From positions 35,564,894 through 35,628,893 of the forward strand of contig CM020618.1 of the NCBI GenBank assembly GCA_009829735.1: 64,000 nt of DNA, written 5' to 3'. The position numbers were made by a program, and so were the translations under genes. The DNA comes from Pyropia yezoensis. Taxonomy: Eukaryota > Rhodophyta > Bangiophyceae > Bangiales > Bangiaceae. The notes below the pieces were generated by a model. That model made no database searches, was not told the DNA's origin, and was given only the letters and a program-made list of their open reading frames with translations. Position 1 is the first letter of the stretch; each line of letters starts with the position of its first letter. This document shows, piece after piece, positions 1 to 64,000 of the stretch.

Positions 1-300
1 GTTCATTGTTGACATAGATGGCGACGGGAAGGCGGCCCAGCGGTCGTAGGGTTTGACCTGATGCGTCGACAATGTGGGTTTTGGTAGGCGCTCTCCAGGC
101 ATGTCGACGCCAGCCCGGAGGTAACAGGTTCTCAGTGATGACGCTTGGTCCGGCTCCCCTGTCAACCACCGGCGTAACAGCTTGGGGAAGGCTATCCCCC
201 ACACGCATACGGGCGTTAATCTTGAGGTTCTCCTTACGCAGGACGAGCAAGGTCCCCTTGAACAAACAGGGTGTCCAGGCGGCTACCGGTTGGGCAGGTA
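1..300 (-). pseudogene. E1 pol start: retropepsin-like fragment, partial
   Basis: Translating the minus strand in the -1 frame relative to gag gives an open stretch from about 300 to the window edge. It contains the retropepsin-like string VVDRGAGPSVI (DRG at about 155-163). Family A and B proteases in this window have LDTGSG and LDTGAG at the equivalent place, so the residue after the catalytic Asp is Arg instead of Thr. In the retropepsin family that residue is normally Thr or Ser, so this copy is probably inactive. The -1 frame offset relative to gag is the same as in families A and B. Confidence 0.6.
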
Positions 301-2154
301 ACTGCCGTCCTTTCTCCCGGCACGCAAGGGGAGAACGGGTAGAAGTACCCTGCCGTTGGAGATTCGGGAAGACACTTGGGGAGAGCGCCTGCCGTACTCG
401 TTTCCCGGGTCCGAGGAGTCCTTAGAGGTCTCGGTCTCCAGGTCGAAGTCCGTAGGAGCTTCCCTTGCCAGAGCTTCCGTGATGCTCTGTAAGGTTGCCA
501 CTCGGATTGCGTGTACCTGTGCCTTGTCCATCTTGGAGGGTGCTCGCCGGTCAGCCCAGTTTACCGCCTTTGCAAACACCAGTCCTTGACGCTTGAGTTT
601 CTCCTGGAGATCCTTGGGAATGGTCGGGCACTGGTAGGACATGTGGTCCTCCTTCTGGCACAGCCAGCAAGACCGGAACCGCTGGTTCTTGACCTGCTTG
701 GGGGCGACCAGGGAAGGTTGCTCCTTAGAAACGAAGCCGCCCCACTTGTCCCCTGACCCCATGGGTGAGGCCTCGCCAACTGCGAGTACCGGTACAGGGC
801 TATCACCTCCCTTATACTTGTCGGGTCAGGGACGAACTCGCGACAACGGCTTGGGAGTTGATACCATGAGAGCTTGGAGGGCCTTGGCTTGCCGGTACTT
901 GCCCTGGGTGTAGGCCATCAACTGCTGGAAGGTATGTTCTTGATGTTCCTGGTTGTAGTTCTCCGCATCCACTTGAAGATATTCAGGAAGCCCTTCTGAG
1001 AAGATCATCTTGAGCCTGTCCTCAGGGTAAACGTTGCCACAAGCATCGCTCATCTCCCGGACACGACGGGCGAATGCCTCTGGAGTCTCTTGTCTCTCCA
1101 TGGTTGCCCGGCTCAGCCTGCCGACTGCTTTACGCAGGGAGTCCGCGTCAGCGTAGTTGGACAGGAGCCAGTTGACCGCCTCAGGATAACTCGCGACGGT
1201 ACGTCCGACAATGTGTCCGGCAGAGTCTGGTAGAACCTGTGCAAACCGCTGTTCCGCTTCTCCGGTCATGAAGTTAACCAGGAGGTAGAGAGCCTTGCCC
1301 TCGGACACATCGTTGTCATTGCATGCCTTGACAAACCGGCGCAGGAAGACAAAGATAAGCGCCGGTCTCTTCCCGGAAAACTTAGGATGTCCCCCAAAGC
1401 TCGGCTGCATTCGCCGGTTCAGGGATGCCATCTTCTTGGCCATCTTCCGGGTGTAACCTTGGTCTTGGTTCTCCAGCCGGTAGTTACCCCAATACGTGAC
1501 CTTGTTCAGGGTGGCATCTTCCACTTGGTGGGCAGGGAAGTCAAACTCGACTAGCCAGCGCCGGGTGGGACCGGGAGATGCATCCCAGTCATATCCCTCC
1601 TCAGAGCTGGAGGAACTGGTCTCGCTGGTGCTAGAGCGACGGCGACGACGCCGACGCCTCCGGCTGCTTCGGTTACCGGTCTTGGAGCTCCCCGCCCCAT
1701 AGGATGCAAGGGGAGGAAAAGCTTGGCCGGTCCCAGGAGTCGAGGTCTCAGGGAGACCCGTAGAACCAGTCACAGCGGTGCCTCTGGCACTGCCAGTGCC
1801 CACAGGAAGAGGTGTATACACCCAGCTGCCATGTGTGGGTCCAGGAGTAAACACACCAGGGGCTATCCCTGGAGGTTGAGGAGTAGAACCGACAGGAGGG
1901 AGACGTCTGCTGCGAGCGGACTCAAACGCCGTTGACCCCGGGGTGGCTCCCACAGGAGGAACAGCCGGAGGAACGGGAGCAGGTGGTTCTTGGCCGCCTG
2001 TAGACTCCAGTCCGCTACCGGATGTCACACCCAGGTCTGCTTCACCCGTAGGGAGAACGCCGGGTTGGGCACCGTCCCCCGCGGTGACCAGGGATGCGTC
2101 AAGGGACGCGGGGTCTACCCCTTCGGGCACCGTCGTGCCAGGGAGGGTAGCCAT
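283..2154 (-). pseudogene. E1 gag polyprotein with one in-frame TGA
   Basis: The ATG at 2154-2152 opens a 442-codon frame ending in TGA (828-826). The same frame then continues to a TAG at 285-283. Upstream of the TGA are a Pro/Gly/Thr-rich N-terminus, an Arg run followed by a Ser run (about residues 165-190) and a capsid-like helical region containing the phrase EAVNWLLSNYAD. The zinc knuckle CWLCQKEDHMSYQC (CX2CX4HX4C) lies only in the part after the TGA. The family A and B gags keep capsid and knuckle in one frame, so the TGA looks like a disabling mutation, although readthrough cannot be excluded. Product: structural protein of the retrotransposon particle, binding its RNA through the knuckle. 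Confidence 0.75.
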
Positions 2155-2345
2155 GTTGGTCTGTTGGCAGCCACAGTCCAGTTACCTGCGTGTCCAAAGA
2201 TCGCAAGACCACAAGAGAGGGGTTGGAGAGCCAGGAATGGGCTTCCCGTGAACGGGTGCAAATAATTCCCAAACCACAGAAAAAGACAGAACAGGAACAA
2301 CCCAACCGCTGCTCCCAAATGTCTCTTCTCAAACACTCCGAGTAA

Positions 2346-2363
2346 TCCCCTGCTGCTCCACCA
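2346..2363 (-). other. Primer-binding site of E1
   Basis: On the minus strand the 18 nt TGGTGGAGCAGCAGGGGA start with TGG, as expected for pairing with the CCA end of a tRNA, and follow the LTR end by a few bases. The identical 18-mer occurs at 23558, 41627 and 58851. The primer tRNA could not be identified by eye. Confidence 0.75.
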
Positions 2364-2367
2364 AATA

Positions 2368-2940
2368 TGTGGTAAAAAACTCGATCCTCTCAGACACGTG
2401 TCAATATCCCTCGGGGGAAAGGGACAGGTAACACAGAAAGGGGAACTACGAGAATGGTATGCCTGTTGCCTTACGTGCCTGCTCGCAGAGCAAACAGATA
2501 CGCACGGTAGTGCACACGGGGAAGAGGAAAGCAAACGCGCAGTTGTCTTTTTCCCTGAGGGCGCGGGCCAAGGGCGCCTCGCTGTCCCTCTTAACGTGCA
2601 TCTGGGGGAGCCTTGGCACGTCGGCCAGGTAGCCCCCCCCATACCCCCGAGTGGTCCCGACCCGAGTCTAACCTCGTCAGGTCGGGGGCCACTATCACTA
2701 CTAATTCTATTCCCACTCACTAATCTCACACTCAATTTCTCTCAAATCAAGTCCCTCACAAATATGCAAAAACCCATCAGAAATCCCTCTCTCGCGTGTG
2801 GGTAGCGTAGTCCACCGCATCCCAGTGCCGGGCACGGGCCACGGCCGCCAACCATCACCACACGGCGGGCGTGTTCTGGCACCTGGTGCCCTCTGGTTGT
2901 AGTCCCGGGTCGGCGCCAAGTCGGGGCCAGGGATGCTACA
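2368..2940 (-). repeat. E1 5' LTR (about 573 bp)
   Basis: The inner end (CA at 2369-2368) is fixed by the primer-binding site just inside it. The outer end is placed at the minus-strand TGTAGCAT at 2940, because family B LTRs also begin TGTAGCAT and N1 LTRs begin TGTAG. No second copy lies in the window, so the outer boundary is a guess from the terminal motif only. Confidence 0.5.
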
Positions 2941-4109
2941 CGTATCTCGAGAACGGCGTGTACTAGACCCTCTCACAGAGGCCATTCTTCCAATTGGGGA
3001 TGCACCGTCTGACCTGTATACTCCTGAACCCCCCCCCCACGACGCCTCTGGGAGGGGGTGTGCGCACTTGTCACGGTCGCCAGTATACTCGAGAAGGACT
3101 TGTGCAGAGCTACTTGTCACGACCTGAGAGCCATCGCGTACCATTGTCATGTCACGCTGCGTGTCTGGCCCACCGATCACTACGTTGACCACGCCCACTA
3201 TGCTACGAACAGCGCTGAGAGCGCCTGTCAACAGACCGCGCGGCGCTCGCTGTGGTGGCTACGTCACCCACGGAAAGCACTGTACGTTGCAAGAAAGCAT
3301 AGAATATACGTCCAGGACCTCCGGGGCCGCTCTCGTACCAGACCCCTCCCCGCCCCGCCTGCCCCACGCCCACGTCCACCCAACCTACAAAAAAGCGATA
3401 CGCATGCAACAAGCAAGATAAGGTCAGCATCCCCCTCTGCCTGAGTAAGAAACAAGGCCACAGAAAAGACAGGACGCGCAGACAAAAAGTGAGACGCACG
3501 AGCAAGAAGGAGACCAATCAAGAGAGAAGAACACACAGCGAAAGAAAAGCAAGACGCAATTACAAAGCCAGCACACTGTAGTGGAGGCATACACGATCGC
3601 ACAACGAGGAAGAGAGCGACGAAGAGGACACATGGAGAGCCATAAGACACAAAAACGCAGAGAAAAAACCAGCAGCAAGACAGCGACACGAAGAACGCCA
3701 ATGAGACAGCACGAGGGATGCGGTGGTTACAAGAGAAAAACACAGACAAAGAGGATCACAGAGCAGAAGACAAAAACATAGACATAGCGTTGATCTCTTT
3801 ACCACGTCTGTGTAAGGACTAAATCCTTACAGCGCAGTTCGTCTTGACTCGCTCAGAATTACCCACGGACCGGCGGATTAAATCTCAGCCGACAGCCACG
3901 GTTGCCAAGATTTGCCCGTGGCCGAGCGGATTTCGGCGCCCTCTTTCGATCCTAAACATCCAAGGTTCAACTCCACGTGGCCCTGTGATGGCAATGCACC
4001 ATGACGCTGGCCGCTCTACGTTGAGGCCAACACTGTACGCGGACACGACAACGTAGCAAGGCGGCGCGTCAATGCGGCCGACACCAAGACGGCTTGACAC
4101 CTAACGTAG

Positions 4110-4240
4110 AGGCCTCCATCCGGGGCCTCCATCCGAGGACTCCATGCGGGCCCTCCATCCGGGGCCATCATTTGGAGCCTCCATCCGGGGCCTCCATTTG
4201 GGGCCTCCATTCGGGGCCTCCATCCGAGGCTGCCATGCGG
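4110..4240. repeat. Minisatellite with a GGCCTCCATCCG-type unit
   Basis: Roughly eleven imperfect 12-bp units of the type GGCCTCCATCCG follow one another, with variants ending TTTG, GCGG or CGAG. The 12-bp phase is well kept, so the array is open in several frames, but nothing suggests it is translated. Confidence 0.8.
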
Positions 4241-5734
4241 ACGAATCTGAGACCGACATCCGTGGTTCCAGAGGGTCCCATGCCCACGCGAAGCACCCGT
4301 GCCGACGCCGGGTCCTCGGACAGCCATGGAACTCCTCTGAAAACGCCCTGTGAGAGAGGGGGTGACCGCCCCCGCCGATTTCAAGGCACCTGGTGCCCGA
4401 CCTTTAGGAGACTGCGCGGAGGGCCTTCTGAGAGACCCCCGAGGGTATATGTACGGAGTGACCGAGGGCGAGGGCAGAGGGAGGGGAGGGGCAGACCATC
4501 GACCATCGAACCCGAGACCCCAAGCAAAGACCACTTTACCTTCGACCACCTGCCCACCGTCAAGCTCACCCCCACTGCACACCCCATACCCTCGACACCC
4601 TTCTTCTTCCCCGGACCTTCCACCGCTCCACCAAGAGTACGCGACCGTCGCCCTTAGCGAGTGCTGTGTGGAGTGGGCGCGGGGTCGGGACGTGCGTGTG
4701 TGCGCGAGTGTGCGCGTGCCTGCCCGCCGACTGGCCCTGCAGTCTGGCGACAAACACATACTGCGAAGCCAGCACACAAAAACCTAGACGGATGGGAGCA
4801 GCACAACCGACAAAGCGACCGCACCCACCACTAGTCCCCGAGACGAAGGCGCACGTTGACGAACGCCACCCGCACGACGACAGCTACACACGCAAAAGAA
4901 CAGACCGATGCGGGCGCGAAGTCACAGGCAGAATAGATCCATGCGAAGCAAGGGAGGGGGTTTGGAGTGCGCGGGAAGGAGCAACACACAAGGTGCAACA
5001 TGCGGGTTGAGGATAGAGCATGGTGCGGACAACAGAGACGGAGGAGCGGGGCAGAGACGGAGGGACAGCTGAGCGCGCGAACGAAGTGAAAGAGGCCTGG
5101 CATGACGGCCCGTGGCGAGGCCTGCTCCCCATCAATGGGCTTGAATGCCGTGAGCGGGACGTGGGGAGGAGCGACTGGTGGTGTCTGTGATATTGACTGC
5201 TCCTTGGGTGTGCTGGTCGCCAGCTGGGTTCTGAGAGGCCAGCCACCTGAAAGCGTCACAGCTGCGGGGCGGGTGGCCGCGGGGGCGGGGCGAGAAACGA
5301 GTGGTGGTAGTGGACGTCTCTGCTCGAGGTGCAAAGGTATTGTACAAGCTCAGGGGGCGCGCGCGGGCACGAAGCAGCGGACACGTATAAATGAATAACC
5401 TGGGGAGTACACCCGCGCGCGCACTGGAGCAACGCAAGAATGAAAGGAGGGTGGACGGTACTGCTCAGAAATGTGAACTGAGTGCCCTCTTGACAGGCGG
5501 TTTCTGTGCGCAGAGGGCTTGCCCGAGCGCAAGGCAACCTTTCAGACGAGGGTGGAGTGCCTCCTGGACTGACACGCCACTAGGGCGGGGGCGGGGGGCG
5601 GGGGGGGGGGGAGGGGCGATGGGAGCTGCGACACAAGCCCGACTTGATTGTGCAGCGTTCATTGCGCACACGTGTCGAACGCGCGGGGGCGGGGGGAGTG
5701 AGGGGCGGGCGCACGACCTGGATCGGTCGTGAAC

Positions 5735-6060
5735 TCCCATTGGACGAGCGATCACGACTGCGGCGAAGGTAGGGAAGGAGAGGCCCGCTCGGGTGGGTGC
5801 GGTCGGAATGAGCCTGTTCGGTGCCCCTGGGTGTGGAAATCAGAGGGGCGCTCGGCAGTTGAACTTGACGTCGATTGGACGAGCACGTTCCATGCAACCG
5901 GGAGGGATGAAAAAGAGGGCGGGGCGAGAGTGGAAAGAGGACAGGTGTCGAGCAAGCCCAGGGGAACAAATCTCACAGGGCCCACTGGTCGAGTGACCTG
6001 AATGCCCATTGGACGAGCGCCTTCCATGCCTGCGGGGCACGTAAAAAAGAGGGAACGCCT
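5735..6060. repeat. Three spaced copies of a CCATTGGACGAGCG-type repeat
   Basis: Copies at about 5736, 5870 and 6004 share the core ATTGGACGAGC. The last two also share a following CTTCCATGC / GTTCCATGC and an AAAAAGAGGG about 30 bases later. The spacing is about 134 bp each time, which suggests an old tandem duplication. Confidence 0.65.
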
Positions 6061-6214
6061 CAGGAAGGGTCTCAGGACGCCCTGGGCAGGCGCGTCACAG
6101 GCCCCTGGGTGGAGCGTCTGCATGAACGGAGGGAGCCGCACTCTGGGACCCGCGCGGCGTGCCTGATTCTGGAAGTGTGACAGGTGTGGCGTGGAGTGGC
6201 TGGGAGTCGCCTGC

Positions 6215-6560
6215 GGCGTGTGAGATTTCTGTCCACAATAGTACTTGTAGCCCGCCTTCGGACTTCTCGCAGACGTCCTGGCATCCAGGAGATGAGATTT
6301 TTGACCAGTGCCGCACTTGTAGCCTGCCAGCAAGCCGTTCGCAGGCGTTCCTGTCACTCGAAAGGTGAGATTTCTGTCCAGAAGCGCATTTCGTGCGCGC
6401 CTTCAGAGCCCGAGCAGGCGGACGGGGCCCCCTCTGCCTGTGGGAGGGGTCTCAAGGCAGGCCTGGCGACCGGGAGCGTCGTCCAGATGTCCTGATCTTC
6501 GTGCGAAATGAGGATTGCGGGACTTGTAGCCCACTCTCCTGACGGACCCAGCTCCTTCGG
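6215..6560. repeat. Imperfect tandem repeat, about 70-75 bp period
   Basis: The phrase TGAGATTTCTGTCCA recurs near 6219 and 6364, with a variant near 6292. CACTTGTAGCC-type strings recur near 6245, 6315 and 6528. No coding potential was recognised. Confidence 0.55.
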
Positions 6561-7009
6561 TCCTCCAATTCGAACCACCAGCAGACCACAAGTCGTCACC
6601 AGTAGTCGAGCTACCGTACAGTACAGTGCAGTACAGAAAATAGCCACTAGTACAGCCCAGTATACCTTACCACGGGTGGTACGTTTTCCCGACGATATAA
6701 TTCTTACATAGCATGAGGAAGTTTGTTGCCAGTGCTTGCTAGGAATGTGGTGCCACCTGTTCATCACTGACGGTCGTGCAACGCCCCATGATGTCGACGT
6801 CGACCGCGTGTTGTCCGGTGCTCTGCATCGCCGGCGCGTCGCTGGGCAGAGCAAGATCACACTGCCTCTGCTGCAGCTGTCCAGGGGGGGGAGCCCGTCC
6901 GGACCGCGATCACCCCGTCGCCGTGCCCACCGCTGCCGCTGCTACCACTGCCGCCGCCGCCGCCGAGTCAGACGCTGTCTGCGTGAGCCGAGGCGGCGGG
7001 GTGGCCGCC

Positions 7010-10000
7010 ATGTCGACCAAGCGCCGCGATGATCTGCTGGTGCTCCAGCGCGAGGCGCAGGCCCGCTGGGACGCGGAAAAGATTTTTGAGGAGGACGCCC
7101 CCGCCCCCGCCGCCGGCGGGGCCGGCGGTGGGGCTGTGGACCCGCCCAAGTACCTCGTCACTTTCCCCTACCCCTACATGAATGGGTTCCTCCACCTGGG
7201 CCACGCCTTTTCGCTGTCCAAGGCCGAGTTTGCCGTCGGCTACCGCCGCCTTCAGGGTGACCGGTGCCTCTTTCCTTTTGCGTTTCACTGTACGGGCATG
7301 CCCATCCAGGCGTGTGCGGACCGGCTGCGGCGGGAGATGGAGCAGTATGGCAGCCCGCCAGTGTTTCCAAAGGATGACGAGGTCGCCCCGGCTGGGGGCG
7401 CCCCCGCCGCAGCAGGCGGCGCGGCGGGCGGCGGCAAGCCCGCTGCTCGGGGCGGCAAGTCCAAGGTCGCTGCCAAGGCGGGCAAGGCGAAGTACCAGTG
7501 GGAGATCCTGGCCCAGTCGGGCATCCCCGAAGCCGACATCCCCGCGTTTGCAGACCCCCTCACGTGGCTCCGCTTCTTCCCGTCCGAGGGCGTTGCGGAC
7601 GTGCGGGCGCTGGGCGTCAAGGTGGACTGGCGGCGGGCGTTTATCACCACGGACGTGAATGCGTACTACGACTCGTTTGTGCGGTGGCAGCTCAACACGC
7701 TGCGGGGGCGGGGGAAGGTCAAATTTGGCAAGCGCCTGGCCGTCTGGTCGTCCCTCGACGGCCAGCCGTGTGCGGACCACGACCGCGCGTCGGGGGAGGG
7801 TGTCGGGCCGCAAGAGTACACGCTGATCAAGATGGAAGTGGTGCCCGAGGAATGCCCGCCCGGCCGCCTCCCGGACGTACTGGCCGGGCGGAAGGTCATT
7901 CTGGCTGCCGCTACGCTGCGGGCAGAGACGATGTACGGCCAGACCAACGTGTGGGTGCTGCCGACTGGGGATTACGGGGTGTACCCCGTCGCTGACGGGA
8001 CTCTGTGGGTGGTGTCGCCGCACGCGGCGGCCAACATGGCACATCAGGCGCTGTTTAGCGCTGAGGAGGCAGACTTTGGCAGGGTCCCGCCACCCGTGGC
8101 CATGCTCAAGGGCGAGCAACTGCTGGGCCTGTCCCTGCGCTCCCCCCGCGCCCCCCGCGCCATCCGCGTGCTGCCGCTGTTGACGGTGTCCATGTCCAAG
8201 GGCACCGGCGTGGTCACATCCGTGCCGTCTGACGCGCCCGACGACTACCGGGGCCTGCGGGACCTGCAGGAAAAGCAGCCGCTGCGCGCTAAGTTGGGTG
8301 TCGAGGATTCGTGGGTGGAGGATGTGCAGCCTATTCCCATTATCCACACCCCGGGCTATGGGGACCTGGCCGCTGTGGCGGCGTGTGACCAGTTTGGTGT
8401 CAAGAGCCAAAACGACCGTGTCGCGCTGGACTCAGCCAAGGAGGATGTGTATAAGAAGGGCTTTTACTCGGGCACCCTGCTGGTGGGCACCCACGAAGGG
8501 ATGGGCGTCGAGGAGGCCAAGCCGCTTATACGTGCCGAGATGATTGCCGATGGGACAGCGGTCAGCTACGCAGAGCCTGAGAAAACGGTCATGTCCCGCT
8601 CTGGCGGCGAGTGTGTGGTCGCGTGGAGTGACCAGTGGTACCTGACGTACGGGGAGGAGGAGTGGCGGACGGCGACGGAAGGCGCACTGGCCGCGATGGA
8701 GACGTACGCGCCCGAGACGCGGTCGCGCTTTGAGGAGGCGCTCGCCTGGCTGCGCGAGTGGGGCTGCTCTCGCCAGTTTGGTCTGGGCACCCGCCTGCCC
8801 TGGGACGAGCGGTGGCTGGTCGAGTCTCTCTCCGACTCGACCATCTACATGGCGTTTTACACTGTCGCTCACCTGCTGCAGGGAGGGACGGCCAACATGG
8901 ACGGGTCTAAGGCAGGGCCGGCTGGCGTTGCGGCCGCCGACCTCACCGACGCTGTGTGGGACTATGTGCTGCTGGGCACTGGCGACCCAGCCGCCCTGCC
9001 TGTTCCCGTCAACGTGGTCATGTCTCTGCGCCGCGAGTTTTCGTACTGGTACCCTGTGGACCTGCGGGTGAGCGGTAAGGACCTCATTCGCAACCACCTC
9101 TCCTTCTTCATCTACACCCACGTGGCAATTTTCCCGCGGGAGCACTGGCCGAAGGCAGTGCGGACGAATGGCCACCTGCTGCTCAACGCAGACAAGATGT
9201 CCAAGTCTACTGGCAACTTTATGACGCTTCGTGAGGGGGTGGCCAAGTACTCGGCCGACGCGGTGCGCTTTGCGCTGGCGGACGCGGGGGACACGGGGGA
9301 GGACGCCAACTTTGCCAAGGCGACCGCCGATGACGCGGTGCTGAAGCTGACCGCCCTGCTGACGCTTGTTACCGAGGGTGCATCTGTGGCGGCGACCATG
9401 GTGTCCGACGATGTGCCGCCGCGGTTTGCAGACCGGGTGTTTGGGGCTCAGCTGGAGAAGGCGCTGGTGGCCACGAACGCCGCGTACGACAAGATGCTGT
9501 ACCGGGAGGCGCTGAAGGTTGGCTTCCACGAGATGCAGACCGCGGTGGGCATTTACCGCGTTGCGGTGGGGGCAGACAAGACCACGGACACTTTGTCGCG
9601 GATGCGCGGGAGCCTCTTCCGTCGCTTTGTCGAAGCCCAGACCGTGATGCTGGCGCCCATTTGCCCTCACGTGGCGGAGAAGCTGTGGGCGGTCGGGCTC
9701 GGCAAGACCGAGTCGGTGATGCACGCGCGCTGGCCAACGGCGGCCGTGTCAGAGAGCGATGGCGCGCTACTGGAGGCGGCCGCATACCTGGACAGCCTCC
9801 TCCACCGTGTGCGGGTGGCGCAACAACCCAAAAAGGCGCGGGGCAAGGGCAAGGCCCCTCCGGCTGCCGATGCACCGCGCCCCAACACCCTCGTGGTGCA
9901 CGTGTGTGTTGAGACCCCCGTCTGGCAGCAGGCCGCGTTGGCCACTCTGCGTGGTGCCTGGGACGCCGACGCGCGCACCTTTGCGTCGGACCTGCCCGCG

Positions 10001-10309
10001 CGGATCAAGACGGCCATGCCTGCCGACGTGCAGGCGGGATGGAAGAAGAGCATGAAGCGGGTCATGCCGTTTGTCGCCATGGTGCGGGACGAGGTTCTTG
10101 CCAGCGGCGAGGGCGCCCTGACCCGCTCGCTACCGTTTGTGGAGCGCGAGGTGCTTGAGGAGAACCGGTCGTTTGTGACGGAGCAGCTGGAGCTGTTCAC
10201 CCTCGAGGTGGCCGACGCCGTCGCTGCCTCGACCGGCGCCGCGGCCGACGCGTTGCCTGGTAAGCCGTCGTTTGAGCTGCGGCATGAGCCGCCTGCTGAG
10301 GCCGCGTAG
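7010..10309 (+). CDS. Leucyl-tRNA synthetase, cytosolic (eukaryotic/archaeal) type
   Basis: The product charges tRNA-Leu with leucine in the cytosol. The class I HIGH signature appears as HLGH about 60 residues in, within PYPYMNGFLHLGHAFS. The KMSKS signature appears as NADKMSKSTGN at about residue 730. Between them lie the inserted CP1 editing domain, including the TLRAETMYGQTNVWV strand typical of LeuRS, and the CTGMPIQACAD segment. From the ATG at 7010 (context GCCGCCATGT) the protein has 1099 residues, close to other cytosolic LeuRS, and begins MSTKRRDDLLVL as the family does. The frame is also open upstream, with ATGs at 6788 and 6791. That would add an Ala-rich extension of over 70 residues, which could be 5' leader or a targeting peptide. 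A Gly/Ala/Lys-rich insert follows residue 120. No introns are apparent and the frame is uninterrupted. Confidence 0.95.
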   Translation: MSTKRRDDLLVLQREAQARWDAEKIFEEDAPAPAAGGAGGGAVDPPKYLVTFPYPYMNGFLHLGHAFSLSKAEFAVGYRRLQGDRCLFPFAFHCTGMPIQACADRLRREMEQYGSPPVFPKDDEVAPAGGAPAAAGGAAGGGKPAARGGKSKVAAKAGKAKYQWEILAQSGIPEADIPAFADPLTWLRFFPSEGVADVRALGVKVDWRRAFITTDVNAYYDSFVRWQLNTLRGRGKVKFGKRLAVWSSLDGQPCADHDRASGEGVGPQEYTLIKMEVVPEECPPGRLPDVLAGRKVILAAATLRAETMYGQTNVWVLPTGDYGVYPVADGTLWVVSPHAAANMAHQALFSAEEADFGRVPPPVAMLKGEQLLGLSLRSPRAPRAIRVLPLLTVSMSKGTGVVTSVPSDAPDDYRGLRDLQEKQPLRAKLGVEDSWVEDVQPIPIIHTPGYGDLAAVAACDQFGVKSQNDRVALDSAKEDVYKKGFYSGTLLVGTHEGMGVEEAKPLIRAEMIADGTAVSYAEPEKTVMSRSGGECVVAWSDQWYLTYGEEEWRTATEGALAAMETYAPETRSRFEEALAWLREWGCSRQFGLGTRLPWDERWLVESLSDSTIYMAFYTVAHLLQGGTANMDGSKAGPAGVAAADLTDAVWDYVLLGTGDPAALPVPVNVVMSLRREFSYWYPVDLRVSGKDLIRNHLSFFIYTHVAIFPREHWPKAVRTNGHLLLNADKMSKSTGNFMTLREGVAKYSADAVRFALADAGDTGEDANFAKATADDAVLKLTALLTLVTEGASVAATMVSDDVPPRFADRVFGAQLEKALVATNAAYDKMLYREALKVGFHEMQTAVGIYRVAVGADKTTDTLSRMRGSLFRRFVEAQTVMLAPICPHVAEKLWAVGLGKTESVMHARWPTAAVSESDGALLEAAAYLDSLLHRVRVAQQPKKARGKGKAPPAADAPRPNTLVVHVCVETPVWQQAALATLRGAWDADARTFASDLPARIKTAMPADVQAGWKKSMKRVMPFVAMVRDEVLASGEGALTRSLPFVEREVLEENRSFVTEQLELFTLEVADAVAASTGAAADALPGKPSFELRHEPPAEAA

Positions 10310-11453
10310 CTAATAGGGCCACTCTGCGGTGAGGTGGAGAGGGCAGGGGGACCCGTGTGGTGTGATGGGATTGGACCGTTGAAAGCAAGTAAGCGCCACC
10401 GTTCCCTTTTTCATCTTCCATGCGCGGCTCTCATCTTCCATGCGCGGCTCTCTTGCATCTTCCATGCGCGGCTCTCTTGCATCTTCCATGCGCGACTCTC
10501 GCTCTGCGTGGCTTCGTCCGTTGCGCCCACTATCCCACCTTGCTGCGCTGTTGCATCCGTTTAACGTTCTCCCTCTGTGTCCTTCACGCCCGCGCCCCCC
10601 CCCCGGCCCGCCGCCGGGCCGGGAGGGCTGTGGACAGCCACAGCCCCCGCCACACACTGGGAGGCTCAGCGTGCATCGGGTCGACAGCCCCAGCCCACGC
10701 ACCCCGGCGAGAGCCCCCTATCACGGGCCGCTCGCAGCAGGAAGGGGGGGACCCGTGTCGTCCAGCGGCGTGGTGTCCCTGCTGGCCGCCCCGGCCGCCT
10801 CCGCGCCGCCGCCGCTGCCCTCTGCCGCCCCACGCCACCGCCGCCGCGGACGGAGCCGCCGCGGCGGCCGGGGGGGGACCCCGTCGCGCGGGGCCGCCAC
10901 GCCGCCACCGGCCGCATCATGGCACCCGCCACTGGCCAGGCCTTGACAGTGGACAAAGAAAGAAGAGTCATAGAACAGCCCGCGCCTGCCCGGCTGTGCC
11001 CCCCACGCCCCCTCCCCCCCTCCCCCTCCATCCCGCGCCACCGCCGTATCCCGTTGTGCAATCGTGACCACGGCAGCGGCACCCGACCCTCTCGCCGACC
11101 GCGGCCGACCGCCACCCCCTGCTGCCGCCCCAGCCACGGACGGCACTCACCCATCGGCTAGGTGACCCCCCACTGCTCCACCCGAGTCTGCCAAGACAGT
11201 GGCGATGGCGGTGGCAGCGTCGGCACCCTCCCGCTGTGCTGCGCCGGCAGTATGGGGGGCTGCCCCACGGGCTGGCTGTCCGGGTAGCGTGCAGGCGGAG
11301 GGGGGGCACGGGTGGGACGGGAGTACCGCCCTCGCCGCGGGTGAATTTCATCCACAAACAAGCAGTCGTCGCTACCACCAGGGTCTTGTTCACCGGAACA
11401 CCCAATCGCGTCTGTATAGCGTCCCCCCTCATCCCCCCGCAAACGACGCACAC
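10310..11453. other. Intergenic region between convergent LeuRS and TPK genes
   Basis: This segment carries the 3' regions of two convergent genes. It contains a short minisatellite (10411-10503) and very GC-rich, low-complexity sequence from about 10580 to 11160. Long open frames here appear in several frames at once, as expected from GC content, and none resembles a protein family. Confidence 0.6.
10411..10503. repeat. Minisatellite, CATCTTCCATGCGCGGCTCTC unit, four copies
   Basis: Four near-identical copies of a 19-24 bp unit containing TTCCATGCGCGGCTCTC lie head to tail just downstream of the leucyl-tRNA synthetase stop. The fourth copy carries CGCGACTCTC. Confidence 0.85.
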
Positions 11454-13182
11454 TTAGGGCCTAGGTGTTTGCGCTTGCAGCATCTCTTCCCGGTCAATGG
11501 TGCCCGAGCCGTCACGGTCGAGGCGCTCAAAGTTGCGCTGGATCTCGTCGAGGTCCTCCTGCGCGCACTTGCCCGTCTTGAGCAGCATCATTCGCATGTA
11601 TTCGTACTGGCTTACCGTGCCGTCGCCGTCCTGGTCAAGGATGGTAAAGTCGCGTTCGGTGAGGTTGGCCGACAACAGCCGTGCCGACGCGCGGCGCTGC
11701 TTGGCCCGCAACCGCGTGTCAGTGTAGTCAGCAAGGACTTTGGCGAGGCCAAGGGTGGAAAAGATGAGCCAGACGGTGGCAAACAGGCGCGACGCGGGTG
11801 TGGATGGGTCCAGGTCGCCAAAACCAATGGTCGTGGCGGACATGCACACCAGGTACACCGAGTCGACGATGGAGAGGCCCTGGAGGGCGGAGAAGACGAC
11901 CGCACCCGCCAAGAGGACCAGCATGTAGAGCGCGGTGGTGACCGCCAGGTGACGCCACTCCTCGAGCGTGATGTGATCGGCCAGCTTAGCCTCCGCCGCG
12001 ATGCCCGTGACGGGGTTCTCCGCGTCGAGATCGAACGACGATTGGGAAGAGGTGTCGGCATCAGAGTCGGCCTCTCCGTCAAACATGCTGCCAAGGACCA
12101 TCTCTTCCTGCCGGTCAACGATGAAGCCAATAATGTAGTTGAGCGCAGCGGTGATCAGCGCGATGGAAACAAACGCAAAACAGCATGTAAACACCTTGGT
12201 CGAGTTGTGCGTCGGCACGAGGTCGCCAAAGCCTACAGTGAGGAGCTACGTGTGGGAAGGGGGTATTGGCAACAATGGTCGGCGGCGGCCAACGATACGA
12301 GAGGTGAGAGACGAGACAACAGTAGCAAGTATTCTGGCGGCGCTGAAGACAACGCTGTTAGAGCCCGCCCGTCGACTCTGACATCCCTACACACCCCTCA
12401 AGCCGGCACCGTTGCTCAAGAGCTCTCCCCACCTCCCCACTTCCCTCCCGCTTGCCCCTTGAAACAGCCTCGCAACGTACCGACACGACCGTAAAGTAGA
12501 CGCAGTCAGTCCAAGACCAGCCCTCAAGCTGATGGTACACCACCACCGCCGTCGCAATATGTGCCGCCACCGCGGCGGCCGACAGAGCCAGCAACCGGGA
12601 GGTGTTCTCATCTTCGTCAGCCAGCGACGACAGCAGCGCAGCGACGCGCTCGTCTTCATCATCGGCCGCATCGTCCCGGACGGCGCTGCGCGCATCATCA
12701 TTGACCAGCTCGTCGTCCGACGCGGTCACCGAGCCGGCACGAGTCGGTGGCATGGCGGCCGTCGATAGACGAGTGCGGAGCTTCTCCCTCGCCTTCGCTG
12801 ACAGGCCAAGGCGGGCGGCCATCTTTTCCACCCGCCGCTGGTGGGCCTCGGAAGGAGCGACGTGGCCGCCGCCGCCACCGACACCGCCTCCACCACCGTA
12901 GCTGCCGTCGGTCTGAATGCCGGGGTGGGTGCTCGAGCGGACAACGTGGGACGCCGTGCGGAAGGGGTGGAAGGTGGAAAAGCGGGCGAGGCGGCCACCG
13001 CAGCCGACGTCGCGGTCCCCATTCACGCCACGACCGCCGCCGCCGTCGCCGCCGGCGGGAGCCCCATCCGGTCCCCCGTCGAGGGCGCCAAAGTGGTCGC
13101 GACTGACCTTGCCGGCCGGCCGCTCCGACGGCTGCCGCAGCAGCCGCGACCGCTCCGTCACGGGCCAGGGGGGAGACGCCAT
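11454..13182 (-). CDS. Two-pore K+ channel with two EF-hands (TPK type), one intron
   Basis: Exon 1 is 13182-12481 (234 codons) and exon 2 is 12245-11454, giving about 497 residues. The intron (12480-12246, minus strand) starts GTACGT, ends TAG and is phase 0. The N-terminus is Gly/Pro/Arg-rich and cytosolic in character. The order is then TM1 (about 193-217), pore loop 1 reading LLTVGFGDL across the splice, TM2, an acidic loop, TM3, pore loop 2 reading ATTIGFGDL, and TM4. Two EF-hands follow, with loops DQDGDGTVSQYEY and DRDGSGTIDREEM. This is the plan of plant vacuolar TPK channels: a K+-selective leak channel gated by cytosolic Ca2+. Both filters have GFGD rather than the commoner GYGD, and the first has Leu-Thr where Thr-Thr is usual. 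Membrane location (vacuole or plasma membrane) is not shown by the sequence. Confidence 0.9.
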
Positions 13183-13710
13183 AGTGCCGACAATTGCGCA
13201 CAGGGGGCGTGAGGGAGGGAGAGGTCACCGCCGCTGGGGGCGGGGGGGGGGGGGGGGGGGGCGCGGGCGTCGACTGTCGTCGGTCGGCAGCGGTGGCCCC
13301 AGAAAGGGGGGGGAGCGCCGCCTGCCCTACCCCCCCGCGCACTGTGAAACAGAGGGCAGGGAGCCAGGAGCGGGAAGGCCGCGGTGGAAGGAGGGGGGCG
13401 GTGGGGGGGGAGGCGCGGTAACAAAGGACGATTGAGCTGACCGGGGGATGCAGAGGAAGGCAGCAGGTAGAGTAAGTTGGGGGGGAGGAACGGCCGTGCG
13501 TGTGCCGTTGTTCAGAAGCGCAAGCACACGCTCGCGCGGGGGGGGACCTGCAGGCCATGCACTGGACTCCTGGGCGGCGGCGGGAGTGCATGTAGCACGG
13601 GAACGAGCCAGGGGACGGGACATGCGGCGCAGGGGGCCCCCATCGGGGGGTGGTTGGTCGTTTTCGGCCAGAAAAACCCATCCACCGCGCGGACCGCGGT
13701 CGGTCACTGC
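13183..13710. other. Intergenic, upstream of TPK; long G-runs
   Basis: This stretch lies 5' of the TPK start and ends at the Harbinger element. It contains a run of about 22 consecutive G at 13241-13261 and other G-rich blocks, and no convincing gene. The TPK promoter must be here, but no TATA or other motif stands out. Confidence 0.5.
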
Positions 13711-13713
13711 TTA

Positions 13714-13782
13714 GAGCATGTCTATCGGTGGAACCCAAAACCCATACTATTATGGGTTATAGCTCAGATCATGTCTATCGGT
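13714..13782 (+). repeat. Left terminal and subterminal inverted repeats of the Harbinger element
   Basis: The terminal 19-mer at 13714-13732 is followed by AACCCAAAACCCATAC-like sequence and a second copy of the core CATGTCTATCGGT at 13770-13782. Repeated cores near the ends are usually where ORF1 or the transposase binds. AGCTCTGAGCTATC-type small palindromes continue to about 13880. Confidence 0.9.
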
Positions 13783-13969
13783 GCACCTATAACCCATAAA
13801 AAATAGCTCTGAGCTATCTGCGGGGCCAAATCCGGGCTCGGATAGCGCAGAGGATAGCTCAGAGCTATCCTCTGAGCTACTATAGCCAAGCCAATCAGAT
13901 GGTTCCATCCCAGGAATGAGCGGCGGTGGCACAATTTCTGTTCAGAAGTAAAGAAGAAGTGGCACAAAT

Positions 13970-15157
13970 ATGGTCAGAGTGACACTCGCAACTGCAAAGC
14001 CCGCCTGTCCCTCCGTCCAACCCATGGCACTACCCGCCGTCTTCGTTGGAGCTGCGACTCTCGAGTGGCCGCCCCCCCTTCGCATGTCAGCGAGGACCAT
14101 GGCATCGTCGGCGGACAGCCCGAGTTCCCCCGCCGTGACTGATCCCATTCCTGTGCCTGCCTCTCCCCGTTCTCGTTCATCTGGTCCGCCGGATTCAACG
14201 GTGTCGCCTGCAGCGAGCGCCACCACTGCGCGAGGCCCCAACATTTCCCCCGAGGAGGACCTGGCTTTGGCGCGGTCGTGGATCAACGTGTCGGAGTATA
14301 TTGTCGACATGGACAGGGACTGCTTTTGGGAAAAAGTGGCGGACGTGTTTGTCAAGCAGCCGGAGGTCTCGGAGCAGCGGACACCCGGGAGCCTGCGGTC
14401 GCGGTTTTCGACTTTGCAGAAGCAATCCCAGAAGTACAATGCTGCGGAAGCCAAGTATCGTAGCGCCATCCCGTCCGGTGAGTCAGAGGCGGAAACGGTC
14501 AAGAACATTATGACGTACTACCGAGTCTCCAACAAAGTTTTGAACAAGAAGAAAGAACGTGTACCCGCCCCCATGTTCAAGAGTGTCGCTGCGGCGCACC
14601 TTCTCGCCACGTGTCCCAAGTTTTCTTCCAAGGTTCTGGCGTCTTTTACCGGCGGCAGGGCGGAACCTGGAGCGCCGTCAGCGGAGCGGCGCGAGTCAGT
14701 GGCTGGACCGTCAGAGGCTGGGACGACACCTGACACCACCAGTCCGCCTCGGGTCGCACCAGGAACAGCTGAGCCACCAGCTGTGGAACCAGCCATCCCG
14801 GCTGTCAAGCCGAGCGCGGCTCGCCCTCGGGGCGTCAAACGCACGAAGGCCTCTTTGGTGGACCCCAACCCCGCTGGTGCCGCCGTCGAGCGCTTGGCTA
14901 CTTCCGTGACGAGCATGAAAGAGGCAATGGTCTCTTCCAACCGGCGGAAGGCGGACTTGGCGGGGTTGGCGCTAGAGGCGAAGCTGGTGGACATGCTGGA
15001 CGAGGGAGCCGAGAAGCAGACGATGGTGAGGGATTTACTGCGTAGGACCAGGCAGGCCAGCACGGCAACTGACAGCGCAACCGCGTCCGCGCAGCAGCGC
15101 ACACCGACCGAGGTCCCTCGTGAAGTGGACGACAATGATGAGGAAGAGGAGGGTTAG
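13970..15157 (+). CDS. Harbinger ORF1: Myb/SANT-like DNA-binding protein
   Basis: 395 residues from the ATG at 13970; ATGs about 40 residues in could also serve. The Ser/Pro-rich N-terminus leads into a trihelix/SANT-like segment at about residues 90-160. It starts PNISPEEDLALARSWINVSE and includes CFWEKVADVFV and LRSRFSTLQKQSQKYNA, with the spaced Trp, Phe and Trp residues of that fold. The middle is Pro/Ala-rich and the C-terminus is a charged helix ending in an acidic EEEEG tail. In PIF/Harbinger elements this protein binds the subterminal repeats and helps bring the transposase into the nucleus. It faces the transposase gene tail-to-tail within the same element. Confidence 0.85.
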   Translation: MVRVTLATAKPACPSVQPMALPAVFVGAATLEWPPPLRMSARTMASSADSPSSPAVTDPIPVPASPRSRSSGPPDSTVSPAASATTARGPNISPEEDLALARSWINVSEYIVDMDRDCFWEKVADVFVKQPEVSEQRTPGSLRSRFSTLQKQSQKYNAAEAKYRSAIPSGESEAETVKNIMTYYRVSNKVLNKKKERVPAPMFKSVAAAHLLATCPKFSSKVLASFTGGRAEPGAPSAERRESVAGPSEAGTTPDTTSPPRVAPGTAEPPAVEPAIPAVKPSAARPRGVKRTKASLVDPNPAGAAVERLATSVTSMKEAMVSSNRRKADLAGLALEAKLVDMLDEGAEKQTMVRDLLRRTRQASTATDSATASAQQRTPTEVPREVDDNDEEEEG

Positions 15158-16244
15158 CGGGAACTTGTGCTTGCCTTTGTTTGTCTCATGTCAGCGACAG
15201 TTATCTGTTGCAATGACTTGCTTTCCAGTCGTTTTCAATAATCTCCATTTTTTGTTTTTTGCGCCACGTGTACCACTGTCCTTCGAACTTTTCTTGTGTT
15301 TCTGGGGCTTCAAACATGGCATTGTGCGGAGAACCGTGAAGCGCACCCCGCTGTCAGACGTTCCGCGCCCCCCACCTGCCCTTCCAAAATCCTCAATGAG
15401 ATCCGGCCGCCTCGCTCGAACCCCCCCCCCCCCCCCGCGTGGTCCCCCCTGCCCGCCCCCCCCATGCGAATGGTGGCTTTTTCGTGACCACCGCCACAGC
15501 GGCAACACGGCACAGACCCTACCTACGCGGCCGCAACTACTCGCTCGTCCAGTCTCAGCCTCCTCAGCAACGGCGCCGGCGCCGCAGACGCCACCGCACC
15601 CCCTCGCTCTACCAGCAAGCGTCCCCCTTCCGAGATTCGGCCGCCCCTCTCGAAGAACCTTCCCCCCCCCCTCCGTACCCGAATGGTGGCTTTTTGGCGG
15701 CCACCGCCGCAACGACAACAGCGGCACAGAGCCTACCTACGCCGTCGCCTCCATTGACTGGTCCCGTTCCGCTCATCCTGACCCGCCCTCATCAGCAATG
15801 GTGCCGACGCATCCGACGCCACCGCATCCCGTCGCTCCCCCCACCCCCCCCCTGCCAGGCATCCCCCCCTAGATACGCGCACCCCCGGGAAGTGAGCTGT
15901 TTTCTCTGCCCTGGCGACAAACGGCGACGCCGCCGCCGTCACCGCCTCGGCTGCCGCGGCCGACACGATCCCTGGTCCCGTCGACGGGGGCCGTTGTGCG
16001 CACGAGAATTGCTGATATTCACAGAATTTTGGATTGTTTTGGATTTGGGCCTAATGTGCATTTTGTGGGGTACTTCCGGACCCGGAATTCATGAGAGGCT
16101 TAGACCGTGCATGGTGTGCGCACTCGTGGCATTCAGTCAAAGCGCTCTTGCTCTTGCAAACACGAGAGATACTATGCAAAAAAAACACATAGCCATCAGT
16201 ACAGTTGCGTCTCGCCACAAACAGACACCACGAGCGGACCACCA
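15158..16244. other. Harbinger internal non-coding spacer
   Basis: The space between the two converging transposon genes is Pro-codon-like CCC/CCG-rich DNA with C-runs at 15420-15437. It carries the internal duplication annotated separately and has no supported gene. Confidence 0.6.
15400..15860. repeat. Imperfect tandem duplication inside the Harbinger element
   Basis: Two units of about 210-230 bp align. The first starts near 15400 (ATCCGGCCGCCTCGCTCGAA) and the second near 15630 (ATTCGGCCGCCCCTCTCGAA). Each contains a C-run followed by GAATGGTGGCTTTTT, then GGCACAGA(C/G)CCTACCTACGC about 45 bases later. The duplication lies between the two genes. Confidence 0.75.
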
Positions 16245-17594
16245 TCATGGCTGTTGTGTCTCCCCACGAACCGACCACAAGTGATCAATCAATGAAGCAC
16301 GCAGAGCAACATGCCCACTCTCGCTCATGACCTCGTCCGAGCGCTCCACCAAGGACGCCAGCCCAACACAAGGTCCCACAGGTGAAGCAATATCCCCGGC
16401 CCCATGCATACCAGGGAGGCACTCGTAAAACTCATCCAGCACGCCAACAGACTCCCCCCCATCATCCGCCTCGCCGGCGAGCTCCCCATGCTTATCCATG
16501 GATGCAATCAAATTGTGCAAGATAATGCACACGTCCGCAACCTGCAATATCAACTCGTCACTCCACTCTTCCCTGTCTTGACGCAGTATCCGAAAGCGCC
16601 CCTGAAGACACCCGAAAAACCTCTCAACATCCTTACGTATCGCTTCTTGGCACTTCTTGGCGTGAATCTCTTTCTCGCTTGTTGCACCAGAGCCGGGAAG
16701 AAAGAAAATCGCCCATCGCGGGTATATGCTGTCGCCGAGAAAGTAGAGTGGCCAGGAACGTCGGATTCCGTTCAGAACGTAGCCACCAGGAAGATGGATG
16801 CACCGGCGGCCGCACAATATCTCGGAGAAGAGGGGGCTGTGGCTGGCAACAGTGATATCGTTGTTCGTACCTGGCCGACCAGCAAACAAGTCCCAGCAAT
16901 ACAGGTCCCCGTCCACGAGCGCCTGGCACGACAGCACCGCCAGTTTTTCGTGCTTAGGGTTGTGGTACTGTCCTTTGAAGGCTCTGGGGCAGTTCTTCCA
17001 CTTGATTTTCATGCAGTCCACTGACCCCATACAGCCTGGGAGACCACGCGCCACAAAACTGTCCGTCAGGGCCGCGAGCTCAGCTGCAGTCGGATGCCGG
17101 TTCAAAAATTGAGGTCCAAATCGGGACCGCACGGCACGGAGGACGGCTACAAAAGCTTGTCGTTGAGCCTCCACCGACATGCGGGAGTGGTCGTCGAGAT
17201 CTCGAAAAGATCGACCAGTGCCCAGACGCCGTAGCGAGTTCAGAATCTTGACGTGGAAGGGATGGCCACGCCTGCCCGTGCAGTCGGTCCGCTGCAGCAG
17301 CGTCGGGTCCACGAGGGGCAGCTCGCGCTCCAGGATATGGTACAACCGGAGAGGAACTCGGAACACTCCGCGAAAGTGGGAGGAGGTATACCTCGGAGAG
17401 GATGACAGGTAGTCGGCAAACCAGGAACACGCACCTCGGCTTATGTTCGAAGCCGACCCTACCTGCCGCCCGCCCCACACTGCTGGTACTGGCTCGAGCG
17501 CAGCCCCGCCGGCCGTTGCAGCAGCTAAGCATACTTCGATAACAGCCTCCTCCTCGTCATCGTCGCTCAACAGGTGCGTAAATAGGTCGTCCAT
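16245..17594 (-). CDS. PIF/Harbinger transposase (DDE_Tnp_4-like nuclease)
   Basis: 449 residues from the ATG at 17594-17592. The acidic N-terminus is followed by a region of helix-turn-helix character (about 75-160) and the nuclease core. Candidate catalytic residues are D193 in GSVDCMKIKW, D246 in PGTNNDITV and E324 in KDVERFFGCLQGRF, with the family's GDSIYP at about 287-292. The C-terminal VADVCIILHNLI helix is also typical. The protein cuts at the terminal inverted repeats and inserts at TWA targets. No stop or frameshift interrupts it. It is minus-strand, convergent with ORF1. Confidence 0.95.
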   Translation of the reverse strand: MDDLFTHLLSDDDEEEAVIEVCLAAATAGGAALEPVPAVWGGRQVGSASNISRGACSWFADYLSSSPRYTSSHFRGVFRVPLRLYHILERELPLVDPTLLQRTDCTGRRGHPFHVKILNSLRRLGTGRSFRDLDDHSRMSVEAQRQAFVAVLRAVRSRFGPQFLNRHPTAAELAALTDSFVARGLPGCMGSVDCMKIKWKNCPRAFKGQYHNPKHEKLAVLSCQALVDGDLYCWDLFAGRPGTNNDITVASHSPLFSEILCGRRCIHLPGGYVLNGIRRSWPLYFLGDSIYPRWAIFFLPGSGATSEKEIHAKKCQEAIRKDVERFFGCLQGRFRILRQDREEWSDELILQVADVCIILHNLIASMDKHGELAGEADDGGESVGVLDEFYECLPGMHGAGDIASPVGPCVGLASLVERSDEVMSESGHVALRASLIDHLWSVRGETQQP

Positions 17595-17812
17595 TGGAAA
17601 AAAAACGGGGGGGGGGCGGGGGTAGGGAAGGTCGGAGGGTGAGACGGGTCACGCAATGACAGGCAGGCAGGGATGTCGGCAGCGATTCACGAGCGTGTGC
17701 GTTGTCTCGCCACTCTTCAAATTCTTCAGACTTAGCAAATTAAATAGAATTCCACATCAAGTGGCTCTCATTTCGACATGCAAGTCTGCTGAAGACGCCA
17801 GGATGGCTCAGG

Positions 17813-17892
17813 ACCGATAGACATGCTCGGAGCTATCGCTATAAAAAGTAGCTGAATGGGTATGGGTTTTAGCTCCACCGATAGACATGCTC
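17813..17892 (-). repeat. Right subterminal and terminal inverted repeats of the Harbinger element
   Basis: The reverse complements of the left-end cores occur at 17813-17825 and 17874-17892, and TTA follows at 17893-17895. Between them sits ATGGGTTTTAGCTCC, the mirror of the left-end AAAACCCAT. Confidence 0.9.
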
Positions 17893-17895
17893 TTA

Positions 17896-18311
17896 TCTAT
17901 GTACATCGAGCCTGTTGCCGCGACTTGTCGCGAGCCGCATCCTCGAGAGCCTCGAGAATAGACAGGCCACAGAGAGTGTGAGGATCCCTTTCATGCAACG
18001 TGGATCCGATTTACTGTGAACAACAAGTCTTACGTCATACCATTACTGTATTCGTGAACAACTGTGTATTTGAAATTTTGACGAACATGACAGCTGTCGG
18101 CCAAACTAAAAGCGCCTGCTCTAGACCACACGATCGTACCGACGGTGCCGCCGCTCTCTCCGAGGCGCCGATCGCGTACGCGCCGAGGCAGAGGCGTCTG
18201 TCCACCGAGCTGCGTGGTGGTGGTGGTGACGACGGTGGCCTGACAAGCCCTCCCCCACCTAGCATCCCACCTCCGCCCTGCCGTTACCGTCCCCCTGCCT
18301 GCTGCGGCAAC
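17896..18311. other. RPL26 upstream region
   Basis: About 415 bp between the transposon and the RPL26 start. The frame is open from about 18000 into RPL26, but its translation is not conserved with L26 proteins and is treated as leader. No TATA box or pyrimidine-tract initiator was recognised with confidence. Confidence 0.5.
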
Positions 18312-19186
18312 ATGAAGCAGTCCGCGCTGGTTTCCAGCTCCCGCCGCAAGTCGCGGCGGGCACACTTCCAGGCGCCCTCGTCGGAGCGGCGGGTGCGCAT
18401 GTCGGCGCCGCTGTCGGCGGAGCTGCGCAAAAAGTACAACGTGCGGGCGGTGCCCATCCGCAAGGACGACGTCGTCACGGTTGTCCGTGGCACGTTTAAG
18501 AAGCGGGAGGGGAAGGTCATCACGTGCTTCCGCAAGAAGTACGTCATCCACATTGAGCGACTGACGCGCGAGAAGGCCAACGGTACGTAACGCGGGGGAG
18601 GGCGAGGCTGTGCGCCTGCCTCTGGGACGGGCCACCCGGAAATTCCGTCGGCTCTGCTCTATTCCTATGTTACGGCCCGGGGTGTGCTGTTTTTGTGGGC
18701 GTGTGCGTGGCCACCTGCTTGCGAGAGCCGTGGGCGTGTGCGACGGGACGACGCGCTTGCGAGAGCTGGGGCCGTGGAGGCATGGGCTTGTTGCCCAGTT
18801 TGCACGTTAGCCGCTGCACGGTGTGCAGAGTTGCGGCTGAGTCGCGTTTGTGATCGGGCGGCTGTGCAGGGCAGCTCGGGTCACCAAGTGCCCGGCACAC
18901 GTCAAGCTTCTCTGTGACTGACATTCGTTTTCTCTACTTCATGAAGCCTTCCTACCCGTGTGTACTCGCTCGTGCGGTTGATGGTCTGTCGCTCTTGTGC
19001 ATGGCCTGCTCTTGGCGTTTCGCAGGTGCTACTGTCCCTGTGGGCATTCACCCGTCCAAGGTTCAGATTACGAAGCTGAAGATCAACGGCGACCGGCAGG
19101 CGCTTCTGGACCGGAAGAACCGGGATAAGTCGACGGACGCAACGAAGGCCAAGTTTTCCGAGGCGGAGGTCAACGACGTGGACTAG
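18312..19186 (+). CDS. RPL26: 60S ribosomal protein L26 (uL24), one intron
   Basis: Exon 1 is 18312-18582 and exon 2 is 19026-19186; the joined frame gives 143 residues ending at TAG. The 443-bp intron begins GTACGT and ends GCAG, and splits a Gly codon. The first exon has the conserved L26 phrases [31 protein letters not shown] and the KOW-domain segment [13 protein letters not shown]. Exon 2 continues [16 protein letters not shown], which is diagnostic of eukaryotic L26. The protein sits near the exit tunnel of the large ribosomal subunit and binds 5.8S/25S rRNA. The length matches yeast and animal L26. It is convergent with the ELO gene downstream. Confidence 0.96.
18583..19025 (+). other. 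RPL26 intron
   Basis: Donor GTACGT directly after the AAC G of exon 1; acceptor TTTCGCAG before GTGCTACTG. At 443 bp it is longer than the TPK intron (235 bp). No snoRNA-like boxes were identified by eye. Confidence 0.85.
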
Positions 19187-19689
19187 AGAGCCGGAAGGTG
19201 CGCGAGGCGCAGGTTTGGTCGCTTTTGGGCCAGCGCACGCTGTGGACGCCGAGGGTGCGGTGCATAGAGCCGGCTTCCTGCAGCGGGCGTGCCACACTGT
19301 CCCCTTGTGTGCGCCGGGACGCTTGCTCCGCGAGCCGGTGAAGTGGGTACCTCGGCGGGCGTGCTCACGGCGGCTACCAAGTCCGGCACCAGGGCAGTTG
19401 CGATTGCGAGAGCGAGAAATACATGCACCTCTTTTATGCACCTTGTCTCCGCGTGCTGTCTGTTTGTGCGGCCCCAGATTTTGTCGAGCTGGCCGTTGCA
19501 ACCACTGCCATGTAGAACCCAGTGGCGGGCTGTTCGATTCTGTTGGTCTCCCGGTGTGCTTTTCATTGCAGCCCGACGCTGCGGCCTGCAATGGGCAGGG
19601 CCTCGGGACATGTGCGAATGTGCGTTAAATACGCCACTTGGCTCATCGACCTGTGAGGTCCTCACCCTTACCCCTTTTGCCTGGGCAGG

Positions 19690-19877
19690 CTGACGGCAAC
19701 GTTTCTGACGGTGACGAGTCCGAGGCTCCCATGAAGGCCTGTGGTTCTGAATGCTGCCGTGCGCCGTGTGATGATAAGGCATTGTGCACGGAGGTCAGAG
19801 CTGGTCAAGCGACAGCCACACTCCAGAAATCTATCGTGGACGACACGGACGAAGACTGCGAAGCTCAGGGAAAGTAG
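19690..19877 (+). other. Orphan exon-like open segment with acidic, Cys-containing product
   Basis: The stretch follows a pyrimidine-rich tract ending CTGGGCAG, which looks like a splice acceptor. It encodes about 60 residues with a DGNVSDGDESEAP acidic start, a Cys cluster (ACGSECCRAPC) and an acidic end (DDTDEDCEAQGK) before TAG. It has no start of its own in a good context and resembles no family I know. It could be an alternative last exon of RPL26 or a decayed gene end. Confidence 0.25.
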
Positions 19878-19904
19878 CTGCGCGGAGCACGAGAAGTGCT
19901 GTTT

Positions 19905-20040
19905 CTGAATACCATTGTAGGACAAAAAAATACTAGCGCCAGCCGTGCCCTCTTGCCCGCGTAAGAAAACATACAAATCGAGGGGGGAAACAGAGTAGAA
20001 AAAATCAAACAAAAAGGTGTGCCACGAAAAAAGACAAGGC
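19905..20040 (+). other. A-rich conserved block, copy 1 (putative 3'-end element)
   Basis: This block closely resembles 62560-62690. The best core is GCCCGCGTAAGAAAACA at 19955-19971. It is preceded by GACAAAAAAATAC and CCCTC, and followed about 35 bases on by AACAAAAAGG and a run of A. Both copies lie between two convergent genes, just past the stop of the plus-strand gene, which suggests a role in 3'-end formation. Confidence 0.5.
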
Positions 20041-20095
20041 GAGGGTAGAAAGGGTGTAGCTTGCCAGCAATGTTACAAAGTCAAGCTTGGGGGTG

Positions 20096-20914
20096 TCACT
20101 CGGTCTTGGCCGGCAGCTTTGCCACCAGTGGCGCCTTGTAAGTCTGGATGTAGAATCGGACAAACAGGAACAGGTACGAGAGCAGCACGGCAATGCCAGT
20201 CACGGCGCCCACCGGCGTGCCGTAGCAGGCCGTCTCCTGCCAGCCACCCAAAATGAACACAGCGTATGCGTACGAGGCCACAGACACGCCCACCACAAAC
20301 TGGATGCACTGGAGGGTGGTCAGGTGCCGCTTCCACCACACCCGCACCTTGATGGCGGACTGCGCATAGTACCAGTACATGAAGATGTGCACAAAAAGGT
20401 TGAAGCCGATGGGCACCCACTGGCACGCCGAGTACTCGACAATCTGCGACCACGTCAAAACCAGAGTGGCAGCGTGGTGGTACTGGTGCAAAAAGGGCAC
20501 TGGCTTCTTTCGCAGCACCTGGAGCACGGTGTCAACCAGCTCCCAATACTTGAACAAGTGGTTCACGTAATAGACCGCCTGGATGCGGCCGTCGTCAAAG
20601 ACGTCCTTGGAGCAAATGAGTTGATGGAGCGTCAGGTTGTACAACCACTGCTCCACTATGACGGACGCCAGGGCTGCAAATAGTCCCAGCGACGCCGCCG
20701 AGAGCACCAGGTTGTGCCAGTACAGGAAGCGGGGCATCACCATCGGCTTCCGCTCACGCATAAAGCGGGCCAGCACTCGCAGTGTCGTGAAGTACGCCAC
20801 CACCGTGAACAATGGCCACGCCACCTGCGATAAGGGCGTGACGCCCCGCACAAACCGCCATGATGCTAGCGGCGCCAGCGCTGCTGTCATCCATGTTGTC
20901 GTCGCGCCCTTCAT
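20096..20914 (-). CDS. ELO-family very-long-chain fatty acid elongase (3-ketoacyl-CoA synthase)
   Basis: 272 residues from the ATG at 20914-20912. The frame is open 18 codons further upstream but without an ATG. The product condenses malonyl-CoA with acyl-CoA in the ER membrane. Diagnostic segments in order are FKYWELVDTVLQVLRKK, the histidine box HQYHH (residues 143-147) and NLFVHIFMYWYY. Several hydrophobic helices surround them (about 30-50, 65-90, 150-165, 170-190, 205-222 and 235-258). The C-terminus ends LPAKTE without a clear dilysine signal. No introns are seen. Substrate (saturated versus polyunsaturated) is not decided by the sequence. Confidence 0.93.
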   Translation of the reverse strand: MKGATTTWMTAALAPLASWRFVRGVTPLSQVAWPLFTVVAYFTTLRVLARFMRERKPMVMPRFLYWHNLVLSAASLGLFAALASVIVEQWLYNLTLHQLICSKDVFDDGRIQAVYYVNHLFKYWELVDTVLQVLRKKPVPFLHQYHHAATLVLTWSQIVEYSACQWVPIGFNLFVHIFMYWYYAQSAIKVRVWWKRHLTTLQCIQFVVGVSVASYAYAVFILGGWQETACYGTPVGAVTGIAVLLSYLFLFVRFYIQTYKAPLVAKLPAKTE

Positions 20915-23072
20915 AGCCCCGCAGAGACGCCAACGAGACACGACAGTGGGACGTGGTGAAGCGCACACTCCCGCTGGCTGCGAGAGAGCCAGGGAAGAGC
21001 GGGTGCGAGGTCAGGGGGGGGGGGGTGATGTGGGTGGCGGGGCGGCGCGCTTAAGCAAGGAATGACCAGTCGCGCCCCTCAGCCACGGTTTCGGCAGAAG
21101 GCCGCGCGGGCGGGGTCCTGTGCGTCGCACGTTCATACATACGAGGATTGAACGGGGGCGGCTTTGAACCTGCTTTGAACGATGGCGTGCTGCGGCCTGC
21201 CGTGGCGCCACGGGCCGCCAATTGGGCCACGCGGTTCCGCGGGAGACTCTCGACCGGACAAGCCATTGCTGTAAACAAGCGAGCCGTCGACGGTCTTGGT
21301 GGGACCACGAGCACTGTTCGCTGTCAGAAACTTACGCTATCGAAGTATTGTCAAAGTCTTCTTCTTGTCAACCTACATAGGTAAGTAAATACCGTGCGAT
21401 TGCTGATGAAGCAGCGGTGACGTGGGACTTGCATGCCCGGTTCAGACAAATGCATACAACAACAATTGGATTGGCCTCATCAAACAGGGTTCAAGGGTAT
21501 CAGATTTCGCCAAGTGTGCACATGTGGGCGCTTGGGACTCCCGATCGTCGTCCAGGTGGGGTCCCAGGTCGTCCACGATCGGGGTCCCATATCCGATCGT
21601 CATGAACTCCTCGGGTCCCAGCTCTTGTCGAACAAAGTATGTCAAGAATTGTACTTCACAGCGGCATCCCTCTTGCCATCGCCTTAGGGGACACGGCCGA
21701 GTTTGTGGCAGTGAGTTTGTGGCAGTGCATGGCATGATCTGATTGGCTTCTGGGTCTAACGTGTCGGCTGGGACCACTGCCACAGACTCGATGTGGCGCC
21801 ACACGTGTTCGGCCAAAGCCATGTGGCGCAAAACGATCTGGCAGTGTTGCCCCCAGAATTGAACCCAACTCTGCAGCACTCTCACGTGAAGTCTTCGCGC
21901 GCGAGGCCTCCCGATTTGAACTTGAACGCACAACCAGGAACACGTCGCGGCGGGAGGATCGCGTCACCGCCGCCGACCGTCCGCCGCGCCATGCCCTGTC
22001 CCTGCGCCAGCGCCGGTACTTTGCGTTCTGCCCACCTCCTAGCGCCACCTCTCCACGCCTACCCCATCCCCGCCCCACGACGGCGACCCCTCCTCACTGC
22101 CCAGCCCTGCCCCCTGTTCTCATATCGGCGCCATGGGCTGCCCAGTGGGCGGTGGGGGGGGGGGGGGGTGGTGTCAACCGTTCGGCATCTTCCCGCTGTA
22201 TTCTGTGAGGGCCCGTGGACTGGAGGGGGGACGACGCGCGCGGGATGGACGAGGCGGGGCTGCGCGGAGGGTTGGCGGGGCGGCGGGGCGCCGTAGGTAG
22301 ATCGTTTTTTTTCATATTGCCTCTGCTGTCCCGCTACGCTCTCTCCGATTTGATTTCCCCGTAGCGCGCCCCCCCCCCCACCCCTCTCCTCTCCTCTCCT
22401 GATCTCACATGCACCCTGTGAGGAACCACCCACACATGGGCAGCCCTCAACGTACTCGTGATGGTGTCAGCGACCCATGCCAGCCAATAGGGCGCCAGGG
22501 TGCGGGGAAGAGGACGGAGGTGGTGACGGTTGAGGGTCTGGGGAAGAGGACGGCGCGACGTCGGTGGTGATCGAGGGGGGTTCAAAGGGTTAAGGTCGTC
22601 TTTGGTCTGTGTCTGTGGTTGCCCTTCCGGTCTCCCCCGGTGGCGCCGACACCCACGCAATATATACTCGCGTCGGGGCACCCGAGGTGCCCCGAAGCAT
22701 GCATTTCCCCGTCGCGCCGCCGGTAGGCACAAAACGGCCCGAAAACAAAGCATGGCTCTCAGAACAAAGCATGAGCGGGTGTGCGCACTAAAGGAGTGCA
22801 GCCCCAGTTTGCCCCAAACGAAGGGGTCCGGTGTGCGGCGCTTAGTGCGCCGTCCCAGCCGGCCCCAGACGCCACTCGGTCCGAAGGTCCGAGAGGCGTG
22901 TAAGCACGGTTCGATCGAGTCGACCTAATCGGCCAGCCGGCTAGCCAGTCACATCGCTGCTACGCTGCAGCGAGGACATTCTTACGGACTCGCCAGCTGA
23001 GGCAGATGTGGCTCGTCATGGATGCTGACGGTGGCGCCTTTCGACAGGCCATGATGGGTTGTCGATGGCTGC
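20915..23072. other. Intergenic region left of the family A retroelement
   Basis: About 2.1 kb with no supported gene. It holds the ELO upstream region, G-runs at 21017-21026 and near 22155-22168, and a short pyrimidine-rich tract near 22370-22400. Open frames here are not conserved with anything I recognise. Confidence 0.55.
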
Positions 23073-23555
23073 TGTCGTGCGGCCAGTGTGGCAGTATTGA
23101 CCCCCAGGTACGGGGGCAACACGTGCCATGCAAGGGGCGGCAGGCCACTAGCCTGATCCGTTCCTCCCCCTGCATTTGGGTCCATATTCCCTAAGTTTGG
23201 GATAGTTAGCTTAGTAGTAAATCCAACTTGGATTTGAGGGTTTTCTGCATTTATCGTCTTGAATTTTCGTGTGGCCCGGTGGGCAGGTGCTGGGGTGGGA
23301 GATTCTGAGTGGCGAGATTCTGAGTGGACCCTGGGGGGATAAGGGGAGGGACAGCGGGGCTTGGCCCTGCGTCCCCGTCCCGACCAAGAAACTGTTGGAC
23401 CACACACCATCCTCTTGTTTGTCAGTGGGGGGTTTGCCCCACAACAGGGACAGAGTGTGTGCGACTTGCACTTCTTTCGGTTCCCCCGACACGGGAGGCA
23501 GCCCTTGTACACCGCCCCAACTTGGGTGTCGTGTGTGCAAGTGGTTTTTGCCACA
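23073..23555 (+). repeat. Family A 5' LTR (about 483 bp)
   Basis: The inner end CCACA stops 2 bases before the primer-binding site. The outer end TGTCGTGCGG is set by alignment with the related LTRs at 31247 (TGTTGCGG) and, inverted, at 39766 (TGCGGCAG). The duplicated GGAGATTCTGAGTGGCGAGATTCTGAG block is shared by all three. Confidence 0.7.
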
Positions 23556-23557
23556 TT

Positions 23558-23575
23558 TGGTGGAGCAGCAGGGGA
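23558..23575 (+). other. Family A primer-binding site
   Basis: TGGTGGAGCAGCAGGGGA, identical to the sites of E1 and both family B copies, two bases inside the LTR. Confidence 0.8.
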
Positions 23576-23674
23576 CAGAGGTAAACTTTACCTTCGGGTG
23601 CACCCGGGTGTAGGGGGCCCTCTGTCTCAGAGGAACGGTGGACTTGGACCGTGTCATACGGATCGTCAGCCAAC

Positions 23675-25621
23675 ATGGCTAGTTCGGACCCCCCGTCGTC
23701 CGGGGAGTCCACGGGTGACGCACGTACTTCAGTGCCTTTGAATACTGGTGAGACACAGGTGGGTTTGCCTGGGGTCGCAGAGGGACTAGAGGTCCCTCAA
23801 GCCAGCAGGACTGGAAGTGCGGGCGGGCAACAGGCCACCCCGACTCAGTCGGGAGTTCACTTGGGTGACACTTCTGATGTGGGTGGGCCGAAGTCTGGCC
23901 ACCGTGTGGTACACTCAACGGGAACGTCCCAAGGGGTGAGGACTGTCCCCGCGGGTTCCACTCGGGTTGGAGCCAACTTTGGCATGGAGCCGTCGCCAAC
24001 TAGGCTTTCGGAGGACGGCGGACCTCCGTTGGTCGGCGATGGGCTCGCGCCCATGCCCCCGGTTGAGACCTCTGAGGATCGTGGTTACCCCTCAGGTGGA
24101 CTCCCGGAGGCGGACCGAGACTCAACTGGAGTCGACAATCCACTCCTCGCGGAAACTGTCCGTCGGGAGGCGACCAATGTGTTGCGGCAGACTTTGCCGG
24201 ACCTGGTGGTCACGATGACGAATACTATTCTGAATCAGATTGTGGCGAGTTTGCCAGATGGCCTTATTGTCCGGACCGGATCGGGGCTTTCGAGCCCACA
24301 GGCGCAGGGGGAATCCCTCCTCACGCCTACCTCTGGTCGCCCTGAACTGGGGGCGACACCTGTGACTCCCAACGAGGGAGCCACACCATACTCGGTGGGG
24401 CGTACGCCCTTCACGGGGGAGTTCCCCCCGGAAACGCCGGCGGCTACACCAAGCGCGCCGCGCCAGACTATGGGCACTGAGGGTCAACTTGCCCCAGTGC
24501 CACAGCGGCTGTTCCCTCAACGTGAGGTGCCGCCCAAGATCCAGGTAGCCAACCCGGTCTACCAGAGGATCTTTGACTGTGAGACCTACGCCCTCCACAA
24601 CAAGTCGGTGGCGTATGGTCCTGACCAGGCCCGAGCCATGGGCCGTGCCAAGAAGAATGCACTTCACTCTTTTGGGCACAAAGCGGAGTGGGATGGAACT
24701 CCCCCCCTCCGTGTCTTTGAGTTCCTACGTCGTTTCACAAAAGCCTGTGACGACAATGCCATAAGTGAAGGCATGACTTTCTACATGCTACAGGAGTTTA
24801 CGAAGGGAGACCTGCGGACAGAACTTATGTCCGTCATGCTCAGCTCCTCAAGTGGAGGCGCTGGTGAGGTGACGTCCTATTTGGAGCTCGTCAACTGGTT
24901 GTTGAGGGCCATGGTTGATGAAGCGGCGTTGGCTTCTCAAGTCGAGGAGTTTACGCAAGCCCATCAGGAAGAGGCGGAGGACGAGTTGTCCTTTGCGGAG
25001 CGAGTCCGTAAGCTCAACAATCTTTGTGGGCTTCTTCATCCACAAGCTGTGGTGAAGAGTCGGTTTGTGGAGGGACTCCATTGGTCAGTCCGGATGGAGA
25101 CCCGGGAGCATAACACTGCCCGGGCGACCCTGGCCGAGTTGCCTAGGTTCGCCTACCGCAGAGGCCAGGCCTACCGCAAGTTGCGGGAAGAACAACGCCA
25201 GGAGCGTCAAGCCGAGTTGGCCAAGGAACGGGAGGAGGCGCGCCAGGCCAGAGAGTTGAGAGAGGCACGCCGAATCCGCAAGGAGAGGGTGGTAGCTGCC
25301 GTGGGAACTTCCCAGGGTATCTCTTCGTCTTCCCCAGTTGGGAAGACCCCTCCGGGAACTGACAATCGGTGTTGGAACTGCAACTCCGATGGACACTGGG
25401 CATATGACTGCCCCAAGTTGAGTAAACGCATCCAACAACTTGTTAGGAATGCGAGTAAGAAGTCGGCTACGAGCGAAGTACGTTCACGCCGCGAGGGTGG
25501 GTCTCGACCGGTAGTGGCGGTCGCCACACCCTCGGCGAAGGGGGCGGACACGTCGTCCTCGGACTCGTCGTCCTCCCCTTCGCCCTCAGATTCGGACGCC
25601 AAGTCGGCGGGAAACGAATGA
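23675..25621 (+). CDS. Family A Gag polyprotein, intact frame
   Basis: 648 residues from the ATG at 23675; an in-frame GTG at 23651 is less likely. The order is a long Pro/Gly/Thr-rich N-terminus and a capsid-like helical domain at about 320-480, with FEFLRRFTKACDDNAISEG and SYLELVNWLLRAMVDEAA. Next come a highly charged Arg/Glu helix at about 500-550, the CCHC knuckle CWNCNSDGHWAYDC at about 565-578, and a Ser/Asp-rich tail ending AGNE. It forms the retrotransposon particle and packages its RNA. The stop TGA overlaps an ATG in the pol frame (ATGA), two codons past a G GGA AAC heptamer. Confidence 0.85.
   Translation: MASSDPPSSGESTGDARTSVPLNTGETQVGLPGVAEGLEVPQASRTGSAGGQQATPTQSGVHLGDTSDVGGPKSGHRVVHSTGTSQGVRTVPAGSTRVGANFGMEPSPTRLSEDGGPPLVGDGLAPMPPVETSEDRGYPSGGLPEADRDSTGVDNPLLAETVRREATNVLRQTLPDLVVTMTNTILNQIVASLPDGLIVRTGSGLSSPQAQGESLLTPTSGRPELGATPVTPNEGATPYSVGRTPFTGEFPPETPAATPSAPRQTMGTEGQLAPVPQRLFPQREVPPKIQVANPVYQRIFDCETYALHNKSVAYGPDQARAMGRAKKNALHSFGHKAEWDGTPPLRVFEFLRRFTKACDDNAISEGMTFYMLQEFTKGDLRTELMSVMLSSSSGGAGEVTSYLELVNWLLRAMVDEAALASQVEEFTQAHQEEAEDELSFAERVRKLNNLCGLLHPQAVVKSRFVEGLHWSVRMETREHNTARATLAELPRFAYRRGQAYRKLREEQRQERQAELAKEREEARQARELREARRIRKERVVAAVGTSQGISSSSPVGKTPPGTDNRCWNCNSDGHWAYDCPKLSKRIQQLVRNASKKSATSEVRSRREGGSRPVVAVATPSAKGADTSSSDSSSSPSPSDSDAKSAGNE
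25609..25615 (+). promoter_or_regulatory. Programmed -1 ribosomal frameshift site, family A gag-pol
   Basis: The gag codons GCG GGA AAC place the canonical slippery heptamer G GGA AAC exactly in X XXY YYZ phase, followed by GAA TGA. Slipping back one base enters the pol frame, which is open from here into the protease. A weak hairpin (GAGCT...AGCTC, starting near 25628) follows about 12 bases downstream. Confidence 0.75.
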
Positions 25622-28600
25622 CCGTTGGAGCTGGTCGTCCGAAGCTCACAACGGCAGCCTCGGCCAAGTGGGCCAAGAGGACGAATCAGCCGTGCCGGAC
25701 ACTGTGGCGACCTAAGGGAGTCCGCCCACCTCGGGTAGGACTCCCCAAGAACGTAAACCCACGTCGGGTCATCGCGGTGCTGACGGGTGAGAACTTCCAG
25801 GTGGCTGGACGGGTGCAACTTGCCCCCGGCCGCGCCTGTTGTGCCCGTATCGTACTTGATACCGGGTCAGGAGCCTCCTTGATACGCAAGTCGCTATTAC
25901 CAAAGAAGATGAAGCTCCAACGCTGGAAGTCTAAAGCTGACCATCTGATTGATATCAATGGTGGGGTACTTCCCATTGTTGGTGCTGTGACCCTACCAAC
26001 TAGGTTGGGGACCCATGAGGTCGACGTGACCTATGGTGTAGTTGAGAATATATCGGTACCCCTGCTTCTGGGTACCCCTTATGTCGTATCACAAGTGCCT
26101 TTGATTTGTGGCCCTGAGTACTGGGTCAAGTTGATGAATGGGGAGACTATCCCCATCCTTGGTAAGGGAAAGTCTGTGGCTCCTGTGACAGTCTCACAGT
26201 CGAAGCCTGTTTGCTCTGTGAGGGAAGGGTTTACTGCTACCCTGCGTTTAGCCCGTAAAGTCACGTTGCCCCCCAACTCGGTGGCGCACGTTGATGTTGT
26301 AACTGATTATACGGCGAACGGGTTCGTGCACCCTTACCCCCGTCTTGCTCGCAAGCACCAAGTGCATGTTGCCCTTGGCACGATGGACTCCAAAGCCGGA
26401 GTCCCGTGGAGGATCCAGGTGATGAACCTGAGCTCGTCGCCCCAGTACTTCAAGTCGGGAGCCAAGTTCGGCTATATCGACCAACACGAGGGACCGGTAG
26501 TAGCGGTCACCCTCAACGCGGGCGCAAGTAGCGACCCGAAGTCCGGAAAGGAGAAGCATCAAGCCAAGTCGGCCGCCTCTCCTCGGCCCCATGTGAACAT
26601 GGAGGGTGTCCCACCCAGGTTGAGGGTTCGAGTTGAACGCCTCTTGGAACAATATCACAAGTTGTGGGATGGCCAATTGGGACTCATGAGAGCCACCCAA
26701 CACCGGATCGAGTTGAAGCCCGGTGCACCCCCTGTACGCCAACAACCGTATAGGGGAGGACCTCGTTCAAGGGCCCTCGTTAAGGAGCAAGTTGCTCCCA
26801 TGGAGGCCCTCGACGTGATCGAGGCCAGCAACGCCGAGTGGGCGAGTCCGGTGGTTATCGTCCCCAAAGTTGATGGGACCCCCGGTTCTCTATCGACTAC
26901 CGTAAGCTCAACGAGAGCACGGTGAAGGACAGTTATCCCCTACCTAGGATGGACGACTGTCTGGACTCTCTGGGGGAGGCGAACGTGTTCTCTACCCTGG
27001 ACTGTAACGCGGGGTACTGGCAAATTCCCATTGCCCCGGAAGACAGGCATAAAACTACCTTTACCTGTCACTGTGGTACCTACCAGTGCAAGCGTCTACC
27101 GTTTGGCCTGTGTAACGCGCCGGCAACTTTCCAGCGCGCTATGGACATGATTCTGGCCGGAGTACGGTGGCAGATCTGTCTCGTGTACCTAGACGATATC
27201 ATTGTGTTCTCCCGAAGTCCGGAGGAACACATTGGCCATCTTGGCCAGGTGTTCAAGCTACTTGCTGACGCCGGCGTGTCACTGAAGGCGAGTAAGTGCC
27301 ACCTCTTCACTCAAGAGGTGGAATACTTGGGACATGTTGTCCGTCCGGGGCGTCTCAGTGTCAACGAGAAAAACTTGAGGGCCATCCGTAAGGCTCAGTA
27401 CCCCCGGACCCAGACCCAGATGAGGAGCTTCCTCGGGATGTGTAACGTGTACCGACGTTTCACCCAGGGCTTCGCCAAGGTGGCGAAACCGTTGAATGAG
27501 TTAGTGAGCTCAACGCTACCGAAGAACCTGCCTCCCCCAAGTCGGGTGGAGCAGGAATCCTTTGAGACTCTTCGGGACCTTCTGCTGAAGCCCCCTATCC
27601 TCGCTATTCCCAGGTTGGGAGGCCACTACATCCTGGATGTGGACGCTGGCTACGACCAACTTGGTTGTGTGTTGCTTCAGCAGCAGCCGGACAAGGAGTA
27701 CTTGCCGGTGGGATACTTCAGCAAGGGGCTGAACTCGGCCGAGAAGAACTATGGAGTCACCGAGATGGAAGGACTCGCAGTGGTGTGGGCGGTGACGTCA
27801 CTTCGTCACTACCTAGAGGGTGAGAAGTTCCTCATCCGCTGTGACCACCGCGCGTTGCAGTTCATCTTTAAGACGGATTGTACGAACACTCGTCTCAACC
27901 GGTGGAGGGTGTGACTGGCACCCTTCAACTTTGATATTGAGTACCGACCTGGCAGGCAACATGCCCTTGCCGACGGCCTCTCTCGGGTACCTACCGAGGG
28001 GCTGGACACTAACCCAGTCGATGAGGACATCCCCATCGTGGGGGTAGTCACGCGCTCGGGTCAGGCGTTGAACCCCGAGGCGCCTGGGAACAAGAAGTAC
28101 TTGCCCCTGTCCCTGGACGAGGTGGTGAAGGCCTAGGCCGAGGATCCCTTCTGCAAGTCGCAGAGGGATACACTGGATACAGTGGCGGAGACGCGGTTCT
28201 TTCTGGGAGACGATGGCCTCCTCATGAGGAGGGGGGTATTCCAGGGGACCGAACAACTTGTCGTCCCCGCATCCCTCAAGGACAGCATCCTTGCGAGGGA
28301 GCATAACGCTCCCACAGGTGGACATCTGGGGTCTAGTAAACTGTACCGGACCCTGAGGACCAGGTACTACTGGCCGTCCATGGTGGTGGACATCTACAGT
28401 TGGGTGGCTGCCTGCACAAGTTGTGCACAGAACCGTCTGATGGAACGGCGGCCTACTACGGCTATGCTATTGTTCCCGGCCAAGGAGCCCTTTGCCGCGT
28501 TGGCGATGGACATCCTTGGGCCACTGCCAGTGACCGAGGAGGGCAACCAGTACCTCCTGGTTATCTGTGACCGCTTCACGAAACTTACGCGAGCGATCCC

Positions 28601-29598
28601 ACTGGCAGAGATCACAGCCATGTCGGTCGTGTCAGCCTTCCTAGATCACTGGGTTGCCGCGTATGGCATTCCGGATAGTACACTATCGGACAATGGACCG
28701 CAATTTGCGTCTGTACTGTTTCAGGGAGCGCTGGATATGTTGGGGGTGCGGGCAAACTATGCCACCCCCTACCACCTACAAACTAATGGGCAGGTGGAGC
28801 GCTTCAACAAAACTATTGTTCGGCAGCTGCGCCACTATGTGAGTGAGCACGTGAAAACGTGGGACCAATACATTTCTATTTTTACCACTGCCTACAATTC
28901 GCAGGTTCACTCATCTACCGGGGAAGTACCCCTCGCTTTTGTGACCCCCCGTCGCGTGCGGTCTATTGCCGTACGGCGGCCGCTCCCAACTAGGGAGGAT
29001 GGTGGCAGTACGCCTACTCCTACTTAGAGTAAGGCGGAGTTTGCTGCTAGGCTTGAAAACCTCATCCCTAAAGTCAGGGCTGAGATGGACAAAGCACAAA
29101 AGCGCTACAAGCGTACCTTTGACAAAAAGGTGCGCAATGCTAGGCATGTCCCCGAGCAGGGTGACTGGGTGCTGGTACACTCACACACCCCAACTGGGGG
29201 TAAGTTGGTATTCCAGACGAAGGGGCCGTACCAGGTCCTTCGTACTGATGGGCGGCGTTTCACCATCGAAAGTGACGATGGGGTCCGCACAGTCAACGGA
29301 CAGGACGTGGTCAAAGTTGCACCACCGCCTGCAGGCGACCCAGCTTGGGCGCGTGCGTTGGAAGCGTGGCGCCTCCTCACGGCCTGCGGCCAAACAGGGC
29401 CCGCAGGAGTACGTGTTCGATAAGTTCATCGACCACGGCTGGGATGAGGACACTGACCGCCTCATGTTGAGGGTGCGTTGGTTCGGCTACAAAGCCAAGG
29501 ATGATACGTGGGAATACGTGGAGGACCTTCCCGCTGAGAAGGTCCGGGCATACTGTGCCCGGAATGAGATGGACCCTAACAGCCCTCCCTCAACGTGA
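25618..29598 (+). pseudogene. Family A Pol: retropepsin, RT, RNase H, integrase, chromodomain (broken)
   Basis: Domains in order: retropepsin (LDTGSGASLIRK near 25855); RT with CNAGYWQIP, PFGLCNAPATFQRA and the catalytic YLDD near 27187; RNase H (ILDVDAGYDQLG); and integrase. The integrase has the HX-H / CTSC zinc region and a DDE core in MDILGPL, LSDNGPQF and GQVERFNK. A chromodomain follows (RVRWFGYKAKDDTWEYVEDLP near 29470). Breaks are a frameshift in the C-run near 26880, stops at 27912-27914, 28134-28136 and 29025-29027, and a frameshift near 29370-29400 before the chromodomain. Chromodomains usually direct integration by binding modified histones. Confidence 0.9.
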
Positions 29599-29709
29599 GG
29601 GAAGGCCGAGTAACAGTGCCAAGAGAGTGCTTCAAGTCGAAGTGGTACGCAGAGTGGCTTTTAACTACAGCCCTAACCCTCACACTCTCACAACACAGGC
29701 AGCTGCCAA

Positions 29710-31083
29710 CTAGGCATGCATTCTCGACTCTCCAACCCCACGGCCCTCGCCCTCACGTGGAGGCGAGCGGCGAGACCCACGGCGATAACGCTCCCCAACA
29801 GTCGGTGGGGCCGGCGGCTCCAAGTCGGAACCGCCGCGCCCCTCACGGTCGCGCAAGTGGCGACGACCGCGGCTGCCCTTCTGTTTAGTCTTGCGTGCAA
29901 GTTGGCGACGCAGACGCCGGACCGACTCCGACTCTGACGGAGTCGAGGACTCCGAGACAGAGTAAGACAACTCGTCTTCCGACACGGAGGGAGAGCGCCG
30001 CGAGTGACGGCGACGACAGCGAGGAGGCGAGTATGCCCGGCTCGCGCGACGTTTGCCACGCCCAAGCGGGGCTGGCTGGGGCATAATAGCCCCGATGCGA
30101 GCCAAATCGGCCGTCATAAACTCCGCCACCGACTCGCAACTCGCGGTCGCCACTGCAGTACGAACGCGCTCCTCAAGTTGAGGAGTCTCGGAAGTTTGAA
30201 GGGTTGCGGTCGACGCGGCCAACCAGGAAATGGTGCGCACCAACGTGGTGATCATCATCTCTGAGGTTAGAGGTGTTGGAGGTAACACCAACTTGGGGTT
30301 TACCGTCAGGAGGGTGGCCCCCAAGTTGGGGGACACCGGGGTGGACGACTCTACGGCCACGCTAATCGGGATGTCCCCGTGCGGCTGGTAGGGGACAGGA
30401 GGAAGTGGAGGGGCACGCCGAGGTGGCGGTACCCGGGTGTAACTGCGACCCCGACTTGGGGCCCCCGCAGTGGGTTGAGTCATATGGTCATCATATGAGG
30501 GCACGGCCATAAGTATGGGCTTGTCCGGGGGTGGCGCAGTGTGGCGATCCACTCCCGGGGCATACGGGTAGTCCCCGATGCCCAACCCCTCTCGTAGGAC
30601 CACACGGCCGTCGTGAAGTTCACGAGCGACCCACACGAACTGGCGAAGTGCGCCATCGTCCTTGGGCCCACGAGTGGGGCGGCGCAACTTGTGCTCAATG
30701 CTCTCCCACTCGATAAACTTGTGGAGGCGGAGCATCTCCTCAAGTAGAGTGAGTTGTCCTGATGAGCACCCCTCAGCAACTGGCTGAGGGGTGAGCTGTT
30801 CCAAACCTTGGATAAGCCGGAGGGGGAGATGCCAGAGCATCCCCCGCCGCTGAACACAAGACACCCAGGTCGACATGACCTCGAGGAGCCACTGGGTGGC
30901 CAACATGGCCCACACCAGGTGATCAGGGCCAGCCGTCAACATGACGGCGCCGAAGTGGTTAAGCAACCGTGGTAGCAACGCCGGGAACCCGTAGGGGACC
31001 TCAACTTGAGGCCACCACTCGGGCTTCTTCGGATAGTACTGCTCCTTACTGGCAGCCGACTGCTGAGGGATCTCACAGTTCCG
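29710..31083 (-). pseudogene. aORF A: antisense additional ORF of family A, N-terminally truncated
   Basis: Opposite in strand to gag-pol, its TAG (29712-29710) lies 112 bp from the pol stop, tail-to-tail. About 455 codons are open without interruption. Near the start is the motif KKPEWWPQVEVPYGFPALL, followed by alternating helices, then EHKLRRPT and VWVARELHDGRVVLREGLG, and YPYAPGV. A long Pro-rich linker leads to a Ser/Glu then Arg-rich tail. Residue patterns match aORF C and aORF B, both of which have about 200 residues before the WW motif. Here only about a dozen remain before the join to an inverted gag fragment, so the copy is truncated. Function unknown; the tail suggests a nuclear or nucleic-acid-binding protein. 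Confidence 0.7.
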
Positions 31084-31246
31084 GCAAAGCCTGCCGCAAC
31101 ACACCAGTCGCCTCCCGACAAACATTTTCCGCCAGAAGGGGGCTTTCGACTCCATTTGAGTCTCGTTCAGCCTCCGGGAGTCCACCTGAGGGGTAACCAC
31201 GATCCCCAGGAGTCTCAAACGAGGGCAAGGGCGCGAGCCCATCACC
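31084..31246 (-). pseudogene. Inverted fragment of a family A gag
   Basis: On the minus strand this encodes a stretch closely similar to the family A gag around 24035-24200 (for example GDRGYPSGGLPEAERDSNGVE). It starts at GGTGATGGGCTCG directly against an LTR end and ends near 31083, where aORF A begins. The missing upstream part of such a gag is found at 38932-39296, stopping at the same GGTGA. Confidence 0.8.
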
Positions 31247-31677
31247 TGTTGCGGAACTGGCCCTACGCAGGGGGCAGGGCGCGCCATGCTGGGGCGGGAG
31301 ACACCTGGTCATACCCGTTCCTGCCTCTGCATTTGATCCCGAATCTCCCTGAGTCAGGTTTTCTTTGCTTGATAGTTAATCCAACATGGATTCGAGGGTA
31401 TTCTGCATTTTTGTCGTCTTGAATTTTCGTGTGGCCCGGTGGACAGTTGCTGGGGTGGGAGATTCTGAGTGGCGAGATTCTGAGAAGACCACGTAGGGAC
31501 AAGGGGAGGGACACCGGGGCTTGGCCTCGCTTCTCCGTCACGACCAAGAAACTGTTGGCCCACACAACATCTTCTTGTCTCGTAGTGAAGGGATCGCCCC
31601 ACAACAGAGCCAGCGTGTGTGCGACTTGCACTTCGTCCTGTTCCCCCGACACGGGAGGCAGCCCAAGTGCACAGCCC
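31247..31677 (+). repeat. Family A LTR, left part, interrupted by N1
   Basis: This aligns with the LTR at 23073-23555 (shared GGAGATTCTGAGTGGCGAGATTCTGAG and GAATTTTCGTGTGGCCCGGTGG) and begins TGTTGCGG. It breaks off at ACAGCCC, where N1 starts, and resumes at 38771. Its outer flank is TCACC (31242-31246), the complement of GGTGA. Confidence 0.8.
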
Positions 31678-32368
31678 TATACTGGTTTTACGTACATTAG
31701 GCGCGTAGCACCCAGAACACGCAGATAAACAACCCACCAAGAACGCGGGGAGACCGGAGAGATACTGAACCGCCGACCGCCTGGCTGGTTCACGCGGGGA
31801 TCCGCGACCAGGACGACAGTGTTCAAGCACACGCAAGTCTGTTTCTTTTCGAAGGGGTAAACAACGCGCACCCCCACGCACACTCTTACCCTCTCTCACC
31901 CGCAGCCAGCAACCCTCCACAACGGGCCACGTGCGGGCCAATCAAAACCCTCCAACATGTCCGCAGGGCCCCCTCCCCCATGTATCATCCCTGCCAGCGG
32001 GGCAGGAACCTGCAAGCTACGGGGAAGAGGAGCCCCGCCGGACATCAGTGCCAACACTCAATATCTCCTCAATCTCACAATCTCGCAAAATACACAATCA
32101 CAATCCATACCCCAAATGCATCCCATCCCGGATTATTGACTAAAGTCCAATTCCGGTCAGGGGACACTTCTATACACTGGGAATCCCAATATGGGCCCCA
32201 GAACCGATTGCGACCCGGTCCCATCTCCATAGGAGGGGACCAATCGGAAGCCAGTGAAATCCCGAGGGGCCAAATCGACCCCGTCCTCCTCACTAGGAAG
32301 GTGGGCACAGGGGTACGACGCGATCTCTACGAGGCCCTTCCACGTGAAGGGCCCATAGGGTCCCTACA
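31678..32368 (-). repeat. N1 3' LTR (691 bp)
   Basis: It starts TGTAGGG on the minus strand (32368) and is preceded on that strand by a purine-rich GGAGGTGTGGGAAG, a plausible polypurine tract. From about 31683 to 32105 it is identical by eye to the other N1 LTR, but the remaining ~260 bp differ at about two dozen positions. Confidence 0.9.
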
Positions 32369-32971
32369 CTTCCCACACCTCCGGGGGGTTGCGACCCGCG
32401 ACCCAGACGGGGCAGAAATCTCCCGGGTGCCGAACGGGCGGCGGAGGCAACGCCACTTGGCAGCATGCCGTCCCCACCGCCCAGTGTACCGATCCCCATG
32501 GGGGGGGTCGATGACACTGGGTCAGCTCGGCCCCATGGTTTTTCCCCTTGGGGAGACAATCGTGGCCACAATCGTCGCACGACAGGGGGAATACGTGGAG
32601 ACGCCCCCTCCAAACCACCACCCGAGGGGTGGGGGTCCCAGCAAGGATGGGGCCCGTCTCCTCCCACGGCCCAGCCTGCACACGGTGGGGACGTGAGCGG
32701 ACTGGCTCTCCTGGCTTTGCCGAGAGAGATGGGTGCCCACCCGTCTGGGGTGGATCCGTGAAGGGGAGGGGGTTCCAATGGGTGCTCGCCGCGAGGGCGG
32801 CCACCTTCTCCTCCCCTCCTTCGTTGCCTCTCGCTGTCACCGGTCTGCGTGCGTCCCTTTCTTCCTGACCCCAAGCGTGGGGGTGGCATCCACGCACTTC
32901 CAACCTTCCTCTCCTGCGGAGAGTGGCCACTCAAGGCTACCCCGTTGGGGCCATCGGACCACACCGCCACC

Positions 32972-34513
32972 ATGGGTGACGGCGGCGGACCCGTATCCCC
33001 GTCGGCTCCTTCCTCCCCCCGTGGCCCTTCGGCCACGCGGATGCCACCCACCGCTCCCAGCGACGTTCTGATGAACGACGCCGGGAGCGGCAAGACTGAT
33101 GCCGGTCCGGCTTTGCCGGCCGAGGAACCTGTACCACCGCTGGCGGACTCGGAGGGGCCTGGCCCTTTCGGGGAGATAACCCCCTTCTCGAGGGAGTGGC
33201 CTTACTCACATCCTCTTCCCTGCGTGGTCACCGACCGCTGGACTCATGTCAACCCCCGCAGTGTCGCGGGCGATTGGGAGACGTTTCGTCATCTCTTCCC
33301 GGACCTATATGAGGTCCCTATTGGTACTCTCACGGACTACCCTGTCCTCCGCTTTCCGGATGACTAGAAGGTGGCCCGGCAGATGGAGGAAGGTTGTGAT
33401 CGCCCTCCGCTGCCGGAGGGAACTATGCCTGTCTTTGACCTGGCATACTATCCGGGACCGCTGCCTTCCATTGGGGAGCGCCCGCGTTGATACTTCCTGC
33501 GCCAAGCGCTGGCAGAGAATCGACATCGCCGGCGCCATGCCATATGTGCTTGCGCGGAGCAGCGGGAGGTCGAGGGCTTCACCCATAAAGACCAGCTGAA
33601 GTTCTACCTGGTCGCCCCCACTTGGTGGAGTGAGTACGAGGTGCCTCGCGGCGTGGCCGCGAGGATTGGCATCCTTGTCGCTCTCCGGGCTAGTCGGCTT
33701 ATGGCCGACGGACCCGACTCTGCGGCCAGGGCTACCCTGAAAGCGTGCTGGCTTGTGGAGGTGGCGGATGTACTATTTTCCTCCGGCCTGTTCCATGGGC
33801 ATGCTTGGCTTATCCCTCTTCCTCAGCTTCGGGCTCTCAAGGAGAGCCCTATTGACGTCCTTTGACAAGATCACCCTGACCGAGCCGCATACGTTCGGGC
33901 CCTTCTTCTCCTACTTGAGGAGGTACATCTCAAGGCTCTACCCTCATATCTGGGTCTTCCTATTCGACGCCGCTTGCTGGTCCGGTGCTCGCGGTCTTTG
34001 ACCTGCGAAGGTGCCCTCCTCTTGGAGGAGGGGTTGGCGCATGAGGAGCTCCCTTATGCTCCTGGCGTGGAGCCCACGACTCGAATTTCCGGCCCGGAGA
34101 CTCGTATGGAGGAGGAGGCACTCCGCCTTCCTGGCTTTGGCCAGGAGCGGTATGGTCTTTCCATACTGCCGAACTCCCCTAAGGGGAGTTACGGAGAGCG
34201 TGGGTCCGCATGTTCATCCGGTGGTAGGTCCTTTAGGCCACCTCCTCCACGGAGCTTTTCTCCGGGGGAGGAGATCCGGGCGCCGGGTGGGCGCCGTGTT
34301 CTTGTTTCGGAGCCTGTGGCTCCGTTCCGCTGGAGGAACTCGCCTTTGGCGTCGCCCCGTCCCATCCCGGTTTCTACTATAGCCGCTTTGGTGCAGGTCT
34401 TTGACCCGCCCCCTCCACTTCGAGATGATGTCGAGGACTCCCTTATTATGGGGTTGTGCCGGGCCTATACGGGCCTAGCCAACGATATGGCGACGATAGT
34501 CGCCACCCGTTAG
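32972..34513 (+). pseudogene. aORF C: antisense additional ORF of N1 (broken)
   Basis: Convergent with the minus-strand pol of N1. The ATG at 32972 has an ideal context (CCGCCACCATGGG). A Pro/Ser-rich N-terminus leads to DWETFRHLFPDLYEVP, then KFYLVAPTWWSEYEVPRGV and a helical region (LKACWLVEVADVLFSSGLFHG). A later region has EGALLLEEGLAHEELPYAPGV and a Pro/Arg-rich end. In-frame stops lie at 33365-33367 and near 33488. A frameshift near 33865 moves the C-terminal half to another frame, which ends at TAG 34511-34513. The WW motif, the PYAPGV motif and a helical end near a PPPPLRDD run match aORF A. No known domain was recognised. Confidence 0.65.
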
Positions 34514-34877
34514 GACTGGCGAGATATCCCGCCGGTGGCTTTGCCACTTCTCGGGAGGCGCTCGCAGAGCGCCTGGATCGGAAGCTGGGGCGAGCCAACA
34601 TGGATACCATGTTGCAGGTCCCCACTATTTCCCTCCGTGGTGCCGCCGAGGCAGCTTACGGTGGAGGGGGGCATGGCCCACGGTACCTCACTGGTTCCCA
34701 TTCTGACGGGAAGTGGGGGTATTAGTTTGCATAGTCTTCCCCGTCGTCAAGGGGCGTTGTGTGTTTTATTTTTTCTGCACGGGAAGGAGGGATGAGGGAT
34801 AGTTTCGCATGTTTTCCACCTCTTCCATAGGGACTGGCTTCGTCGTATTCCCCCCTCGTTGCCTGGGGGGCAGGTAT

Positions 34878-36893
34878 TCATCCTTCTCCCTCCGTTCCCC
34901 CTTGGGTTAAAAGTCGGGACCCTTCGTCCCGTCCCTTGATGGGGAGCTTGTGCCTTCGGGCATACTTCAGCAGAGCCTCCCGTGGCGGAGGAGCACGTGT
35001 GATGTTATCTTTACTCTGGGTTTGCTCTCCCGTAGGTGTTTCAATAAGAAACCGTTGCCCGTCTGTGCGCAGCAACATACACGGTTCCTTCGTCCTTGAA
35101 GACATTTTCGTCCGCTCCTCACATAAACCCAATATCTTTGAGACATATGTCTTTATCTTGTTGAATACCCGTGTCATAAACACGTTTGTAGGCCTCTTGG
35201 GCCTTATTCAAGTTCTTCCTCATCCGGGGGACTAGGTTGCGCATTTCCGTCAGATATTGATCCGCCGCCGTGTTGGCGTCAGGCTCCTCCGTGTCCACGG
35301 AGCGTATCTCAGCTGAACGCTCAGTATTCGAGGCTGGCAAGCGCCGAGGGCTCACAAAAGTCATTGGGGCTACCCCAGTGCTCGAAAGTAACTGCATATT
35401 ATATGCAGTCGTTAGGAAGGATACATTGCGATCCTATTCCTGTGGGTGCTCGGACGACTACGTCCGTAGCTGCCGCATGATTGTCTTATTATACCGTTCC
35501 ACTTGACCGTTGGTCTGTGGGTGATACGGAGTCGAATTGTTTGTGGAAATTTCAAGGAACCCCATGACTCCTTGGAAGTAGATGGCCGCGAAGTAAGGTC
35601 CTTTGTCCGCCAGAGTGGCATCCGGGATGCCATAGGCAGCCACCCAATAATCGATAAATGCAGAGGCTACCCCAAGGGCAGTAGTGTCCGATAGTGGGAC
35701 CGCCCTCACCAGTTTGGTGAACCAGTCGCACATCACCAGGAGCATGGTGTGACCATTCTCCGTCTTCGCAAGGGGACCCAACAGATCCATGGCCATCGAA
35801 TGGAATGGCTCATAAGCGGGGAACAGTTTCATAGGAGACTTATGCCTCCTGTCCGATATGCGATTCTTGGTGCATCCTGGGCAGTTGTAAACATACCCGT
35901 ATACATCTGCCACTAGGGCGGGCCCATAAAAATACTGGCGCATCGTCCTGTGCATCTTCCGGGAACCCGGATGACCCGCCGCAAGCGCATCTTGATGCGT
36001 TTCCAGAACACGCTTCCGCAGCGATTCCGGGATGACCCATTGGTTGTTCCCCCCGAATAGGGAGTGGCGACACAGTGCACCATCGTCGTCTTCGAAGAAG
36101 ATGGCGTTCTGCTGCCAACGGGAATCCTTTGGAGGGATGAGAGGCCCCTCCGCCCGGCGTTGTTTGCAGAACTCATCAGAGGCTTGGGCCACAATGAGCT
36201 CTCGAAGCGTAATCGCGCCGAGGCCCTTAGGGTTTCGATCCGTGAGGGCCTTTGCTGACCGGGTCACCGCCAATACAGGAATCTGGTCATCCCATGGTGT
36301 ACTATCCAAGCCACCTGTAGGAAGGTGAGACAGGGCATCAGCCACTTTGTGGCCCTTCCCCGGATTGTGCTTGATTTGGTACGAGAATTCCGCGAAGCGG
36401 AGCCTCCAGCCCGTAAGACGTCGATTAGGACTTTTGCTTGTCATCACAGAAGTGAGGGCAGATTGGTCACAGCGCACCAGAAATTCGAATCCTTCCAAAA
36501 AAGAACGCACGTAGGTCACTGACCATACCACTCCGAGTGGCTCAATTTCTGTGGCAAAATAGTTCCGTTCGGCCGGGGATAGACCCCGACTAAAATACCC
36601 GACGGATGATACTCCCCGTCCTCCTATTGTTGCAGCAAGGCGCCGCCCCGTTGCTCATAGCTGGCGTCCACCTCCACTAAATAATGGGCTCCCTCCCAAG
36701 GGATGGCCAAACTAGGAGGGTTCAAGAGGCAGTCGTGAAGCTCTTCTAACGCCGCTTGAGTCTCTTCCGTTGGGAGAGTTAGTTCCTCGGCTAGGTGCGT
36801 ATTTGTCAGCACGTTTAGCGGACGAGCGATACGGGCAAGATTCGGGACAAACCTTCGGTATACCCCACACATCCTCCTCTTGGGAGGCACCAT
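34878..36893 (-). pseudogene. N1 Pol remnant: end of RT, RNase H, integrase (broken)
   Basis: The minus strand starts inside the RT thumb (MCGVYRRFVPNLARIARPLN), continues through RNase H (YLVEVDASYEQRGGALL; FLVRCDQSAL) and the integrase. The integrase keeps a zinc-binding CPGCTKNR and DDE motifs in MDLLGPL, LADKGPYF and GQVERYNK. Asn of the usual DNGP is Lys here. Frameshifts near 36600 and 35458 break the frame. The C-terminal part includes LLRTDGQRFLIETPTGEQ, equivalent to the region after integrase in family A. No chromodomain was seen. Confidence 0.8.
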
Positions 36894-36894
36894 T

Positions 36895-37963
36895 CAAAAT
36901 GGCCTCCTGTTCATTCAGGAGATGCTCATCTGCGTACGCGCGCAGAAGCCAGTTCACCAGTTCCAGAAAGGAGGTCACCTCCCCAGTGCGCCGGCCGTCA
37001 TCGACGGACGGGCGAATTCGATAAAGGTCCCCCTTCTAGGGATCCTTCGTAAATTCCGCGAGGAGAAGCAAAGCTCGCCCCTCTGAGAGGCCATTACCAT
37101 TTGCCGCTTTTACGAAGCGGTTGAGAAATTCGAAGACTCTCAGAGGAGGGTCTCCCCCCCATTCACAACCCCGACCAAATATACTGGCCAGGTCCTTCCG
37201 CTTCTTACCCAGGCCTTGGGCCTCGGCTCCCGCTACTCGGTTGTCCTTGTTCTTGAGAGCACATGTCTCACGGTCGAGAGGGCTCGCGTAACGTTCGTCT
37301 GCCGGAACGATCTCGGGGGGGAATCTCCCGTAGGGGGACTCGCCCCGATCCTGCCTGAGCAGAAACCGCTCGGACTACAGGTCGCGGGCGCCGACGGCGC
37401 TCGGGAGGCGAAGCCTCCCCTCCGGAATAATCCGAAGTGGACTCAGATGACGAACTGGGCTGCCGACCACGCTGGCGCTCCCGCATCTGCACACTTCGCT
37501 CCACAAAACTCAACCGTTGGTTGAGCGGAGTCAGCAGGCCGCTAACAGCCTCCACCATTGCTTTGTTCCGATCCTCTGTAGGAGTACCCGATCCAGCGGC
37601 CACAAACGCTCGAGGTGTCTCCTAAGGAGACCATGCCCCCGTGAGGGGAACAGGAGGGGTGGGCGTTCCCTCAGAATCCACTCCCGCAAAGGGGAGATTG
37701 CCAGGAAAAGTGCCGAAGCCGGCTGAATGCCCTCCCTCGCGCTTCCCGCGCGGCTGGGAGTACGGTTCGCCCAATGGGCCTTCCGAACCGATTTCCAGCC
37801 GGGGTAGCCGGGTGGTCACGCTACGGGTGGCCAGGTCATCAACTCCAGTCCCTTGGACGCGCGGAGATGCAGCGCCTCCAATCGCGCCCTCCTTCGTCAC
37901 GGATGAACCGCCTTCCAGGACTCCTGTCTCCCCCTGAGGGGTATTCTCTTCGTTATCAGACAC
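36895..37963 (-). pseudogene. N1 gag remnant (broken)
   Basis: A Gly/Thr/Pro-rich stretch with no ATG, a TAG at 37624-37622, and a second same-frame stretch with a Ser-rich and Arg-rich block (37603-37268). It ends in the capsid phrase TSFLELVNWLLRAYADEHLL near 36978, matching SYLELVNWLLRAMVDEAA of family A. Immediately after it the sequence jumps to the RT thumb, showing the internal deletion that removed knuckle, protease and RT. Confidence 0.7.
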
Positions 37964-38059
37964 CTCTACAACCGCTTTCCCTTAGGGAAGACAGAGCACA
38001 ACCACAGAAAGAGTACGAAGAAGGGGCAGACCCCTTTGGCCAGATGGACCCTAGTCCCC

Positions 38060-38077
38060 TCCCCCGCTGATCCACCA
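38060..38077 (-). other. N1 primer-binding site
   Basis: On the minus strand TGGTGGATCAGCGGGGGA begins two bases after the LTR end (TACTACA). It differs from the site of the other elements (TGGTGGAGCAGCAGGGGA) at two positions. Confidence 0.75.
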
Positions 38078-38079
38078 AT

Positions 38080-38770
38080 TGTAGTAGTTTTACGTACATT
38101 AGGCGCGTAGCACCCAGAACACGCAGATAAACAACCCACCAAGAACGCGGGGAGACCGGAGAGATACTGAACCGCCGACCGCCTGGCTGGTTCACGCGGG
38201 GATCCGCGACCAGGACGACAGTGTTCAAGCACACGCAAGTCTGTTTCTTTTCGAAGGGGTAAACAACGCGCACCCCCACGCACACTCTTACCCTCTCTCA
38301 CCCGCAGCCAGCAACCCTCCACAACGGGCCACGTGCGGGCCAATCAAAACCCTCCAACATGTCCGCAGGGCCCCCTCCCCCATGTATCATCCCTGCCAGC
38401 GGGGCAGGAACCTGCAAGCTACGGGGAAGAGGAGCCCCGCCGGACATCAGTGCCAACACTCAATATCTCCTCAATCTCACAATCTCGCAAAATACACAAT
38501 CACAATGCAGACCCCAAATGCATCCCATACCGGATTATTGACCGAAGTCCAACTCCGGACAGGGGAAACTTCTGTACACTGGGATTCCCTATATGGGCCC
38601 CAGGACCAATTGCGACCCGGTCCTATCTCCATAGGAGGGGACCAATCGGAAGCCAGTGAAATCCCGAGGGGCCAAATCGACCCCGTCCTCCTCACTAGGA
38701 AGGTGGGCACAGGGGTACGACACGATCTTTTCGAGGTCCCCCCACGTGGAGGGCCCATAAAGTCTCTACA
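38080..38770 (-). repeat. N1 5' LTR (691 bp)
   Basis: Starts TGTAGAG at 38770 on the minus strand and ends CTACA at 38080, next to the primer-binding site. Same length as the 3' LTR. Confidence 0.9.
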
Positions 38771-38812
38771 CGCCCCAACTTGGGTGCTGCTTGTGCAACT
38801 GGTTTTGCCATA
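38771..38812 (+). repeat. Family A LTR, right part after N1
   Basis: It continues the LTR interrupted at 31677 (CGCCCCAACTTGGGTGCTGC...TTTTGCCA). A degenerate primer-binding site, TGTTGGAGCAGCAGGGGA, follows at 38815-38832. The two LTR parts together make about 473 bp. Confidence 0.8.
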
Positions 38813-38931
38813 TTTGTTGGAGCAGCAGGGGACCGAAGTAAATTTTAGCTCCGGGTGCACCCGGGTGTAGCGGGCTCCCTGTCTCAAAGGAACGATGGTC
38901 TTGGTCTGTGTCGTACGGATCGTTAGCCAAC

Positions 38932-39296
38932 ATGGCTGGATCGGACCCCGCGTCGTCCGGAGACCACGCGGGTGACGCACGTACACGAGTGCCTTCGAAT
39001 ACTGTTGAGACACAGGTAGGTGTACCTGGGGTCGCAGAGGGACTAGAGGTATCTCAAGCCAGCAGGACTGGGAGTGCGGGCGGGCAACTGGCCTCCCTGA
39101 CTTAGTCGGGAGATCATTCGGGTGACACGCCCGATGATGGTGGGACGAAGTCTGGCCACCGGGTAGCACACTCAACGAGAACCTCCCAAGGTGAGAGGAC
39201 TGTCCCCGCGGGATCCACTCTGGTTGGAGCCAACTTTGGCATGGAGGCATCGCCAGCTAGGCTTTCGGAGGACGGCGGAACTTCGTTTGCCGGTGA
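38932..39296 (+). pseudogene. Family A gag, 5' fragment
   Basis: From the ATG at 38932 the product parallels the first ~120 residues of the gag at 23675 (MAGSDPASSGDHAGDART versus MASSDPPSSGESTGDART). A TAG interrupts it at 39103-39105. It stops at GGTGA (39292-39296), where an inverted LTR begins. Confidence 0.8.
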
Positions 39297-39766
39297 TGTG
39301 GCAAAAACCGCTTGCACACGCAGCACCCAAGTTGGCGCGGTGCACAAAGCCTGCGTCCCGTGTGAGCGGGGGCCGGAAGAAGTGCAAGTCGCACGCACGC
39401 TGTCTCTGTTGTGGAGCAATCCCCCCACCAGTAAACAAGAAGATGGTGTCTGGGCCAATAGTTTCTTGTTCGGGACGGGGAGGCGAGGCCAAGCCCCGCT
39501 GTTCTTCCCCTTATCCTCCCAGGGTCTTCTCAGAATCTCGCCACTCAGAATCTCCCACGCCAGCACCTGCCCACCGGGCCACACGAAAATTCAAGACGAT
39601 AAAAATGCAGAAAACCCTCGAATCCATGTTGGATTTACTATCAAGCAAAGTATACCTGACTTAAGGAAATTCGGGAAGAAATTTTAAGGGAGATTCGGGT
39701 CAGACCAACTGTCTCCCGACCCCGTGTAGTGCGCCCTGTCCCCTTCTTGCGGCCAGTTCTGCCGCA
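39297..39766 (-). repeat. Family A LTR, inverted (470 bp)
   Basis: The reverse complement aligns along its length with the LTRs at 23073 and 31247. On the plus strand it begins TGTGGCAAAAACC directly after GGTGA and ends CTGCCGCA at 39766. Read antisense to the LTR, it shows the same open frame as the other two copies. Confidence 0.8.
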
Positions 39767-40482
39767 CGGGGGGGGAGGCCGAACTTTCATGGACCCCTGA
39801 GGCAAGGGCATCGGACAGGGGAGGCAGGCGGTGATAGTGGGGAACCAGGTCCCCTTTGTGATGTTGGGAAGCGCCGGGGGGCGGGGGCAGAAAGGGGTGT
39901 CGGGGTGCTAAAGAACGCAACGTTCTTCACGTGATTAGTGTACGGGACTGAGCTGGCTTGGCGGGGGTCAATCTTTTGCGCGCTACGCATGGGCCGGCCC
40001 CGGGTTCCGCACCTATTTATTTTTTGCAAGGAGGATGGGATGGGTGAGGGGGGGGGGGTGAGACGTATCCGTCTGACGTAGAGAGGGCATTTCATCGTGG
40101 GGGGGGCACAAGAGACACTTTACCTGCTGCCTTCTCCGAGGGGGCGGACCGGGATGCGTCATTGTCCATGGTGGTGTTCGGGGGGCTGCGGGGGATCGTT
40201 TTGGGCTGGGCGGCGTGACCGTTGGTGGAGGAGGGAAGATGAAGAGTCAACGGCGTCCCCGAGGGACCGAGTGGGACGATACGTGGCTGAACAGAGACGC
40301 CATGACGCGTGACGGGTGAGTCAAGATGGGGTCGCTTGTCGACGTGCCGCGGGGGGTCTTTGTGCCCTGGGCGCGGGGGGGGCTCGAAGGTTCTAATGAT
40401 CATCAAGTGCCCGCATCCTCCTGGAAGAAGTGCGTCATTCTCGCCCTAGCGTCCACCACCGAGGAATGCGCTACGAAAATCC
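39767..40482. other. Intergenic DNA right of the family A complex
   Basis: About 700 bp with a G-run at 40050-40059 and no recognised gene or repeat. Confidence 0.5.
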
Positions 40483-41219
40483 TCACTCACGGCGCGTCCT
40501 CTCCCTGTACGCCGAGATCACCTCCAAGACGGCTCGACGAATAGCATTATCTACTACGCTGTTCCCACCGGCCGGGTCGCCGGACGGGCCACCGCGGTTG
40601 GTCGATCCACCGCCGCCAGCGTTCTCTTGATGAATCTCGCTCTTCATCAAATCGCGCAAGACCCCCGCAGTGGTCTCTCGCTTGGGCTTCTTGGTCGGAG
40701 AGCTGCCCTCGGCGGCGACGAGCAGGCTCACCGCCGATGTTGGAGCCGCTCCGCCGTCTTCATTGTCGTCGCCCCCGCTCCCGGTGCTTGCGCCTGCCCC
40801 ATCTCTCTGTCATCGGGCCCCTCGCCAACTGCACCAGTGGGGTCAGCGCCGGGCCCGCCCGTGTTCTGGGCGCCAGCCCCGCCCGCGCTCGCAGCGGAGG
40901 CCTCGCCGGCGATGTCTGCCGCGGGCGAGCTGGCGTCGGCAGCGTCGCCCGCGCCGACGTCAGCAGCCGCGGTCACATCCGTGTTGTCCACAGCGGCCGC
41001 GGTGGCAGCCGCGGGCGCCCTGTCCAGGACGACCGGCTCGCGCTCCTTCACCTCGTTCGAGAAGGAAGACTTCTTGAAGACCCTGCGGGCCAGCTCGCAC
41101 AGCATGCCTCGCGTTCAGCAGTGCTCGAGCCGGACACAGCCAGTGCCTTACGTGTCACCATGTACTTTTTGCGAAGGCTCTTGATCTTACGGAGGGCTTT
41201 CTCAATGTCACGCGCTCGG
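40483..41219 (-). pseudogene. Degenerate Myb/SANT-like coding region, cut by the B+ LTR
   Basis: On the minus strand, starting right at the LTR boundary, frames spread over 41219-40483 read IEKALRKIKSLRKKYMVTRK, then SGSSTAEREACCASWP and ARRVFKKSSFSNEVKE. An Ala/Gly-rich linker and a Lys-rich helix with AIRRAVLEVISAYRERTRRE follow. The pattern of a basic helix, a SGS turn, Trp and Phe resembles Myb/SANT-like proteins of transposon origin. At least two frameshifts separate the parts. This is a pattern judgement, not a firm family call. Confidence 0.35.
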
Positions 41220-41625
41220 TGTAGCATATCCCCCCTTTGTACCGAATTCCGGTATTGTTTGGCTAGTAGCCCCCCTGACTGGTGGTCCCAACCTTGTCGG
41301 TATGGGCCCACTTGTGGCTCGCCCTTTGGGGGACTACTTTTGTTTTGTATTGTTTATCTGTCCTTGCCTTGGAGGGATCTTTTATGTTAATTGCCATGCT
41401 CGTAGCGATCGGCCGCCTGGCCTCCGCTCGGTCGCTCGACCAGCATGTTATTTCGCCCTTATCTGCGACGTGGGGGCTCGCCGCCGCCGCTCGGCCGGCT
41501 TGCTCCCCATCGAACGTCCGAGAGCTAAAGGATTGTCTTCTTTGCCTTTACGGTAATAGCTGTCTCTTTGCCTTCCGGGCGTCGGTCGGTCCCATATCCT
41601 TTTATTGGTCAGCACTTATTCCACA
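41220..41625 (+). repeat. Family B+ 5' LTR (406 bp)
   Basis: TGTAGCATATCC to TTCCACA, followed by T and the primer-binding site. Closely matches 59276-58870 (minus) over its length and 47894-48157 over its first ~260 bp. Confidence 0.9.
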
Positions 41626-41626
41626 T

Positions 41627-41644
41627 TGGTGGAGCAGCAGGGGA
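41627..41644 (+). other. Family B+ primer-binding site
   Basis: TGGTGGAGCAGCAGGGGA, identical to the sites of E1, family A and B-. Confidence 0.8.
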
Positions 41645-41844
41645 TTACTGCTCGTGTGCGGTTCTGCCGTGCGCTCGTACGTGTTCCTTGGTGCCTTGTG
41701 GCAACGTGTTGACGATCTCTCGATCGGGTGCTGCTGGGCGACTACACCGATTGGTGCAGGCTGGACGACGCCGGGCGTCGTGCCAGGAGGACCTTTTGAA
41801 CGGTGACGCGGGGCGCGCCGACACACGTTACGCCGGGTTGCGAT

Positions 41845-42259
41845 ATGGCTTCGGGAGCTCCTGATGGCGCTCGGCGCTCGAAGGGTAAATGGATCGCCCT
41901 GCCTTCGGGTTACACGCCACAAGGCGGAGGGAGCGGAACAAGCCGCCCTCCGGCTCCTGAAGTTACCCCCCTCAACTCGAACTGTCGACCGACCTTATGC
42001 GCCTATTAAGGCCGCTCGAACGGACGCCCCGAGGCCGCGGGCTACCGACATTTGTTACAACTGTAACGAGCCTGGGCACTTTGCCTCTCAGTGCCCAAAG
42101 CCCCGTCGTGAACGACGCCAAGCAAGAGTGATGGCACTCATTGACGACTCGGTCCGCAACAAAATCAACGCTATCGTCGAGAACGAAGTCCTCCCAGACT
42201 CGGACGAGGACGAGAGTGATGACGTTGGTGACGGCAAGGCTGACTCAAAAAACGAGTAA
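41845..42259 (+). pseudogene. Family B+ gag, internally deleted
   Basis: The ATG at 41845 gives MASGAPDGARRSKGKW, parallel to the B- gag start. Shortly after PAPEVTP the sequence jumps to the pre-knuckle part (RTVDRPYAPIKAAR) in another frame, which contains CYNCNEPGHFASQC and ends DSKNE-TAA. About 440 residues present in B-, including coiled coil and capsid, are missing, and the joint is out of frame. Confidence 0.85.
42247..42253 (+). promoter_or_regulatory. Programmed -1 frameshift site, family B+
   Basis: The gag codons TCA AAA AAC GAG TAA contain the canonical slippery heptamer A AAA AAC in phase. The -1 frame is open from here into the protease. The downstream hairpin seen in B- is present with one mismatched pair. 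Confidence 0.8.
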
Positions 42260-45200
42260 GTCGAGGACCGGCGGGCAGTGTCCCCGACGCACCCTTGCTC
42301 AAACGACCCGCAAGACGTAAGATCACCAAGATCCTAAGCAAAGCCCATCGGCACTACGAGATCGCAGCCTGTATCGGCTCTGAGCTAGCGAATACGCGAA
42401 GCTTAAGGCCCATACTTGACACCGGGGCAGGTGTCAACCTCATCCGACAGGATGTCTTGCCGCCACATTGGCGTGATCACGCGACAACTCTGCACAATGC
42501 CCCGCACATGGTTGATGCCAATGGGCAAACGATCAACGCGCCACAAAGCATCCACCTGTTCATCGACACCGGGGGGGTTCAAGGCTTTCAAAGTTTCTAC
42601 GTTATCCCAAACCTGTCGGTCAAATGCATCCTCGGCACCGAGTTTGTGGGCAAGCACGTGGAGGCAATATGGGCCCGACTCGAACGTATCGTTTGGCAAT
42701 CCTCGAACGATCGTTCGACGGCTCACTCTCCCATCTTGGGCATCCAGTACAACAATGTTATGGAACAACAATGGTCCGAAGGATCATCCAAGGTCCGCGC
42801 GTGTAAGCAAACACGAATCAACGGCAAGACCGAACAATGGATCATGGTCAGATGTGAAGTCCCCGTCTGCTAACGCTGCAGCCAAAGGCACGTCTTTGCA
42901 GACACAAGTCAATGGCAATTGCCCGAGGAGTTGCAACAGTCAACCCGAACGAACTACTCCTGGTGAAGGTGTGCAACTTTGGGCCAGACATGACCATCAT
43001 CCGCAAGGGCAGCATCGTTGCGTTCGCCGAACAACACCTCGGTCAAGTACTCACGGCTCGTTCGGAGAAAGACGACCCGGCGGCGCCGAAGGACGAGCAA
43101 ACAAAACCGTCACTCGACGACATCGACCTTCAAGATGCGCCAAAGTATTGCATGCGCAAATCAAGGCGCTGCTAGCCAAACACGGCAAGATGTGGGACGG
43201 GACTTTCGGAGTCATACACGCTACTGAGCATGACATCGTCACCCCACCAGGGTTCGCCCCCGTACGAGCTCAACCATACCGAACCGGTGCGTTCAAACGG
43301 GCGATCATCGTCGACCAGATCAACAAGATGTTGAAGCTCAAGGTTATCAAACCAAGCCACAGTGACTGGGCCAGTCCCGTCGTCATTGTCCCGAAGAAGA
43401 ACGGGAAGGCCCGGTTCTGCGTCGATTATCGACGATTGAACAGCGTCACCAAGAAGGATGCGTACCCACTTCCTCGTATGGAGGACTGCCTTGACTCCCT
43501 CGGAGACACCAAGGTCTTCACGTCTCTCGACTGCACTGCCGGGTATTGGCAAGTACCCCTGCGAAGGGAGGACCAAGAGAAGACGGCCTTCACGACGCAC
43601 TACGGCATCTTCGACTGGACAACAATGCCATTCGGCTTGACCAACGCGCCGGCAACTTTCCAACGAGCCCTGGATATTATCCTGTCCGGACTCAAGTGGC
43701 AAGTTTGCCTAGTCTACTTAGACGACGTTATCATATTTTCGGCAACCGCCAAACAACACATCCATGATGTAGACACCGTCCTCACCCGACTTAGGGAAGC
43801 GGGCGTTGCCCTCAATCTTGAGAAGTGCAAGTGGTTCTCCAACGAGGTGGAGTACCTCGGCCACAGCATAACGCCTGGAAAACTCCACGTTCTAAACAAG
43901 AACACGGAGGCGCTGCGTCACGCGACATTCCACAAGACCAAGACCCAACTCAAGAGTTTCCTCGGCATGTGCAACGTCTACTGACAATTTGTAGTCGACT
44001 TCACTATGCGAGCACGACCGCTCAACGCGTTGACGAAGAAGGAAGTCCCACCGGACTTGGCGCCACCCTCAGTTGAGGAGCAGGCCGCCTTCGAAGACCT
44101 CCGTGACGCCCTGGTGCACTCTCCTATCTTAGCCTTACCAAAGGCCGGACGCGAATTGACACTGGATGTCGATGCAAGTGCGTATCAACTTGGGTGCACG
44201 CTGCTCCAATCGGACGATGACGGCAACCTACAGCCCGTTGGTTATTGGAGCCGATCACTCAACACAGCGGAGCTCAACTACTCCACAACGGAGAGAGAGT
44301 GCCTAGGCATCGTCTGGGCCGTCCTCAAGTTGAGGCACTTCCTCGAAGGTCAACGCTTTGTAATCCGCTCGGACCGCCAGAGCCTTGGCTGGATATACAG
44401 CACTGCCGATTCAAGCGGGCGACTAGTGCGATGGCGTTTGCGCCTAGCGGAGTTTGACTTCGAATTGAAGTACAAGCCTGGTGCCAGCCACCACTTGCCC
44501 GATTTTCTGTCCAGAGCGGACAACAACGCGGTGACTGAACCCATCAACGATGACATTCCATGCCTAGCGGTTGCCCAGACGGCACACGGCGTTCGAGCCC
44601 ATCGGTACACGGGTAAGTCCGACCCGACACCCGTCGACTACTACGATGTCATAGACAAGCAGCAATCCGATGATTTCTGCAAGTCAATTATGGACAGCAT
44701 CGCCAAGGGAGGTCACAAGTCGTTCATCATTGACGACGACAACGCGCTGCGTCGCAAGACACCCTATGGAAACCAAATGGTCATACCCAAGTCGCAAGAA
44801 GAAACCATCTTGAAGCTCCAACATATGGCGACCACCGCCGCCCACCCGGGCATGAACAAGATGTACTTCACCATGAGAAGAAAGTTCTACTAGCCGCCCA
44901 TGATATCTGATATCCACAGCACTATCACCAACTGCACCACTTGTGCACAAAACCGGTTGGCGCTGCGAAAGCATACGACACCACTCACCCTGTTCCCAGC
45001 TTCGGAACCATTGACCGAGTTGTCAATTGACATCCTTGGCCCGTTGCCTGCGAGTAAGAACGGAAACCGCTTCATCTTGGTCATTACCGACCGGTTCGCC
45101 AAGCTCACCAAGTGCATAGCACTGAAGACCATCACTGCCATCTCGGTTGCATCCGCCGTTATTGAGCACTGGATCGCGTGCTACGGACCCCCGGACAAGA

Positions 45201-46706
45201 TCTTATCCGGTCAAGGCCCACAGTTCATTTCGAACTTCGTCATCGCTGTGATGAAGGTACTCGGTGTGGAGACGGTGCGCACTACCGCGTACCACCCGCA
45301 GACCAATGGTCAAGTGGAAAGGTACAATCGTACGATGACTACCCAACTGCGACACTACGTCACGGAGGACCCCAAGCGCTGGGACGAGCTTCTGCCCGTC
45401 CTCACTACGGCTTACAACAGCCAACCACATCGGTCCACAGGACTGGCACCATTCGAACTGGTCATACCACGTCACGTGCCGAACTTGTCAGTCCGCAACT
45501 TGCCTCCTGGCACACCCCTCACCCCGCGCGGCACGCTGAGTGACGGCTCCCCACTCGCAAAGAAGCGAGAGTTCATGGCCCGACTGAGACTGCAGATACC
45601 TGCCGTTGTCAAAGCGCTTACAAGGACACAACAACGTTACAAGCGTAACTTCGATGCCCACATTGGGGATCGCAACCGTAAGATCAAGATCGGTGACTGT
45701 CTACACGACAAACCACCAACGAGCTAATAAGCTGCAAAGCAAGGCCATTGGGCCGTTCATCGTCGTCGACGCCGACGAGTCAACGTTTGTGATCGACGTT
45801 GATGGAATTGAGAAGCGCATCAACAGCGACCACGCCACTGCGGCAACACGCCCGGACGACGCGGAAGAGTCCGCACCGCACCCACTGCTCGATGGGTTTG
45901 ACAAACCACGACCCAAGCCGACTGTCCACGACGAGTACGTCATCGACAAGCTCGTGTCTCATCGTAAGACTGGTGATTCCTACGAATTCAAGGTGCGATG
46001 GTATGACTATACCCCCAAGGATGACACGTGAGAACAGGTTGAAAACCTGCCACGTAACTTAGTCATTCGACATTTGAGGTCCAAGAAGGTAGAAATACCT
46101 GGATACACGTGGCGAAAACCACGCAAGCCGACCACCAAGGTTGCCTTGGCTACTGGACTTGCCGCGCTCACTTGCGCTAGCGCCACTATTTGGCAGCCCA
46201 ACATCCTCGCGGTCTACGTCGACCCATGGGGGGTGGTACAGGCTAATGTCCAATGGGACAACGCAGACCGCTCTGTTCATGAGAACATTCCTGTGTACTA
46301 CATGAAGTCAACATTGCCTTCGGCATGTCGGAACTTCACCTCCCCCACATGGGGACCACTAGAAGAACTCCCGGAACTCACAAGGCACTATGGCCGTTTG
46401 AGTTACCAACACGAGAAGCACGTCACTCCCCACGAGCAACCCCACTCACAGGGCATGTGCCTGAGGATACCCCCCACCCACACTCTCGAGCAGGTCGTCG
46501 CAGAGATACAAACCAGTCCAAAGGACACACTCCTGGTCACCCCACGTTGGGAACACGCCACATGGTTCGCAAAAGCCAAGGAGCTCTGTCTAGAGTATAA
46601 AATACTGATGCCGCTGCTCAAATCTAACGCAACGACAACGGAATGGGCAAAGACTGCTTTCCTGTTCCAGTGCAAACGCACAAGACTCAAGCACAAGCAA
46701 GACTGA
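42254..46706 (+). pseudogene. Family B+ Pol with C-terminal extension (multiply broken)
   Basis: Domains in order: retropepsin (LDTGAGVNLIR), RT (FCVDYRRLN, PFGLTNAPATFQRA, YLDD near 43720), RNase H (LTLDVDASAYQLGC) and integrase (AHPGMNKMYF zinc region, CTTCAQNR, SIDILGPL, LSGQGPQF, GQVERYNR). A chromodomain (FKVRWYDYTPKDDT) and a ~190-residue extension with a hydrophobic stretch and TPRWEHATWF follow. Breaks are frameshifts near 42870, 43150 and 45700, and stops at 43982-43984, 44891-44893 and 46029-46031. The second integrase Asp (D in LSDQGPQF of B-) is Gly here, so this copy could not integrate even if translated. Confidence 0.88.
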
Positions 46707-47893
46707 CGGGCTAGCCACGTAACACCTGTCTCAACGCACCGCCATCAAGGTCGTTTGACCATCATGGTCCACAAAGCACGCATACACTGGCGACGTGATG
46801 CGAGTATCGTCTTGGTCTACCGACCATCGACCATGTTGGTCTACCGTAGGCTACGATTGTGACCCACTACCGGCCGAGCGGCCTCCACGCACTCATCGGA
46901 GCTCCGGCCACACCACCGGCCGCCACCGGAACAACCTTGCCCGCCACACCCGCGAGGGCCGTGGGCAATCACTCACACCGACTTTGCCATATGCTCTCTG
47001 TGCCGCCTTGGCCGCCCGTCAACGCGCAAAGAAGTCTACGACTGATACAATGCCAACAGGCGAAGCGTGGGGACGTGGCCGACTGGCCGGCAACCTCGCA
47101 GCCACCTTGGCCGCCCTTGCCCCTTGGTCGCCCTCGCCGCTTGGCCGCCTACCTTGGCCGCCCTTGGCGATTGGCCGTCCTTGACCCCCGCCGCACGTAA
47201 ACCACTTGGTCACCCTTGCCGCCTTGGCCTCCCGTCACCTCGTAACCTATGGCTGGATCATGCCAACAGGCGATGTGTAGGAATGTGGCCAACTGGCCGT
47301 CAACCTCGAACCTCCCCGGCCGTAGCACAACGGCGCTACCCGCACTCAAGCAACAGCTCAAGGTGCCGACTGGCAAACGTGTCGGACCATGGCCGACTGG
47401 TCAGCGACCACACGCCCGTGCACCCGCGCGTCGAGCCAACGCACGGGAGGGCCAACCGGCCGTGACCCCAGCACCACGCGGTACTCCGCCGAGTCAACAC
47501 GGGCCGACCACACGGCCTGCACGTAAACAACGGCCCAACACGCCGACAGGTGAACACGAGATCGGTGGCCAACTGGCCAGCGACCACACCCGCCCGTCAG
47601 GCTATCACCGGGAGGCCAACTGGCCGCGGCTCAACAACCTTGTCCTTGACCACGTAGTGCACTGCACTATGTTACGTGGCACGCCGCTCCGCGACCGGCG
47701 CGAGGCAAGCAGTGGGCCACACCACGGCCACACTGAACCGAAGCTTCTGGAAGCACCAACCGGTGCTGGCGCGACCCCGGCACGCTTGCTGGAGGCCACG
47801 CCCGGAGCATCCCGCCCACACAGGGCACAACCGGCAGCAAGCTTGCACCCGACCGGATCTCGCCGGGACGGCTCGAAGCTTGCAACGGGGGTA
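46707..47893. other. B+ region between pol and 3' LTR, no aORF
   Basis: In family A, N1 and B- this interval holds an antisense ORF. Here no frame resembles one. The segment contains the repeat array annotated at 47070-47640 and otherwise nothing recognised. Confidence 0.6.
47070..47640. repeat. Dispersed array of GTGGCCAACTGGCC-type units
   Basis: At least six copies of a near-palindromic core GGCC(A/G)ACTGGCC, often followed by (A/G)(G/T)C(A/G)ACC, occur near 47077, 47286, 47391, 47452, 47566 and 47611. Cores near 47077 and 47286 continue into closely similar CAACCTCG. Confidence 0.6.
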
Positions 47894-48157
47894 TGTAGCA
47901 TATCCGCCCTTAGTACCAAATTCCGGTATTGTCTAGCTAGTAGCCCCCCTGACTGGTGGTCCCAACCTTGTCGGTATGGGCCACTTGTGGCTCGCCCTTT
48001 GGGGACTACTTTTGTTTTGTATTGTTTATCTGTCCATGCCTTGGAGGGATCGTTTATGTTGATTGCCATGCTCGTAGGGATCGGCCGCCTGGCCTCCGCT
48101 CGGTCGCTCGACCAGCATGTTATTTAGCCCTTATCTGCGACGTGGGGGCTCGCCGCT
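47894..48157 (+). repeat. Family B+ 3' LTR, truncated (264 bp)
   Basis: Begins TGTAGCATATCC and follows the 5' LTR closely to CTCGCCGC near 48157, then diverges abruptly into unrelated DNA, missing about the last 140 bp. Confidence 0.85.
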
Positions 48158-50254
48158 CTACACGCCGGTTTTTTTTCGTCCTTTTCTTTGAGGCTTGTCA
48201 AATGCCCGTAGACGTCGCTTTCCACGATTTTGACGGTTATGACAAGACGTGCAGCGACGGTGCGTACCTGAAGGACGTTGAAAAAAAGTGTTGTACTGCC
48301 GTCTTAGAAGACCATCCACAACACTTCTCAAGCATCGTACAAGCATTGGGCGTGGCAGCATGTCGGTCGCAGGCCGCGTTTAGGCCTGTTCGGCCTGAAC
48401 TAAGAGGAAGTCCCGCTGGAAAAGGAGGCCCAACTGGCGTCTGACCTGGTACTGTTGGGATTGAAGGGCACACTTTGTAGTCTAGTGAGACATGCGAAAC
48501 GCCTCGTTGGCAGACCCAAACCCTCCGTAATGAAGTCGGGATGGATTGACACAGGCAACTGACTGAGTCATTACAAATAATCAACAGACACTCCACAAGT
48601 GAGTGTTCGGCTTCTTGCTCCCTCTGCAATCGCCGCATCGCTACGAAGTGCTGGGCTCATGGGCATCACGCTGGGCAGGTGTTGGTGTCCCCCGCGAGAA
48701 ACCGGACAAACTGCCTGCGCCTCCGCCCTGACGACGCATCGTCCCCCGGCCATGCTCCATCTCCCTCACCCCCCAGTTCCCTTCCCTCCCCCCCCTTGCC
48801 TCTGCGACCTACGATGTGGCCGGGGTGTCCCACGCGGTTGGTTGGCGACGGTGACCGGCGACGATGGCCGGCGGGGGGAGCTGACGGGGTTGGCCTGCGG
48901 CGATGGCCAGCCGCTGATGCCTTGGGCGGTGGCCTGCCGCTGGCATTTCCAGGCACTTAATCGGTACTGCTTCTCCACTCATTAGCGATGCGTTAGCTTA
49001 ACAAGACGCACGTGTCGCACTTACTCCTGCTTTACGTCGGCTGCGCAACCAAATTCGATTTAGTTTTACCCGTCGTTTCAGCCCGGAGGGCCTGCTTGAC
49101 AAGCGCCGTACACACAAGCCGTTTGGGCCCATAAACAGGCTTGTCATGAATCCCGCGTCTGGGACCACTGCGCTGGCCGCACAGGTGCCAGCTGGCCGTA
49201 CTGGTGCCACCCACCAAGGGGTTCTTCGCCGGCTGGCCGCACTGATGCCAAACACCAAGGGGTTTTTCAGCACAGGAGTGAGCCATGGAGAAGCCTATGG
49301 TCCGTTGCACAAAAAAGATCCATCGAGGTTTTTTCGGCTCGGGCTCGGGCAGCACCTCGGCCGTGACGGGGTCCACGGCCGCCATGCTGACAGCAGTATC
49401 ACAGAGGTCCTTGCGAACTCATGAGGGCCTTGGGTCTCCTGGTAGTGTACCGCTCTGAGGACACCCTGAGTGGACCGGTTGCTGACCACCTTGAAAACGG
49501 GGCCATCCTTTTCGCATTGATTTGCACTGCTCGGGGGCTGGTTCTTGCCCATGTGCTAACAGAGGCTTGGAAGAGGGGTGGTCAGATCTGGGGAGAACCC
49601 AGCGGGTGCCTGGAGGCCATTTTTTGAGTTCTTTTTCCGTGAGCGAGTCCTCGTTTTTTGAGATGGCCGTTCGTGGGGTAAATGTTCCATGTCATGGGCT
49701 CGTCTGATTGGTCCACGAAGAAGCCGGGTCCTCACGTGTGAAATGCCATTTCTGGCTTTATGTACATATCGCCTGGTGCCCCTCATGAAGTGGTTTTCTC
49801 GTCCCCCTGCCTCTCCTGGTCCCCTCTCCTGGACCAGATACCTCGAGGAGACAATCCGCCCCTACTTCCCGCCACCCCCTCCACCCTCCGGCAGTACCTC
49901 ATGCGGGGACTTAGGCGAGTCCACTAACGGCGGACGGAGCGCTGCTCGGGGTGCTGCGCCCAGACTGAATGGGTTCTTCGCAGGCACCAACAGTGTCCGG
50001 CCCCATGGAACAAGATGACAGCAGCGTCCCGCGCCTGTGGGGTGTGAGGGGTGGGGGCGTGGATCGTGTGAGACGAGACGCAAGTGCACAACGCGCCTTG
50101 CTGCTTTTTGCCTCTTGGGCTGACCGCGCCTTTCGCGAGGCCCCCCAATATTCGGTCTCCACATAGCCGTGCGTCATTCCAGCACCACTTCGCTGCCGCT
50201 CCCGTTCAAGCAGAAGTACCGCGCCCTGCCGCCCATTTCCCTTATGCCAGTCGG
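48158..50254. other. Unannotated DNA between B+ and the assembly gap
   Basis: About 2.1 kb without a supported gene. A CACCAAGGGGTT(C/T)TT phrase occurs twice (near 49211 and 49253). Since B- should extend left of the gap, part of this could be its aORF start, 3' LTR or flank, but I find no family B LTR sequence here. Confidence 0.45.
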
Positions 50255-50754
50255 NNNNNNNNNNNNNNNNNNNNNNNNNNNNNNNNNNNNNNNNNNNNNN
50301 NNNNNNNNNNNNNNNNNNNNNNNNNNNNNNNNNNNNNNNNNNNNNNNNNNNNNNNNNNNNNNNNNNNNNNNNNNNNNNNNNNNNNNNNNNNNNNNNNNNN
50401 NNNNNNNNNNNNNNNNNNNNNNNNNNNNNNNNNNNNNNNNNNNNNNNNNNNNNNNNNNNNNNNNNNNNNNNNNNNNNNNNNNNNNNNNNNNNNNNNNNNN
50501 NNNNNNNNNNNNNNNNNNNNNNNNNNNNNNNNNNNNNNNNNNNNNNNNNNNNNNNNNNNNNNNNNNNNNNNNNNNNNNNNNNNNNNNNNNNNNNNNNNNN
50601 NNNNNNNNNNNNNNNNNNNNNNNNNNNNNNNNNNNNNNNNNNNNNNNNNNNNNNNNNNNNNNNNNNNNNNNNNNNNNNNNNNNNNNNNNNNNNNNNNNNN
50701 NNNNNNNNNNNNNNNNNNNNNNNNNNNNNNNNNNNNNNNNNNNNNNNNNNNNNN
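50255..50754. other. Assembly gap (500 N)
   Basis: Exactly 500 unknown bases, probably a scaffold gap of nominal size. It interrupts the start of aORF B, and the expected 3' LTR of B- may be collapsed here. Confidence 0.98.
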
Positions 50755-52424
50755 CGTCGTTGCCAACTTTCGGGACGCGTCAATCGACGGGCGGTTCTAC
50801 GAGGGCGAGTCCGTGTCGGACGTCCATGGTCATGCTGACTTTGGTCGTCAAGGGCCGGAACGGCAGGCGTACGAGGTGTTGTCGTTGTCCAACGAGTTGC
50901 TGCGGTACGGGGCGGCTGGTGGTCTTCACCCTTATCATTCGGCGTCTGTACGCTTGGGCGCTTGCCTTTCGTGTCGGGCAAGTTGAGACCTTTGTGGTCG
51001 CGGCCAACAACTTCGACCGTCTTCGCCGGCTGTGGCCTTCGGCCGTGTTCTTGGCACGTGACTTGGCCGAGCGGCTTGATGTGCCTATCGCGGAGGACCA
51101 TGGGCTAGAGGAGTATCTGGCCATGTTGGCTGACAAGGTTGCCCATGGGGTGCGTCCGGCGGGCGTCGAATTTGGTCCTGCGACCTGTTCGCTTCCTAAC
51201 CCGTTCCGGGATCCGACGACGTCGATTCGTCTTCGTAGGTCGTGGGACCTGGCGGCCTTTGAGCGTCGCGGCCTTTTGGCGCCGGCTTGGGCGTCCAGCC
51301 TGGGGCGCGCACGCCCGTTCTTCGACCTGAAGCGTTGGCTTCCATCACGCCCATCGTGGTGGGTTGAGTACGGACCGTACATGGAGACGCCGGCGGCATT
51401 GTCGTACGTCGCCAGTGGGCTTAAGGACGCAGATAACGCGGCTTGGGGCGTCGTGTACGACGAGTTTTTCTGCTTTGCCTTGGCGGCTTGGGTGCATTGG
51501 CTCGTCCATGACGGACTTTTTTGCTGGTTGCCGGACCAAGTGACCGAGTGGTTCGACGGGTTGGACGTGTCGCGGCTGGCCGATGGGCCCGGGGGTGAGG
51601 AGCGTCTTGCGACGTACCACCGTATGCGTGATGCACACGCCGTCTTCCCGTGGACAACCATTGTCGCCGACGTCCGCCGACGTGATGAGCGCACCAAGGC
51701 GGCTCGCCAGGTGTACGTCAAGTTGGACGCGACGGCCAAGTATGGCTTCGTTCTTCGTCAGCCGTGCGGCGCGTTTGATTGGAAGTATGACGCCTCGTGG
51801 GAGGGTGGTGACGAGTCGTCCGGACCGGGTCGTGGTCCCGGTCGTGGTCGTGAGACCGGTCGTCGGGTGCGGGACGCGTCTCGGTCGTTGTCGCCGGTGG
51901 CCGGTGCGGGGTCAAGTGACCGTGTTAACCCTGGTGTGGTTGCCCCTGTGTCCGGTGGGACCGGTGGCACGGAGCCGATCTGGCCGTCGGAGTGGGCCCG
52001 TGTGGGTGCTGTTGCCCTGTTGGGTACTGACCGGGTGGGTGCCTTGGATGGGCAAGTGGTGCCTCGTGGCGCAACGGCTGGGGCGTTGGCCATTGCTTGG
52101 TCTCGTCAGACCGTGGAGATTGATGACGTTCTTCGTCGGGTCAGTGGGATGACTGAGTCGGAGGCCGTTGAGGCTTTGGTGTTGACGGTCTCCCGTTTGG
52201 CGGATCCGTCTCGCATTCGCGATAGCTTGCTCAGTGAGCTGCGTCGTGCGCCCTCGGTGGAGGCTCGGGCTGCGATTCCTCGTCGTGTTGACGTTGGTGC
52301 CATTCTTGGCGTTCGTCGTCGACAGATGTCGGATGACGAGGAGGAGGGTGCGCCTCGTGCGTCGGCTCGGCGTGTGCGCTCGCGCAGTTCGTCTTTTGAC
52401 GAGGGCTCGCGACGTCGCCGTTGA
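50755..52424 (+). CDS. aORF B: antisense additional ORF of family B, partial at the gap
   Basis: Convergent with the minus-strand pol; the two stop codons are only 41 bp apart. The 5' part reads in one frame (RDASIDGRFYEGESVSDVHG) until about 50900. The rest, over 490 codons to the TGA at 52422-52424, is open in another, so one frameshift or a gap-edge sequence error is likely. Features in order: NNFDRLRRLWPSAVFLARDL, matching WETFRHLFPDL of aORF C; WLPSRPSWWVEYGPYMETP (WW motif); and WVHWLVHDGLFCWLPDQV. Then come RQVYVKLDATAKYGFVLRQP, a Gly/Arg-rich linker, a helical region, DDEEEG and an Arg/Ser-rich end. No known domain was found. The long open frame, with Arg/Ser tail, argues for selection at protein level. 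Confidence 0.65.
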
Positions 52425-52465
52425 GGGGGGGGTTGGGAGGTGAGGGTGTTGCCGTACGGCTTGTG

Positions 52466-55400
52466 TTAGTCTTGTTTGTACTTGTGTTGGCCCTTTGGCT
52501 TGTTGTTTGTTTGTTCGTGTTTGAACATGAAGGCAGCCCTGGCCCATTCTGTTGTCTTTTTGTCCGATGTTAGGACTGGCCGGAGTATCTTCGACTCAGG
52601 ACAGAGCCGCTTGGCTTTTGAGAACCATGAGGCATGTTCCCAGCGTGGGGTGACCAGGAGGGTGTCCTTTGGACTGGATTGTAGCTCTGTGACCACTTGG
52701 TCAAGGGTGTGGGTGGGGGGTACCCTTAGGCAGATGCCTTGTGAGTTCTGCTCCGAGGCAGTGACATGCCTCTCCGGCTGGTAGCTCAACTGGCCATAGT
52801 GCTTGGTGAGTTCTGGAAGTTCCCAGAGTGGTCCCCATGTGGGGGAGGTGAAGTTCCGGCATGCCTCTGGCAGTGTTGACTTCATGTAGTACACAGGGAT
52901 GTTTTCCTGGACCGAGCGGTCTGCGTTGTCCCATTGGACATTAGCCTGTACCACCCCCCATGGGTCGACGTAGACCGCGAGTATGTGTGGTTGCCAAATA
53001 GCGGCGGCTGCGCCAGTGAGCGCAACAAGTCCAGTTGCCAGAGCAACCTTGGTGGTTGGCTTTCGTGGCTTCCGCCACGTGTATCCAGGTATTTCTACCT
53101 TCTTGGATCGCAAATGTCGAATGACAAGGTTACGTGGCAAGTTTTCCACTGGTTCCCACGTGTCGTCCTTGGGGTATAATCATACCATCGGACTTTGAAT
53201 TCGTACGAATCTCCAGACCGTTGGTGAGACATGAGTTTTTCGATGACGTATTCGTCGTGGACGGTTGGCTCCGGCCGTGGTTTGTCAAACCCATCGAGTA
53301 GTGGGTGTGGTGTGGACTCATTGGAGTTGTCCGGCCGGGGTGCCGCAGTGGCATGATCGCTGTTGATGCGTTTCTCGATACCATCGACGTCAATGACGAA
53401 GGTAGAGTCGTCGGCGTCGACGACTATGAATGGCCCGACGGCCTTGCTCTGCAGCTTGTTAGCTCGTTGATGGTTTGTCGTATAGACAAAGTCGCCGATC
53501 TTGATCTTACGATTGCGCGTCCCAACGTGGGCATCGAAGTTACGTTTGTAACGTTGTTGAGTCTTGGCGAGGGCCTTGATGACGGCCGGAACTCGCGCTT
53601 TCTCGCGAGCGGCGATCCGTCATTGAGGGTCCCTCTTTGGGATATTGACGTGCCTGGTGGCAAGTTACGAACCGACAGGTTAGGGACACGTCGTGGGATC
53701 ACAAGCTCGAATGGCGCTAGTCCAGTGGACCGATGTGGTTGGCTGTTGTAAGCCATAGTCAGGACGGGCAGAAGCTCGTCCCAGCGCTTGGGGTCCTCGG
53801 TCACGTAGTGACGCAGTTGTGTAGCAATCGTACGATTGTACCGTTCGACTTGACCGTTGGTCTGTGGGTGGTACGCGGTGGTGCGCACCGTCTCGACTCC
53901 GAGTACCTTCATCACGGCGATGAAAAAGTTTGACATGAACTGGGGTCCTTGGTCGGACAAGATCTTGTCCGGTGGGCCATAGCAGACTATCCAGTGTTCA
54001 ATAACAGCGGATGAGACGGAGATGGCCGTGATGGTCTTGAGTGCGATGCACTTTGTAAGCTCTGCAAAGCGGTCCGTAATGACCAAGATGAATCGATTTC
54101 CGCTTTTGCTTGCTGGCAAGGGGCCTAGGATGTCGATCGACAGTTCCGTCAGTGGTTCTGACGCCGGGAACAGGGTCAGAGGCGTCGTATGCTTACGCAA
54201 CGCTAGCCGGTTCTGTGCACAAGTGGTGCAATTGGTGATGGTCTTGTGGATATCCGATATCATGGATGGCCAGTAGAACTTTGTTCTCATAGTGAAGTAC
54301 ATCTTGTTCATGCCCGGGTGGGCGGCCGTGGTGGCCATGTGTTGGAGCTTCAAGATGACATCTTGTTGCGACTTGGGGATGACCAGTTGGTCTCCATACA
54401 CAGTTTTGCGACGCAGTGCGTTGTTGTCGTCAAGGTAGAATGACTTGTGTCCTCCGTTGTTGACGCTGTCGATGATCGACTTGCAGAAATCATCCGATTG
54501 TTGCTTGTTAATGACTTCATAGAAGTCAAGAGGCTTTGGGTCGGTTGTGCCTGTGTACCTGTCCGTTTGGACGCCGTGTGCCGTCTTGGCCACCGCTAGA
54601 CATGGTATGTCATCGTTGATCGTTTCGTTCATCGCGTTATTGTCCGCGCGGGACAGGAAGTCGGGCAGGTGGTGACTAGCACCTGGCTTGTATTTCAGTT
54701 CGAAGTCGAACTCTGCGAGACGCATACGCCATCTCATCAACCGACCGCTAGAGTCGGCAGTGCTGTATATCCAGCTAAGGCTTTGATGGTCCGGTCGGAT
54801 TATGAAGTGTTGTCCTTCTAGGAAGTGCCTCAACTTGAGGACAGCCCACACAATGCCAAGAAATTCTCGCTCCGTTGTGGAGTAGTTGAGCTCCGCTGCG
54901 TTAAGAGCGCGGCTCCAGTAGCCGAGTGGCTGTGGTTTTCCATCGTCGTCCGTTTGGAGTAACGTGCAGCCGAGTTGATACGCACTTGCGTCGACATCGA
55001 GCGTTAGCTCACGCCCAGCCTTAGGCAAGGCCAAGATTGGTGGGTGCACCAAGGCGTCACGGAGGTCCTCAAAGGACGCCAACTCCTCGGTCGAGGGTGG
55101 GGACAGGTCCGGTAGGACGTCTTTCTTGGTCAACGCGTTTAGCGGTCGGGCTCTCTTGGTAAAGTCTACCACGAACCGTCGATAGACGTTGCACATGCCG
55201 AGAAAACTCTTGAGTTGGGTCTTGGTCTTGGGGAACGTTGCTTGACGCAGGGCGTCGGTGTTCTTGTTAAGAACGTGGAGTTTACCAGGCGTTATGCTGT
55301 GGCCGAGGTACTCCACCTCGTTGGAAAACCACTTGCACTTCTCAAGATTGAGAGTCACGCCGGCCTACCGTAGTCGGGTAAGGACCTTGTCTACATCATG

Positions 55401-56911
55401 GATGTGTTGTTTGGCGGTTGCCGAGAAGATGATGACGTCGTCGAAGTAGACGAGGCAGACTTGCCACTTGAGTCCGGAGAGTATAATATCCAGGGCACGT
55501 TGAAACGTCGCCGGGGCATTGGTCAAGCCGAATGGCATCGTTGTCCAGTCGAAGATGCCATAGTGCGTTGTGAAGGCCGTTTTTTCTTGGTCCTCCTGCC
55601 GCAATGGCACTTGCCAGTACCCAGCGGTACAGTCGAGAGAGGTGAATACTTTGGCGTCTCCGAGGGAGTCGAGACAGTCCTCCATACGCGGGAGGGGGTA
55701 CGCATCCTTCTTAGTGATGCTGTTCAACCGTCGATAATCGACACAAAACCGGGCCGTCCCATTTTTCTTCGGTACGATGACGACCGGACTGGCCCAGTCA
55801 CTGTGACTTGGTTTAATAACCTTGAGCTTCAACATCTTGTTGATTTGATCGACGATGATCGCCCGCTTGAACGCACCGGTTCGATAGGGCTGCGCCCTTA
55901 TAGGGGCAACCCCAGGTGGGGTGACGATGGCGTGCTCTGTAGCGTGTATGACCCCGAGGGTCCCGTCCCACATCTTGCCATGCTTGGCCAACATCGACTT
56001 AATTTGCGCGTGCAAATGTTGGGGAGCCCCGTCGAGGTTGATGTCGTCAAGTGACGGTTTGGGCTGTTCGGTCTCTGGGTCGGTTGACCCCGTATCCTCC
56101 GTCGGGGCGGCGAGGACTTGCCCGAGGTGGGGCTCGGCAAACGCGAGGACGCAGCCCCTTCGCAGGATGGCCGTGTCTGGCCCGAAGTTGCATACCTTAA
56201 CCAGAAATGGTTCGTCAGGTTTGATGGTGGCAAGTCCGCGGGCGACTGCCATGATCTTGTGTCGGCACAATCGTGCGTTTGGTTGAAGAGTAACCAGTCC
56301 CGGCGTGTCACATCTGACCATAATCCATTCCTCGGTCTTGCCCTTGAGGCGCGTTTGTTTGCAAGCACGGACCTTGGTCGACCCCCCGGCCCATTGGGGC
56401 TCCATGACGTCGTCTTGACGGATGCTCAGGATTGGGGAGTGGCCGATCGAATGGTTTTCAGCACCTTGCCAAACGATACGTTTGCGGGCGGGCAGGATTG
56501 CCTCGATGTGCTTATCGATGAACTCGGTCCCGAGTATGCACTTGACCGACAGGTTGGGCGTAACGTAAAAACGTTCAAAGGCTTGAACCCCTCCGGTGTC
56601 GATGAACAAGTGGATGGCTTGGAGAGCCTTGATTGTTTGCCCGTTGGCATCAACAATGTGCGGTGCACTGGTTAACGTGTCGGCATAGTCGCGCCAATGT
56701 GGCGGTAGAACATTCGGCCGGATGAGGTTGACGCCAGCTCCGGTATCGAGGATGGGTCTCATACTCCGCGTGTTCGCGAGCTCCGTGCCTATACAGGCGG
56801 CGATTTCATAATGTCGATGAGCTTTGCTCAGTATCTTGGTGACCTTAGGTCTATCTTGTCGGGCAGGCAAGGGTGCGTCGGGGAGACTGCCCGGTGGTCC
56901 CCGACTTACTC
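52466..56911 (-). pseudogene. Family B- Pol with chromodomain and C-terminal extension
   Basis: Read in the -1 frame from the gag end: retropepsin (ILDTGAGVNLI), RT (FCVDYRRLN, NAPATFQRA, catalytic motif YFDD), and RNase H. The integrase has AHPGMNKMYF, CTTCAQNR and DDE in SIDILGPL, LSDQGPQF and GQVERYNR. The chromodomain contains KVRWYDYTPKDDTWEPVENLP. The ~190-residue extension has a hydrophobic stretch (KVALATGLVALTGAAAAIW), PVYYMKSTLPEACRNFTSPT and LLVTPRWEHASWF. Breaks are a TAG at 55367-55365 in RT and a small deletion with frameshift near 53610. YFDD is unusual; B+ and family A have YLDD. The extension is conserved between the two copies and absent from family A. Confidence 0.9.
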
Positions 56912-56918
56912 GTTTTTC
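56879..56918 (-). promoter_or_regulatory. Putative -1 frameshift site with hairpin, family B-
   Basis: The minus-strand codons TCG AAA AAC GAG TAA hold the heptamer G AAA AAC in phase (56918-56912). After an 8-base spacer, CGGGGA (56903-56898) can pair with TCCCCG (56884-56879) across a 13-base loop. Spacer and stem are in the range typical of -1 frameshift stimulators. Confidence 0.7.
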
Positions 56919-58651
56919 GAGTCGGCCTTGCCGTCGCCGGCGTCGTTGCTTTCGACGTCGTCGTCGTCCGAGTCCGGCAGGACTTCGTTCTCGACGATCG
57001 CATTGATCTGCTTGCGGACCGAGTCGTCAATGAGTGCCATCACTCGTGCCTGACGTCGTTCACGACGGGGCTTAGGGCATCGAGAGGCAAAGTGTCCGCG
57101 CTCGTTACAGTTGTAACAGATGTCGTTCGCTCGCGGGTTGGGCGTGTCCGTGCGGACAGCCCTAATGGGGTCGAATGGTCGATCGACCGTGCGCGCTGTG
57201 GGCTCAGGGGTAGAGTCGATTTGACTAACCTTGATCATGGCTGGCCGGCTGGCCTTGATGGACTGCCGCAGGCGCGTGGCGCCTTCCCAAAACCCTTGGG
57301 CAGCTGCCACTGTGTCCGCCATTGGGCGATCAGGGAACTGACTGTCCAGAACACGAACGTTTGGTTTGATGAGGTCTGAAAGACCGTTGATGAAGACATC
57401 CTTCACGTCTTGGGCGGAGAACAGGCCACAGAGGCGATCGCACGCCGCCTCCACGCGGGAGGCAAACACGCGCGGGACCTCTGTGTCCGCTTGATTCATC
57501 GTAATGATGTCGTGGTAGGCCGTTGCCAAACCGGCATGAGTTGCGTACTTCTTGAGAAGCCAGTTGACTCCTTCACCATAGGTGGTGAGCTCGTAGTGCC
57601 TGCCACTGAAAACCGTGTTGGCCGCGCTGGCGAATGCGCGCTTGGCGGCTCCCGCCAGCCGGAAGGCGATCAAGGGGAACGCCCGGCCGTGGGTCAGCCC
57701 TGCCGCGACGCAAGCTCTGCGAAAGGTGGTGAGGAAGGTGAAAACACCGAGGGGGTCGCCACCGTTAAAGGTCTCTTGACCCTGGAACGCCCCGTCTAGG
57801 CGCTTGTTTATCTTGCTAGCATCTTTCACCATCGATGGTTTATACTTGGTGCTCCGTCGGAGAAGGAAGTAGGTCCTGTAGTCCAAGAGTGACTTAAAGC
57901 GACTGTTGCCGGGTCGAATGACCAACTTGCGGTCACCCAACTCCGTGAGTTCAGCTGCCGGCGCCGGTCGGCGCCGGAAACGACGCGCACGTCGACGGTG
58001 CGCGTCCGAACTTTCCGTAACGGAATCACTGCTCGATGAGGTCGGGCTTGACGGTGGGGAAGGGTCCCAACGACCGTCATAGGTTTCGTCCGAAGACGAG
58101 GAAGACGAGGACGACGAGTTGTCGGATGACATCCCATCATCAGCGGATGATGCGCCTCCCTCCCGGGCGTTCGAACGCTTAGTCGAGACCCTGACCTTTA
58201 GGTCTTCGACTTGGCGCTCCAACGCGCGGATCCGACGGTTCTTCATCTGAAGATTGCCAATAGGCAGGCTGGCGTGGGACGCCCCTTGAGCAGGTCCCCG
58301 GGTCATCTTGCCCACCGGCTGTCGGTTCGACGTCGTCCGTTGACGAAACGCCTCATTTGAGGGTGGCTTTCTCAGCTCCTCAAGAGTGGTCACCAGTTTG
58401 GTGTTAGACTTCTCCAACTCCTTGTTGGCGGCCTCTTGGGCCTCAAGACGGTCACGAAGTGCCTCCACCACCGCCTTCAAGCTCTCCAACTTGGAGTTAG
58501 GAATATCCTCCGCGTCGGGGTTGGGGGGGGTAACCTCGGGTGCCGGACGGCGGCTTGTTCCGCTCCCTCCGCCTAGTGGCGTGTAACCCGAAGGCAGGGC
58601 AATCCCCTTACCCTTCCAGCGCCGAGCGCCATCAGGGGCTCCCGAAGCCAT
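56906..58651 (-). CDS. Family B Gag polyprotein, intact
   Basis: 581 residues from the ATG at 58651-58649, matching the start of the B+ gag. Order: Gly/Pro-rich N-terminus; coiled coil at about 50-90 (LESLKAVVEALRDRLEAQ); a second charged helix near 135-155; a run of nine Ser in an acidic stretch near 180; an Arg-rich patch near 220; and a capsid-like region at about 250-440. The CCHC knuckle CYNCNERGHFASRC is at about 510-525 and the tail is acidic, ending KADSKNE. It forms the particle and binds RNA. Pol follows in the -1 frame. Confidence 0.88.
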   Translation of the reverse strand: MASGAPDGARRWKGKGIALPSGYTPLGGGSGTSRRPAPEVTPPNPDAEDIPNSKLESLKAVVEALRDRLEAQEAANKELEKSNTKLVTTLEELRKPPSNEAFRQRTTSNRQPVGKMTRGPAQGASHASLPIGNLQMKNRRIRALERQVEDLKVRVSTKRSNAREGGASSADDGMSSDNSSSSSSSSSDETYDGRWDPSPPSSPTSSSSDSVTESSDAHRRRARRFRRRPAPAAELTELGDRKLVIRPGNSRFKSLLDYRTYFLLRRSTKYKPSMVKDASKINKRLDGAFQGQETFNGGDPLGVFTFLTTFRRACVAAGLTHGRAFPLIAFRLAGAAKRAFASAANTVFSGRHYELTTYGEGVNWLLKKYATHAGLATAYHDIITMNQADTEVPRVFASRVEAACDRLCGLFSAQDVKDVFINGLSDLIKPNVRVLDSQFPDRPMADTVAAAQGFWEGATRLRQSIKASRPAMIKVSQIDSTPEPTARTVDRPFDPIRAVRTDTPNPRANDICYNCNERGHFASRCPKPRRERRQARVMALIDDSVRKQINAIVENEVLPDSDDDDVESNDAGDGKADSKNE

Positions 58652-58850
58652 ATCGCAACCCGGCGTACTTGCGTCGGCGCGCCCTGCGTCGCCAACCAAA
58701 AGGTCCTCGTGGCACGACGCCCGGCGTCGTCCAGCCTTCACTGATCGGTGATGTCGCCCTGCAACACCCGATCAAGAGATCGTCAACACAACTGCCACAA
58801 GGCACCAAGGAACACGTACGAGTGTACGGCAGCGCCGCACACGAGCAGTA

Positions 58851-58868
58851 TCCCCTGCTGCTCCACCA
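58851..58868 (-). other. Family B- primer-binding site
   Basis: TGGTGGAGCAGCAGGGGA on the minus strand, one base inside the LTR end. Confidence 0.8.
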
Positions 58869-58869
58869 A

Positions 58870-59276
58870 TGTGGAATATGTGTTACCCAATATAAAGGAT
58901 ATGGGACCGACCGGCGCCCGGAAGGCAAAGAGGAAGCTATTACCGTAGAGGCAAAGAAGACAGACCTTTAGCTCCTGGACATTCGATGGGGAGCAAGCCG
59001 GCCGAAGGCAGCAGCGAGTCCCCACGTCGCAGATAAGGGCGAAAACAATATGCCGGTCGAGCGACCGAGCGGAGGCCGGACGGCCGATCGCTACGAGCAT
59101 AGCAATCAATATAAAAGATCCCTCCAAGGCAAGGACAGATAAACAATACAAAACAAAAGTAGTCCCCCAAAGGGCGAGCCACAAGCGGACCCATGCCAAC
59201 AAGGCTGGGGCCACCAGTCAGGGGGGCTACAAGCCAGTAAATACCGGAATTCGGTACAAGGGGCGGATATGCTACA
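58870..59276 (-). repeat. Family B- 5' LTR (407 bp)
   Basis: TGTAGCATATCC at 59276 to CCACA at 58870 on the minus strand, matching the B+ LTR at 41220-41625 throughout. Confidence 0.9.
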
Positions 59277-59849
59277 TGCCCCCCTGCCCCCTCCTACCCT
59301 CACCACCGGCACCACTCCCGGCCTCTTCGACGAACGTAGCCACAGCTGCCTGTGGCCTATCCCCCCCCTCCCCACCAAAACGTCGACGCGGCCGCCTGCG
59401 CCCCGCTGCCCCCTCCAAAAACACCGTTGCTGGCACCGCCCCCTTCAAAAAACCCATAGCTGCAGCGGCGTGGGGCCTGACCGCTGTCGCGGCCGCCCTA
59501 GCGGCCGCCGTTGCCGTCGCCTCGGCCTCGGTCAGGACGGTCGCCGCTTCCGCCGACGACGCGGTAGCGCCGACGCCACCGACGCCGTCGCGGGCACCAC
59601 CGCCACCGTGTCGGCCGCAGCGGCCTACACCACGGCCACCGCGGCAGCCGGGGTGGCCGCCACAACCCCCTCGGCCGCCGGGCTGTCTGCTACAGCAGCC
59701 GGCGACACCGGCACCATCGTCGTCGCCGCCGCCGCCACCATCGCCGCCGCCGTTGCCCTCCCCCCCCCCCCCGCCCCAAACTCGTCGTCGTGACCGCCAT
59801 TATCGTCCTCGTCGCCGCGGCGGTCCTCGTCGCGAAACCGTTGACACCA

Positions 59850-59881
<32 letters not shown>

Positions 59882-61236
59882 GCCACCGCGGCCGTCGCCA
59901 CCGACGCTGCTACCGCCGCGCCCATGGTCACCATCGTCGACGCTGACCGTGGCGCCGGCCCTACCCCCCGTGTCGTGGCCCTCCCCACCCAGTGTGCTCT
60001 CTCCCACAGTCCCAGTTAATGAACGCGCTGGCAGCGGGTTCCCAAAAGGGACCGGCCAACATTCATGCGGGGCCCATTACACCGGGGCATCTGTAGGCGC
60101 ACCTGATTGGCCGAGGCCCGTAGCCCGAAGCTTCTCGGAGGACTGAGAAAAGAATGCTCGATGTATCTTTTTTGGGCAACGGGCCATACCAGGAGAAACG
60201 GCTTCGTTCCGGGCTAATGACATGTCCGTCCAGGAGGAAAAATTCTCGAGCTTTCCTCCGAGAGGCAGTCAACTTGGTGAGAATTTCTTCAAATGTGTGT
60301 ACCTGTGACTGAGGTCGCACCCGCTCAGTCACTCAACTCTGGAGTGTCATGAGTGGAGCCGTGCCAGGGCCATCCACTCTGTGCGTTGGGGTGCCTCACT
60401 TTCTAAATGCAACGCCTCCGTGCCCGAAGTGGTGATCATGGCACATTGACGGTGCTTGGCCGGCACCGTGTGCCAGTCCATAGATCAACCTCCGATGATC
60501 GCACCGGCCCCTGTATACACCCAGTTTAAAAAGGCCTGTGGCGGACATGTGGCTGTGGCACCCCATGAAGCAACGTGAAGCACGGACGATAAAACCGCAA
60601 AAAAGTGCTTGAGAAAGAGGAGCTTATAGCGCATCTGGTAGTGTACGACGCGACTACTCTCTCCCAGCCAGCCTGACTCCAGGTGCCCATCTGTGTCTCC
60701 CTCTTACGTCACTGAGCTTCTTTTCTGCGTGTTGCTGGTAGTTGTGTACCAATGAGAAGCGTCCGTTCTGACCCCAGATGTCCGCCCTTAGCTGGGTGTG
60801 CCAGGCGGATAGGTTTGTGTGGCACACGTTCAGGTCCGGTGCCACGAAGCAACGCTCAAGCCGGGCCACTCGACTCTGGCAGTGCAGAGGGGCTGGGGGA
60901 GGTGTCAAGAGGGGATCCCTCTTTTACCGACCGACGGCCCACCACCAGCCCCGTTCCGCCCGCCTGCCGCCGTCCACTGCCCCCGCCGCTGCCCGCTGTC
61001 GTCCTCCAAATCCCCGCCATCCGCGCCTTGCCACTCTGTCTGTGCAACGGGCGGCGGGCGGCTGCCCCTGCAGAGCTTGGCGGCTGGACAGCACTGAGAG
61101 GCGCACCCCTCTCCCTCGGGTTCACCCCCTTCGATTCCCTTCCCCCCAGGCGGCGGCACCCCGCTCCCCGCTCGTCGTGGTGTCAACCGCGGCCACCACT
61201 GCCAGCGGCAGCTGCCGCCGCCGCCTGTGAACGGCC
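59277..61236. other. Low-complexity intergenic DNA left of the sulfotransferase
   Basis: 59380-60000 is CCG/GCC-rich with trinucleotide runs (59848-59890) and open in several frames, giving Ala- or Pro-rich translations that look like composition effects. 60010-61236 has no recognised gene. The sulfotransferase promoter must lie at its right end. Confidence 0.55.
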
Positions 61237-62529
61237 ATGGCTCCCGAGCAAAAGTGGCAGGTGACCTTGCTGCCGCTCTCCACGGCCTCCTCCACCGCGT
61301 CGTCGGCCGCCTCTTCCACCTTCTCTTCTCCCAGACGACCTCGCTTTCGTCTCATGCACTGGCTGTTGGGCACCTTCCTTGGGCTGATGCTCCTCGTGAT
61401 CGCCCCCGCGCTGTTGGTCTCCATTGGCGGCGGCTACGACAAAGGCGTCTTGGTGGCAACGGCCGCCCGCGGGGTATTGGCGTCTGTTGGGGGTGTGTTC
61501 GCGCAGGGGGCCCCACCCCAGCTTACCTACCTCGACACCGCCCGCAACCTCACGTGGGCTGAATGGCGCCGCCGGGAGGCTGCGCTCGTGCCACCAAACG
61601 AGCGGTGCGTTGTCAACGTGTCTCTGCCGCTCGTGCCATACGAGCCACGGTCGCCTGTGCGGTGGCTGCATGTGCCAAAGACCAGCACGTCCTTCCTCAT
61701 CACCATCATGCGGCGCTACTGCGACGTTGGCGTGGACTTTTCTTTTGGCTCGTGCGTGACGGCCTCGCTCGTCATGTCGTACTTTGAGAATCTTGTGCGC
61801 CTTTACTGCCGCGACAGCTTGTACGTTCCTGCGGAGAGTATGCCCGGCGGTGGTCGCTCCATGGAACCCATAGTGGACCACAGCCCGCTATACGCACGGG
61901 ATGTGCCACACGCGTACGGCCTGTTTCGCACGCCCACTGCCCGCATGGTCTCCCACTACCAGTACTTTGTGAACCGGTCGAACGAGTACAGCCCCAAGTC
62001 GTCCCTCAAGGTCTTCCCCACGGAGCGGGACTTTTTGGCGTCCGCACCGGACCAAGGGTGCCAGACCAAGATGCTGCTCGGTCACTACTGCAACCATCCC
62101 ATGAGCCTCAACGCGAGCCACGTGAACAAGGCGCAAAGCGTCCTCAACGCCATGCGGTTCGTGGGCATCTCTGACTACTTTGACCTCAGCGTGGAGCTCT
62201 TCCACGCCACTTTTGGTGGACAGGACCATCCATCCGAGCACTCGAACAACCGGCCGGGGCGGGTCAACAAGGCTGCCTGGAAGGCCAAGGCTGCGGCCAT
62301 GGCCGATGGCACACAAGAAATGGAGTACGAGGTCGTCCAGTGGAATGCTGGGCGCAATGCGACGTACCCCGTTGACGACGTCGAGGAGCAGGTGTTTGGG
62401 TTGGCGGTGGAGCGCTTCCGGGCGGACCTGGCGCTGTACCTGCCCCACCGCGTGAAGTGGGTGAAGCCCTATACGCCGCTGCTGTCATCGAACGAGAGTG
62501 TCAATGCGAGCCGTGACCTGGCCGCGTGA
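61237..62529 (+). CDS. Type II membrane sulfotransferase (carbohydrate-sulfotransferase-like)
   Basis: 430 residues from the ATG at 61237. A short basic N-terminus precedes one membrane helix (about 40-65), giving the type II Golgi topology usual for these enzymes. The 5'-phosphosulfate-binding motif is VRWLHVPKTSTSFL (141-154) and the 3'-phosphate-binding motif is LFRTPTARMVSHYQYF (229-244). The later FVGISDYFDLSVELFH matches the family's substrate-side segment. Several N-glycosylation sites are present (NLT, NVS, NRS, NAS, NAT). The enzyme would transfer sulfate from PAPS to a secreted glycan or glycoprotein. In a red alga, sulfated galactans would be the obvious substrates (inference). It is convergent with the gene at 63036. 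Confidence 0.8.
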   Translation: MAPEQKWQVTLLPLSTASSTASSAASSTFSSPRRPRFRLMHWLLGTFLGLMLLVIAPALLVSIGGGYDKGVLVATAARGVLASVGGVFAQGAPPQLTYLDTARNLTWAEWRRREAALVPPNERCVVNVSLPLVPYEPRSPVRWLHVPKTSTSFLITIMRRYCDVGVDFSFGSCVTASLVMSYFENLVRLYCRDSLYVPAESMPGGGRSMEPIVDHSPLYARDVPHAYGLFRTPTARMVSHYQYFVNRSNEYSPKSSLKVFPTERDFLASAPDQGCQTKMLLGHYCNHPMSLNASHVNKAQSVLNAMRFVGISDYFDLSVELFHATFGGQDHPSEHSNNRPGRVNKAAWKAKAAAMADGTQEMEYEVVQWNAGRNATYPVDDVEEQVFGLAVERFRADLALYLPHRVKWVKPYTPLLSSNESVNASRDLAA

Positions 62530-63035
62530 TTCATCTCGCACATGAGAGCTCGAGATGTGGTGTTCCTTCGTATCACTGTGAGACAAAAAATACGTGCAAA
62601 AACCATACCCTCCCGCCCGCGTAAGAAAACAAACGCGAAAAACCCAACAACAAAAGGCGTGACAAAAAAAGTCAAGAAGCTACAACCCGGTTGTCGTGCG
62701 CACCGGGGACGTCCCGGGGCGGTCGCCTGACGCGGCGGCGCACTCTTTTGACGACACGCTCCATGCCTTACCGGTTGGAAGTAGGCCGAAGTTTGGCTGT
62801 CGAAACACGGCTGTATCCTGGTCGGACCTCGGCTGTTTGTACCTACGGTGCACACTCGAAGCCACACACCACTCGCAGCCAACCGCACCTGTATGCCACT
62901 TGAGAGTCCATTGGGCAATCAAGCTGGACAGGTCGTTTGCCAGCAGGATACAGGAACGACTCAAGAGAAAACCCAGTTACTGTCACTTCGTCATGCTACA
63001 ACCACGTACGCCCGCGCCTGCACCACGCCCCCCGC
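62530..63035. other. Intergenic between convergent sulfotransferase and edge gene
   Basis: About 500 bp carrying both 3' ends and the conserved A-rich block at 62560-62690. Nothing else was recognised. Confidence 0.6.
62560..62690 (+). other. A-rich conserved block, copy 2 (putative 3'-end element)
   Basis: The partner of 19905-20040. It shares GCCCGCGTAAGAAAACA exactly (62615-62631), GACAAAAAATAC before it, and AACAAAAGG with an A-run after it. It starts about 30 bases past the sulfotransferase stop. Confidence 0.5.
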
Positions 63036-64000
63036 TCACTGGAGAACCAGCTTGTGGTCGTAAAAGCGATAGAAGAGCATGTCCTGCTCCCACACAGAGG
63101 TCTCCCCGCCGCCGCTCGTGGCCACAATCTTCAGCGAAAACCGCCGATTAATCCGAAAGTCCGACCAGCCCACCTCCGGCGCCCACGCACGGAAGGGGGC
63201 TTCAAAGGTGGTGGTAATGAGCTTGCCGTCCACCCAAAACTCGACCGACCGCACGTCGCCATAAAGCTCTGCCAGGATGTTGACCGCTGTGATCCGCCAC
63301 ACGTTGACGGGCAGGAACCCTGCACGGATGGGAGCCAACACCCCCGGGCCCGCCGTGCCCGCACGCTCCACGAGCACCTGCCGCATGCTGAGCCGCTTGG
63401 ACACAACCTTGTGGAAGAAGGTCGGGGCGATCATCTTCTTGGAACACCGCCGGGTCTTGGAATCGCACGCCCGCGCAAAGATGGTCACTGGCACGTCGTC
63501 GGGTATGTTCGTCCACGCACGCGCGCGGCCTTTGCTGTCCTTGCCCGTCAGGAAGTAGGGTCCGTACCCACTTTGCGTGCTGACCTTGATACCCGCCACG
63601 TACCACTCGACCATATCCGCCACGCCCTTGGTGGTGGCCGCCACAGACAGGGCAGGCAAGTGGTGCTTGTTGATGCGGGGATAGGGCATGACGAGCGACA
63701 TGCTCCTGTTGCGCCACACCAGCCACATGGACAGCTCATCAACACCAGGGTAGCCAGACGGCGGACGCGACGCGCGCTTCTGAATTTCGACAAGCGGCGC
63801 GGAGTAAATCACGGTCGGCTCATCGCGGCCGCCGCGAAAGCCCTTGGGCAGCCGCACCTCTGCCTTGCCACACTGCAGGCCACGGGCTTCGTACGGGCAT
63901 GCGCCAATGCGGTCCACCGATGCCAAGCAGCCAGCGGTAGACGCGATGGTGGTGTTGATGCCCGACTGGAACGTCGCTTGGTAGGCTTCGGCAACCTCGT
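63036..64000 (-). CDS. Unidentified protein, C-terminal 321 residues, runs off the right edge
   Basis: The frame is open on the minus strand from the window edge to TGA (63038-63036) and has no start in the window. The visible part has spaced Cys residues (GCLASVDRIGACPYEARGLQC; FARACDSKTRRC). The C-terminal domain, with VRSVEFWVDGKLITTTFEAP and RRFSLKIVATSGGG, alternates short beta-strands in the style of an Ig-like fold. Phrases such as MWLVWRNRSMSLVMPYPRI and VEWYVAGIKVSTQSGYGPY also suggest beta-structure. I do not recognise the family. An extracellular or secretory protein is possible. GC-rich coding and lack of stops make it a real gene. Confidence 0.65.
   Translation of the reverse strand, partial: EVAEAYQATFQSGINTTIASTAGCLASVDRIGACPYEARGLQCGKAEVRLPKGFRGGRDEPTVIYSAPLVEIQKRASRPPSGYPGVDELSMWLVWRNRSMSLVMPYPRINKHHLPALSVAATTKGVADMVEWYVAGIKVSTQSGYGPYFLTGKDSKGRARAWTNIPDDVPVTIFARACDSKTRRCSKKMIAPTFFHKVVSKRLSMRQVLVERAGTAGPGVLAPIRAGFLPVNVWRITAVNILAELYGDVRSVEFWVDGKLITTTFEAPFRAWAPEVGWSDFRINRRFSLKIVATSGGGETSVWEQDMLFYRFYDHKLVLQ

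Follow-up and report, generated by a model that had tools for sequence, protein, structure and literature searches.

Accessory genes in antisense orientation to gag-pol have been described mainly in plant LTR retrotransposons and in one fungal element, and the accounts in PMC11963269 and PMC7264820 assign them no known function. In plant Retand elements, as described in PMC11963269, antisense ORFs (aORFs) of the TRP28 type (PF04195) lie between pol and the 3′ LTR and occur in nearly all recent Retand clusters, with function given there as unknown; TRP28 is reported only from flowering plants, and Retand is a non-chromovirus lineage. According to PMC7264820, Gene23 of Grande is a nuclear antisense accessory gene with its own promoter, and Boty of Botrytis is a fungal retrotransposon with an antisense ORF, which gives aORFs outside plants a precedent. 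By description, comparable systems are also the antisense protein gene HBZ at the 3′ side of HTLV-1 (PMC11963269, PMC7264820) and the extra ORFs common to different retroelement types among bdelloid rotifer LTR elements (PMC5408684). No antisense ORF in red-algal retrotransposons was found in the open-access literature searched.

The window analysed here is a stretch of 64,000 nt from Pyropia yezoensis (GCA_009829735.1, CM020618.1, 35,564,894-35,628,893), in which three chromovirus families (A, B and C) have a long ORF between pol and the 3′ LTR on the opposite strand, none of the copies within the window being intact. The first-pass annotation had reported three long ORFs, each opposite to the pol of its own element, and this was confirmed at all three places. 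Like the Retand aORFs, those of Pyropia occupy the slot before the 3′ LTR in antisense orientation, and by description they also resemble Gene23 of Grande and the antisense ORF of RIRE2 as antisense accessory genes. They differ from Retand in that the host is a red alga and the carriers have chromodomains, which speak against the Retand lineage. PF04195 gave no match at E up to 1, a range in which HMMER's filters discard the majority of those weaker than about 0.1, in the aORFs of A, B, C and D, in the homologues E (a dispersed repeat, see below) and P0002, or in 13 family members. The Pyropia aORF is regarded as a further case of the known Grande/Retand-type antisense ORFs, with a protein lacking the plant-domain match.

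Element A begins with a 5′ LTR (23085-23555, + strand) followed by gag and an interrupted pol with RT, RNase H, integrase and chromodomain (23651-29598, +), and 111 bases separate the pol stop codon from that of the aORF. The reading frame of the window aORF-A extends over 29710-31287 on the − strand, but only 29710-31080, stop codon included, is native, its residues 70-525 corresponding to 192-647 of complete copies. The remaining N-terminal extension (31081-31287, −) is not native: an inverted gag-like piece (31076-31246 versus 24035-24205) overlaps codons 1-69 of the window ORF, a region for which about 191 different codons stand in complete copies. The span proposed earlier was 29710-31083. 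Element B, on the − strand, has a 5′ LTR at 38087-38771 and a 3′ LTR at 31685-32369 (96.5% identical to each other), with an RNase H/integrase piece of pol at 35458-36531. Its aORF (32972-34513, +) is broken by in-frame stops at 33365, 33488 and 33863, positions placed by hand, and its final stop is early relative to L062, a less broken copy elsewhere in which a chromodomain-like stretch was read by eye. In element C2 the 5′ LTR (58870-59283, −) and gag-pol (52466-58741, −), which encodes integrase, chromodomain and a C-terminal extension of about 200 residues, are followed by aORF-C (50755-52424, +). The start of aORF-C falls in a 500-N assembly gap (50255-50754); a frameshift lies near 50940, the conserved frame runs from about there, and homology sets in at residue 62 of the stated ORF. 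A second C element, C1 (41220-48156, +), has its aORF deleted, leaving a remnant of aORF start and spacer at 46823-47305.

Outside the window, complete copies were found at 16 of 29 loci for aORF-A (647 aa) and at 17 of 29 for aORF-C. The native part of aORF-A has at least 82 matches genome-wide, window copy included, nearly all at 94-96% identity, and it is free of stops in 72 of 82 among the matches listed. For aORF-C at least 20 long matches, again with the window copy, are 97-100% identical, and others among the matches listed fall at 84-87% and 70-72%, the lowest reaching 41%. The order LTR, aORF, antisense pol was observed at 25 of 29 A loci and equally at 25 of 29 C loci, scoring an LTR when within 1.5 kb upstream of the aORF, and at none of these 29 A and 29 C loci was pol on the same strand. 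The 5′ LTR sequences of window elements A and C2 each recur upstream of the respective aORF in 26 of 29 other loci. Among the matches listed, 58 of 81 aORF-C copies have antisense pol at most 3 kb downstream, and the others have no listed pol (23/81), same-strand pol being found in 0/81. The reported location between pol and the 3′ LTR therefore holds as a family property in A and C. Inside the window, no 3′ LTR of C2 was found, the aORF start there falling in the N gap, and the LTR-like stretch that comes after element A (31270-31677) has only 82% similarity to the 5′ LTR of A and is part of an A-type stretch in which element B sits.

The search for further antisense copies in other elements returned many, including a fourth chromovirus family, D, with an aORF tail-to-tail with pol. 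The arrangement of A and C was seen, for the pol side only, in one further B copy and in one D copy; the aORFs of A, B, C and D thus have the same placement relative to pol, and never the same strand where both were found. Domain content assigns all four carriers to the chromoviruses (chromodomain Ty3/gypsy): the Chromo match of C is above the curated cut-off (E 9.4e-10), those of A and D are below it but at the right place, and D has an RT at E 1.5e-37. The aORF is present in four lineages and, among the matches listed, tail-to-tail within 4 kb of 31 of 41 long C pol copies; it is shown to belong to the element. Six of the ten listed C pol copies without it belong to an aORF-less subfamily, which was seen, apart from C1 of the window and its twin, at no fewer than seven dispersed sites. 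Each of these seven adjoins a pol match, has room for only about 0.4 kb at the expected site and has no listed aORF match within 5 kb. One dispersed C subfamily has thus lost the aORF, which fits supply of the protein in trans, although the protein may equally be read as dispensable.

Comparison of the proteins with shuffled sequences showed A-B, A-D and B-D at z 28.7, 29.0 and 62.4, respectively, and all ten pairs among A, B, D, E and P0002 at z 15.0-62.4. By these alignments the five are homologous and form one family, with a shared core around WWxxxEVPxG and the second W 115-118 residues before the core. The position of C is different. The pairwise A-C match has a BLASTP E of 4e-9 and z 10.5, C ranks first (E about 3e-4) when A is compared with 2 real and 2000 shuffled sequences, and the score of the WW block was reached by 0 of 2000 shuffles. 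Against B, D, E and P0002, however, C gave z 0.6-1.9, not above shuffles; profiles built without C failed to recover it, ranking it among shuffles, and hhalign gave 5% and E 0.008. C therefore probably belongs to the family, through A alone. The best reading of these similarities is that A, B, D and probably C are one fast-evolving family, so that the earlier proposal of the same aORF in the three lineages is upheld for A and B, as is its check against shuffles (A-P0002 included), with the membership of C not fully supported.

Among the landmarks proposed earlier, WW is indeed present in all three window ORFs. YPYAPGV had been attributed to A and C but occurs in A and B and not in C, and the Arg/Ser-rich tail attributed to A and B is found in A and C, with none in B; RS/SR dipeptides were above shuffles in 0 of 7 sequences. 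The FRxL(F/W)P motif said to link B and C is the best-scoring place in C; it precedes WW there by 115 residues, in keeping with the 115-118 of the other five sequences, but that score was reached by 39% of 2000 shuffles.

Selection on the aORF frame was purifying in A, with dN/dS 0.23 among 29 copies (28 loci and the window copy) and third codon positions accounting for 61% of the differences, dN/dS falling from 0.39 to 0.17 with pair age. At the same loci (28, without L020 and the window copy) it was 0.22 for the aORF, 0.22 for the integrase core and 0.28 for integrase-C/chromodomain, the two pol parts coming from 23/28 and 21/28 loci as they were kept only if ungapped and >85% identical to L006. 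Within the aORF, values were 0.16 for the core, 0.27 for the tail and 0.34 for the N-terminal part (26/28 loci). Non-coding divergence in A was 0.15 for the LTR and 0.13 for the spacer, figures that may be inflated by misalignment because three loci lack that LTR. In the C set (26 of 29 loci, with L054 excluded because of its length, L059 and L060 also omitted, and no window copy), dN/dS between subfamilies was 0.162. In the same-locus comparison, one C pair had 0.139 for the aORF versus 0.083 for integrase. The expectation of values well below 1 was thus satisfied in A and between C subfamilies, but not in the youngest C copies, where dN/dS was 0.91 with 35% of differences at third codon positions and no constraint was seen, or in the one pair of E compared (1.06). 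The aORF is shown to encode a protein on which purifying selection acts at about the level seen for integrase, and the dN/dS and codon tests agree with the earlier view of a selected protein in several chromovirus lineages.

These data bear directly on the notion that the long ORFs are functionless by-products of composition. The genome is GC-rich, and in some C copies the frame is open far past the conserved start (941 aa), but the position-3 enrichment, the low dN/dS in A and between C subfamilies, the homology between lineages and the stops per copy (2-30 in other frames versus 0.1-0.5 in the aORF frame) make this explanation highly improbable. Tail-to-tail genes yield convergent transcripts, and PMC7264820 considers a regulatory antisense RNA in the case of plant aORFs; that the transcript works as RNA, through dsRNA or siRNA, with the ORF secondary, is nevertheless improbable given that selection acts on codons, and an RNA role may exist alongside the protein. 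Slightly less probable again is an env-like or second capsid protein with a structural or cell-exit function: the slot is that of env and the core is predicted, at low confidence, to be mostly helical, but the orientation is antisense, the proteins matched no known Pfam domain or PDB sequence, and no useful fold match and no significant viral one was obtained with two poor models (mean pLDDT 43).

Somewhat less unlikely is a hitchhiker, a gene taken over from the host or from a different mobile element and retained because it benefits that unit. This is favoured by repeat E, a dispersed repeat that has recurrent ends, measures about 5.1 kb and encodes a 342-residue aORF homologue in its longest ORF; pol, gag and LTR were looked for in it and none was found. 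A length of 4.68 kb was discarded for this repeat when additional probes located its 3′ end farther downstream. Against such a hitchhiker stand the integrase-like selection on the A and C ORFs, the placement relative to pol shared by A, B, C and D, and the dN/dS of E in its single pair. A related possibility, which we hold only tentatively, is that the family is a module common to unrelated mobile elements, being carried antisense as an accessory gene by three or four chromovirus lineages at least and forming the main gene of the pol-less repeat E, that would serve chromoviruses in trans and be derived from, or the source of, another transposon.

The aORFs are probably accessory protein genes that Pyropia chromoviruses carry, in antisense orientation, in the interval from pol to the 3′ LTR. 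The position of the ATG is shared by 24 of 28 A loci and by 27 of 28 C loci. A putative antisense RNA would start between the 3′ LTR and the start codon; the 400 bases before that codon held no TATA box at 29 A and 28 C loci, and one stray CCAAT. The protein would be translated from this RNA and could be supplied in trans. The tails of A and C are basic and R/S-rich, resembling nuclear signals, and B, D, E and P0002 are without a basic tail. HBZ is a bZIP protein. For the aORF protein the most likely role would be that of a nuclear regulator acting on the RNA or the transcription of the element, in line with what has been proposed for antisense ORFs in plants.

In plant Retand a link of the antisense ORF to another transposable element was, according to PMC11963269, sought and not found; if the module reading of the aORF family is true, such a link may exist in Pyropia. 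Since this red-algal protein lacks the plant-domain match and is under integrase-like selection, the antisense slot that separates pol from the 3′ LTR may have been filled on several occasions. One compact genome offers many complete copies here, and the aORF-less subfamily can serve as a natural control, so that the function of an antisense gene becomes testable outside land plants.

The aORF, a long open reading frame that runs antisense to gag-pol between pol and the 3′ LTR and encodes a WW-core protein, is a family property of the chromoviruses carrying it. In the P. yezoensis genome searched (107.5 Mb), the best 82 of 4231 candidates gave at least 82 family A rows, window included, 72 of the 82 being stop-free over 456 compared codons among the matches listed, and a complete 647-aa aORF was found in 16 of the 29 A loci read. 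Family C gave at least 81 rows, which include several pieces of one copy, at identities from 100% down to 41%, and the 29 C loci read held a complete 628-aa ORF in 16 cases and a 632-aa ORF in one. Searches with pieces of aORF-B returned 51 rows and at least 150 rows, and its WW piece further matched other lineages, which were about 46-33% identical to it, and also family A, 27-33% identical with E 3e-9 to 3e-7. Antisense pol lay downstream in 28 A and 27 C loci, an LTR lay upstream in 26 of each and both were present in 25 of each, with pol on the aORF strand in none of these 29 A and 29 C loci. Among the matches listed, opposite-strand pol followed within 3 kb downstream for 58 of the 81 C aORF rows (23 were without) and same-strand pol for none of the 81, and 31 of 41 long C pol rows had a tail-to-tail aORF row beside them, which was absent for 10. 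One family D locus and one further B copy agree with this arrangement on the pol side.

As judged from substitution patterns, the aORF codes for a protein under selection. In 29 copies of aORF-A, dN/dS was 0.23 with 61% of differences at codon position 3; the reverse frame sharing that position gave 0.30 and the remaining alternative frames 1.07-2.34, and stops per copy numbered 0.17 in the aORF frame vs 9.5-17.5 in the other five. With pair divergence dN/dS fell from 0.39 to 0.17. The 19 youngest C copies gave 0.91 with 35% of differences at position 3, so that constraint is not visible among them, the 86% group (7 copies) gave 0.47, and the value between these two groups was 0.162. A gene selected while the element propagates, and free to decay once inserted, leaves such a pattern. 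Across 28 A loci dN/dS was 0.22 for the whole aORF, 0.16 for the core around WW and 0.27 for the tail, with 0.34 for the N-terminal part (26 loci), 0.22 for the integrase core (21 loci) and 0.28 for integrase-C/chromodomain (23 loci). One C pair gave 0.139 for the aORF, 0.083 for integrase and 0.28 for the C-terminal pol extension. Between lineages the integrases are 42-55% identical and the aORFs, in their longer alignments, 23-37%, so the aORF evolves faster than integrase. The B pieces of the window compared with another locus (L062) gave 0.48, as for a dead copy, one pair of the dispersed repeat E gave 1.06, and two short D comparisons (synonymous 6 and 3, nonsynonymous 5 and 4) held too few differences to judge selection.

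Homology among lineages was scored as z of the local alignment against 300 shuffles. Values with A were 28.7 for B, 29.0 for D, 27.0 for E and 57.2 for P0002, a protein from a 30-kb JGI contig; those with B were 62.4 for D, 48.4 for E and 15.0 for P0002; and D-E, D-P0002 and E-P0002 reached 28.7, 19.9 and 17.8. Eight partial relatives in Logan and EukProt were 63-80% identical to A. For C, the score with A (z 10.5) exceeded 300 of 300 shuffles, and z was only 0.6, 0.8, 1.4 and 1.9 with B, D, E and P0002. A W/F landmark stands 115-118 residues ahead of WW in all six sequences, C included, where its block scores highest of all places yet is matched by 39% of shuffles; the WW block of C outscored 2000 of 2000. 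Profiles built without C did not recover it, and hhalign of C against the family gave 5%. C is probably a member of the aORF family, at about three chances in four.

Through repeat E the protein family extends beyond chromoviruses. E spans about 5.1 kb with recurrent ends (L068:2609 to about L067:1019, contig C2) and encodes a 342-residue homologue in which the tail is absent. Its 5′ end was found at 25 or more places, with starts within 8 bases of one another; among the matches listed, the terminal 72 bases were present in a further copy at 17 of 25 places, 30 of 40 scored 3′ ends stopped within 5 bases of one another, and the 3′ part occurred at at least 40 places vs at least 25 for the 5′ end. 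A tblastn search of L063-L065 and L067 showed neither gag nor pol of A or C type, two copies examined yielded no LTR pair, and neither an inverted terminal repeat nor a target duplication was seen in the one copy tested. A SWIB-domain coding stretch lies close to one copy (L067:4524-5201).

None of the aORF copies in the window, which spans 35564894-35628893 of contig C1, is intact. Element A (+; LTR 23085-23555) comprises LTR, gag, an interrupted pol with a chromodomain-like end and then the antisense ORF. The 3′ side of A is rearranged, with the first 69 ORF codons overlapping a gag-like piece in inverted orientation. Just past aORF-A, element B (−; LTRs 31685-32369 and 38087-38771, 96.5% identical) is inserted into an A-type 5′ region, and its own aORF, on the + strand, is broken. 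The B flanks (31270-31677 and 38767-39302) are A-type LTR/gag start and join up relative to 23112-24044. In element C2 (gag-pol 52466-58741, −) the aORF, on the + strand, has one frameshift and its start is covered by an N gap; no 3′ LTR was found in the window. The pol of family C runs some 200 residues past the chromodomain (52466-53149, −, and 46074-46706, +), including a hydrophobic stretch, without a match in Pfam. Probes from B, C1 and C2 (33491-33862, 46560-47000 and 50940-52421) have twins about 434 kb off in the same order (contig C1: 35163896, 35176951 and 35182567) at 100% reported identity, the B tail twin being in two pieces at 93-97%; either a recent segmental duplication or an assembly duplicate would account for them.

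Element C1 (41220-48156, +) belongs to family C like C2 and has lost the aORF. The same state was found in its identical twin and at seven more places (C2:13291468, C1:13677018, C1:23957146, C2:22931638, C2:15327307, C3:6914940 and C2:27291589), with about 0.4 kb from the pol end to the remnant of the aORF start vs 1.9 kb normally, as estimated from coordinates; among the matches listed, none of the seven had an aORF row within 5 kb. The dispersal of these copies fits supply of the protein in trans, or its dispensability.

Because aORF and pol converge tail-to-tail, their stop codons lying 111 bases apart in A, about 110 in D and some 40-50 in C, the aORF is predicted to need its own antisense transcript. 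Between the 3′ LTR and the aORF start no TATA box and one CCAAT were found; red-algal promoters are poorly known. The promoter would most simply lie in this interval, by analogy with maize Grande, for which PMC7264820 reports the antisense gene's own promoter at such a place. The basic, R/S-rich tails of A and C weakly suggest a nuclear destination, weakly because B, D and E are without them.

PMC7423979 puts repeats at 48% of the P. yezoensis genome, LTR retrotransposons chief among them, and a 2012 survey (PMC3350952) detected no retrotransposon chromodomains among the P. yezoensis data of that time. Antisense ORF proteins of plant Retand elements have a TRP28 domain, whereas the Pyropia aORF proteins gave no TRP28 match when tested. 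An antisense ORF is already known from the fungal element Boty, according to PMC7264820 and PMC11963269, and searches of the open-access literature turned up no description of the present family or its carriers. Antisense ORFs as such are known; the aORF family and the red-algal chromoviruses that carry it are probably new.
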